NCBI GenBank assembly: GCA_013115135.1
Contig: JABANP010000331.1
Coordinates: forward strand, 1 to 57,523
Origin: Perkinsus olseni
Taxonomy: Eukaryota > Perkinsozoa > Perkinsida > Perkinsidae
Length of the DNA: 57,523 bases
Direction: 5' to 3'
Both the position numbers and the translations under genes were made by a program. Under the pieces are notes generated by a model. That model was not told where the DNA came from and did not search any database. It saw only the letters and a list, made by a program, of their open reading frames with translations. Positions 1 through 57,523 of the stretch are shown here, in pieces (position 1 is the stretch's first letter; each line of letters starts with the position of its first letter).

Positions 1-455
1 GGCCACAGACCATCGCGCGAGGAAGCGTTCTCTGGGCGAGTAGTAAAGTTTCCCTGCACGTGATGATAAGATATACCGTAAATTCCGCAGATCATCGTGG
101 TGGAATCGTTGAGATGGAGACAGAGTGACGTTCTGCGCAGTAGGTTAAGTAGACAGACTGGCTATAGTAGCTTTACGCCCGTATTCGCGCCGAGCCAGCG
201 CGCTGCCTCTCAACTCTTTATGTTGCGTTCCGAAGTTAGAACTAAAAAGAGACGACTACGATCATCTCCTGGCATCTCCTGGATTCTTCAAGAAAGGAAA
301 GCACGAATTGGAGAGGTCGCGGCGTGTACTAGCTGTCATCACGTCACGACAGCTATGACACAACCCGTACGCGTGTAGCGGTCAGCTCAGCAAGGGCCTA
401 CGACTCAGGTATACATAGGCCCAGGCTCGCTCCTAGCCTCGATCACTTGGATTGA
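1..455. other. Unassigned left edge
   Basis: No gene can be supported here. The short open frames show no recognisable motif. It may be the upstream part of the retrotransposon fragment that follows. Confidence 0.4.
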
Positions 456-1430
456 TTGGGTCACGTAGAACCTGCGTTCTGTGGGATGCAGAATCGGCCA
501 GGTCGTTTGTGGATGAGACACGTTTTATATCTAGACGTTTTATATCCAGCGACTCATGCGAGGCGACACGGTTCAGTCGCAGTCATAAGTGATGGTCAGG
601 TAGATAGCCTCTGTTCTGCTAAGAGGCACATATTCTGCGACGGTAGTAAAATCGGAGGGTGGGGTTTAACTGGGCGTACCGGATCAGGAGCCGTCGAGCT
701 GGCGCCATTCGGCAGAGAAAATGCGGTAGTGTGGTTCTCGTATACGAGGTTACCAGATCACGCCACCGTTATGCAAGGCGAGCTTCGAGGGATCGAGGCT
801 GCAGCTAATAGGTTGACTTCTACCCAGGACAACCCCTTGAGGCAGGCGGTTATCTACAGTGACAGTCAAGCTGCCATCCGAGCAGTGACAGGTCAATGTA
901 AGCTCGAGAGTACATCAGTAAGGAATGCCCGCAGGGCGGTCGAACGCGCTGCTGTGTCGTGCGATCTGGTCGTTCAGTGGACAAGAGCTCATACGGGTAT
1001 CAGCGGTAATGAAATTGCAGACACCCTGGCAAGATTAGGCGGAAAAAGAAAGGATATAACAGATGTTGGCATTCCAGAATCGTACACTGTCCGTCAGGTC
1101 AAAGCGAAGTTCAGAGAAGAAGAAGAATGGCGATGGCGCAAGGCTCGGCAGCTGACGTACATCAAGAGGACAGGCGTGATTCTCGACCGGCGCCAGTGCA
1201 GGCGCCTCCGTGCGGTGGCCGTATCGATGAATGACCGAAGACTGATTTGCGAGGCCTTAACGGGACACGGCTGTCTGAGGGCTTACTCATCCAGATTGGA
1301 TGGTGGGATGCCGGAATGCCGCTACTGTGGCAGGAGTAGGGAATCTTACATCTACACCAGTGCTCCCGCTGGCGGAGGTGGAGGGAGACTTGCCTGGGCA
1401 AAGATGCCCTGGATAATCCATACGATATGA
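456..1430 (+). mobile_element. Non-LTR retrotransposon 3' end with RNase H domain
   Basis: The frame encodes an RNase H type I domain. The acidic active site is visible in order: Asp62 in FCDGS, Glu109 in QGELRGIEAA, Asp126 in YSDSQAA, and His169 with Asp179 in RAHTGISGNEIAD. In retrotransposons of the I/Tad1/jockey type this domain lies after the reverse transcriptase and degrades RNA in the RNA-DNA hybrid. A basic Trp/Arg-rich stretch and an ECRYCG zinc-knuckle-like motif follow, as in the C-terminal tails of these elements. The second half of the knuckle is lost in a Gly-rich run, and no reverse transcriptase or endonuclease is present, so this is a 5'-truncated copy. The first ~55 codons are not conserved and the start codon is arbitrary. 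The domain call is firm; the clade is inferred. Confidence 0.8.
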
Positions 1431-2099
1431 CGCGACTGCTGGCATCAAACCACAGTGTTCGCACATGGTTGAAGTACATGAGGAAGATGTGGCCGACATC
1501 CCGCTAGGGATATCGTTATATACAGCATCCTACTGGTGGCAGCTGGGAGGCTTCTGGGGGGCTTCCCACCTATAGCACTCTGCGCGGTGTAACGTGCTAT
1601 CTCTATGTTCCTACCAAGGCTCAGGCAGCAACTGAGCCCGCAGCTATACCCCTATACTGGCTACCACCTGCCCGGTCGAAGGGGTGCTGCACAAGAAGCA
1701 GAAGAAGAAAAATGAGACACGATTTCATTGAGAGCATGAAGAACTTCTTACGATGACGGGTGAAAGGTGGCTTCAGTTCCCGCGTTTGGCACAACCGACG
1801 CTCTCTCGTCGAGAACGAAATTCCTTTGTGTTGGAATACAACAACTCAGCGAGGATAAACCCACGAGCAACTACTTTTCAGCTTGGCTAGAGCTTTAGCC
1901 ACTCCAAGTAGGACTCCTTGCCAATTAAGAGCAGTCTCATTCACTTGAAGTCTCTCCAAGAAAGATCTAGGGGGCCTCCTTAGTTATCTCGTTCACTGAG
2001 CAACTCGACTTCTTTGCAGAGAGCGAAAGCATGGTAATGTGCTTTATCCTGCAGAGCTGCAATACTATAACAGAATATTGTCAGTAAACCAAGTCGCCA
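1431..2099. other. Spacer between retrotransposon tail and TOG gene
   Basis: No coding motif is visible. It probably holds the 3' UTR of the retroelement fragment on the left and the 3' flank of the minus-strand TOG gene on the right. Confidence 0.4.
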
Positions 2100-5000
2100 T
2101 CATCCTGCATGGATTTGGCTGCCACATACCGCTCGCAGGAGGGCGAGCTCTCTGGGGGTGACGTTGGTCTTCGTTTCCTCAGGCAAAAGCTCCACCACGT
2201 GCTTCAAATCTAAACAGTGGCCTCGAGCCAATTTACTGGCCATCGCCAAGTCACCCTCGGCGACCTCGGGTGCGCCTGCGTGCTCAGCCAGCCGTAGCAG
2301 ATCTCTTGTGTGTTGGAGAAGGGCAAGAGCCACCTCGCCTGAATACCGCGGATTTTGTGAAGGTATCATACCCTTTCTTGTCAGCTTGTCAATGCACCGC
2401 ACAACAGGTGTTACAAACTTCTGGTCTCTGAGGCCCACTTCGAGAAGAACTTCAAAAGCTTCGGTACGGTTCGGATAATAAGCCATTGAGTGGATGACTA
2501 TGTGGTTGAGCTTCTCGAAGACCTCCTCGCACGGGGGCTCCAGGCAATGGGTCAGAACGTGGCGCAGCGACCTGTTCACCAACGGCGATAACATGTACGT
2601 GATAAACTCAGCCAAGTCCTGATTGGGGATACCTCCCCTTCGCCAAAACTCAGGAGACCGTGTGACGCGCTCAACTGGGTTCAAGAAGGCCAGGTATACT
2701 CTTGAGTCGGTCGACGGTTCACAAGCGTCGAAGACAAACGTGGAAGCTCTTGTCAGTAACTTAAGTAACCGTCGTGGGTCTTCTATTCGACCGTCGGAAG
2801 AGGGAACAGAGTCCAGAGTTTTCAAACTGGCAAGTGAATCTTCGAGTGAAGTTGGAAGCGCCTCTAATGAAGGTGAAATTTGATTCTTCTTTTCCTCCTG
2901 CTGCCGCTGACGAACCTCGATGGTGAAGGTCGCTGGTAAAAGAAGGGCTTTGACGACCTGCAGAGACAACGCTAGGAACGCTGAAGTTGGGAATGATGAC
3001 TCTTCAACAGTTGAAGTTCAACTGGGACACGGACGGTACACTCGAGTCAGCGTGCGCTTCTCGTAAGGCGTCTTGCATGCTTTTCCGCCAGCACTGTCCT
3101 CCACGGTCCGCGATTGCCCTCGCTAGAGCGGAGCATGCAGCTTGGGTCGTTGGGTTGAACCTGGGGCGGCGACAGGAGGGCTACACCAACGTCATCGAAT
3201 CGAGGGCATTTCGGATATCTTGAACCAGGATAACAACCGAGAACATACAGTCTGTAACGAAGAGAATGCAACATGCAGAAATGAGGCCGTGATTTGACCG
3301 TACCTTACTTCGCAATTATCACTAGGCACAGTCCTGCGCCTGCCGAGCTGCTAAATGACTCCTCATCTATCTGCGACATAAGCTCTCAAAATCAGGCAGC
3401 GGATCCACGATCAATCCCCCGTACATGATGTGCAGCAAGGAGGATGAGGTCCGATACACCCTGGGCACATAAGGGCTTCCCCAACAACTTTGATGTCAAC
3501 TTGACGGTCTCCGAGCTGCCAGCTTTCATAGAAATCTTGGATGAAGGCCACCGCATCAGTGACTGTTCAATGAGACCTACCTTCCGCTCCCTCTCCTTGG
3601 CGATCCCTCTACTTCTTGTCAACATCCAAGCGAGCAGTTGGGCAGCTACAGTCTTTGGGAGGTCACAATCGGCAACTCTGTCGGCGAGGGTATCCCAAGT
3701 ACGCCTGAGCTGCGACCTGCCTGCTGCCGTTCCCTACAAATCAGACGTAGAAGCAAAAGAGCAGGTTCCCGTCCCACCGCTGTCACTATCATCCAGTGGA
3801 CCAGCAGATCGATGAAAGGCTCGCACTGCCGAGGATTCATCTCGAGGAATCTAATCCACGATTGCACTGCAGCGGTACGTTCTTCCGCCGTCACGTCGTC
3901 GAACATGTACCTCAAGAGTGACTTGCTGACCTGAGAGCGCTTCATCGCCTACGACGCATCTAGGGCTCTGCCGCTATACCATCCTACTCGCCGCTCTAAC
4001 ACCTGCGTCTCGAACTGCCGCTTCACTTCCTTCCGGCGTTCCTGAGTCGACCCGACGCTGCAGCCACCGAGACGATTACACGCTTCCTCGTCCCGCAAAG
4101 CACGCAACGCTATCAGCTCTCGAGTTGGCCTTAGTCGAATCAGCGGCGACTCATCCTTGCTCTCAGCAATCGACGTCGTCGTCACCCGCGGAATACTTGA
4201 GCTGCTAAGAACTCGAGTGGCCGTATCGATGTACTTTACGAGGACATCATCAGCATCTGTGTCTTTGGCCTTGACTCCGCCCTTGAGACAAGCGGGTCCA
4301 ACAGGAGCTCTGGGAGCCTTCCACTGGGAAACAGGGACCTTGGCTGCACTGGAACGGGCGACCGAACGGGGACTGGCCGCTTGCCCTTGCCGCTGAGCTT
4401 CCAAGTCGGCTGCCGTCGCCCGAGACAGCACAGGCCGCAGTGCCTGCCTTTCTGATGCGGTGAGCGATTCCAACTCTGCATTGATAGTAGCCTTATCCAC
4501 TGTGGGAAGGAGATATCTCAGCAGCCTCTCACTGGAGGACCGTAGACCAGGATGGCGATCCGTCAAGCAGCGGCTGGTCAACAGCGTCGACAAGATGTCT
4601 GTTGGAATTGCCTGAGATCAATCATGACCAAGTGGCAATGGAGTTCATTCAACTGCGTTTCTTTGGACCCTTCTCAGGCCGTTAGACTCGGTCTACCTTC
4701 GCTCCGCCAACTTTGGTCTGCAACAGTTGCAACAGTCGAGCCTTCAACTCGCTGCTAGCCCCTGTACGCCCACTACTGCTGAGCACGCTCTTACACACAA
4801 TCTGAAGCACCCATCTCGACACAAGCCGCAGCAGCGGCTGTGAGCATCGTACCTCCCACCACTCCACTAGCTCGGCCCCAACCCACACCTCGTGGCAGCT
4901 CTGGGCGGCACCACTGACCTGCGGGCTGCCATCAGCCAGACGACGGGCTGTGACCATCCCCAGACTCCTCAGAAGGATTCTGAGTTGAGACGAACGGTTT

Positions 5001-6274
5001 TTGGGTGAGTTGTTCAACTTGCGGTACCGACTTGCAATGAGGGTCCGCTTTAGCGGCCAGGTATACAACACCGAGTGCCGTGGACAGGCACTTCCTATGC
5101 GTCTCCTTTTCAATGAGGTTGCTCAGGCTGGCTCCGATCTCCTCAGTGATGCTCCTCCCACAGACACGTTCATTAACAAGGGCAGACTTGAGGCTTGCGA
5201 GAGCTTCCATGCGGACGCTCCATTGCTTGCTGAGGAGCTGCTCCGCCACTATGTACGACGGCGAACCTAGTCGGTGTAATGGCCATTATCTGGCCGCTTG
5301 GGAACCTCACCTAGCACGTCGCCGATGGGCCACTTCGATATGTGCACTGGAGGAGGTTGCTGGTCGGTACTGAGAGGCTTGCTTCTCCTCCTCTCAACAG
5401 GGCTTCGTCTTGCCTCACGGGATACAGTCTGACTTGCGTTAGACTTCAAACCATCGGCAACAACTGCTGGTATATCAAACCGGATACCACCGCCAGGTAG
5501 ATCCTCGTTGAAGCCATCGATCCGTACGATAGGAGGGATAGCGGGCTCGTAGGTTCCGCTGTAATTAAGGTGTGCTCTCATAGATTCGCCACCGTAACCA
5601 CAGAGGCATCGGGCGAGCTTCTCTCCAACTCGTTGAAGCTGTGGACATCCGAGGAGATCCTCCCGGCACCACAAGAGGATCGGCCCGAGAACCCTCTCCG
5701 GGTACTTTAAAGCGCACAGACTGAAGTTGACCATGAGGGAGACCAAAGCGTCCACACCCCGCTCGATGAAGAGCGGGCACCAAGATGAACTCGGTCTGTC
5801 TACTTCGAACATGACTAAAGCTAAAACCGCAACGGGACCGTCCAGACCTTTCTTCATCGCTACTGTATGCAGGATGCTGGTAAGCATTGACCCGCACTTG
5901 ACATCAGATAGGTAGGCCCGGATGATTCGCGGTAGAATGATATCGTATGCCGTAGCCTCCAGCCAAGCATCTCCTTCGAGTAGTCCAAGCATAGTAGTCA
6001 TGATACATTGCTTCACTTGAAGCACCGCATCCACGAGGAAGCCTTCACAGACACACAGGCGGACCAATAAGGCGTGATTGTGTTGAGAGTCTACCGGACT
6101 GAGGTTATCATCTAGCCAGGTGTATGCCTCTTTGCGGTCATCAACAGTCTTCTTTTGCAAGGATGTGATGATGTTATCTGGAATTGTGACCTCCATAGCG
6201 GCTACTGGGGCACTTTGGGGAATGCAAAGCTCGATGGCGGAGCGGAGCGTCTCTGCTGGAGGTGACGGTGGCAT
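2100..6274 (-). CDS. XMAP215/Dis1 (TOG)-like microtubule-associated protein, multi-exon
   Basis: The ATG at 6274 opens a long exon (5311-6274) rich in HEAT-type helices. A 44-nt GT-AG intron (5267-5310) is conserved in the partial copy at 19-20 kb, which confirms it. The next exon (5028-5266) carries LLSKQWSVRMEALASLK, a typical TOG/HEAT helix pair. Later segments have the pattern RCLTDRHPGLRSSSERLL...LPTVDKATINAELESLTASERQAL (shown in part), as in XMAP215 TOG linkers where each repeat ends in 'al..Lkp..r.al..ll'. The last exon runs 2100-2969. This family binds tubulin dimers and speeds microtubule growth at spindle and cortex. Relative to the other copy, a 14-nt difference near 5050 changes the phase, so exon joins there cannot be fixed by eye. 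The family call is moderate; it could be another HEAT/TOG protein such as CLASP. Confidence 0.6.
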
Positions 6275-6469
6275 TCAGTGAGCAGGCGAAGCAAGCGGCC
6301 GACTGTACCGTGGATCTAGTTCATAATGTTGGCAAGGGCCAGACCGATGGTGTGTGTCAGCATTGTTGGATAGACCTCAGCATGGCGTTCTCCCCCCTGT
6401 TTGCCGAAGCTACTTTCTACTCATCAGCATCATGCTACACCTTTTAAAGGCCTATTTCGCGATGAGTAA

Positions 6470-6620
6470 GATCAATTTCGCAGGGCGAGCGATCACTCGC
6501 GCCAAGATATGCCTTAATAGGATCAATTTCGGCAGCGCACGCGATAGTACAATTAATTTCGCCGGTACACCCGAAGTAAGTTCAATTTCGGCGAAATGCG
6601 GAAATCAATTTCGCTGGTAG
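6470..6620. repeat. Cluster of TCAATTTCG words
   Basis: Copies or near-copies of (A)TCAATTTCG recur every 25-40 nt here and continue through the inverted-repeat arm to about 6910. They look like the outer part of the mobile element described next. Confidence 0.6.
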
Positions 6621-7696
6621 TACACCTTTTCAACATCTAGTTCGACAGTGGAACCATCAAGTTCGCCGAGGCGAGCGAAGTTGGATGTACGAATCTGAAA
6701 CGGGAATATCTATTCCGCACGTGGAACATTCAATTTCCCGGTGGGACTTTCGAATCCGCACGTTGGCCCTTCGTAAGATCAATTTCGACACGATGGAACT
6801 TTCAACTTCGCAATAAAGAACTTCAATTTCACATTCGAACATTCAATATTCGTGAGCGGTCCTTGGAACCTTCAATTTCGCGACACTGGGAAATTCAACT
6901 TCGCAAATGAGATGTTCGATTTCGTTGTCCCCAGCACTTTTAGCACTTCAATCCCCAATGAACACGAGAAGACCGCGAATGCTGAAACACAGTTCGTATG
7001 ATGATGTCATGGCTACATTCCGCCGCGCGGTAGTGACGGAACGGCCTTGCAGCGAATCGATGATCGTTTAAAGATCTAAGCGCCAACTGGCATATCTTCC
7101 AAGTTGATCGCTTTTCCAAGGAATCCGATTGCGTACCCCATAGGCGGGCCGCTCGGGGCACCGCGTTCGAGTGACGATGCCTACGGGCCATGTCTTCAAG
7201 CAGCTGGTAGTGATACTCGCCCTGAGAATAATCAGGACTGAACGACCGGAGACTGACTGATAAAGGTTGAACTAACTTACCTTGATAATTGCCCAAGCGT
7301 CTTCAATGGCGTTCAATGCTGGGCTGTATGGTCCGAGCTTCAAGGGAGTAGCGCCTTCGTTGAGATTGAAGTGCTAAAAGTGTTGGGGACAACGAAATCG
7401 AACATCTCATTTGCGAAGTTGAATTTCCCAGTGTCGCGAAATTGAAGGTTCCAAGGACCGCTCACGAATATTGAATGTTCGAATGTGAAATTGAAGTTCT
7501 TTATTGCGAAGTTGAAAGTTCCATCGTGTCGAAATTGATCTTACGAAGGGCCAACGTGCGGATTCGAAAGTCCCACCGGGAAATTGAATGTTCCACGTGC
7601 CGAATAAATATTCCCGTTTCAGATTCGTACATCCAACTTCGCTCGCCTCGGCGAACTTGATGGTTCCACTGTCGAACTAGATGTTGAAAAGGTGTA
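6621..7696. mobile_element. Foldback element: two 333-bp inverted arms around a DDE transposase relic
   Basis: Positions 6621-6953 and 7364-7696 are near-perfect reverse complements, each 333 bp, separated by about 410 bp. The arms are themselves filled with short ATTCAATTTCG-like words. The loop carries the C-terminal end of a DDE transposase on the minus strand, so the structure is a transposon derivative in foldback form. No target-site duplication was identified with confidence. Confidence 0.85.
6940..7373 (-). pseudogene. Tc1/mariner-type DDE transposase, C-terminal fragment
   Basis: The upstream exon (7281-7373) encodes LKLGPYSPALNAIEDAWAII. This matches the 'lPpYsPdLNpIErvWsvlK' block that holds the last catalytic acid (here Glu in NAIED) of Tc1/mariner-like DDE_3 transposases. 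A clean GTAAGT...CTCAG intron (7222-7280, 59 nt) follows, then an exon open to a stop at 6940 inside the left inverted arm. The first two catalytic Asp residues and the DNA-binding domain are absent. It is therefore a relic that cannot act alone. Confidence 0.7.
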
Positions 7697-8399
7697 GATT
7701 CAATTTCGCTGTAGTGTCGGATTCTGACGTCCAATTGTTGTAGGCTGGCCGTTTCGCCTATCATAATGCCAGATGCAAGTCACAAATCTGATTATGAGAG
7801 CTACCGCACTGCTGAGCAACGGCTGTCAGCGTTCGGACGGCAGTAGATTGAGAGTGTTCGTAGCTCGGATGTAAGGCTGTTACGCCTTAAAAAAGTTGAC
7901 CAAGACCTAGTGGAGTGCGGACCGTAACCCCCGTCAACCCGAAACCCGACTCAGGTCGCCCTTCGGGCGACCTTCACCAAAAACCCGAAGGCCGCGCAGT
8001 GTAAGGGGTTAGTAGTGTCGGGCGAGCTCCAAAGGCATCCTCAGGATACCGGAAAACTCCTCAGAAAAATGGATTCACTCCTCGCGCGTGTGTCACCACC
8101 GTTGTTAGGGAACCCTACGCTCCGACGATTTCCCCTTTCAAGAAAACCCTTGCTCGTTTTCTCTACACAAGAAGCGAATATCCTGTCGAGGGACTCTGAC
8201 GTGAGACCCCCTCGCCCCAAATTTAGATGCCTCCTGAACTTCATCTCTTCGTCGGCTTTAGTGGGTGGGAGGCTGCCCCGCTGATGCTACGGTAGATGTA
8301 CGGTTGCCTAATGACGCATAATTAGCTCCTCGACCCGACTACGCGCGTACCTAGCTCAGCTCGCGATGTGTGACGCGTACCGCGAGGTACTCGTCGGCA
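7697..8399. other. Spacer with hairpin; start of duplicated block
   Basis: No gene is supported. A perfect hairpin (9-bp stem, 3-nt loop) lies at 7953-7973. From about 8170 the sequence begins to resemble 27.7 kb, the outer end of the segmental duplication. Confidence 0.5.
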
Positions 8400-8420
8400 T
8401 CTTAACCGTTAAGACTTAAC
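8400..8420 (+). repeat. Palindromic triplet, A = tcttaac
   Basis: Perfect A-n-A'-A(2-7) structure. The right duplicated block has a different triplet five bases further along the homologous site (28183). Without both insertions the two blocks have equal length here. Confidence 0.95.
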
Positions 8421-9456
8421 GAGGGTTACACTTGCTCCTGGGGGGAGCCGCTATGGAGTGGTCGAACCCGTAGTTGCGTCGCTGGCACGAAGAAGAAGGT
8501 GATCATCATGAATGCTATACATTGTATAGAACTGTGAGAATTCCGCTTCAAGTGCACTGATATCTGTGTAGGATTGTTGTTGCATGTGTGCACATCATCA
8601 GCTATGTTTGCGTATGAGACTCGTTCAGGGTATGCCCCATAGCGACAGCATAGTGCCGACTATAGTGTACGCTATGTAACAGGCACAGCCTGGTTCGACA
8701 TGCTCCAGTCCCGTTCTGACACTGTTTGAGCTGCTCTCAAATAGCTACACTGTACTGAGTTATAGTGCAGGCATGTCATCCAGCTATCACCCTGCATGCA
8801 CTGTCGCAAGCACTGTAAGTGTCGCATGCACGCGATCACGGAGATATATTCAAACAGTCGCAGGTTCATTCGCATATTCGCTGTCGATTCGGCGGCGTAC
8901 CGCACTGCTGCCAAACAAGTGACCCCTACAGCTCTCTGGCACTCTGCTGGATTCCGTCAGGGTCGGGCAGACCATGACGCCTAAGAGTGAGCACTGGTGG
9001 AAGAAGCGCCTGTCAAGGCTGCCTGTGACACCCCGCTCTTACTGCGTTATAGTCGCTGAGTCATGATCAGTGATTATTCTAGTGATGACATCTTGCTACG
9101 ACGGTATAGAATACTGAGTTTTCCCCCGTGAGGGAGTTGGATGCCTCCGGTGGATCTTTCTTTCGATGCGTGACCCTCCCGTGATCGGGTGAGAGCCGGC
9201 GGCCGTACCCTGCTCAGAACCGACGTCACGGTACCAGTCTTCAAGGTGTACGTAAGGTGTTCAAGGGGGACGGTGGTCTTGGGTCTCATGCGAGTCAGAC
9301 GCCGTAGAGAGAATTGAGATGGGCGCTCCGCACCGCGGATTCCGAAAATCGCCGTTACTCGAGTACTGTGCGTCTGTGCTGTTCGAACAAGGCCTTGTCA
9401 CACCATCACCCGTAACATGACTAACGCAAAACGGAATGCAAAGATCAGATAGGTCC

Positions 9457-9477
9457 CGAGCTGAGCTCGGCGAGCTC
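9457..9477 (-). repeat. Palindromic triplet, A = gagctcg
   Basis: Perfect on the minus strand. Exactly 14 nt longer than the paralogous site near 29310. Confidence 0.95.
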
Positions 9478-9698
9478 ATATACCGTTGCAGATACTCCTC
9501 CGCGAAGGGGTGATCAGAAAAAACGGATAATGATCTGCTGCTCTAATCGAATCCTTATATGAAAAATGTGACCCTCTATATCGAGTAACGGGTCATAGCG
9601 TGGTTCTACTATAGCAAAAGACTCTACCGGGTGGAGTACACCCCTGCCATCTGAGACAAATCGCATTCCGAAGGGTGGACAACAGAAGCTTTGCTCAC

Positions 9699-9874
9699 CT
9701 ATGGACAGTTGCATCTGAGACCCTCACAGTGGCAGTTTGTGATGCAACCGAGGCACACCAGAGGTCCTAGGTTTGGGCCTCCACTGGGTGCTGCGTCAAC
9801 GGTGGGGTTAGACTAACCCGGTTAGTGTCGGTGAAGGTGAGTATGGCGCACGCGAGGCAGAGGAGCTAATTCAT
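9699..9874 (-). pseudogene. Secreted cysteine-rich peptide pseudogene (left block)
   Basis: Reading from the ATG at 9874, the third codon is TAG where the related copies have TAC (MNYLLCLACAIL...). A 14-nt palindromic insertion (9805-9825) then shifts the frame. Downstream the ancestral frame is still readable and ends with the cysteine signature VCLGCITNCHCEGLRCNCP before TAG. It is a dead copy of a ~55-residue secreted peptide: signal peptide, short Pro/Gly linker, then CxxC-x3-CxC-x4-CxC. Its 5' half is mirrored at 10.6-11.05 kb, where it feeds the S10 gene. Confidence 0.75.
9805..9825 (+). repeat. Palindromic triplet, A = gggttag
   Basis: Perfect. Absent from the mirrored arm near 11025 (agggttagtgtc), a 14-nt difference. 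Confidence 0.95.
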
Positions 9875-10027
9875 ATCGAAAAGGAGTTTGAGACGGGGGC
9901 TGATACCTCAAAAGAGAGAAGTCGGTTGAGAAAGAGGGCAGGCTAGAGTTAAGGCATCGAAGTAACGCGTCATCCGTAAGTAGCCGTTAAGAGCCTAGTC
10001 TAGTAGGTCACTAGTAGGAGACTGCGA

Positions 10028-10048
10028 CGCCCATCATGGGCGGCCCAT
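10028..10048 (+). repeat. Palindromic triplet, A = cgcccat
   Basis: Perfect. The mirrored arm near 10795 has only one copy of the word, a 14-nt difference. Confidence 0.95.
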
Positions 10049-10809
10049 GATGGTCACGTACCACGTTACACATAGACTTCCACGTAAGTGCGACACCATC
10101 GGCCTTCACTGTGTCCGTGACATATACTGTGTCAACAGTAAGGAAGGCGAAGGCGTCATGTCAGCACCCTGTGGGTGCTCCAAGTACTACCTGTCCCCGT
10201 AGCCAGCATAAGAACCTTGGGTTCTGGATCCTATACAGCGGCGCCAACCTGGCAAAGTAACGTGCCCGCTCCGCGGCGGCATTGAAGGCGTTTAGTCTGG
10301 TGAATACGATAAACATATCGGTATCCAAATGATTGAGCCTCAATCACGTATCAACACTCATGAAATATACAAAGTTGAACGCAAGCAGTAGACAGCGCCA
10401 TAGCATTCCACGTAGCGAGCAGTAACCGACACTCAACAACATAGTAACCCCCGCGGGAAACCGGCCCCAAGCCTCGGAAGAACGGTCAGACATCTTAGCC
10501 TCGGGTCTCGGGGGGAATTTAGTCATATGTTTGGGTGTCAGAGACCCGGACCCGGTGCTCCTCGCATACGCGTACGTCGTACGCACGCGGACGAATGGAG
10601 CGGCATTAACAGACCTTTTCATGGTGACTCAAGTGATGACGCCTTCGCCTTCCTACTGAACCTCAGTTGCTACACTAGCAGCATTGTTCGAGCATCACAT
10701 TCACCGTTGACGCGGTATATGTCACGGACACAGTGAAGGCCGATGGTCTCGCACTTACGTGCAAGTCTATGTGCAACGTGGTACGTGACTACCATGGGCG
10801 CCACAGTCT

Positions 10810-10830
10810 CCTCCGGACCGGAGGCTCCGG
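10810..10830 (+). repeat. Palindromic triplet, A = cctccgg
   Basis: Perfect. The mirrored left arm near 10018 lacks it; that arm also lacks a few neighbouring bases. Confidence 0.9.
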
Positions 10831-10976
10831 TTATCACTAGTGACCTACTAGACTAGGCTCTTAACGGCTCCTTACGGATGTCGCGTTACTTCGATGCCTT
10901 AACTCTAGCCTGCCGCCTTTCTCAACCGACTTATCTTCTTTGAGGTATCAGCCCCCGTCTCAACCCCCTCGTCAAT

Positions 10977-13285
10977 ATGAATTACCTCCTCTGCCTCGCC
11001 TGCGCCATCCTCACCTTCACTGACACTAACCCTACCGTTGACGCGGCACCTTATGAAGGTTCAAACCTGAGATCAGCGGTCCTTCTCGTTGAATTATTAT
11101 TAGCAGCAGCGGGGGACGCCTTTATCGGATATGAAGGTGGTATGTAGCCCAAGTGCCGGCAAGCCTCCTCGGGTGATCAATCAGGTGGGAAGAAGCTCAG
11201 AAGACTTGATGGGGTTCTATGTGAACCCTCAAAGGGCACACAAGAATTCGGTTATACCACCATCTCGGAAAACAAGAAGTACATATTTGTTGGTAGATGC
11301 TTGAGAGAAGCCTGTGTGTCCGTCAGATATTTCCATGCTCTCATAAACGCAGAGGAGAGCTCCCCGAATACGCCGACTTTCGTCTACTTGCCCGGAGGCC
11401 CTGGAGTCAGCGCCCTTGGAGCAACTCTGACCCTCATCGGGCCCTGCATCGTTGAAGCGGATGACCTCACTCTGAGTCTCAACAAGTGCTGCAGGTACGA
11501 CACCAGTGGAATCATGTTTCTTCCTTCCCAGGTTCGCATGGACCCGAAAGGCGAATGGCATTTTCATGGACGCCCCCGGAGAGACCGGGTTCAGTATAGG
11601 CTCGACTGAGGCAAGCATGAGAGAATACGTCGACAACTTGTACGGCTCTGATGAGAATGACGATTGTTGAATCGTAGAGTACTACCCAGATATAAGACTC
11701 TTCTGGAGGTCATTTCGAAGGCGCCACATCTGCGGGAGAACCTCCACTTGGTTGGGACCTCATTCGATGGTACGATACTGTTTTTGCGGCTTGTTGCCCG
11801 AGAGCACGCATGACTAGGTCAGACTCTGATCGTCAGGGATGGCTCCGTGCTGTTGGGTCAGAATCCGAGTGTTGATTTTGGACTGTAACCTCCATAGGTT
11901 CAACGGCAACCCTACTCGCTCAAAAGATTATATCGTTCAAGTCACAATCGGGAATAAAATTGAGAAGTCTCATAATTCTGGATGGGTTCATGAGTCCTGT
12001 CGATATGTACGAGCGTGACAATTCGAGAGAACTGGAGGTCTTGCCTTTATTCCGGTGACTTCAGGTACAGAGGTGCTGTCGAGATGGCGAGAAAAAGAAA
12101 TCTTCTGCCGCAGAAGACGTGAGCAGCACAACTGTAACCTATAGTCTACCTGTCTTATACGCGCTTCGCTTCAGTATCGCCAAGATGGTTACGGATGGTG
12201 ATACATGCTTTGAGAAGGTGAAAGCATGCCAGCCGACTGGAAGCCACCCCGATCCTGACCCAAGTAGCTATGAGCATGACACCTACCGAACCCTTTGTCG
12301 TCATCCGTGACTGCAAGGTGCATGTCAAGAAGCGGCGAATTTCTGTCGTGATTCTCTGCTTGACCCACTCAAGGCGGCTAGCATCAGCCAGTGAGAGATT
12401 GTACAGTACAGTCAGTGTACTCGCATGCCGCATTGCGGAGACTGTATAGCATCTTCCGTTCGAGCCTCTGGTTCTTTAGATATGATGTACGTACTGCGCC
12501 CGGGCTGGAGCACAAATATTATAAACTTATAACCGGCACCGTGAGTCCCGGATTCAGAGTGGCCATTGCCCGATAAGTACAACAATCTTCCACCGATGTC
12601 AGGCCGAGACCCATATGAACGACAAGACCGTGCAAGCGGCAATGGGAGTGAGTAAACAATGGTTCAGCTTTGATGGGCAGGTGTGACTCAGTCGTAGTGG
12701 CTGCTGCCTTGCGGCCTTTCATGATGTCAGGTATTCCAGGACTTCCACAAGTTTGTGGCCTATGACACCAAAAAAGCTGTGCCTAGTCTTCTGGACCAAG
12801 GTTTGAAGGTGACTTTGATGTTGCGATGTGGCATGGCTTACGTCCTCGACTCAACTCTTTCACTAATCACTACCCTCAGGTTGTAGTCTTCAATGGTGAT
12901 CAAGATTTCGTGACCAACTCATTCGGTGCTCTGTACTGGCTGAGTGGTTTGAAGGGAAGCGTTGACTACGGTGAGCAAATAGCTGCCGCGAAGGACACGC
13001 CTCTCAAAGTAAGAAACATGACATCGACCGAAGCTGCCGATCTGACAATGCAGCTCGAATTCACTTCAGTTTAAGGAGGGAGGAAGTTTGGGAACGATTA
13101 GGGCGGTCAAATACACCACAGGTGGATACTTAGCGTTCATCAGAGTGAGACAGGGGGGAGGCTAAATACACTAAGTACGCGTGTTCTGCGAGGTACCTGA
13201 TGGGAGTCACAGACCGGTTCTCAACAAGCCTTTGGAAATGCAGCAGGCTTTCGAGGCCGTATTGAGTGGAGCTATCGGGGCATAA
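10977..13285 (+). CDS. S10 serine carboxypeptidase-like protein, chimeric signal peptide
   Basis: Exons are separated by short GT-AG introns; the clearest are 45 nt (donor GTATGT), 48 nt (donor GTACAT), 37 nt and 38 nt. Spliced, the protein shows S10 hallmarks in order: FGYTTISEN-K-KYFHALINAEE, VYLPGGPGVSA (oxyanion loop), FAWTRKANGIFMDAPGETG, nucleophile Ser in LHLVGTSFDGS, LDGFMSPVDMY, VQAAMGVSKQWF, catalytic Asp in VVVFNGDQDFVTN, and His in DGSHRPVLNKPLEMQQAF. The triad is complete. Asn of WLNGGPG is Pro, and Glu of GESYG is Thr. In yeast carboxypeptidase Y these residues bind the substrate carboxylate, so activity may differ from a classical carboxypeptidase. The first exon is borrowed from the cysteine-rich peptide family (MNYLLCLACAIL). 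The former start codon has become CTG at the NLRSAVLLV junction. Confidence 0.85.
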
Positions 13286-14010
13286 AGATGAATGAAGATT
13301 TCCCGTTCATAGTCGGTATCGTAGTGTCCAATAGACACTCTCCAGCCAGGCAATTCATAACTGATGTCGCATCAGATCATATGCCGCTCTAATATCTCAT
13401 ATGTCATATCATATGTCTCTATCATATAGCGATAATAACGCTCATTATGTCTTTCTCACTATCGGTGATAGCCTCTCGCGGGCACGCGACTTTTGCTCGG
13501 GCCGAGCCATGGCCGTTGTTCTCATTCGTAAGTTTTCTCATAATTTCTCGTTCGTCTGACCAGTCCAGCCTTCTGAGCCGTAGTAGGCTCCGTAACCACA
13601 CACTTTATGTCATGTCGTAGTAGGCAGAGCCGATTAGGATATGCTATAGCTGTAGCTATAGCAATCTTACCCATCTTTAAGCCCCGTCTCAAATGGCCAC
13701 ACTGTACTGAGTTATAGTGCATACTAGTTACCTACTAGATTAGGCTCCTGACGGCCTGCAGCATGGGAGAAATTGGGGCTCACAACACTGTCGCACAACG
13801 GACAGCGTGGCTCACACGGTCGGGGACAGTCGACTCCAACGGTGCTCCTTAACTGAGTTAAGTTTAAGTTAACTCTTGGATCTTATTGTTTCCCCTCACA
13901 TACGCCGTGCTTTCGGTGGTTTCGGCCGCACAAGGTGTTTGTGCGGATGTCTGCCCATTTGTAGCGTATTACTTACAATCCGTTAATTGATCGATGGCAG
14001 AATGGCTGGA
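13286..14010. other. Spacer with CATATG-rich stretch and dispersed repeat
   Basis: No gene is supported. Around 13376-13433 there is a run of CATATG/ATCATAT words. Near 13700 the sequence ctgtactgagttatagtgca also occurs at 8750, and it is followed by tagttacctactagatta, which resembles the palindrome arms at 10.0/10.85 kb. Confidence 0.4.
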
Positions 14011-14566
14011 TAATCCCGGCTCTTCGTCCGCGACCTTGCGTAACATACAATGGGAAAAGAGCTCAAGTCGCGAATCGATCAGCCGGGGAGGAGACACTCC
14101 TACCAGGCACACCGCCCCGCACGCATACACACGATTACTTCGGGCGGTCCGCCCGATCGACACCCGGGTGGATCCGGGATCGACACTAGGACATCTCCGG
14201 ATTCACGGTTCCGAGTCACGTCACGACGACCCGTGCACTGTACACCCTCCGCGCCTGGCAAACACTACCCTAGTAGGGTTACCCTACCCTTCTGCCGCAT
14301 TGGCTGCACCGACACATATCCGGCACTGCCCGGTCTGCTTTCCCGCTATCTTCGTGCGGACCAAGGGTTGACCGGGCTCTGTTTCCTCAAGTCTCTTGGG
14401 TTCGTCCTTCGCGCAGTTCGCATGGACCTTGGGTTTGCAGCTTTGCAAGTCCACGCTGTGCCTACCCCAGAGTTGGTCCCTGTGCGTTCCGCAGTGTGGA
14501 CAGCGCAGGTTTCCGCGATGGGCTGTTCGCTCGCTTCGAGTACCTGCGGCAGTCACTGCACACCGC

Positions 14567-14587
14567 GTCGGTCGGACCGACTCGGTC
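14567..14587 (+). repeat. Palindromic triplet, A = gtcggtc
   Basis: Perfect structure inside the GC-rich candidate element. Confidence 0.9.
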
Positions 14588-14985
14588 CTTTCCGCGCTAC
14601 CCCAGTCCGTTGCCCGGCACTGGTTCGGATCGCCTGACGCAATTGGCCTGGCCATGTTGGCCCCACTGCACCTTGCACGGGTCAGGGCTCCCAGCTTAGG
14701 GATGACTCACTGCTCTGCACCATGGCACCTGGGTGGACGGACTTCATCCTGTGCATGATGGCGTCCTGCTCAATGGAAGCTTCCACTGATAGTGTCCTGC
14801 TCTTGCAGACTAGCGGAACGGCTTACTCATTCGCTCTCAGCCCTCAGAGCCAGAGGTAGGCTCCCGCTGGGTTCCCGCCCGCCCGCGAGTCGCGAAGGCG
14901 GTCGAGGAGGTGAACTCCTGGAGTAACTCCAGGCTCCGCTGCACTGTTCAGCCACCGCGGCTACTCTGTCGTTTGTAGCGCCTGC

Positions 14986-15006
14986 GCGGACTGAGTCCGC
15001 CGGACT
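14986..15006 (+). repeat. Palindromic triplet, A = gcggact
   Basis: Perfect structure inside the GC-rich candidate element. Confidence 0.9.
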
Positions 15007-15274
15007 CATTCTCTCGTTACGTGACGCTAGTTGCGTCATGAGCTTCGGTGTCGTTATCTCCAGTGGCGATTCGCGACCATTTGTGTGTCCACTTTATACG
15101 CGTGATTTGTGACAACTCCTTTGTCTCATACCACAGACTGTGGTCCACAGCCACCAGCTCTTGTGTCACACAGTTCGTGGAGCTACGTGCCCGTTCACGT
15201 CGTTTTGAGTCGTCTACTTCGCTCATGGTTTTTGTCCTCCACTCTGGTGACGCTTCCCGCGTAGACTCCGTTTC

Positions 15275-15295
15275 GTGCTCAGTGAGCACTGCTCA
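15275..15295 (+). repeat. Palindromic triplet, A = gtgctca
   Basis: Perfect structure inside the GC-rich candidate element. Confidence 0.9.
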
Positions 15296-16489
15296 CCCGA
15301 CGGTACAGGGCGGGCAGATTACCGCTTGTGGGTACTGCACTGCCGCTACCCGAGCAGCCACCATTCTGCGGCGCAGGATCTGCGCTGCCGGTGCACCAAC
15401 CCGGCATGTAGTTCATCGAGCATCAGGTGTTGCTCGGAGTCCGAGCCTCAGACGTGTCCGGGTTCTGCTTCCTTCTCTCTACAACCTTCCGGCGGCTGGT
15501 GTCGCTTCCCACGGGGAAGTTTCTCCTACCCTCTTCTCCGGCCACTGACTCGTGCTGCTTCGGTAGTAGGCACGGCCTTCACGAGGCCTTCCCGGAGATT
15601 CTTCCTCGGTGGGTGTCGGGGTTGTACTAGCACCTCGCGCATACGGCCTCCCGAGTCGGGAGGCTGGTCGGGAGTCCCGCCTATGCTACAGTTCCGAAGC
15701 GGAACTTCCGCTTCTCGGCGCGACATTTGCATCAACGCGCAACCTCACCAGTGACTGACTGGAGCCCCCAGTCAGTGTCTCCTCCAGTCTGGGGGCGACC
15801 TTGATCCATCGCATTCCTGTGTATCCAGCAGCTTCGACACAGCTATGATTCACCTCCGCCTCAGGCGGCGGGGTTGCCCCATTCGGTTAGTTTGGCCGCT
15901 AAACCGGCACGAGTCCTGCAACGTAGTGGCCCTACCCTGTAGGACCTACAGCAGGTGTGCTTCACCCCGTATGGAACTCGCGACGACGGGATTTCCATCA
16001 TTCGCAGCATTTTCTGCGCATGCAGTGCTGAACCAGACCACATTATGTTTTTTTTGGCCGGAGCTCCGGGGCGTACCACAGTGTCTTCAATTTGGTCACG
16101 TCCCGTCATGTTCGTCCCCGTTCTATGTGCTTTCATGCACACGATTGGGCAGCTGAGCTCGGTCTCGACTCGATCGTAACGTTGTTCGCCCGGCAGAAGT
16201 GCCTTCTCCCCGGCTGTTCGATTCGCGACACGAGCTCTCTTCCCATGGGTGGCGCGGCGGCTTCGAGTCCCTTCACCGTTGCTATTAGCATAGGGCTACT
16301 CGTGTTGATCTCATACCCCGGCAGCTCATGCGCCTTCTTCACCCCATCAAGTACGTCTTAGCGGTCCCAGCGTTTCCTATGCTAGTAATCCAGTCCTGCA
16401 TCTCCTGAAGAGCTCAAGTCGCGAATCGATCAGCCGGGGAGGAGACACTCCTACCAGGCGACCCCCCCATTGAGGGAGGGACGGGTGGG

Positions 16490-16650
16490 TCAAAAACATC
16501 GACAGGACACCCGGCACTACCGTGCCAGACGCTGACCTCTCACGATGAACGGCTCGGTGACGTACACCGCCCCGCACGCATACACACGATTGTCTCCAGC
16601 GGCGGACTACCGTGGATTTTCCTTCGACACACGGAGTGCATCGATTACTA
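16490..16650. repeat. ~160-bp direct repeat, copy 1
   Basis: Starts ggtcaaaaacatcgacagg and is nearly identical to 18285-18445, same orientation. Part of it (accgccccgcacgcatacac) also occurs at 14110. Confidence 0.9.
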
Positions 16651-16979
16651 AAATCCCGGCTCTTCGTCCGCGACCTTGCGTAACATACAATGGGAAAAGA
16701 GCTCAAGTCGCGAATCGATCAGCCGGGGAGGAGACACTCCTACCAGGCGACCCCCATCCGATGGAAAAAAAAGGTTGTGTTCCATCGTGCACCCGTGAAG
16801 CACTGAACCGGCGGGCCTGTCGCTACAGGTGGTGGTCAGCTGGGAAGTTGCAGGAGAAGTTCTCCTGGACAACAGACTATAACACGGCGCCAAGGAAGTT
16901 CCCACAACGCGCAGAGAGTGTTGGCACAACACTGGGAAAGTTGGGATCTGGCGAGTCACAGAGACCCGTAGCATGAGAT

Positions 16980-17000
16980 ACGGCGCCGCCGTGACGGCGG
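16980..17000 (-). repeat. Palindromic triplet, A = ccgccgt
   Basis: Perfect on the minus strand, at the left edge of the ~193-bp tandem repeat. Confidence 0.9.
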
Positions 17001-17400
17001 TCCAAGCCTCGAGGTAGTCGAGTCGAGTACAGACGGAGGCGCCAAGAAACAAGCAGCGAGGAGGAGAGCACGGATCGTGCACGAGGGGGAGGGAAGTCAG
17101 AGTGGCGCGTGAACGTGACAGCGGGCCACTGGCAAAGCACGAGGGAGCGGGGTAGTGTGCAAGGCACGACCCCTAGGCAAGGCGCAAGGAGCGGTCCCAG
17201 CCTCGAGTACGGGCGGAGGCGCCAGGGATCCTGGCCCAGGGGACACGCGCCGGGGAGAGGAGCACGGAGCGCGCACGAGAACGAGGGGAGCCAGAGGGGC
17301 ACGTGAGCGTGACAGCGTACCACTGGCAAGGCACGAGGGGGAGAGGAAGTGTGCAAGGCACGACCCCTGGGCAAGGCGCAAGGAGTGACGGGGGCAGTGG
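17000..17400. repeat. ~193-bp imperfect tandem repeat, two units
   Basis: The unit beginning ggtccaagcctcgag at 17000 recurs at 17193 (ggtcccagcctcgag). Both contain the cggaggcgcca, gcacg...gcacga and gtgacagcg...ccactggcaa blocks. GC-rich, no coding evidence. Confidence 0.75.
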
Positions 17401-17990
17401 AGCAAGGCGAGACTCAGCCGCAAAGGGAGTCGCAGGCCCAGCTCGGCGCGTTGTAGAAACCGTCTAGGACGCCCTTTCTACGAGAAAGGGAGCAGAAAGT
17501 CTACAGCGCACCCGACAACAGAGTGTCCGACACCAACTCGGCAGGTGAAGAAGGTGTCAGCCGCCTCGTCGGACGTGAACGGCGTAGTCGGGCGGTTGTG
17601 GGAATACGTTGCCGTGAACCACATCGCGATGCATGTCTCCCCGAGTAGCCTCAGAAGCAAAACCCAGCGGACAAGCCGTCCCGAGGCAAAGCTGGGGGAG
17701 ACACACTGGGAATTAGTGGCGTGTGTACCCCCGCCGGGGGTCCCCGGCGGTCGTACATCCGTGACGCCTAGAGAAAGAGAGAACCCGCGGGGGTCCCCCC
17801 GGGGGGAAGAGAGCGCACGTGGGCCCCAGGAAGTGGGAGACAAGCACAGTTTCGTAACGCCTGTGTGTTGAGTCAAGTGGTAACCCGGGGGTAAAGTGCT
17901 GCACGGGTGCGTGCATGGGAGCCACAGTGGCTCAGCCACTGGCGGGAGGCGGGTAGCACGGCAGGAGGGAGGCAGAGTGTGCCAAAGGGG

Positions 17991-18210
17991 AGCGTGAGAG
18001 TCCCGAGAGCCGTGAGAGACGGCAGGTGAGGGAGAGCCCAATAGGAGCGTGAGAGTCCCGAGAGCCGTGAGAGACGGCAGGTGAGGGAGAGCCCAATGGG
18101 AGCGTGAGAGTCCCGAGAGCCGTGAGAGACGGCAGGTGAGGGAGAGCCCAATGGGAGCGTGAGAGTCCCGAGAGCCGTGAGAGACGGCAGGTGAGGGGGA
18201 GCCCCAAGGA
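17991..18210. repeat. 55-bp tandem repeat, four units
   Basis: Units start at 17991, 18046, 18101 and 18156, each beginning agcgtgagagtcccgagagc. The first three are nearly identical and the fourth diverges at its end. The period is not a multiple of three. Confidence 0.95.
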
Positions 18211-18284
18211 GGAGAGGGCGGCGGAGCAAGGTGAACTCAACCTGGCGGGAGCTGCAAACCGAGCTCGTGTCCGGAGCGACGTAG

Positions 18285-18445
18285 GTCAAAAACATCGACA
18301 GGACACCCGGCACTACCGTGCCAGACGCTGACCTCTCACGATGAACGGCTCGGTGACGTACACCGCCCCGCACGCATACACACGATTGTCTCCTGCGGCG
18401 GACTACCGTGGATTTTCCTCCGACACACGGAGTTTATCGATTACT
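18285..18445. repeat. ~160-bp direct repeat, copy 2
   Basis: Second copy of the 16490-16650 repeat, 1.8 kb away in the same orientation, just right of the 55-bp tandem array. Confidence 0.9.
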
Positions 18446-19122
18446 ATAACTCAGAAATGAGTGAGATTCCGGGGAGTTCTTTCCTTCTTGGTTTCATCAG
18501 AGTGAGGTTTGATCGTGGTAGCAAGTTGTAAACATCTTCTGACGATTAACTCATCATCTAGCGGCGCTAACTGTTAGCTACCAGCATTGGGTTGTTCACC
18601 AGTGGTGATTGGCTTGAGCAAGAAGACGCTAAAGAGATCATTAGATGGTTGACTACGGCGAACCATGCTGAAAGCTGCTTCGCACAGGCTGACTTCTCTG
18701 CGGTCCTGGTTTTCCCTGACCCATCATTCGTCGACGAGCGAATGAGGTTATTCGACGATCTGGCAGCCAGATTCTGACTTGCGCCGTCACGGCGCCGCCG
18801 TGCTACAAGGACGCCCGGTTAACGCTAAGTACTCCGCTTGAACGGGTGCCCTGGCTGCCGTGCCATCTACTTTCCCGGGTACACCTGAGTCCGAGGGAGC
18901 TAAACGATGACTCCGCTTCTCAGTATTATTTTAACGTTTTTACTGTAACTGTAAGCTTCCGTCTCTAAGGGAAGGGGGATGTAGTTGTGCAAGTGCACAA
19001 CTATGGAACCTAAGCTTAGCCGACGCTAGTGGATGATCCTATAACTGTAGTTCAAGTATGAAAGATAGAATCTAAGGATTCAACTAAACCATTGGCTTGA
19101 GTTTACCGATGGTTAACACCAG
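18446..19122. other. Spacer, no supported gene
   Basis: A short open frame at 18592-18777 shows no motif. A perfect palindromic triplet lies at 18782 and a long hairpin (tagttgtgca...tgcacaacta) near 18985. Confidence 0.4.
18782..18802 (-). repeat. Palindromic triplet, A = cacggcg
   Basis: Perfect on the minus strand. Confidence 0.9.
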
Positions 19123-19322
19123 CGTACCTCCCACCACTCCTCGACCTCCGCGCCAAGCCACACCTCGTGGCAGCTCCGGGCTGCACCACTGACCTGCGGG
19201 CTGCCATCAGCTAGGCGACGCGCTGTGACCATCCTCAGACTCCTTAAAAGGATTCTGAGTTGCGACCGACAGTTCTCGGGTGAGTGCTGCAACTTGCGCT
19301 ACCGACTTGCAATGAGGGTCCG

Positions 19323-19343
19323 CTTTGGGCCAAAGCCTTTGGC
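19323..19343 (-). repeat. Palindromic triplet in TOG copy, A = gccaaag
   Basis: Perfect on the minus strand. Exactly 14 nt longer than the site near 5053 in the other TOG copy. Confidence 0.95.
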
Positions 19344-20201
19344 TGCCAGGTATACAACATTAAGTGCCGAGGAGAGGCACTTCCTATGCGTCTCCCTCTC
19401 AATGAGGTAGCTCAGGCTGGCCCCGAACTCCTCACTGATACTCTTCCCGCAGATATTATCATTGACAAGAGCCGACTTGAGGCTGGCGAGGGCTTCCATG
19501 CGGACGCTCCACTGCTCGCTGAGGAGCAGCTCTTCCACTATGTACAACGGAGAACCTATTCCATGTAATCGCCATCAGTTGAACGCCAGTAAGCCTCACC
19601 TAGCACATCGCCGATGGGCCTTTTCGAGCCGAGTACTGAAGGAGGTTTCCGGTCAGTACTCAAAGGCTTGCTTCTCCTCCTCTCACCAACAGGGATTTGT
19701 CTCGGCTGACGTGATTCAATAGGACCTGTGCTAGGCTTCGAACTATCGGCAACAACTACTGATATATCCAATCGGACACCGCCGCCTGGGAGGTCCTCGG
19801 GAGAACCATCGACCCGTACGATAGGAGGGATAGCAGGCTCGTACCTTCGGCTGTATGCAAGGTCTTCTCTCAGAGGTTCGCCACCGTAACCACACAGGCA
19901 TCGAGCCAGTTCCTCTTCAACCCGTTGAAACTGCGGGCATCCGAGGAGATCCTCGCGGCACCACAGAAGGATCGGCCCGAGGACTCTTTCCTGGGTACTT
20001 CAAAGCGCACGGGCTGAAGTTGACCATTAGGGGAATTAAGGCGTCCACGCCTCGCTCGATGAAGAGCCGACCCCAAGCTGAAATTGGTCTTTCCACTTCG
20101 ATGATGACCAAAGCCAAAACCGCAAGGGGACCGTCCAGGCCTCTCTTCATCGCTACGGTTATGGAGGATGCTGGTGAGCATTGAGCCACACTTGACATCA
20201 G

Positions 20202-20222
20202 ATACATTATGTATCATACATA
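20202..20222 (-). repeat. Palindromic triplet in TOG copy, A = tatgtat
   Basis: Perfect on the minus strand. 14 nt longer than the site near 5912 in the other TOG copy; shifts the frame. Confidence 0.95.
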
Positions 20223-20272
20223 CGCGCGGATGAGCTGCGGTAGGATAATATCGAATGCCGTATCCTCCAGCC

Positions 20273-20293
20273 AAGTAGACTACTTGAAGTAGT
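20273..20293 (-). repeat. Palindromic triplet in TOG copy, A = actactt
   Basis: Perfect on the minus strand. Brings an in-frame stop relative to the site near 5975; here the net length difference is 9 nt because of a nearby 5-nt change. Confidence 0.95.
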
Positions 20294-20629
20294 CGAGTAG
20301 TCCTAGCATAGTGGTCATGATACATTGCTTCACTTGAAGCACCGCATCGATGAGGAAGCCTTCACAGGAAGAAAGACGGGCCAATAAGGCGTGATTGTGT
20401 TCGGGGTCTACCGGACTGAGGTTATCAGCCAACCAAGTGTATGCCTCCTTGCGGTCATTCACACCTCTATTTTGCAAAGCTGTGATTACATCATCTGGGA
20501 TGGCGACCTCTGTAGCGGCCGTGGAGGCTCTCTGGGGAATGCAAAGCTCGATGGCGGAGCGGAGCGTTTCTGCTGGAGATGACGGAGGCATCCAGTGAGC
20601 GGGCGAAGCAAGTGTCGGATTGCAGTGTG

Positions 20630-20650
20630 GCTGACAGTGTCAGCCTGACA
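20630..20650 (+). repeat. Palindromic triplet, A = gctgaca
   Basis: Perfect, just upstream of the TOG pseudogene start. Confidence 0.9.
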
Positions 20651-21113
20651 CAATGAAAATTTCATCTTTCTGTTCGAAATTTTCAAAAATTTTCGAACAT
20701 ATAACAGAATCTATTTTTCTGCTCAAATGCGGAAAGCGCGCGCCCGAAGAAAAAAATTGAAAAAGTGGCTGTTTGGGGTATTTTCATGAATTTTCTCTGC
20801 CACCGTATTGCGGTCTGAGTTAGACCGTCTAACCGACAACTCATTAGTCACTAATGTACGGCGGAACTCCCAGCTATATCTTTAGCCTCGATGCCATGGC
20901 TTTTTCCAGTAATATTCTGTTCGTGCTTAAATGATTTCCCGAAGACTTCAAATGTTACAAATGTGTGCCAAATCATGTGTCTGACAGCTAAGATGTGAGT
21001 TCCGAGAGCTTGATAGGTTGAAGTTCATACTTGAAGATAGTCCGCTCCCCAAGACCGAGATCCAAAACCCCTAGCGCTTGTTGAATGTTGTTGCAAAGAC
21101 GATTTGCGATACG

Positions 21114-21134
21114 ATCACAGACTGTGATTCACAG
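21114..21134 (+). repeat. Palindromic triplet, A = atcacag
   Basis: Perfect structure in spacer DNA. Confidence 0.9.
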
Positions 21135-21458
21135 TATCACCGTGCACTGTGTAGATTCCGGGTGTCAGTGCTTGCGCTCAAGTCAAACAGAGTTGGGACC
21201 CGAACAACAAGGCCTGCACCTTTCGTCCAGATTCTGCACTACGAAGAAAATTCGTGAAAAACAACGGCTGCCGCGGTCTAGGTCGTGAGATATGGGATAC
21301 TCACGTCGTGCATTTCACGGCATGAATTTCCTGTTGATAAACCTGATAATTATCTCGGAGACAAGGCCATACGTTGCTGTAATATTCTGTGTTCATGCGT
21401 AGCTAGCTTGTTGCGCGACGAGCATGATACTGTACGGCTTGTGCAGATGGACGGTCAC

Positions 21459-21479
21459 CTACCGGCGGTAGGCTACCGC
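21459..21479 (-). repeat. Palindromic triplet, A = gcggtag
   Basis: Perfect on the minus strand, in spacer DNA. Confidence 0.9.
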
Positions 21480-22260
21480 CGAGCGCCAACGGCTCTAATT
21501 TAGAGCGCCAGCCGGACTAAGAAGGATTGGCAAAGCCTATAAATCTCGTTCACTCAGTACTGCTCCTATGGAATGTCGAAAAGTCGCTGATATCGTAATG
21601 GCCGATATTGATTAATCCTAAACCTGCAACTTAAGTACCCTGGTTTCGGGAGATTTCTGCATTTTCGCCCCTATTTTTCCGTAAATTTTCTAACACATTC
21701 ACAAGGTTGACCTTCTGTAACGCGTACAACGGCTATACGCATGCCCACGTTAACATCGGTAACAAGGTGCCGCATGGGAATTCTGTCTACGTGTAGACAA
21801 ATGGGGAGGATCAGGAGCCTTCCAAAAGGGCTTTACCGACTCCTACAACGGACCCGTACGCTTAGTTGACTATTGACGCGGCCACCGCCCGGCCCTGTTG
21901 CAGACCCCCTTAGGAAAACCCTTAACACAAAAGCACAGGGTAGGGCTTACCGAGAGGCAGAAATGTGCGTGCGTACACCGCAACAAAATAGCTATGATGA
22001 GCGAGGCCCACTGAGTACACCGCAACACTAGTGAGTCAACGGGACGACCTATAGAAACATTATGTTTCAAGCATAGCAATCGGGAGTTACACTGCACAAC
22101 ACTCAAGGTGAAGATAGCACAGCAACGAAGGCAACAGCATCATCAATAACAATAGTGTCGGTCATTGGTCAGCACTGGGAGTCATGGATCAAGAATCAGA
22201 CGGCTAATCGGCGCTCAAATATTAAGTATGATATAACATCATTGATGGAATGCCTGGCCG

Positions 22261-22281
22261 GACAGACTCTGTCTGACAGAG
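22261..22281 (-). repeat. Palindromic triplet, A = ctctgtc
   Basis: Perfect on the minus strand, just past the 3' end of the minus-strand S10 gene. Confidence 0.9.
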
Positions 22282-22330
22282 TCCACTGAAGACTACGATC
22301 CTGACTCTGAGCAGATGCTCTTCGCCCACC

Positions 22331-25141
22331 TTATGGCCAAAAAGCTTCACTCAATACGGCCTCGATAGCCTGATGCATTTCCAAAGGCTTGTTAAGAACC
22401 GCCGTGTGGCTCCCATCAGTCACCTATCTCAACGCACGTAATTTGCTATCAGTAGGCTACGATTGTTATCGCAAAAAGCGACTCAGTTGCCCCCCTTTCT
22501 CACGTTAATGAAGGCTAAGGATCCACCTGTGGCGTATTTCACCGATCTAATCGTTCCTAAACACCCTCCTTTCTTAAACTGAAGAAGATGTGCATTTTGG
22601 ATCGCTCTAACCAGCTGCGGTCGATGTCATCTCTTCTACCTCGAGAGGCTTGTCCTTCGCAACAGCTAGTTGGGCACCGTAATCAACCGTTCCTCTCAAA
22701 CTGCCCAACCAGTAGAGAGCACCGATCGAGTTGGTTACGAAAGCTTGGTCGCCATTGAAGACTATAACCTAAGGGTAGTCAATACTGGGTAGTGGGGAAG
22801 TAGGCAGGGTGAACCACTGTCCAGATTTGGACATTGTCCATCTGCAACTTTGCCGCAATTTGCGGCAAGAAAAATAATAGGCGAAAAATAGGAAAAATAC
22901 GAAAAATGCCAAAAAAAGCCTAAAATTTGAGCCTCGAGCGTACACAAGTGGGCCGAGTGCCTACAGGTCATCACCTTCGCCCGTAAGCGTGATTGACAGT
23001 TGTATCAACGACGGTAATACCGCTGCACACTTGTTTCCCTCACGGCAAGCCTTGCGATGCGAACCGATGCAAATTGCCATCGATCAGGTGGGCGCGCGCC
23101 AAGTTCATGCGCTGCTTGACGAGTGCGATGCGTTGCATATGGTTCGGAAGTTGTTTATGCGGGACACGGGTGCTCGTGATGCCCCGCGATAAGCGTAGCG
23201 TTGCCTGCTCCTTCCATGATCACCTGCATCGCACTAGTAGCACTCGGATCGTCTCGGTCGCCTCGGCAGAGGCGACAGGAAAAATTTTCGTATTTTACGG
23301 CTATTTTGCGCATTTTGCGAGTATTTTGCGCAAATTTCTTGCGGAAAAATATTTTTTTATTTTGCAGGACATTGGTGCACCCTGGAAGTAGGCGAGTCAA
23401 GGACACGGCAACATCAGAGAAGTGATTCCTTTCGAATTTGTCACTTGTAAAGCATCGTCAAGAAGGGTAGACACAACTTTTGTGGTGTCGAAAGCCTGAA
23501 ACTTGTGGAAGTCCCCAAATACCTGACACCATCAGGGCCTCAGCGAAGGTCTGCAAGCCAGTCATGTACGAACTCACCTGGCTATTGCTGCTGAGCCATT
23601 TTTTACTCACTCCCATAGCCGCTTGCACGGCCTTATCGTTCATATGTATCTCGGCCTGACATAGGTGAAACACCATTGTACTTTATCGGCAATGGGCAAA
23701 GGCCACTCTGAATTCGGGGCTCACGTTGCCGGTTATAAGCTTATAATTCTTCCACTCCAGTCCAGGGCGGACACGTACATCATATCTGAATCGGACGCTA
23801 TGGATGTGATACAGCGAACTAGTCCCTGCATTGCAGCCTGCGAGTACACTCAGCAGAGATAGTTTCTCACCGGCTGATGCCAGCGGCATCGAGGGGGTCC
23901 AGCAGAGAATCACCACAGAAGTTTGCCGCGTCTTCACATGCACCTTGCGGTCATGGATGACAACTAAGAGTTCCGTATGATCAGGTGCCTCATGGCTACT
24001 TGGGTCGGGATCGGGGCGGCTCGCTGTCGGCTGGCATGCTTTCACCTTCTCAGCGCATGTATAACCATCCGTAACCATCTTGGCGATACTGAAGCAGAGC
24101 GCGTATGAGGCAGGCAGACTATGAGGTAGAGTTCCGCTGCTCACGTCTTCTGCGGCAGAAGTTTTCTATTTCTAGCCATCTCCACACCACCTCTGTACCT
24201 GAGGTCACCGGTACAAAGGCAACATCATTCGTGCCGAAATGTGACTCTCGTACATATCGACAAGTCCCAGGTTCCCATCCAAGACTATGAGACTTCTCAA
24301 TTTTATTCCGGATTGTGCCTTGAGCGATATAATTTTGTGAGCGAGTAGGGTTGCCGTTGAACCTATGAAGTCTACAGTCCAGAATCAGCACTCAGTCAGA
24401 GCAAGTCACGCTTGCTCTCAAGGAAGCCACCAAAACAGCATCGTACCGTCGAATGATGCCCCAACCAAGTGGAGGTTCTCTCTCAGACTCGGCGCCGTCG
24501 AGATGACCTCCAGAAGAGTTCTATATCTGGATAATCTAGGAATCAACAATCGTCATTCTCATCAGAGCCGTACAAGTTGTCGACGTATTCTCTCATGCTT
24601 GTCTCAGTCGAGCCTATACTGAACCCGGTCTCTCCGGGGGCGTCTATGAAAATGCCATTCGCCTTTCGGGTCCATGCGAACCTGAGAAGGAAGAAACATG
24701 ATTCCACTGGTATCGTACCTGCAGCACTTGTTGAGACTCAGAGTGAGGTCATCCGCTTCAACGATGCAGGGCCCGATGAGGGTCAGAGTTGCTCCAAGGG
24801 CGCTGACTCCAGGGCCTCCGGGCAAGTAGACGAAAGCCGGCGTGTTCGGGGAGCTCTCCTCTGCGTTTATGAGAGCATGGAAATATCTGACGGACACGCA
24901 GGCTCCTCTCAAGCAATCTCCCAACAAATATGCACTTCTTGTTTTCCGAGATGGTGGTATAACCGAATGCTTGTGTGCCCTTGGAGGGTTCACATAGAAC
25001 CCCACCGAGATTCCTGACCTTCTTCCCACCTGATTGGTTACCCAAAATAGCTTGCCTGCACTCAGGCTACTTACCACCTTCATATCCGAGAGCGGCATCC
25101 GCTGACACTAGTAATTGAACGAGAAGGACCGCTGATCTCAT
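22331..25141 (-). CDS. S10 serine carboxypeptidase-like protein, catalytic Asp replaced
   Basis: Paralog of the plus-strand S10 gene with matching exon order and small introns. It starts at the ATG complementary to 25139-25141 with its own signal peptide (MRSAVLLVQLLVSADA). Spliced landmarks: GYTTISENKKYFHALINAEE, VYLPGGPGVSA, LHLVGASFDGSTATLLAHKI (nucleophile Ser kept), LIVLDGNLGLVDMY, YALCFSIAKMVTDGYTC, MNDKAVQAAMGVSKKW, VIFNGDQAFVTN, and DGSHTAVLNKPLEM with the His. The catalytic Asp of GDxD is Ala (gct; the paralog has gat). The protein is therefore probably inactive as a peptidase, or acts as a binding protein. Two introns or spacers (22.82-22.95 and 23.27-23.40 kb) are enlarged by AT-rich gaaaatttt-type blocks. 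Later exon joins are approximate. Confidence 0.8.
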
Positions 25142-25427
25142 GACCGCTGTTGATCAGTCTTTCGCATCCGGAAGCTCCGTTGTGACGAACTGCAGGTACG
25201 ACGGGGACAGCACACGCGTGCGTAAGCATGTGCTCCAGATTACGCTACGGATCAGGTCATAAGTCTCAATATGCCAGGACACAAAATAGGTGGTGAATAG
25301 GTCCGGAGCCGATCCCGGCAGTGATTGGGACAGTTGCTCCTGTTGACTTGCTCCTATCGCTCGGAGCGCGACAACTATACTCTATGCAGCACCCGTGCAC
25401 GAAGCGTTTCGTCTTCTAGCGTGTAGT

Positions 25428-25565
25428 TAGGCTGTAGCTAGGCACTGTGTCTATTTAGGCTAAGTCACTCTGTGTGCATCAGTGTGAGCCTAGCTTCCCT
25501 ACTTACTATGCGGTGTGAGAACCTGAGAATGGCTATCCTCACACAATTCATTGTGGTCGCGCTGT
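25428..25565. repeat. ~140-bp dispersed direct repeat, copy 1
   Basis: Matches 27893-28035 in the same orientation (shared ggctaagtcactctgtgtgc). This copy lacks the 14-nt palindromic insertion present at 27996 in the other copy. Confidence 0.85.
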
Positions 25566-27145
25566 CTCGCAGGGTGTCTGAAAAGTACTCCCGAAATCGC
25601 GGAAAGTTTCCGAAGAATCGTTCAACTATGTGAGGGACATAGCTAATGGCGAGACAGCAGGGTGTCTCCAGCAAAGTTTCCCGGGAAAATTTCCTATTTT
25701 TTTCCGGGCGCTAGATTTCTTCGGGAAAGTTTCCTGAAGGGACTTTTCGAAAGTGAGGAAATTGCGACCCAGGAGACCTGCCTCTCCACCATGCACAGCT
25801 CCTTGAAGCGTGAGATAGGTTCCTTTGACTCTGCATGCCACGTCAAGACATGTAAAGTAGGAGGAACGTAGCTATCCGTTTGGTCTGGTCTACACACTGG
25901 AGCTGGTGGATTCTCCACAATCTATAACCACGATCTGACGACATATGATATCTCACCTATCGCAAATTTAGAAATTTGTGTCCCCGTGAAGCGCAAACCA
26001 GAATGTTCACTAATTCGCAACCCTCGCAGAAGCATTGCGGAGTGTCTTCTTCAAAAGGCTGAAAAGTTCCTTTTCGCAAGACCTCTGAATGCCCAGGGTC
26101 GTAGGCTTCGTTCCTACTGCTCCGAACGTAGCCTTCGGTCCTGGAGTCCTATCGGTGTTCGCGAGAGGCTCTCACCGAGAGCCGAGAATGCCTTGGATCT
26201 GGTTGGGGGTCTCCGAAACGGCATAGATACCGTTTCTCGCAAATTTCAGAAACTTTCGGAAATTTCCGGAGAAAATCCGGGAAAGATTCTCCGGAAACAT
26301 TCCGCGATTTCGGAGCGTGCATTTAGGTTAAACTCACTGAGTTTATAGCCCAACGCCGGTTCCGGCTTAGTTAGACTCTTGCCGATGTGCTCAGTTGGAG
26401 ACTCAGTTGGAGAGGATACGCCGTGTAGTTGTGCCTAATTCACTGTAATCTGCAGTGTTTGCCACAAAACCGGACGCATTTGCCATCGAGCAAGTTGTTC
26501 GGGTATTAGTTCGTTTGGCAGTATGTGAAACCCGAAGCCCGTCAACTGCGAAACTGAGGAATAGACTATGATCTGCACTCCTTCGATCGTGTCTACTCAA
26601 ATCGAGGTCCCTCATTCAAAGCTTTCTGCACGGAGATCGGGAGGGCAGCCACGAAGAGCGTGTGATGCAAACGCGAACCGCATTCGGCCCGGATGGTCAG
26701 CTCGAGAGAACGATAGATCTGGCATCGATTGGCGTCCGTGATATCGATGAACTCCGAAGACTACCCTGCGAAATCTTCCCTGGACAAGTGCGCGACTGCG
26801 TTCAATGCTCATGATACACCGTCTTGGTTACGTTTGAGAGGAGGTGACACTCCGAGAGGTCTGAGCCTGCGAAGTGAGATTATCCCATCGGCTATTGGCC
26901 TGCCATTTCCCTTTCACGTCCCCGATGGCTTGCCATACTGCCTCCGCTGAGCATTGAGTTGAGCGGAACAGTCATCTGCTGACTGCGATATCGCCGTGCT
27001 GAACCTTTACGGTCTTGAGCTTACCCCGCCCTGCTCCCAAGCGTCGCAGTGAGCTTCTACAATGACAGACTCTATCCACTGCCCGCATGAAAGCTTCCCA
27101 GCATTGACCCTAGCGGGTCAGGATCCCCCCGGTCTTCACTCAGAG

Positions 27146-27166
27146 TGACACGCCGTGTCAGACACG
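27146..27166 (+). repeat. Palindromic triplet, A = tgacacg
   Basis: Perfect structure in spacer DNA, 255 nt past the 3' end of the cysteine-rich peptide gene. Confidence 0.9.
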
Positions 27167-27420
27167 GCAAACACAACCCTGAGTTGATCTCGTCCACTCG
27201 CCAGGCGGAGGGAAAACCGAATGGAACTCCACTGATGAGTCGGAAAGTACTGAGAGTTGAGGATGTTCCATCAGCTGGTCGAATGCTACGGAATACTCGA
27301 CGACCCTCTGTAGGCGATCGACGGGCCGTACTAGGGTCACGCTCGCATGCCTCGCCCCGTGCCCTGAGGAAGGCCTTTCCTGGTTTTATGGAATCCATTA
27401 CACACACCATTCTTGCTTAC

Positions 27421-27600
27421 CTATTCGCAGACACACGAGTATCCGTAGATGCCAGCGTTTACACAGTGGCAATAATGTGGTGGCTCACACTTGGTACAGT
27501 CTCCGTATGACAATTTTCTCACCGGTCTATCCACTATCTCACCCTGCAGTATCGCAGCAATGGCAGGAATGATGCAGACTAGGAAGAATAGGTATTTCAT
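27421..27600 (-). CDS. Small secreted cysteine-rich peptide
   Basis: A single-exon frame of 59 residues starts at the ATG complementary to 27598-27600 and ends at TAG (27421-27423). The N-terminus MKYLFFLVCIIPAIAA is a clear signal peptide. After a short linker the C-terminal 25 residues hold six cysteines in the pattern CTKC-x5-CHC-x8-CVC plus a final Glu. The same CxxC...CxC plan is seen at 9.7, 29.6 and 54.5 kb in this window. I do not recognise the family. The pattern suggests a disulfide-stabilised extracellular peptide; effector, antimicrobial or wall roles are open. Confidence 0.7.
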   Translation of the reverse strand: MKYLFFLVCIIPAIAAILQGEIVDRPVRKLSYGDCTKCEPPHYCHCVNAGIYGYSCVCE

Positions 27601-27995
27601 GTGACTGTTTGCTAAAGCTGAGGAGTAGCACTTGGCCCAATCATCGCTCAGCGACATGCTATCCACAATGGTGTGGACTGAAGGTGAGTCTTAGGCATCA
27701 AAACCATAAGAACCTCCTCAAGAGACGAATATCTTCTCATGGGGCTCGGAGTCAGAATCTCTGATGAGAACCTCCCTCGACTCAAGCTCGGATGCCTCCT
27801 CAACGTAACCCCACGCCCCGAATACGCGTGTACCTAGCCCAGCTCGCTATGTGCGCGTACCGGCGGTACGCGCCGTAGGGTGTTATGGGCTGTAGTTAGG
27901 CCTTGTGTCCCTTTAGGCTAAGTCACTCTGTGTGCACCAGTGTGAGCCTAGCTTCCTTACTATTCGGTGTGAGAGCCTGAGAATGGCTATCTTTA

Positions 27996-28016
27996 CCCCA
28001 TTCAATGGGGCCCATT
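27996..28016 (+). repeat. Palindromic triplet, A = ccccatt
   Basis: Perfect. Exactly 14 nt longer than the paralogous dispersed repeat near 25533. Confidence 0.95.
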
Positions 28017-28108
28017 GATTGTAGTTGCGCTGTGTGGCCATTAGCTCTGCTCTCTACACAGTTGCACGCATACGTTGAGGGGCTTTCTGCGCCCTGAAGA
28101 AGCCTTTG

Positions 28109-28129
28109 GTTGGGGTCCCCAACTTGGGG
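28109..28129 (+). repeat. Palindromic triplet, A = gttgggg
   Basis: Perfect structure in the right duplicated block. Confidence 0.9.
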
Positions 28130-28182
28130 AGAGTCAATAGAGGCACGCAACAACGGTCCCTCGACGTACTCGTCGGCATATT

Positions 28183-28203
28183 CACGAGGTCCTCGTGACG
28201 AGG
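28183..28203 (+). repeat. Palindromic triplet, A = cacgagg
   Basis: Perfect. Lies at the site homologous to 8400 but derived from a word five bases further along. Confidence 0.95.
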
Positions 28204-29525
28204 ATTGCGCTTGATCCGGGGAGGAGCCGCCACAGACTCTGTAGGACAGAGTGGTAGAGGCCGTGGTATCACCAATGGCACGAAGGTGATCATCATGTGT
28301 ACTGTACACTGCACACTGTATAGCAATGTGAGACTGGCGCTCTAAGCTCAGCGACATTCTTAATGCACGCGTGTACATCGTTAGCTATGCTTGCATATGG
28401 AGCTCGTTCAGGGGATACCATCTGTGTTACGCTCCGCCTAATAGGCGGATAGGCGGCGCCTATCTTTATGCGTGCAGATTAGTCTGAGAATTAGCTATCC
28501 TCCATAAGATTCATCTCGCAAGCTCCCTTCCCTCCCTTTGTGTTCAACGTAGGAGTATGAAAAGTACAAATATCTGTGCTCACTGTTGCACGCATGCGAT
28601 CGCGAAGGTATTTTAAAACAGTCACAGGTTCATGACCGTCGAATCGGCTGATGATTGTGAGCTTTTCCGTACTGGTTGGTGACTTTATTGAGCTCTACTG
28701 AATTGGTCTTTCATGAAACTGATTTGCCTTGAGCTTCCACTGGTTTTGGTCTTGGCTTTATCAAATGGCTTTGAGTTTTTACTAACTTGGTCTGGGCTTC
28801 ATTAAATTGCCCTGGGGTTCTACTGAGTAGGTTTGGAAATGATGTAGTCGCTGAATGGTGACCAATGATCGCTATTGTGGTGACACCTCGATAGGACAGT
28901 CACGAGAAACATCCCCGTAGAGGAAATTAATTGGCTGCCTATTTTGGTCCCTCCACGAAACAGCGGTGTGAGTGGGTCTGCGATATCCCGCGAGACCCTC
29001 CTATCGTCAGGTGAGAGCCTGTGACCCGTGCCCTTCTCGAGGCATCATCATGGCCCCATTAGAGCATACCACCATTAGAGCAGGAAGACGTGATAATTGA
29101 GTCATGTATTGCTCGTTATCAAGGACAGTTTCAATCTGATGAAGGCCCCAGTCTTCACGTCCCTCGGAAGTTTAATACGAGCGCGACAGAAGTTTCCGAG
29201 AACCGCTGTTTTTCGGCTTCTGTGCGTCTGTCGTGTTTAAACAAAGCCTCGCCACACCATCACCTGTGAGATGACTAATGAAGACGGAACGCAAAGATGA
29301 AATGGAGACCGAGCTCATATACTGTTGTAGATACTCGTCCGTAAACGAGTGAGCAGAAAAAACGGATGACAATTTGCTGCTCGAATAGCGTCCTTATAAA
29401 AAATATGTGACTCTGTTATATTGGTTGAGAGGCCATAGTGTGGTTACACTCCACTAGGGGACTGCACCCCTGCCATCTGAGATAAATCGTATCCGACAGG
29501 GTGGGCAAGAGAAACCCTTGCTTAC

Positions 29526-29701
29526 CTATGGACAGTTGCATCTGAGACCTTCACAATGACCGTCTGTGATGCAACCGTGGCACAACGAAGGTCCTAGGTT
29601 TGAGCCTCCATCGGGTGCTCAGCACCCGGTGCTGCGTCAACGATGGGGGTAGTAGCGGTGAAGGTGAGGATAGCGCAGGCCAGGCAGAGGAGGTAATTCA
29701 T
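29526..29701 (-). pseudogene. Secreted cysteine-rich peptide gene broken by a 14-nt insertion
   Basis: The ATG complementary to 29699-29701 begins MNYLLCLACAILTFTATTP, a signal peptide, followed by VDAAP. A perfect palindromic triplet (29613-29633) then adds 14 nt relative to the left block. The frame runs into TAG soon after. Beyond the insertion the original frame still encodes a CHGC...HCEGLRCNC signature and ends with TAG at 29526. A minor allele or a recent break is possible, since little else is damaged. Confidence 0.75.
29613..29633 (+). repeat. Palindromic triplet, A = gggtgct
   Basis: Perfect. Exactly 14 nt longer than the left block near 9788; breaks the cysteine-rich peptide frame. 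Confidence 0.95.
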
Positions 29702-30031
29702 AGTAAAAAGGGAGGTTGAGACGGAGGCTGATACCTCAATGGAGTGAGGTCAGTTGAGAACGGAGATACCAAAATTTGGTCACCAAACTCACGCAAAAGG
29801 AACGACATCCGTAACGGAACGTTAAGAGCATCGTCGAGCAGATGGCTAGTAGTACCCGGGAGATACTGTGACGCCCGTAGTATTCACGTGCTACGTGGCA
29901 CGTAGATTTTGTTGAGGACGACAGGCAAAGGAGCAACGCCGGCCCGTCTGCCATTGCACCGGAGTGCTGGGCGTGCGAACACGCAAGCACCCAAACACTG
30001 GACTCGTCCAGCCTGGGAACCCTTGATGCCA

Positions 30032-30052
30032 GGCCTACGGTAGGCCGCCTAC
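30032..30052 (+). repeat. Palindromic triplet, A = ggcctac
   Basis: Perfect structure in spacer DNA. Confidence 0.9.
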
Positions 30053-30374
30053 CATGGCTCACCCGCAGACTCGGTTTAGGTTGAGGGTGGGAGGGTTGAA
30101 TTCCACCCGGGAAGGCAGCGGGCAGGTCACGCGGAATGTCGCAGACCCGCTCACGCCGACGTAGCATAGAAAAACTGAGAAGAGAGGCAGTTGGGAGGTG
30201 GTCCACGCGTCTCCGCAGGACCACTCCTCGCGACTGCCGTGCACAAATTACCACTCCAGAAATCGGTGATCGTAACGCAGCTAGAACTAGTATCATCATC
30301 GGAAACGACTAGCTTGAGTAGTGCAGGATTGTGTGACTACGTCCCCTGCCGCGACGGTTTCACCCTCAGTAAAG

Positions 30375-30395
30375 CCTGCGGGCCGCAGGCTGCGG
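30375..30395 (+). repeat. Palindromic triplet, A = cctgcgg
   Basis: Perfect structure, last of the dense cluster. Confidence 0.9.
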
Positions 30396-31595
30396 CCTTC
30401 CTTGCACAAGTTTGACAAGTGGACTGGCGAGTTTGACACAAGACAAATATGTTAACACCAAGAATGTCAATGTGAATTCCAAATTTGCCGAACGTAAAAA
30501 TATCCCATGCAAGAAGGACAGTATGAGTCATACTCGCATAATATCCTTGTCATACTGTATGACAACCAAGTTTGACAACACACGGGCAAGATTGGCAGGC
30601 TCCCATCCAAGTTCGACATCGCGTCGACGAAAGCCTGGATTCCAATGAAAGAGCTAACTCGTCTTGAGAAGCCACACCTATTTACTCACTAACACAAAAA
30701 AGAGAAAAAAGGTCTTCACCGTGAATCTCGGGCTCACGGACATCTCTTAAAGAAACGCTTTTTGGTGGACTAGAGTGGACAAAGGCGGAAAGCACTTTAC
30801 CGGCACATAAGCAGTACACCCCAGCAAGATGAAATAGACTATGCTCGTTCTTGGCTTTTTCCTCTCGAGCTTCGATAGTTGGCTGTGAAACTTGACGGTC
30901 ACGGTTGACGGAGATGTCCGCGCCTTCTCGCAGAAAGAGACCGCAAACGGAGGGTTCTATCAAACTTCACAAGGGAAATTCAATCTTCAAAATTGTCACC
31001 ATCCAGAGTGAACACGTTCATGTGTCGCTTACATCCTTGCACGTAGACCGGGTGCGGAATGTTCAAGCCGAAATATTTCTCTGTGCCTGACGAGTAGCCG
31101 GGGAGGCCCATGCACCGTCCAGGTATCAACTTTACTTCACACGATTGCTCCAAATTGTGTCATCGCTAGAGTAGGGCACACTCAACTTTTCGTATTCTCA
31201 TCTTTTTACTCTTTCCTCTTCTTACGTTCCCATACGGATCCTGTTTGCTCGTTATCGCACCCATTCGCCGGTGATTGCTGGAGTCTAGAGTCTTCGGTTT
31301 CGCCATTGTAGGGCTGATGACGCGCCGACGCGCTTTCCTGGATCCCGGTCGGACGTGACTCATCCCGAGGCGATTCAGCGGTGGAGTGGTACGGCCAGCT
31401 AACTCGAGTAATGCAAAATAGAAGACGCTACTATGTGTTAGGCACCCCTTCGAACTGGCCTTATATTGAGCAGCGCCAGCAGGGCTTTCCTCCTAGATAG
31501 CCTTTGCTAGCAGGATCCTTCAAGGGGTCCTCTGGAGCAGCCCGCCCCTCAATTAACCAAATCCAATACCATAAATTGCACAACACAGGAAATTC

Positions 31596-33405
<1,810 letters not shown>

Positions 33406-34391
33406 GAAGGACGGCACTGATGGCGCCCACGACCCATAGGCTCCCTGGGAAGTGACCAGTAGCAGTCTATCTAGGTACGACGGTATTACTGAATGCTCAG
33501 CATAGGATGCTACCACTGCTGGTGTAAAGGCCGAAGATCCTCGCAGCGACACTTGGCCGGCGGCCACAGGAGGGCTGACGAACCGAACGTCATCTGAACG
33601 TGGCAACGTCCCCTTCCAGGACAGGAGCCTTGAAGGGTCCCTTCTTACCACCCTCGTTCCTATAGGTAAGGAACAAGCAGACGCCGAGCAGCACCAGCCA
33701 CAGCAGGCCGCGGCCTCCCACGGCGGCTTCGCTGCTTCGACTGGCCGGTCCAAAGAGACCTCATAGTGAAGAAGTTGGAAGCAAAATATTCAGTTCGTGG
33801 CGCGCGCGGTATTTCGCGGCGAGTGACGCTAGCGGAGCAACTGTACACTAACGCACCGTCACCAACTTTGGCCGGTATTTACCAGTGGTCAGTTGGATCT
33901 AGCCTGTCCTTATCAATACTGGCGTGGTCGTTTCACACCGCGAATCGTTTTACCTATTCTTTTGGAGGAGCCAAATCAGTTTTCGATCGGACTCCGGAAG
34001 TGCCTCGACTGTCGGCGACTGGCGGGTAGGGATATTTACTGTCCCACCTGTCTACGACTGTGGGTGGGCTGCTGATTGGACATCTTGCCTGCTGCCTACG
34101 GCAACCCTATCAATTTCGCTGACACTACCGTTAACGTCTTGCGCAGGAGTGACTAAAGATTCGGGAAGCCGAGGGCCTGCTTCAAAACAGGTCATGCTGA
34201 TTCTAGGAAGAAGAAGTCGTTCTCAGTGGACGACTGGGGAGATTGATGATGGTCCTGGATGGGCGTCTCGTGCGTCGATAGTGACGTCTTCAAGAGCAGC
34301 AGAGGGGACCTCCTGTAGTGGGCGGTGGAGCAGGGGTGATGAGTTGCTGTTGTCCTGACTGAGCTTATTAGTTGTCTTTTTATTATTATCA
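33406..34391. other. Region between divergent FNR and coiled-coil genes
   Basis: Holds the 5' flanks of both genes. The minus-strand frame stays open above the proposed FNR start to about 33750, so an upstream FNR exon is possible. Nothing else is supported. Confidence 0.4.
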
Positions 34392-37266
34392 ATGGGGTTC
34401 GCAGATCGTTTGAAGCAACTACGCAAGCCCAAAGCAAGCCCAACCCCACAGCAGCAGCAGCAGCCTCCACCCGCCACCCGGCAGCAGCAGCAGTCAGTCT
34501 CTCCTGACCGGTCGCCTGAGGTAGTAAGGCAAGAGGTAGCGATGAGGATGCCTAAGCACTCAGGAGGCGTTAACGGAGCTGAGACAGAAACTGAGCAACC
34601 TCAAAAACACGGTATCGAAGCCAGCCCAGTCAGCGGCCGTGGCCCAGGTGATAGCTACTGCTGTTGTTGAGCTCCTATGTGGCATCGTTGGTCGTTAGGC
34701 GGCGCAGCAGCTGCTGAGTGATTGCAGGAATCAGTCGGCTATTCTGGAGTCCCAGGCTGACACCTTTGCAGATCAGGAGAAGTTCGATCTCGTCCAGGGC
34801 GTCTTCGAGACCACTGAGGAGCTACAGAAGATAAACAAGGCGTAATAGGGCCATCATAATGATAGAATCGTAGTAGGACGATCATAGTCCTTCAAGGACC
34901 ATGGTAGCTGGACGAGCTTAATAGGGCGATAGCTGATCATACCACATCTTGCCATCATCATCATCGTCATCTTCAGATTCGATCCGTGGTTTAATGCAGC
35001 CACGAGGACCGCTGTGGCCCATTCGGTAGCGGTGGATGCTGCCCCTGCGGGACTGCCGGTGACCGCCTCCCAGCCTGTTGGTGACGACAGAGGTGACACA
35101 GGCGGTGGAGGGGTTTGTCAGGTGGGGTATTCTGTGGTCTTCTTCAGCCCTCAGCGCTTTCTCTCGCCAAATCGCCGAGCTGAGGATGATGATTTGGGAT
35201 GAGTCGAAGCCCGTGGACCAATGCGACCTTGCCATAGCCGAGGCTAAGTCCTGCAGCGAGGCTCTGGCGGGCCGGATGGACATGTGGCTGAACAGGTAGT
35301 ACTGTCTTGGCCGGGCACCGGGTCGTTGTTGTTTCGGACGGCCTTGGGAAGGAAGGGGATTGGCTGGCCATAGATCGGGTTGCATAAGCTAGCGTTAGCG
35401 GACATGGTCAACTTGAACTTAGATCCCAGAGAGTTTGGTGAAGGATCTCAGTGGTAGTAGTGTTGGCTGATCGTCAGCCGTCTCATCGCCATGGGCGTGC
35501 CGCGGTAGGGTAGATTCTTGACCGATCACAGTACAGCGGGAGCTGCTTCGTGTGGGGAGATATGCCGCCTCGGATCTCTCCCATCGCTCGTACCATAAAT
35601 TGAACGAATCGCAGACCTGATTGGTGGGTCCTTCGTACGGGATAGATCTCGCAATAGTAACTTAGCCGCTTGCCGGTGATGGAGATCGAGGCACTCCCGA
35701 ACAGGCCGAGAAGGCGTTGTTGTTGCTAAGGCAGGAGTTGTGTGGTCTGATGCCTCGGGTATCGATTGTAGTGTCTCAGGAACGAATCAGCGAGGATTAA
35801 TAAACTCATGAAGTGCAACGATGACCTTGAGGATGTTGAGGAGGAGTGGAAGGTCCTCAGGCTGCAGCGTGCAGGGACGGGGTAGTAGAGGGTGGGAGGC
35901 GGTGGAGGGGTGGTAGCACGTGTGCTTTAGGGTCGCTACTGGAGCAGAAGACCGTCAGGAGGAAGAGGCCTTGAGAGCTCAGAAGGAGGAAGAAGAGAGG
36001 ATTGAAAAGGCGAGGCGAGATGAGGAAGGGCGGCTGCAGAAGGCTGCTGAGGAGGAGCAGGAGAGGCAGGCTAGAGAGGAGGCTGAGCGAAGATCGAGGG
36101 AAGAGGCAGAGGAGAAGGAGAGACAGGAAGTTATTGCAAGAGCCCAACAGGAGGCCGAGAGGATAGCTCAGGAAGAGGAAGGGAAGGCCACTGCCGCTGC
36201 TGCAGAGGAGGCTAAGAGGAAGGAGAAGGAAGAGGCAGAGAGGGCAGCGCAAGAGGAAGCTGCTAGGGCCGCTGCCGCTGCTGCAGAGGAGGCTAAGAGG
36301 AAGGAGAAGGAAGAGGCAGAGAGGGCAGCGCAAGAGGAAGCTGCTAGGGCCGCTGCCGCTGCTGCAGAGGAGGCTAAGAGGAAGGAGAAGGAAGAGGCAG
36401 AGAGGGCAGCGCAAGAGGAAGCTGCTAGGGCCGCTGCCGCTGCTGGAGAGGAGGCTAAGAGGAAGGAGAAGGAAGAGGCAGAGAGGGCAGCGCAAGAGGA
36501 AGCTGCTAGGGCCGCTGCCGCTGCTGCAGAGGAGGCTAAGAGGAAGGAGAAGGAAGAGGCAGAGAGGGCAGCGCAAGAGGAAGCTGCTAGGGCCGCTGCC
36601 GCTGCTGCAGAGGAGGCTAAGAGGAAGGAGAAGGAAGAGGCAGAGAGGGCAGCGCAAGAGGAAGCTGCTAGGGCCGCTGCCGCTGCTGCAGAGGAGGCTA
36701 AGAGGAAGGAGAAGGAAGAGGCAGAGAGGGCAGCGCAAGAGGAAGCTGCTAGGGCCGCTGCCGCTGCTGCAGAGGAGGCTAAGAGGAAGGAGAAGGAAGA
36801 GGCAGAGAGGGCAGCGCAAGAGGAAGCCGACCGGAAGAAAGAGGAAGCGAGAAGGGTAGCAGAGGAGAGAGCAAGGCAAGCTGAGGAGTTGGAGCTGGCT
36901 CGTAAGGAGGCTGATGAGGCTAAGAAGGCGGCAGTTGAAAAGCAGAAGGCCGCCGCTGATGAGGCCCGAAAGGCTCAGGAAGCCGAGGCCAAGGCTAAGG
37001 CTGATGATATGCGGAAGAGGGACCTAGGAATGCCGAAGGCCTCTGCTGGTGCTGCTGCTGTCGGGTACGCTGCTGCGAAGTCTCGGAAGGATACGGAGGG
37101 CGGAGCGAAGCAGGCGGATGATGAGCGGAAGGAGATCGAGGCGCGGAACAGTCGCATTCTGTGGCAGATGAGAGAGGAGGCTGCTAAGAAGGCCCATCAG
37201 AGAAGGCAAGAGGCAGCGGCGGCTGAAGAGGATCGGCTGATGCAGACGGCTGTGCAGTTTCATAAG
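34392..37266 (+). CDS. Long coiled-coil protein, 5' part, with 27-residue repeats
   Basis: The ATG at 34392 begins MGFADRLKQLRKPK and Gln/Pro-rich runs. A 43-nt intron (34521-34563) joins it to EALTELRQKLSNLKNT, a coiled coil. Further helical exons follow near 34960-35300. The large exon (about 35930-37266) is an almost uninterrupted Glu/Lys/Arg/Ala coiled coil with about eight copies of a 27-residue unit (core EEAKRKEKEEAERAAQEEAA) encoded by an 81-bp tandem repeat. The exon ends at 37266 with GTGATG. I infer that it continues into the Trp-repeat exons downstream as one structural protein, perhaps of basal body or cytoskeleton. Joins between 34.7 and 35.9 kb are uncertain. Confidence 0.6.
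36190..36826 (+). repeat. 81-bp tandem repeat, about eight units, coding
   Basis: The word gctaagaggaaggagaag recurs at 36211, 36292, 36373, 36454, 36535, 36616, 36697 and 36778, exactly 81 bp apart, keeping the frame. One unit carries gctggagag instead of gctgcagag. The near-identity at DNA level points to recent unequal exchange or gene conversion. Confidence 0.98.
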
Positions 37267-37461
37267 GTGATGGGTGGCAGTGGCTGCGGCTGTGGGTGGT
37301 ATCTTGGTCACTGTTGACTAATACCTTGGTCACTTGCTCTCTTGCTCGATTTGTCAAGCATGATGCTCCTCGTTGAATTAGCACGGATTACGCTCTTGTG
37401 TGAGCGCCCCTTACAACACCATCATTCCTTCTTGAACCCCGGTCATGGCACATTCATTCAG

Positions 37462-40400
37462 GCTCACGGCGGGAGAGCTTACGAGCAGTCCTGTCTTCGG
37501 CTGTGGAGCATGTACGTCCGAGCCAGTCAGCATGCGAGGAGGAGGCTGTATGAAGCTGCTAGCGATGAGGAGATGGCTGCTGCTGTGGACTACGCGACCT
37601 CTGTAATTTCGTGGCGCGCGGTCATGCCGCTGAGGATCGCCTTGCTGCTCAGATCTCTTTGGATAGACCCTCTGATTTGCAGCTGATCAAGAGTTGCCGT
37701 CGAAAGTTGGAGGAGTCAGACCGGCAGGCAGTCCTTCAATCGGAGCTCAAAGCCGCCATCAAAGCTCGAGACTTGGACGCTTTGGAAGAAGTCGGCTTCG
37801 CTGCTTCGCTCCGCCTTTTTTCATATTCTTTGGGCGCGGCCCGTCCGGCAATTCAGTCACTGAGAGCAGTCGACCGTGGTCAGCGAGACTGCAGCTTCGC
37901 GAGGAACGTGAAATTTTGGACTTCCAGAATTATTTATTTCTTATCATTATTTTTCCCGATTTTCCCCCGATATAATCGTTCGTTCATTCGGAGAATCTTT
38001 CCCAGTTTCGGTGGGATTCTCCGATCGTTATTCATGCGACCTGAATGATTCCCTGGCTGCAGTCGAGCCGTACCACTAATGAATTCGTGCGCTGCAGCTC
38101 TATCTTTCAGCACTGGATGTCGCTTCGCTCCGCTAAGATTTTGATGTGTTGCCAGGTGCTACCCGCACTGTCCCGGGATAGTGTAGGGCCAGAGGCGTAT
38201 CGAGTTCTGTCTGAGGAGAAGCTGCGTGACGCTGTCAGCAGGCAGGCGAAGCCAGCTGAGCTGGAAAAACTGGTTGCTAATGTAAGAGTAGCATAAAATT
38301 CGATGCCTTAAGCACCTCTGTTGGTTCAGGGCGAAGAGAATGGCGCTGCAAGTGTGTACATCACCCCAGCCAAGGCCCTCATTGATTTTTATGGCGCGCG
38401 ACGGAAGTCGGATCTGATGGCCTCTGTGTCCTACTGTGCCAAGCTGGGATTGAGGGACCTCCCTGCAGAGCCTCTCGAGCGTCTGTCCGAGTCCGCCCTG
38501 CTCTCCAGGGCTTTTAGAGAATGGCAGCACTCAGTCTATGACGAAGCCGATCGGGAGACGGTGGCGCGGTTCTTCTTCGAGTTGTGGAAGCGACGCCTGC
38601 GCATGCGAAAGGAGGTCGCTCGGCTGGCTGCGGACGACGCTGTCAGCTCGGCCGAGTTGACGGAGGCGATCGAGGAATGCCGGAGACTGGATATTGACGG
38701 GGTCGATGAGGAGGAGCTTGCAGGGGCCATGGAGAGGAAGAGGATACTGGAGGGGGTGTACTCGGCGAGAGGAGTGCAAAACATGGTGGAAGCGGCGGAG
38801 AAGTGCCGGGAGGCAGGTATACCACTGGAAGAGAATTTCAGGGCGCGTGAAGTTTTGGGAGACGCCCTGGGAGTGTCGCTGATACCGGGAGCACTGGAGC
38901 TGCCTGAGCTGGAGAGGCTGATTGACGTTGCCAAGTATGCTGGTGTGCCGACGATCTACTCTGAGATAGTCGTCCAAAGTCGGAAGTGGGACGCTACTGT
39001 TGTGGCCTTCCGGAAGGAGAAGAAGGCGGAGGGTTTGAGAAGGATCCTTGCCACTTGGCATGCATACGCTAGGTAGTGCCCGATGGCCTCGTTGACTCTG
39101 TAATTTCGTAGTGTGACCTTTCGAGAGGGACTGCGTCTGTGGGTGTCTTTGGATGCTCGAAAGTCGACTGGGTTGAAGCGATATCCTGTGGTCATCGGTC
39201 GGTCGATTCTTGTTTTCAACGCGTCTTGTCGAAGTCTGAGGAAATGCAGAGAAGCGTTCGCATGACGCGTTGAGTCGGGCCGCTGTATATCGTAGCATTC
39301 GAGTTGGCGTCCTCAGGTACTCCTCCCGATTGGAGACGATAGAGGGTATGATAACTATCTCTTATGAAGGCAGGCTGGAGAAGGAATCCTTTGCAGTGTG
39401 GAGTGAGTGGGCGAAGAGAGAGAAGGAGCTCAAGTGCCGAGCGGCTGAGGTTATGCAGTGGTGCGATAGTGGCCGAGTGAAGGTCACTTGGGCAGCGTGG
39501 AAGGCGTACTGGGCTGATTCTAAGGAGAAGGAAGGAAAGGTAGTAGGAGGGGGAGAGGGAGTGGATCTCGCTGTCGGGGGTGCTGTAGTAGGGATTAGGG
39601 ACTGCCCGAGATTTGGGAAGCACCTTGAGGTTGGTTGTTGTTGGGTAGAGCATCGATAGGATGACTTAGCCGGCCGGGTCCCTGACCTTCCCGTGATTTT
39701 TCTGTTCCCCTAAGGCGATGGACATGGCGAAGGCGTCGGAGGGGCGCCTGGGCAAGGCAGTACTGCAGGCGTGGAAGAGCCGTTCGGAAAGAGCTCACCG
39801 AATCGTGGAAGTATGGCTAAGTCTCTGCCGTGTCACCAGCGCTCGATGCTTCAGGCTCTCAACTCGGCTAGGGACGAGGAGTCTCTCACGATGGCCTTGA
39901 GCGAGTGTTGTTATGATGAGGACCTGGCGAGACGGGCGGGACCGGACACGATAGGGGCGGCCAAACTCCGCTTGGCTGCTATCAGGTGGGCGGGTGTTGA
40001 CTGGGTGATGTGGCGATGGAGTGGTATCAGGTTGAACGCTGCATTGGGGAAGAAGGGAAGTACTCCGGCGGAGTTGCGAGATCTTTGGCGAGAGGCGGGG
40101 AGACCAGAAGCGGAAGCGGAGACAGTTGGGACGAAGGCTTGGCAACTGGTGAGTGGTCGAAGGGCTCTCGGCTGCGATGGTGGATTGCTCTTTAGTCTCT
40201 TCGACGGCGTGCGTTGAGGTGCTGGTCGAAAGAAGCACAGGAGAGGAAGGCGGTGACGCATAGGGTGAGTCGGGGATGGAGTGGTATGACGGTTTTTGGG
40301 GGTCCTCAGGTAGGGTGTGCAGTACGCGTCTGATGGTAGGTTGAGCGGTGTTTGGACGAGTCGGGAGATGCCTCCTCCCTGTTCCATTTGAGAGCTACGC

Positions 40401-41114
40401 TTGAGGTGGCCAGGGAGCGCGATGTGAAGGAAAACGACACCATAGTTGCAGCGGAGCGAAGATTGGCCGAGTACGCAGATTCGTTCTTGGAGGAAGTGAA
40501 TTACCATTTTTCTATCAGAAACGACCTGTCGACTGAGCTGTCTCGTCCATCGCCATCTCCAGTAGCGCTAGGGCAGCTGCTCAGAAATCCGTGGCTGGAC
40601 CGGGGGGACTCTGCCGTGGCAGAACTGGTGGAGAGGGCGAGTGGGTGGAGCGATGGTCAGGCTGTTGGGGTCCATTGGGTGAGTTTAGATACCATCCGAG
40701 CTAGTAGCGTGAGTGATAGGGTAGAGAAGAGGGAGGCCAGGGATACTTTCAGGTGATCCCGGGTTCGAACCCCGGTAGCGGTATTTCTCTGCTTTTTTCA
40801 GTATATGGAAAGACTTCGCGACCGAGAGGGTTGGTCTTCGGCGGAAGCTCGAAAAGAGTAGTAGGGTTGAGTGGACGGAGACCAGGAGTGGCCGGATGAT
40901 TCGGTGGATTTCAGGTACGGACATCGAGGAGCTAACACAGTTGGTGAAAACTCTGTCGGAGCCGGGCCATCGCCATGGCGATCTTGTCGACTCTACGGGA
41001 GTGAAGGATAGACTTCGGAAGCTCGAGTGGGCCGAGCAAGAGAAGCAGGCCAGAAGGAATAGGGTGAGACGAGGGGGTTTGAACGGTTCCAATAGAACGT
41101 TTATATACGAGTGA
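37462..41114 (+). CDS. Helical exons with Sfi1-like Trp repeats (probable continuation of the coiled-coil gene)
   Basis: Exons after the acceptor at 37461 show repeated helical units with a spaced Trp: CLRLWSMYVRASQHARRRLY, LRRILATWHAYAR, ESFAVWSEWAKREKELKCRA, VTWAAWKAYWADS and KAVLQAWKSRSERAHRIVEV. Such W-rich helices resemble the centrin-binding repeats of Sfi1, which build a filament at centrosomes and basal bodies. A 32-nt intron (37603-37634) is well placed between YATS and EDRLAAQ. One long exon (about 38329-39076) carries ExxLxxAxxxxxxAG-type helix pairs. The 3' end is not certain: a stop occurs at 41112, but exons rich in Ser/Thr/Pro continue to 42102. Centrosome function is inference from the repeat type. 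Confidence 0.55.
40751..40782 (+). other. tRNA T-arm/B-box-like sequence
   Basis: The sequence ccgggttcgaaccccgg is a perfect TpsiC stem-loop and a perfect RNA polymerase III B box. I could not find a 5' acceptor strand matching the following tagcggt, nor a convincing D-arm, so it is more likely a tRNA or SINE remnant than a gene. Confidence 0.3.
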
Positions 41115-41399
41115 AATATCGCGTTTATGTGAGTTGTTTGCACAGTTCAAAACGGTGAGATGGGCTCTACGGGGAAGCCTTAGGTTGGCCTTTCGTTCAC
41201 ATTAGTATTCCACTACTCAGTTAAGATGAAAATAGTAGTACTACTGGAAATTGATCGATTTCCGCGTGAAAAATTTTCGAAGTCAGTATAGTATTAAATT
41301 TTTCCCAACTTTTCTCACTTCATTCCTCTCCCGATAGTCTTCTTTTAGCTGTCGTGACTCGTTCGTACGCAACGCCATGACTGTGAGACGAGAAGGTCG

Positions 41400-42102
41400 C
41401 GGTGGTGTGGTCAGTTCCAAAAGTTCCAAAAGAAGTGGGACGACGAAGAGAGTCGATGGTCGTTGAGGAGTAAGGCATCGGCACGGGTGGCTTGGCCGGA
41501 AGACGACAGGAAGGCCGACTACTTCCGTATCAGCAGCATCCCGACTATCAGTGAGCCTCCGGCCTCCTTCACAACGCCGGAGAGAAGCGGTGAGGGACAT
41601 TCAGGGGGGTTTGGTGGTCTCTTGGGCGTTAGGGTGGTTATCGACAAGGATTGCTGTTCACGCTCGCTGCTGGTGTAGGAAGGCTCGCTCGTCGTAGAAG
41701 CTATTTTACTCGGGCGTTGAACCCGCGTTTGCAAAAACGAGGGGTAGTATCTTTCAGGTCGGCTGAACACGCCATCACGCTACGCGTCGCCGCTTACCAC
41801 ACCATCGCTGACTCATCCGAGCTACTCCCCCTGGGGTGACAGGAGGTAAGCATCCGAAGCTATCCGTGAGTTCGAGACTGTTTCCCTTCCTCAGCCAGTC
41901 GCCTGCTTCCTCTGTGGAGTTTCCGGTGAAGTTCTCGTTGAAGACTCCTCCAGCGTCACCGCGCCACGAAATTCCCCAAACAGCGGCGCTCTTCGGCCCG
42001 CCAGGCAGCAGCCTCCTTAGACCGCCCACGTCCAGTACGGCCATTCATCGGAGGGACCAGCGGGAACAGGAGGAGAGGAACAGACAACTGTTTTATCATT
42101 GA
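41400..42102 (+). CDS. Ser/Thr/Pro-rich exons, gene membership unclear
   Basis: Open segments such as LRSKASARVAWPEDDRKADY and SSVEFPVKFSLKTPPASPR are separated by short introns. No domain is recognised. They could be the 3' end of the Trp-repeat gene or the 5' end of the WD40 gene. The frame ends at 42102. Confidence 0.35.
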
Positions 42103-42324
42103 GTTTTACTGTGCTTCGCTCCGCTGTGGTTTTCTAAATTGTTTTGTCCCTGGGCGGAATTGCAGCCCTGATGGGGTTTCTTTCGAGGATGAAGGAAGCC
42201 TTTGGTACAGTACTTCTCGACCTGTCCCCTTTCCCGAACATATTTACTTTCCGATAACCGAGTTTAATCACAATACTTGAGCGCCTTGCGTTGAGGTGGG
42301 CGGGTTCTTCTGTAGTCCCTGAGC

Positions 42325-44981
42325 TTGGCAGATTTTATGGCAACGGTTCCGACCGATGATTGCAGGAATAACCCGACCACAGCACCGCGGCAGATGGTGA
42401 CCATTGATGGCGACGCCAGAGGCTCTTCGTCCTCCTCGACGACCCCACCCAATGGAAGCGCTAGGGCAGCAGGTGGGCTCGTAGTGGTCTTTTTCTTAGC
42501 GGAGCGAAGCGGATTCAGGTTCAAACACTTTTGCTGAGTATGCGGGTTTCCAGGCCTTGAGTGGTGGTCTAGGGCGACAAGTAGTGTACACGGACTTGGG
42601 AGACCCGATCACGTCTGTCCATATTGGGGAGTGGGGACTGGCGGCCGGCACCATGCTCGGTAGGCTCATCATCTCGGGCAGCAGATAGACATCACAAAAC
42701 CATGTGATTGCTCGTCGTAGTCGAGACTCTTCTATAGCTGTAGTATCTTGAGTAGTAAGATAACAGGGCGTTGGGGTACCTGAGGGACAGCGGCGTCTGT
42801 CCATTGACAGGCCTTGGCGCTCGATAGAGAGAAAGCTACCATCGACATAGGACGCTAGGAGATTGTTACTTGTGGTTACGATGGTCGCAATCACTGTGGT
42901 CGTAATTAGCCTGGGGGCCTTGGTATCGGAGAGTTAACATGCCTACGTCTTTCGTCCACGCCGCACCTCACTGCTGAGCTGCTTTCAGGGAAGGTGTGGT
43001 ATTACTCGCTGGAGCTAGACGAGAGGATACCGTTGGCGGGGTTCTCGGATGACGCGGTGAAGGCAGTTTTTGTGCGGGACTCCTACACGGGTGGAAAACT
43101 CTCACCCTCACCGTCTTGCTGTCAGCCTTGTCTTCAGAAGCCAGGCGGCGAGACCGAGAGGCAGGTGTGGCGTTGAGCAGCATTATGAGCCCCCCGAGTG
43201 AGGAGAAGTTGGGCGATCTTGAGGAGGGTCTGCGGTAGGGTCGGACGGTTGCGCATCACCCCAGCGTGGGGCCGCTGATTCTATATATGAGCATGGGTGT
43301 GGTGGAGTTCATAGTGGTTACTAGAAAGGCAGTAATTACCGTGATGAGTCGATCTACCGAGTACGAGACGTCGGTGGCCTTACTGTGCTGATGTGTTGTT
43401 ATCAGCCCACTTTAGGCGTCGATTGTGTAGCTTTTCTCGCGTGCCTACGATTGAGGTATTCTTAGGCTGTCATGCACCATAGCAAGACAGAAGTAATTCT
43501 GAATCCTCGGAAGACTTCTCTTTTCTTCTTTTCCGTTTCCTGCGTCCGCTCAGGATAGTCTATCAAAGAACGTCCAGTCGCCCATGCAGGTGTTTAATCC
43601 TGCTCGACATCAAGGTTGTGTTTGCCTCCATTTTCGACCTACTCAGGCACGGGGACTTGGAGGAGGACGAGGTGCACCCTTCGACGCCCATAGTCTACGC
43701 AACCGTTGGTGACAGCTGCGCCAAGATCTTCGACACGGCTGACCCTTGTCAGCAGGTGGGAGGCTTCGACCGACAACCGCTTCTGATTGGACTTAGTCGT
43801 TGCAGAGCGTCTTTAAGTTCGAACGGCGGAGCTCGGCCTCGGTGAAGTACGTAGTGCAAAGACAGAACAAGGTGGCTATTGTTTTTCCGGGTGAGGGTGG
43901 GGAGGTGGTGATAGTGGTGGTGCATCGCTCCGCTAAGCAGGTATGACCACTTTCATCGACTTGGTGACTGAGAGTCAGAACATGACCCCGTTCCGGCTAC
44001 AAGGGACTGATGAGGATGTCACTATGGCCTGCCCGACGGACATGAGGGATTTGATACTTTTGTGAGGGCTCCTGCGTATTGTCCGACGCAACTGAGGGAG
44101 ACTGTCTCCTCAGATTGGTGGAGCATTACGATGTGAAGCCGCCGTGTTATAAAGTAGTGGACTTGGAACACGATCAGCAGGTGAGATAGGGCAGTTCAAG
44201 GGGGCTAGCTCTGGAACGCGGGATGAGGGTCCTTCGGTGTCTTCATACTAACCGTTCGTATCGAGCGTGGGGTGTAGCAGTGGTTCAATGAAAGACTTTC
44301 TAGGGCCGCTACTTCGGCCAATCGTCACCGAGGCGGGTGGCAGGGAGTCAGTGCCCCTCCCCATCCTCCTGTTAGGTGCTAGACTACGCTCCGCTGCCTG
44401 GCCGAGGTCGGCTTTGCCACTTTGTACGGATTCTGGGACCTAGTCATCTGGTTTTGGTCTCAGAGGGCCGCAATCTCTGCATATACGACTTCCGTTTGAA
44501 GAAGGTTGAGGTAACCCTTTCTCGAGCGTTGCTGCATCACCTCAGCCACGGTCCTCTCATCAGCACGTTCTGAAGGAGCACCGAAGCGACATACTCTCCA
44601 TGGACACCACCTTCAGTGATGACGAGTTCGTATCAGTAGACACTCGAGGGGAGGTGCGGTTGTGGAATGCCGCCGAGGGTGAGACGGATTCTGGGCGATA
44701 ACGGCCTTTGCGGCATGATCGAATTAGTACATTTCATAGATGGTTACGAGCGTTCGAGGCAGTCTGGTCGTTCCCAGGTGTAGAGAGAGTTCATCGTCGT
44801 TGCGGTGCTCCTATCAGGTAAATTGCTGGCCAAAGGCCGGCTCCCGAAGGCGTGTGACTTCGCCCTGGGCTTCCCCTACTACGTGACTTATTGTCCTCGG
44901 ACAGGGGTGGTGGCTCAGACTTGCGACTCGGGTGTCTTCGCGTTGCAACTGAAGCCGCTGAGCCGGCCTGGGCGGGCCTGA
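42325..44981 (+). CDS. WD40-repeat protein, multi-exon
   Basis: Several exons encode beta-propeller blades: DLGDPITSVHIGEWGLAAG (about 42590), GKVWYYSLELDERIPLAGF (about 42990), VHPSTPIVYATVGDSCAKIF (about 43670), ILGPSHLVLVSEGRNLCIYD (about 44430) and EHRSDILSMDTTF...VDTRGEVRLWN (about 44580). The last is closest to the canonical GH...WD blade. The final exon (about 44820-44981) reads KACDFALGFPYYVTYCPRTG and ends in TGA. WD40 propellers serve as protein-interaction platforms, and I cannot name the orthologue. Introns between blades are short, and two contain the recurrent CGCTCCGCT word. Confidence 0.65.
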
Positions 44982-46175
44982 TGCTGCATCATTGAAGTTT
45001 CCCTTTTGTACCAACTACTGCACACCGACTGACACCATTGAGCGTATCACCGATAGACGTGTTAGTGTTGGTAGGCGGTCAATTTACGGTAGGCTAGCGG
45101 GGCACGACCGTACACGGGCGAGGACGATGGGAAGACCGCGGCGCTGCGATGCTGCTATCACCATCCAGTCTGTACCTTCCGTTTCGGCAAATTTTCCGAC
45201 GCGGAAATTTTTAGTGTGACAGAGTTTATTCTCATCGCCCGTCTATCCGTCGTGAGAATCGTGTAAGAGTGTCCGCTATGCTTGCTTGAGGGAGAGCATT
45301 GCGGTCGTTCACCTCTCAGAGGTGACCTCTGCCATCTGGGGAGGGTCACCACACGCCGAGGCCACTGGAGGCCCTCCATTTAGTAGACCTTCTCGTTTTA
45401 CTACCTGGTGTAGAGGCAATGTCTAAAGACCCGAGCGCTAGGGTTGGCAGATGGTTCAGGGAGGTAGTCGGCCTGCTGCTGCGGCGGCAGTAGGACACCC
45501 GCCTTCAGAGGATCTATTGGCCGCGCACCTCCATCGGCTCCGTGGCTGAGGAAGGCCCTGTCCACGCTATGGGGGGCTACGCTAGGAGGGGGTCTAGGAC
45601 TGGAGAACCCGAAGATGAGGAGATGTAGTCGCTCGACTGCCTTCCGAGCAGACAGCTGTGCCCGGCAGGGTCAGGCTGCAGTACCCGACCTCGCACAGCA
45701 ACTTGTCTTCACTGAACCTCGGTGATGCTCCGTCGTGGTACTTGGAAGGTGCCCCGCCGCAGCCGACCGAGGAGAGGTTGGAGGTAACGGTTCGGGGCCA
45801 CTGGCACAGGGGGTACTTGTGTTGCTCAGACCCAACCTGGTACGGAACGCTCGACAGCCCGGGGTGGCGGGAAGGTAGACCAGCGTCGTCGGCCGGGTAA
45901 ATGACGCGCATCCGTTAGGACGGAGAAGCGTACTGTGAGCGGGCCTTGAGGGCGGCCCTTGGCGACCCCTCGAACCTGGCCCCAGTTTCCCCTTACCTGC
46001 CACAGAGAGCTGTCTCCCCTCTGCCGGTGGGGCCCAGTGGACGCCGTCACAGCAGATAGGAAGGCTGCATCTTCTCAGCTCCGCCCGTCATCGGTGGGAG
46101 GGACCCCGGCTTCGGGCGTGTCACAGCAGTCCCCGGGGCGTGTGGTTGTGAGGTGGGCTGTCCAGTTGAGAGAGG
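44982..46175. other. Spacer or 5' part of the next gene
   Basis: Weak open frames on both strands (for example 45658-45900) without a recognisable domain. A perfect palindromic triplet lies at 45310. Confidence 0.35.
45310..45330 (+). repeat. Palindromic triplet, A = cacctct
   Basis: Perfect; one of only two in the gene-dense half, between the WD40 gene and the next unit. Confidence 0.9.
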
Positions 46176-48010
46176 ATGAGCAGCTTGCCTCGTCCCTTTA
46201 GGCGAGTCATTCGTCACGTTAGCCCCCTCAGCGTCGTGAGGGGCTCCAGCGTTGGCACTCCGGCATCAGCTAGTGACCAGCTTCTTTACAGAGGTCAGTT
46301 GCCGGGTTGCATCAGGCTACTATCAAGCCACTCCTTAGTGTCACCAATGCCCGTGGACGTGGAGGGTGAGGGGGGCCTGTCTTATGCCAGCGTTGGGGCG
46401 AGGGCTAGGTCGCCGAGTCCGCTGCGGCGTGTGGTCTCGGTCCGAGGAGGCAGCCCGCAGACAGCAGGGATGAGATTGCGCAGTCCGGAGAGAGCGCCCA
46501 GTTCTCGCACCCTGGACCGCTCGGCTGGAGGGGAGCCCGGTTACAGTGGACCTCAGGAGAGGACAGAAAGCAGGCCGATTGGCAGCAGCCTTGCTGCAGT
46601 GGAGCCAGTGGAGGGGCGGTACGGTAGTGATAGTAGGGACTACGCTGCCGCGGAGCGTGACGGGGGTCATGAGACGAAGGGAGGGGCTCTTGGGGAGAGG
46701 CTGACCGTGCGCGACGCTGCCTCTAGTACGGCGGCTTCGATCGGCAGGAGCCCTCACAGCTACTCCAACCCGTAAGGTGGTCGGTCGTCATCGCTCCGCT
46801 GGGAATCAACCGTACTACGAAGGCTCGTCCCATAGGTACCGTCGTGTTCTAGCTGAAGGTCCCCAAGAGCTAGTGGGAGCCTCAGGTGGGCTGCTGCCTT
46901 TGGTGGGCTGTCTGGCTGGGGATGCTCGGTCTTAGAGGCGGAGACGGCGAGGGATCGGCAACAGGCTCAGGGCAGACCGCCGAGGGCCACATCAGCTGCT
47001 CCCCTTCCTCGAGAGCTGTGGTCCGGCGAGGAGGAGGAGGTACCGGTCTGGGATGGAAGGGTCGCTAGAGGGGTTGACTCAGGAGGGCTTGGATGGCGAC
47101 AGGAATTCTGTGGACGATGTTGTGGAGGCGCTGCAGGATGAAGGAGAGCCCGAGACCTTAGAGGTGGCTTGGCCGACTGCCGAGCTGGTGGTCCATCGTC
47201 GCTTAGGAATTGCCCTCTACGCGACAGGCGTCCCCCAGGCAGGCCGGCCAGCGACGGGTGGGTCTGGGGGAGCGGGCACCATCGAAGGTGGCTTTTTCAG
47301 GAGTCCGCTGAGTCTCTGGTCAGCAACACCTTGGGGTCCTTGTCCTCCTCCGAGCCTTCCATCCTCTCTGCTGTGGGCTGGTGGGCTCTACCTCCCACTG
47401 CCCGAATCACTCACTGCCATCTCGTCTCAGTGACGATCGTCCGGCGAGGGCTGTACCGGTTACTACCGAAACCCAAACGGAAGACTTAGGTGGCTGCAGG
47501 GATGATGGCGGGGGTGTCTCCCCCGGTGACGAGGCCCCAGCTCGGAGCCCAGCGGTGAAGGCGATCGGCCATAACGCTCCGCCTCCCGCTCATACGCCGG
47601 GTGAGGCTGCGGTGGGCTGCTAGGGGGTAGTTAGGTCTCCTCAGGCCGGCATGGGTATAAAGTATGTACGGCTGAGTCCGTGAATAGCGGGGCTAGACGA
47701 ACGCCGCTCTACACGACGCCGGGATGGGACGAGAGGACGCAGGAGCTCCGAGAGAAGGAGGCTAGGTTGGTGTGATGGCTTCCTCTGTGGTGTGGATGGA
47801 CCAGGGCTCAGGTTGGAGCTGTACTTGGTGGAATCGGCGAGGCGTCGTGAGCTCCTCATGGACTCGATTAAGAGGCGCCAAGCGTCGGCCCAGCAGCGAG
47901 GGGTTACGGCTAGAGAGCTCGAGTGGGTGTCTGTGAGAGGGGCGATTGTTGTAGCTTCTGTATCTCAGCTTTGGCGGTGGCTCCTGCCGTGGCCGAGACC
48001 AGGAGAGGTG
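46176..48010 (+). CDS. Low-complexity Ser/Arg/Pro-rich exons, unknown function
   Basis: The longest frame (46176-46775) encodes a disordered Ser/Pro/Arg/Gly-rich segment with SPSPLRR and SPERAPSSR motifs that resemble phosphorylation-rich tails. Further exons lie about 47053-47430 and 47790-48010, the last with a helical part (LELYLVESARRRELLMDSIK). Start, stop and joins are not determined. Low-complexity protein is a better description than any function. Confidence 0.35.
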
Positions 48011-48510
48011 AGCCCTGTGTACCTCCACACTCTGCCGCCTTGCGACGGTCGCTCCTACGAGATCTATTTCATTGCAGCGTCCCCAACCACATACGAACTG
48101 CGTCGGCTTACGCATACCATCAGCCCTCGGCCGTCGGGCCCTCCACCAGTGCCCAGTACGATGCTTCCCGTGCTCGCGACTCTGTCGTTATTCGCTACTT
48201 TAGATCGGCTACCTCCGTCCACCTCTATCAACGCTCGATATGTAAGGCAAGCGACATATCATAGCGAATGGTGATTCCGGCCATTCTCAGCTGCCCCTCG
48301 TAGCATGCACCAGCGGGATGGCTTTAGAGCTGCCCTTGAACCCGTGACCCGAGATGAATGCCAAAAGTGAGCCTTCCTGTCGTGATGTCCTCCCAGTTGC
48401 TCCGCTCAGTCGAGATCCCAACGTGGGCGACAATCGGGAAAGTCGTGGGCGAGCTCGGGTAGAGGCCAAGAGGACGGCCTGTGTGTAGTTCATCACAACG
48501 GCCCTGGACC

Positions 48511-49343
48511 ATGGCCTCGCCCTCAGCCCGCTCGCCCGTTGAAGAGGCTGGCCCGAGCGGTGGGGTTTATGTAGCGGAAGGCTTGCCGCGGCAGTCAGCG
48601 AAGAGACGACGATCGAGCTGGCATGGGGACCGTCATGTTAGTCGGTGGCGACAGCGGTGGTTGAGCCTCTCCCTTCAGAGGACGGTCTTCGGCGACCCAT
48701 CTCCGCTCAGTCCCCATGGCAGCTACGCCCGGACGATTCTGAGGTGGGCACCGCCCTCGGTCATTTCCAACTCGATTTTGGTAGGACTGGCCGCTTTCTG
48801 GACGACCGTCGGGAGGGCCTGGGGAACGACGAGTGGAGGGTGAGCCGCCGGCGTCCTCGATCACATCAGCATGGTGGTCCCAGGCCCTGGCTGAGAGGCT
48901 TCGGCAGAAATCGGAGAACTACATAGTGTCTTGTCCGAGGTCTTCCGCCAGCCATTTGCACTGAGGAGGTTCGGCGTCTGCCTCACTGGGACGGGCTCGA
49001 TGTGGCGTTGGGTTAGGTAATGATGACGATGATACTTTTGTAATGAATGAAGTTAACCACGACCGGCGAGTCGACGTAGCATGAGCAGTGTGTCATGTAT
49101 CAGTATCTTGGCCTCTCCCCTCTCGGCTTGGGTTCTCTGTTTTCATGGCTTAGTTTTTATGAGGGCAGTGGTAATTCTCACGACCTCAGCAGGCCTGTCG
49201 CAGGTTTTGCTCCTGTGAGCAGCGAGTACGACTCAACTGCTTCTATTAAAGTCGCTTTCTCACTCCGGTGGCGGGCTCTCCGGGATGCGTTCGACCATTG
49301 CCAATGGCGAGACGTAGCGGTGGGTCTGCGTTTTCGGCGCTAG
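48511..49343 (+). CDS. Short hypothetical gene, multi-exon
   Basis: The ATG at 48511 begins MASPSARSPVEEAGPSGG, a low-complexity start. Downstream open segments (LRPDDSEVGTALGHFQLDFG; later SIKVAFSLRWRALRDAFDHC) could be further exons. No domain is recognised and the gene could be part of the unit before it. Confidence 0.3.
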
Positions 49344-49519
49344 CCGGTTGACAAAGCAACATCCTCGCAGGCTGGGGTGAAGCAATAATATTTAAGATTT
49401 TAATTACGGAATATTTTTGCAATTCTTCGGGAGGGCGGCCACGCGTTTCTGTTAGCCTCGTCCGGTCGCCGCTTCAGGTCAGTTCTTCTGAGTACTTCTC
49501 ATCACCGTCCTCTGTGTGG

Positions 49520-51143
49520 ATGGATGATCCACCCACAGCCGAGGCCTTGCTCCTCGTACCACTCTCGACGGAGGGCGAGGGCAAAGCGTGGTTGATTCGC
49601 GACGGCGAGACGAGAAGCATTGGAAAGAAGGCCGAGTGCGATATTGTTGTCAACGGTAAGACTGATGCCGCGGTCTCCAGTGAGCGCCTGGGCTTCAGCT
49701 GATGCTGTGTCGGGTCATCACTGTACTGTGGGCCTCAACCTCCTGTCGCCCTACGCTCGGCAAGAACAGAAGTTTGTCATAACGGTGAGGCCCGACGGCG
49801 ATGGCGGGATCGTCAGTCTGGTTCCTTAGGTAAGGAACATCGGACGAAGTGCAACTTTCGTCGACGGCAACAGGCTGGAGGCGGCGGAGGTGCGATACGC
49901 CCGCCCAGGGGAGGTCCTCAACCTGGGCAGGCCAACGTCGCAAGGTGGTGGTGGTCGTATGACTCACTATCGAGCGTCATGCAGCTGCGCAGGTGACCAG
50001 AAGTGCCGAGCAAGCTTCAAGTTCCAATCGGTTGTTATTGGTGACACAGGGAAGAGGCCCAGGGTGAGAGAACGATCTGGTTGGTAAGGGCAATCAGCGG
50101 CCTTTGTTAGGAAGAGGCCCTTGGGGAAGTCGTTGCGGAGATCCCGAGGCCCGCTCACTCATCGACTTCGAACGTCGCTGACAAGACGCTCGGCCCGGAG
50201 CAGTTCGCTGCCATCAGGCAGGAGGAGGATAGGGCGAAGGAACAGGCAAGCCGCCCTCCCCACCTTGTCGGCGAATCCCTTTTTTCAAAAAAAAGATCAA
50301 GCTTGAGGCGACGGAGCGAAGCCTGAGGAGGGCTAGAAGGCAGCTGCAGGACTACAGGCGGAGGATGGAGAAGCTGGAGCGATCGAACTTGAAGTAGAGA
50401 CAATTCTTTGCTGTTTTTTGAAGTTCGTTTTTCTGCTCAGGTTGAAGGATGTTAACGATGAGCTCACAGTCCGGGTGCGCGTCCTGGAGGCGATGGCTCA
50501 GACGAAGGAGGATGCCCTGGTAGCTACCGAGGAAGCCGCAGAGCTCTGGAGCGAAGTGACCTGGTTTTCGGTCATGTATTACGACCCGGCAAGAGCGTGT
50601 TACTTAGGACCGCACCAGGCTGGAAGCTGAGGCTGCGAGGTGTGGGGATTATGTCAGGGAGGCTGCCAGTGAGCTCGAGAAAGCGACGCGTGCGAAGGAA
50701 GACGCCGAGAGGCAGATGCGAGCCATGAGGCAGATGCTGGCCAAGTACAGCGCGGTGGTGAGACTAGGAAGATATTCGTGGCCGGATGAGGTCTTTTTAG
50801 GCACGCGAGGCCAATCAGGTTTACGGAGATTGCCATACTAAAAATGAGGACTTACCGCCACAAGTGTCGGAATGCCGGAGGTGGTCGTGGTGGCAGTACT
50901 CTCGGAGCTGATGGAGTTTCTATGTCAGGCCGAAGGATGAGGGGGATGCGTCAGTACCGAGAGACGATGAGGCCAACAAGCGTGCTCGGTAGGGGGGGCG
51001 GGCCCGGGCTACCGCGTTGCCCCTTGGGGTCACTCTCAGGTGCTCCGTGGTCGAGGTTGTTGACCTCCGAAACGCGTAGCGTCAGTTACCCGTGTGCTGT
51101 GCCCTGTAGTGGCATCTTGCTGTGGCTTCAGTCCTTCAGTTGA
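49520..51143 (+). CDS. FHA domain/coiled-coil protein 1, NBS1-like N-terminus
   Basis: The ATG at 49520 starts MDDPPTAEALLLVPLSTEGE followed by AWLIRDGETRSIGKKAECDI, the first strands of an FHA phosphopeptide-binding domain. A 43-nt intron (49656-49698) leads to DAVSGHHCTVGLNLLSP, and another to SATFVDGNRL...GEVLNLG. The usual SRxH Arg is Gly, and the NGT turn is altered, so phosphothreonine binding may be weakened. Later exons encode coiled coil (KLEATERSLRRARRQLQDYR; LEKATRAKEDAERQMRAMRQ). The position and sequence of the FHA resemble the N-terminus of NBS1/nibrin, but no BRCT or Mre11-binding motif is seen. It is a tandem paralog of the next gene. Confidence 0.55.
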
Positions 51144-51301
51144 TTATGATGATGACAAGGAATTTCTAAGGTGTTTCTCACCAGCGTCGATTGTCTGTTG
51201 TCGTTCTCGGCGGTGATTCTGGGTCAGCATTTGCCGTGCCACGATTTCCTAGTAGAAGGAGCTTCTCATCTGTCGTCCACCCTTGTGTAGTTCTTTTTAT
51301 G

Positions 51302-53200
51302 ATGGTTGAAACTGCCGAGCAGCAAGCGCTGCTGCTCGAGCCAACAGGGAACCATGCCAGCGGCAAGCCGTGGGTGATCCGCAATGGCGAGAAGAAGACC
51401 ATCGGTCGGAAGGCCGAGTGCGACATTGTTGTCAACGGTTGGTCTGTGGCGCGGCTTCCGGTTGGTATTGAGCTGCTGGTCTGGTCAGATACGATCGTGT
51501 CTGGCCTTCACTGTATAGTGGGATTGTCGATACTGTCGCCTCAAGAGCGACAAGGCGATGGTATCGTCATCAGTGTAAGCTCATCGTGGATCAGGCGTAT
51601 CTTTGTTTCCGTGGAGGCTGAGGGTCAACCAAAGATACTCAGTCTCGGTGCGTTGATCGAACAGATCACCGTGCGTTTTTATTCGTCCCCTGGCGGTTGG
51701 TATCTTCTTTGGGCTGCGTTGCACAACCTCTTTCGCGGACCATAGGTGGAGGACAAATCGACTAACGGCACTCTCATTAACGGTGAAAGGATCGGGAAAG
51801 GGAAGACGCGCTTCGTCCAGGCAGGGGATGTTATCAACCTAGGCAAGCCTAAGACGACCGCAGAAGGTGACGGCCATAGCTTGGCCGCCACACCCTTCCC
51901 TCGCTGAAGTCGCGGCGTCTCTCAGGCGAGCACCAGTACGCTGCCAGCTACAGACTGCGCATGGTGGTCGTGGACGGTGCAGGGCAGTGGAAAGATGAGG
52001 ACAAGGTGAGAAGGGGCCTGCTGAGGTTGGTGTCACCTTGGGGCTGTTGTGGTAGGAGAATAGGAGCATGAACAGTGACGGCAGCACGGAAGCCCCTGTT
52101 GGCACGCCTCGGTCGGCTCCCTCTACGGAACCCAATAATCGGGAGGCTGTCGGGTCCGTGCCGAGACTGCGGTGAGTTCAGGGGGGCGGTTGAGTCACGT
52201 ATTATCCGCAGCCGAGCAGTTCTAGACTGAAGACCCCGCAGTGGGGATGAGGCCCGCGTCTTTGAGTGATGCTTCGTTCTGATTTGAGTTCATCGCGGTT
52301 TCTGTCCGCTTCGATGGTCGATTGTGGTCAGGAATTTCCCAGTGAACGGCAAGCGAGCCCGAGAGCCGCCAACAGCCCTCCGGCGGCGAGAACCCAAGGT
52401 GAGATCGATCCCAGGCTCCGTCTCGGTATCCTTGTCGGTCAGACGTCGTCTGCTGCGGCCATGGCAGCGGCTCACCGAGAAGAGCAGCTCAGAGGCCAGC
52501 TGGCTGCGGCGGAGGAGGGCCGGCGGACGCAGGAGGCGCGCGCCACGGAATTGGTGGGGGACGCACACGAAGTCGTTCCGGTATGGTCGCTTCTTCCGCA
52601 GGAAATCCGAGTGAGAGTGACTGAAGAGAGGCTGAAGTCCTTGAACGAACAGCTTGAGGAAGCTCGGAAGGCTAAGGACCGGTATCAAGAGGAGAATGCC
52701 GAGTAAGGCGTCTGCAGCTTTCTTCGCAGTGCGCGTAGTGAGTGGCATCTTCGCCTCACCTCAGCCTGCAGAATCAAGTAGCAGAGCTGACGATCCGAGG
52801 GAAGCAGCTTGAAGCAACGGCTGAGTCGAAGGACCGGGCACTTCAAGACGCACAGAGGGATGCTGGGATCAGGAGCGAAGTGGCTTGTTGCTGCACTGTT
52901 GGCAGGCTCATTGCACCGACCTGGCTATGGTCAGGATATGGAAAATCTTCGGGCTGAGGCTTTCGATGCGGATGGCCGGGCGAGAGATGCTGCTCGACGT
53001 CTGCGAGAGGTGAAGAGGAACTTGGACGGCGCGGTGGAGGCGAATAGAAAGCTGACGGAGTATTCTAACGGACTGAGGGAAAAAGTCGGCGGGTTGCAGG
53101 TGAGGGCCTTCACCCCACACCCGTATAGAAAGGTGATGTCTTCAGTCGGCTCTCACAACGAGCGCTGCGTCTGTAGCGAGCCTTCACAACGCCATTGTAA
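51302..53200 (+). CDS. FHA domain/coiled-coil protein 2, tandem paralog
   Basis: The ATG at 51302 begins MVETAEQQALLLEPTGNHAS, then PWVIRNGEKKTIGRKAECDI, a near copy of gene 1. After introns come DTIVSGLHCIVGLSILSPQE and VEDKSTNGTLINGERIGKGK...GDVINLGK. Here the STNGT turn that contacts the phosphopeptide is canonical, so this copy has the better-kept FHA. Downstream exons (about 52390-53100) are coiled coil: REEQLRGQLAAAEEGRRTQE, TEERLKSLNEQLEEARKAKD and ENLRAEAFDADGRARDAARR. Exon ends beyond 53.1 kb are uncertain, and further exons may reach 53.95 kb. A role in DNA-damage signalling is only suggested by the NBS1-like FHA. Confidence 0.6.
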
Positions 53201-53959
53201 ACTTGTATGACGCATCACAGGAGCATTGTGGACTGGACGCCACCAAGGTGAGGGGTCGCAAGATGTGCCGTGGGATGAGGGTGAGGACGCCGGCGGAATC
53301 TTATTCCATCTCTTTCTGGGAGAGCTGCGCAGCCTGCGCTGACCCCAGGCCGAGTACCATCTGAGTTATTTTATCACTTGTTTTCTGCTCAGGCGGACAG
53401 CATCGGTCTTACTGCTCGTCTATCATCAGGTTGAAAGTCTCCTCTTCCCGGTTCCATCGCCGCCGTCCCCTCCCCAGACCTTCTCAGTTGGAATCACCCC
53501 GACTGAGCAGACGTACGATGAGGGGGATCAGACAGACACTGATGACGAAGGTGAGCACCTCAGACGCGTCATTCATCCGCTGTGCGTTGCTCTTGGCGGT
53601 TCTGAGGATGTTGAGCCCTCGCGGTTGTTTCAGTTGAAACTCTCCTGACTAATGCAGCAACGCTCGAGGAAGACGGCGACGTTACACCGCGGCCGACTGG
53701 GCAGATTCGAGTAAAGCAGAGCGATTCGGACTCGGATACTAGCGGCCAAGGGGGGACGGAAAGTGAGTTCAATTGCCGCTATCTGTACTCTTGCAACCAG
53801 GCGATCTACATCGTTGGGATCGAATACTATATGGCGCGCGGGAATATTCGCTTTTGGTCTGTCGATTGCAGCACCGCCGCCAGCGGGTAAGAGAATGCGG
53901 AGTTCTTCTGGTGGAAGTCCGTCCTCGCAGAAGCGGTTGAGGAAGGACAGGTGACTTCT

Positions 53960-54475
53960 TGAGAGCGTCTCTTGTGCTTCGCAGACTAGTTTGCTGCTCT
54001 CAGTGACGAGAAACCGGCCGGGGCCACTTTCGGCGACTTACTAGGCAATGACTCTGAGTGATGATAATGTATAATAAGAAGATTGAATTCAAAGATTCAT
54101 TTTATTATTACCATCGACTGACCATAGTCGATCTTTATCAGTCGCCTTGCGTTCTGACAGTCTCCGGCGGGATGGTAGCTGCTGATGATGATGAACGCAA
54201 AGTTAGATTGTGATAAATGGACGGTAACTTTGTAATGGTAAGTGCCCATAGGTTAAAGAAGGGGGCGGAAGGTTTCCGCCGGAAACGAAATAGTGGATAA
54301 CTAATAAAGATAACGAAGGATACTATGAGATAGTTATACTAATGAAGTGGAAACTGCTTGACCCTACGTAGGTAGGCGATGGCCACGTTGTAGATATACT
54401 CCTGCTGTATCCTTCTCACAGCTCATCTGAAAAGGTGGTATGGTTTGGCGATTCGAAGCAGATGAACCCTCTCCT
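53960..54475. other. AT-rich spacer
   Basis: No gene is supported. It is likely the 3' flank of the FHA gene. A degenerate triplet lies at 54266. Confidence 0.4.
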
Positions 54476-54634
54476 TCACCTGAGGGGGCAGGAACACTCG
54501 CATTTGTCAGGACATAACATGCAAATAACTTGCAAGTCCCTCCTCGGAGGCAGGGATTCACCTTGGCTACCATCCAACGTCCCGTGGACGACGAGAGTGA
54601 TGGTAACCACGAGTAGGTAGAAGATGAACTTCAT
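54476..54634 (-). CDS. Small secreted cysteine-rich peptide
   Basis: A single-exon frame of 52 residues, from the ATG complementary to 54632-54634 to TGA at 54476-54478. The signal peptide MKFIFYLLVVTITLVVHG is followed by an acidic/basic linker and the C-terminal signature ICMLCPDKCECSCPLR. This is the same CxxC-x3-CxC plan as the peptides at 9.7, 27.5 and 29.6 kb, but with the last pair shortened to one Cys. It lies more than 24 kb from the others, outside the repeat-rich region. Function unknown; extracellular and disulfide-bonded by inference. Confidence 0.65.
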   Translation of the reverse strand: MKFIFYLLVVTITLVVHGTLDGSQGESLPPRRDLQVICMLCPDKCECSCPLR

Positions 54635-54639
54635 GCTAT

Positions 54640-55871
54640 GAAGGGCTGCGAGTCGGACGTTCGAGAGATGAACGTTGCCCGCGTATTATTCTGCACGCGA
54701 GCTGCATGAGCTCCCTCATGACTCTCCGTCCCCCTCAGCATCGCCAACAGCCGCTCAACAGCCCGCTGCGGTGTGATCGGTTGTTACAATCCTGGAGCCA
54801 TAGCTGGACGGGGTTCATGCGACACATGAGAGAAAGCGTATTCTTAGGTCGATGCATGCTGCATTCAAATCGACTATGTATATCCATGAGGACGAGGGCG
54901 CCACATGGAGGTTGGGTAGGAGCCACCTAGGGTTCTGCCAGAGCGGCCCATGATTGCGTGTGGCATAGCTGATGGGCTAGTGGATATCTCCAATGATGGT
55001 TTACTGTCCACATTGGTTCTTCGAGGCTTGGGCGAAGATGTTTCCAACGACTGTGAGGCCTACTTACCATGTGTACGCATACGCTAAGTGAGGAGCCGGG
55101 GCAGACTGATTGCGGCTGGCGTCGCTATAGTGAGACCAAGGCAGCGTTTTTAGGAGTGAATGGCAACATCCCTTCGAGGAACTTCCTTGTTCTTGTCGAG
55201 GACTCCTCGGGCCTTGCTTCAAGCCAGGGATATGCAACTTCCTAGAGTTGACCTCTCACGGTTGAGGAGGTTGGCCCGGACTACTCATCGGCTGGGGAAT
55301 ACTAACGGGAAGCAACGGGACAAGATGGCAGCTTCATCAAACCTGGCAAACTTCTCAACCCTCTGGCAGATGCCGCCACAACGGAGCACTCCTGGATATG
55401 CACCGGCAGATGCTGTCGTTGCACTCATAGTCGATATTAGTCCTGGGTACATGCCTAGCAGCAATATCGACTAAGTCGATTCGACTTGAGCATGCCCGAC
55501 ACCCCGATCCACTACCAAGCTCAAGGCCCTGTGGTCGTATCAGCACATCCTGTTGTTTGGAGGAAATAGAGGTTACTTATGATGAAAGCAAAGAACCGGA
55601 GGAAGACTTCGGTGGTGTCGATATCTTCGATTTCTCCGTGTCGCAACCTCGCGGACCTGGGGATTCCTGAGGGAGCAGTTTCTTGGTCCAGAGGGAGCGC
55701 TGCGATGGGGCATCTAAATTCCCCGACAATTTCTTCGACTTTGACGCGAGGATACACCGCTTGTGGCAACATGATGAACAACACCGTAACAACAACGTTA
55801 GTATAGATATCATGAATCATCTCGTATGCAATCGGTCGATGGTATGCACGTGGCTGGTCGGGGAAGTAAGG
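54640..55871 (-). other. Possible secreted-protein gene or decayed paralog
   Basis: On the minus strand an ATG complementary to 55818-55820 opens a 99-codon frame with a hydrophobic N-terminus (IYTNVVVTVLFIMLPQAVYP), then KVEEIVGEFRCPIAALPLDQ. Further left, fragments such as VEKFARF and VLDKNKEV faintly resemble the protein encoded at 55872-57479. A small secreted protein plus remnants of a paralog is possible; splice sites were not resolved. A perfect palindromic triplet lies at 55466. Confidence 0.3.
55466..55486 (+). repeat. Palindromic triplet, A = atcgact
   Basis: Perfect; the other one in the gene-dense half. Confidence 0.9.
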
Positions 55872-57479
55872 CTAATTCTTCGATAGAGACTCGATCTGTT
55901 CCGAGGGTCTGAAATAAACGTTTATAGCTTCTGTGTCGTTGGGATTCTCCGCGCCGAAGTGAGCCGCTACGCCATTTCCATGATCGAAGCAGAAGTACAT
56001 CCCCTTCTCTGGTTGGAAACGATCAACATTCTCTCCTAGACTGTTCAGGGTTTCCACCAATTCAGTGTAGAGTAAAATCGGACTGCTCTCGGGACCGAGC
56101 TCCGAGTTAACTTCCCAGCAGCTCTTGCCAGCGTCTTCGTTCAGCGAGGCCCGGAGCTGGTAAGTATCTTTCTCCTGGAACGAGAGCTGCACGTTGATGA
56201 TGCCTTCCTCCACATGCCTGACGCTGAGTGAGATCGACCTCTCGCCATCGGGACCATCGACGCTGTAGTTGCCGTCTACACGGGACTCCAGGATCACTCT
56301 TGCCTTCTTAGCCTCGGTAACCGTGGGAGCCGATTTCTTCCTTTTAACCACGGACGTCGCATGCCTTCCGTCAGCGGTACTGTGGGATACTCCTGAGTAC
56401 TCCGACGATGGCTGCCCCTTAACAAGTTTCACACTCCTCATCGCCTCAGTCCCCCAATTCTTCTTGTTCAGTACGAGTAGTACCTCGTTCTCGTTGCCAC
56501 CCGGGCAGAGACAAATGGTCCTCCAGTTCACTGACCCAACCGGGGCGAGGGAAGCAAATTTTCGGATGATAACGTCTGCACTGTCCTCAGGATGGGTTAG
56601 TCCCTGTCGCTCTTCCACTGCGGCATCCAAGCATCCGTTGACAACGCGTTCTCTCCTTGCCGGACCTAGCCTGTACGACAAATACCCTCTCTTCAGCCGA
56701 ATAGGACCGAGTGTGACCTTATTGGCAGCTTCGTCGATCAGGGTGATGAACATGGATGGGAACTTTTGGGGGGCGGGGTTAGACGCTAAATCGATAGTGA
56801 ATGTAGATACACCTTTGAAGACCGGGACAGGGGCGACATAGTGACCCAGCAAGAAGACTGGGCCTTTCGCGTCATCTTCATCTGCTTCTTCCACCGCCCC
56901 CTCGACCTTGTCCAGGCGGATCTCTCCGTGCTCCTTATCATGACGGTCCAGAACAACGATCCAAGAGTGATTGTTGCTCCCTGGACAGATGGCCAGTGTG
57001 ACGAGACCGAAGTTAGGAATTGTCTTGAAGTGGGCCACTTGCCGCGTCAACTTTATGAAAGCCAGTCTCATTCCCTCGTCCGCGTTTGTCCGGCGTATAA
57101 CGGAGCATCGCCTCATGTATAGCTGCTTCTCAACTCCAGAGCTAGACCCGGAGTTTGCACGGCTCAAAGGAGCGAAAGGGGTAGTTATATTATCCCCATT
57201 TGATATGTGAAAAGTGAACCTCCCTCTCTCATCGTATTTTATCCCTCGTGGCCTAGTGCATTCAAAGCTCAAACCAGAGAGCCCTTCGATCACGTTGGAT
57301 AGATCACCCGAGGAATAAACGCCGGGGCTGATCAGCACCCACTTGCTGTAAGAACTCCTTCGCCCGCGCATCCCAGGATCAACAGTAGCAGCGTGGATGA
57401 GGCAGAGGCGAGGCAGAAGTCTGGAGTGAACGAGGCCCATATGATAGGGAACATGTATGTCTGAGAAGAAAACATGCAA
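55872..57479 (-). CDS. Protein of unknown function with internal repeats
   Basis: A single long open frame of up to 535 codons. The first in-frame ATG is complementary to 57438-57440 (MGLVHSRLLPRLCLIHAATV, a weak signal peptide); an upstream exon is possible. Two parts look like copies of one domain: TLAICPGSNNHSWIVVLDRH...IRLDKVEG and TICLCPGGNENEVLLVLNKK...VKLVKG, each after a stretch ending in GPIRLKRG or similar. The end is at 55872. The protein is rich in beta-strand-like patterns, lacks transmembrane segments and matches no family I know. It is probably extracellular or membrane-associated by analogy with its weak leader; this is inference. Confidence 0.6.
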   Translation of the reverse strand: MHVFFSDIHVPYHMGLVHSRLLPRLCLIHAATVDPGMRGRRSSYSKWVLISPGVYSSGDLSNVIEGLSGLSFECTRPRGIKYDERGRFTFHISNGDNITTPFAPLSRANSGSSSGVEKQLYMRRCSVIRRTNADEGMRLAFIKLTRQVAHFKTIPNFGLVTLAICPGSNNHSWIVVLDRHDKEHGEIRLDKVEGAVEEADEDDAKGPVFLLGHYVAPVPVFKGVSTFTIDLASNPAPQKFPSMFITLIDEAANKVTLGPIRLKRGYLSYRLGPARRERVVNGCLDAAVEERQGLTHPEDSADVIIRKFASLAPVGSVNWRTICLCPGGNENEVLLVLNKKNWGTEAMRSVKLVKGQPSSEYSGVSHSTADGRHATSVVKRKKSAPTVTEAKKARVILESRVDGNYSVDGPDGERSISLSVRHVEEGIINVQLSFQEKDTYQLRASLNEDAGKSCWEVNSELGPESSPILLYTELVETLNSLGENVDRFQPEKGMYFCFDHGNGVAAHFGAENPNDTEAINVYFRPSEQIESLSKN

Positions 57480-57523
57480 TTGGAGCCGGAAACTGGTTCC
57501 GCGCGATGGATCTTATTAATAGA

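What the first reader, a model, noticed from the sequence alone, without database searches (positions are those of the whole stretch)
8400..30395. A family of 14-nt insertions with the fixed architecture A-n-A'-A
26 places in the window fit one rule perfectly: a 7-nt word A, one free base, the reverse complement of A, then A without its first base (21 nt in all). 18 are read on the plus strand and 8 on the minus. The words differ every time, so there is no element consensus. Thirteen bases are constrained, so chance predicts about 0.002 such sites in 57.5 kb counting both orientations. Paralogous DNA in the window shows the plain 7-nt word without the extra 14 nt at 9457, 9805, 10028, 19323, 20202, 27996 and 29613 (perfect structures) and at 28231 (degenerate). 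About 14 further sites fit with one or two mismatches (14266, 14642, 15017, 15365, 15691, 15931, 17727, 20812, 26162, 28231, 28434, 29767, 29885, 54266), as expected for older events. The insert is thus made from its own target: two successive fold-backs of the nascent strand with 1-nt loops, or hairpin-end opening at a break. I know of no described element or mutational signature with this exact geometry.
Basis: seen in the sequence. Interest (0 to 1): 0.96.

Follow-up and report, generated by a model that had tools for sequence, protein, structure and literature searches.

The report
Uniform 14-base hAT transposon excision scars
This stretch of what is likely the genome of the clam parasite Perkinsus olseni is peppered with 14-base inserts that are likely scars left when hAT-type jumping genes cut themselves out, and the repair likely pairs the same 8-base target sequence almost every time, so each scar has one fixed format and could be counted as a record of past jumps.

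Summary
The window holds 26 exact copies of a stricter, strand-symmetric 22-nt form, x W y W' x' W y', which equals T (minus its last base) + reverse complement of T + T (minus its first base), where T is 8 bp. In 244,699 nt of this genome there are 87; one simulation gives 0. A scan with T free (4-12) and join length free (2-40) finds 115 T = 8 sites with an 8-nt join and 6 with longer arms running into the unique flanks, against 0.0 expected; a much smaller excess at T = 4 is unexplained. Paralogues show plain T without the 14 nt. The geometry fits hAT excision: 8-bp target duplication, flank hairpins with a 1-nt loop, opening of both beyond T, annealing through T. The genome has hAT transposase domains and hAT-like elements with 8-bp TSDs (one in this window), and their TSDs share the sequence bias of the scars' T. 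Not shown: a site with the element in one copy and the scar in another. Palindromic hAT footprints are known; one near-uniform +14 product at this density is a new variant. The fold-back replication reading is not supported.

The parts
3002..3023 (.). perfect scar, 22 nt (xWyW'x'Wy')
8400..8421 (.). perfect scar
9456..9477 (.). perfect scar; exact empty paralogue
9805..9826 (.). perfect scar; exact empty paralogue
10028..10049 (.). perfect scar
10810..10831 (.). perfect scar
14567..14588 (.). perfect scar inside the multi-copy 4.4-kb element; also in copy C22
14986..15007 (.). perfect scar; 1 mismatch in copy C22
15275..15296 (.). perfect scar; also in copy C22
15648..15679 (.). long-arm scar (T = CTCCCGAC, 20-nt join); its last bases are missing because the window lacks about 290 nt that L071 has; complete in L071, empty in L072
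17919..17940 (.). perfect scar
18781..18802 (.). perfect scar
19322..19343 (.). perfect scar; exact empty paralogue in window
20201..20222 (.). perfect scar; exact empty paralogue in window
20272..20293 (.). perfect scar
20630..20651 (.). perfect scar
21114..21135 (.). perfect scar
21458..21479 (.). perfect scar, also filled in L029
22797..22804 (+). left 8-bp TSD of a non-autonomous hAT-like element (GAAGTAGG)
22805..23384 (+). 580-bp non-autonomous hAT-like element, TIR CAGGGTG.ACCA; 11 near-full-length places in the genome (91-100%, this one included)
23385..23392 (+). right 8-bp TSD (GAAGTAGG)
27146..27167 (.). perfect scar; exact empty paralogues
27996..28017 (.). perfect scar; 10 empty places, 1 filled, 1 other spacing
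28109..28130 (.). perfect scar; 1 exact empty place, 4 at other spacings
28183..28204 (.). perfect scar, filled in close paralogues
28434..28463 (.). long-arm scar (T = CCGCCTAT, 16-nt join, 22-nt insert); empty in L022
   Evidence: (listed there under L023)
29613..29634 (.). perfect scar; exact empty paralogues
30032..30053 (.). perfect scar in a high-copy repeat; empty in L023; 14 of 29 other places spanning it are 14-18 nt shorter (net length only)
30375..30396 (.). perfect scar; exact empty paralogue
45310..45331 (.). perfect scar
55466..55487 (.). perfect scar

Best explanation
Each 14-nt insert is most likely the excision scar of a hAT-type DNA transposon, in which the two hairpin-capped flanks are likely opened beyond the 8-bp target duplication and rejoined by annealing of that duplication. 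Steps. (1) An element inserts and duplicates 8 bp, T = xWy' (shown for resident elements; inferred for scar sites). (2) On excision each flank is closed as a hairpin from a nick one base inside the flank, so the loop is one base, the complement of the base next to the element: left xW-y-W'x', right yW'-x-Wy' (inferred from scar anatomy and published hAT footprints). (3) Each hairpin is nicked or unwound at or beyond the far edge of T, leaving 3' strands carrying rc(T) on one side and T on the other (inferred). (4) These are complementary over 8 nt whatever the exact opening point; they anneal, surplus flank is trimmed, and ligation gives xW-rc(T)-Wy', always +14 (inferred; it would explain the fixed length). 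(5) In a minority the arms join at 0-5 nt of chance homology outside T, giving longer inserts (six long-arm structures seen). T must have been duplicated before the break, since both hairpins contain both of its strands (inference).
For: Free scan of 317,391 nt over T = 4-12 and joins 2-40: T = 8, join 8: 115 against 0.0 expected (5 simulations); T = 8, joins 16, 18, 18, 20, 28, 32: 6 against 0.0; at T = 6-7 and 9-12 no join longer than 8 and single sites at most for joins 6-8. L071 and L072 are identical at 415 of 415 aligned positions and differ only by three inserts: two canonical 14-nt scars (T = TCGGAGGA, CTCCTTCT) and one of 26 nt whose 20-nt join is fully explained by 10 nt of left-flank hairpin plus 12 nt of right-flank hairpin with T = CTCCCGAC. 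Inserts of 24 and 22 nt (L022, L023) obey the same rule and have empty paralogues at 2-3 mismatches in 38 nt. In paralogue alignments at 88% identity or more, 14 is the commonest insert length of 3 nt or more (20 of 67 holder positions), and 20 of 20 fit the structure (15 exactly, 4 with one mismatch, 1 with two). 21 Dimer_Tnp_hAT matches; one frame has DUF4371 plus Dimer_Tnp_hAT. Elements with hAT-like TIRs and 8-bp TSDs: window, L010 and L032 (3 of the 5 rows); family A 6 of 6 copies looked at (one at 7/8); 9 of a further 12 copies of families A and B (two of the nine share one TSD). The window and L010 elements are absent, with the TSD single, in paralogues. A position matrix from 116 scar T sequences scores 15 resident TSDs above control 8-mers from the same insertion loci (0.547 against -0.347, p = 0.0004). 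[quoted passage not shown]
Against: No place was found where one copy has a hAT element and another the scar at the same T (only part of the genome could be compared). Elements are few beside scars: two with TIR and TSD (window, L010) against 87 scars in the same 244,699 nt; repeated hopping would explain this but was not shown. 14 of 35 sites with a homologue show no exact empty copy, and 4 show another spacing. T = 4 also has an excess: 12 joins of 9 nt or more against 0.6 expected, and join 7 17 against 5.6; T = 5 has join 5 19 against 5.4. By position several T = 4 rows are sub-readings of T = 8 scars or one palindrome repeated in family A copies, but L010:5578 and L017:6390 are not and stay unexplained. 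3 of 12 element copies showed no TSD. In one plant study 11 of 17 Ds excisions at one site gave the same footprint, so uniformity at a site is not unheard of. The TSD comparison rests on 15 TSDs from three families (the 7/8 TSD was left out). hAT hairpin chemistry was not tested here.
Confidence: 0.85

Rival explanations
1. Template switching or fold-back replication (small inverted triplication): the nascent strand folds back twice with 1-nt loops and copies a 7-nt word; no transposon is involved.
For: The product is formally a DUP/INV/DUP. Small inverted triplications exist in rad27/FEN1 mutants (PMC13334657; abstract, section 2.4).
Against: Such events vary widely (duplication 7 bp to over 10 kb, spacers around 30 bp). 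Here T = 8 with both loops at 1 nt dominates, and long-arm scars copy unique left and right flank while keeping T = 8.
Confidence: 0.05
2. Scars of another element with 8-bp TSDs (Merlin, P, KDZ type) whose excision also makes flank hairpins.
For: Merlin has 8-9-bp TSDs and remnants in Perkinsus marinus (PMC8101967 passages).
Against: No match to the Merlin DDE domain in this genome at E 0.001. hAT is the only superfamily I recall with both an 8-bp TSD and flank hairpins offset by one base (hAT features). P and KDZ were not searched.
Confidence: 0.06
3. A domesticated or programmed hAT-like cutter removes elements during development, and the assembly shows the processed genome.
For: Two otherwise identical copies differ by three scars and no substitution; many scars, few elements.
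Against: Many-copy elements with TIRs and TSDs are present. Many scars are shared by paralogues at 97-100% identity and so are inherited. Window against C22: 20 substitutions, one scar in 2,276 aligned positions, so scars do not always dominate.
Confidence: 0.04
4. Chance, sequencing or assembly artefact.
For: None found.
Against: 87 against 0 in simulation; many scars are identical in separate repeat copies.
Confidence: 0.005

Closest known systems
Ac/Ds excision footprints in Candida albicans, yeast and Arabidopsis (PMC5873905, PMC1978519; passages read)
   Same: Palindromic additions from the flanks, centred on the complement of the base next to the element; hairpin opening; microhomology-guided joining.
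   Different: There 28 different footprints among 128 C. albicans revertants with additions of at most 3 nt, arms up to 20 nt in yeast, and in Arabidopsis 11 of 17 alike at one site; here one product (rc(T), using all 8 nt of the TSD) makes up 115 of 121 detected T = 8 structures with joins of 8 nt or more, at different sites.
Hermes and Kat1 hAT transposases (PMC10368747, PMC4763223; passages read)
   Same: Hairpin-capped breaks on the flanking DNA; Hermes makes 8-bp TSDs.
   Different: Biochemistry of other proteins. Hermes prefers nTnnnnAn; the scars here show a different, weak bias (C or G at the ends, few G at position 2).
mPing (Tourist/Harbinger) excision repaired through TSD microhomology (PMC4561436; passages read)
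   Same: The TSD supplies the microhomology for rejoining.
   Different: 3-bp TSD, staggered cuts, mostly precise repair; no inverted copy.
Small inverted triplications in FEN1/rad27 mutants (PMC13334657; abstract and section 2.4 read)
   Same: DUP/INV/DUP layout.
   Different: Median 148/160/148 bp, variable, with spacers; not fixed at T = 8.
V(D)J coding joints with P nucleotides (recalled)
   Same: Hairpin ends opened off-centre give palindromic additions.
   Different: RAG/Transib chemistry; no 8-bp TSD.

Membership tests
hAT excision footprint | Both sides carry an 8-bp target duplication | tested here: met
   T = 8 holds 121 structures with joins of 8 nt or more against 0.0 expected; a small T = 4 excess (12 joins of 9 nt or more against 0.6) is not explained.
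hAT excision footprint | 1-nt loop on each side, the complement of the base next to the element | tested here: met
   Built into the 22-nt rule that 87 sites meet; for W = 6 other loop sizes give 0 or 1 in the window, and the long-arm class shows the same loops.
hAT excision footprint | Added bases come from the flank hairpins, none from the element | tested here: met
   20-nt join of L071 explained fully by the two flanks.
hAT excision footprint | Mobile hAT elements and transposase genes in the same genome | tested here: met
   That the transposases are active was not tested.
hAT excision footprint | Scar T has the target bias of the resident elements | tested here: met
   p = 0.0004 with 15 TSDs.
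hAT excision footprint | Same site seen with element in one copy and scar in another | tested here: inconclusive
   None found in the part of the genome that could be compared.
hAT excision footprint | Hairpin formation by the transposase | not testable with these tools
   Needs biochemistry.
Template-switch / small inverted triplication | Variable arm and spacer lengths | tested here: not met
   T = 8 with 1-nt loops dominates.
Merlin element scar | Merlin/IS1595 DDE transposase in the genome | tested here: not met
   0 matches to PF12762 at E 0.001.

The most novel reading that the evidence does not exclude
In this alveolate hAT excision is resolved by one near-deterministic route: both flank hairpins are opened past the target duplication and annealed through all 8 nt of it. 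Every excision thereby writes the same machine-readable +14 mark (always a frameshift in coding DNA), and the marks, likely thousands per genome, are a countable fossil record of past jumps and the commonest longer insertion between young repeat copies.
Probability: 0.55. Interest if true: 0.75.

Novelty: new variant of a known kind. Interest (0 to 1): 0.62.

Why it matters
Transposon excision footprints are usually varied and hard to recognise without the parent allele. Here one exact rule finds them in raw sequence, so excisions could be counted, dated and mapped without pedigrees. The uniform product also isolates a repair question: which host factor opens transposon hairpins so far from the tip and joins them through the TSD. 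It offers a ready-made signature to look for in other genomes and in nuclease mutants of laboratory yeast.

Tried and rejected
A mobile 14-nt element was rejected: the words differ (T shows only a weak bias). Fold-back replication was rejected: T = 8 dominates and long arms copy the flanks. Merlin was searched: 0 matches. Classical short hAT footprints (T = 8, join 2-7) were looked for: 17 observed against 10.8 expected, so few if any; deletion-type or precise excisions would not be seen by this scan. A first attempt to explain every paralogue indel by the hairpin model was too strict because it demanded exact flanks and exact net length: 11 of 72 events explained (10 of the 21 with net length 14), 0 in the shuffled control; replaced. 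Same-site element/scar pairs: an element in L043 lies inside an older, 2-mismatch scar, which is nesting, not proof. Host repair genes: one weak Ku exon and one DRMBL (SNM1/Pso2/Artemis-type) match, no conclusion drawn. Pfam on 17 window frame queries (one frame sent twice) found only RNase H / reverse-transcriptase-like matches in one frame; Rfam found none at gathering threshold.

Sampling limits: 19 of the 20 stretches were chosen at repeat hits, so 61 perfect scars in 187 kb must not be scaled to the genome; the two C1 stretches chosen without a repeat hit have 0 and 2 in 10 kb each, the only basis for "likely thousands". Loci lying inside other loci (L001-L004, L006, L008, L040) were dropped before the counts. 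In one search, 7 of 116 sites lacked 80-nt flanks and were left out.
Full report
Observation. The 21-nt rule is met 27 times on the plus and 29 times on the minus reading. 26 sites meet it on both strands, i.e. the 22-nt form x W y W' x' W y' with W = 6. With T = xWy' (8 bp) this is T without its last base, the reverse complement of T, and T without its first base. In a grid of W lengths and gaps, W = 6 with gaps 1 and 1 stands out (31 in the window; every other gap pair 0 or 1). In 244,699 nt, T lengths 6-12 with offsets 0-3 give 87 for (8,1,1). The other large classes are (6,3,3) with 100, which constrains only 6 bases, and (9,3,1) and (9,1,3) with 22 and 16, which I read as chance extensions of (8,1,1) (that reading was not computed). 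One second-order Markov simulation gives no exact match, and 0 and 1 with one and two mismatches against 37 and 35 observed.

Where it lies. The window is contig C259 of a 61.5-Mb, 968-contig genome. A hAT reading frame from it is 96% identical over 75% of its length to a P. olseni protein whose longest contig has 15,660 bases; G000:C816, another contig with a hAT match, also has 15,660 bases. I infer that the genome is P. olseni. Scars occur on many contigs: 61 perfect ones in 16 of 20 further stretches, 19 of which were chosen at repeat hits.

Insertion, not deletion. In paralogue alignments of at least 88% identity, 14 nt is the commonest insert of 3 nt or more (20 of 67 holder positions) and 20 of 20 fit this structure (15 exactly). 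Of 109 unique perfect sites with 80-nt flanks, 35 have a homologue in the DNA held; 21 have an exact empty copy, 15 a filled one, 4 another spacing, these classes overlapping; 74 have none. The scar at 27996 is empty in 10 places, filled in 1 and at another spacing in 1. Around 30032, 14 of the 29 other listed places that span the site are 14-18 nt shorter than the window copy; this is net length only. So the insert is derived in most cases that can be judged.

Why hAT. (a) Size: a scan with T free from 4 to 12 and the join free from 2 to 40, requiring that the join be made of left-flank and right-flank hairpin sequence, finds T = 8 with join 8 in 115 places and T = 8 with joins of 16, 18, 18, 20, 28 and 32 in 6 places, against 0.0 expected. 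Against this, T = 4 has 12 joins of 9 nt or more where 0.6 are expected; by position part of these are sub-readings of T = 8 scars or one palindrome repeated in family A copies, but two are neither. (b) Loops: each side has a single unpaired base, the complement of the T base that would have touched the element, as in published Ac/Ds footprints (cleavage at the 5' flanking nucleotide). (c) Long arms: L071 and L072 are identical at 415 of 415 aligned positions except for three inserts; two are canonical, and the 26-nt one has a 20-nt join of which 10 nt are explained by the left flank and 12 by the right, overlapping by 2. Flank sequence beyond T is therefore copied, which a 7-nt fold-back cannot do. 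(d) Elements: 21 matches to the hAT dimerisation domain; elements with hAT-like TIRs and 8-bp TSDs in the window (22797-23392), L010 and L032; families A and B with clean ends, 11 and 8 near-full-length places at 91-100%; TSDs in 6 of 6 (one at 7/8) and 9 of 12 copies; empty single-TSD sites for the window and L010 elements. (e) Target bias: the weak bias of scar T predicts resident TSDs, p = 0.0004, n = 15.

Why always 14. If each hairpin is opened at T's far edge or anywhere beyond it, the left 3' strand begins with rc(T) and the right one with T. They anneal over 8 nt, the rest is trimmed, and the product does not depend on where the nick fell. A precise nuclease is not needed. This step is inferred. 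It predicts the minority of longer inserts when ends join elsewhere, as seen, and near absence of short joins, also seen (17 against 10.8 expected).

What is not shown. The T = 4 structures L010:5578 and L017:6390 remain unexplained. Window against copy C22 shows one 14-nt scar, two 1-nt indels and 20 substitutions over 2,276 aligned positions, so the 415-nt pair with three scars and no substitution is an extreme.

Literature. Searches for hAT footprints, P nucleotides, hairpins and TSD microhomology, template-switch inserts and Perkinsus transposons or footprints returned ranked lists of at most 20 papers each; among the listed titles and abstract openings I saw none describing a T-rc(T)-T footprint class or such scars in Perkinsus. 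Of seven papers I saw more than the listing: abstract and one section of PMC13334657, and passages of PMC5873905, PMC10368747, PMC4763223, PMC8101967, PMC4561436 and PMC1978519. Most subscription papers, including the yeast study of Yu et al. 2004, are not held, so an earlier example cannot be excluded.

Noticed in passing
window 14014-18445: A multi-copy element (its first part listed at 19 further places, 92-99% identical), absent from C407 and C410 with 4 bp overlap; strongly strand-asymmetric (AT skew -0.185 then +0.166), and its parts are ordered and oriented differently in other copies such as C79.
   Followed up: partly
L010:5578-5591 and L017:6390-6412: Long-arm palindrome pairs with 1-nt loops that imply a 4-bp rather than an 8-bp target duplication; perhaps another transposon class.
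   Followed up: no
G000:C290:189991-195702 and C823:140168-142073: Several tubulin genes in tandem, seemingly of two alternating types (alpha and beta by my reading), open through the matched parts.
   Followed up: no
window 36186-36827: 81-bp tandem repeat, 7.9 copies at 99%, inside long open frames on both strands.
   Followed up: no
window 456-1430: Open frame with an RNase H domain, likely part of a retrotransposon.
   Followed up: no
L043:900 and 1501-2079: In a tandem repeat, one copy has an old 2-mismatch scar and the neighbouring copy a hAT-like element inserted into that scar.
   Followed up: yes
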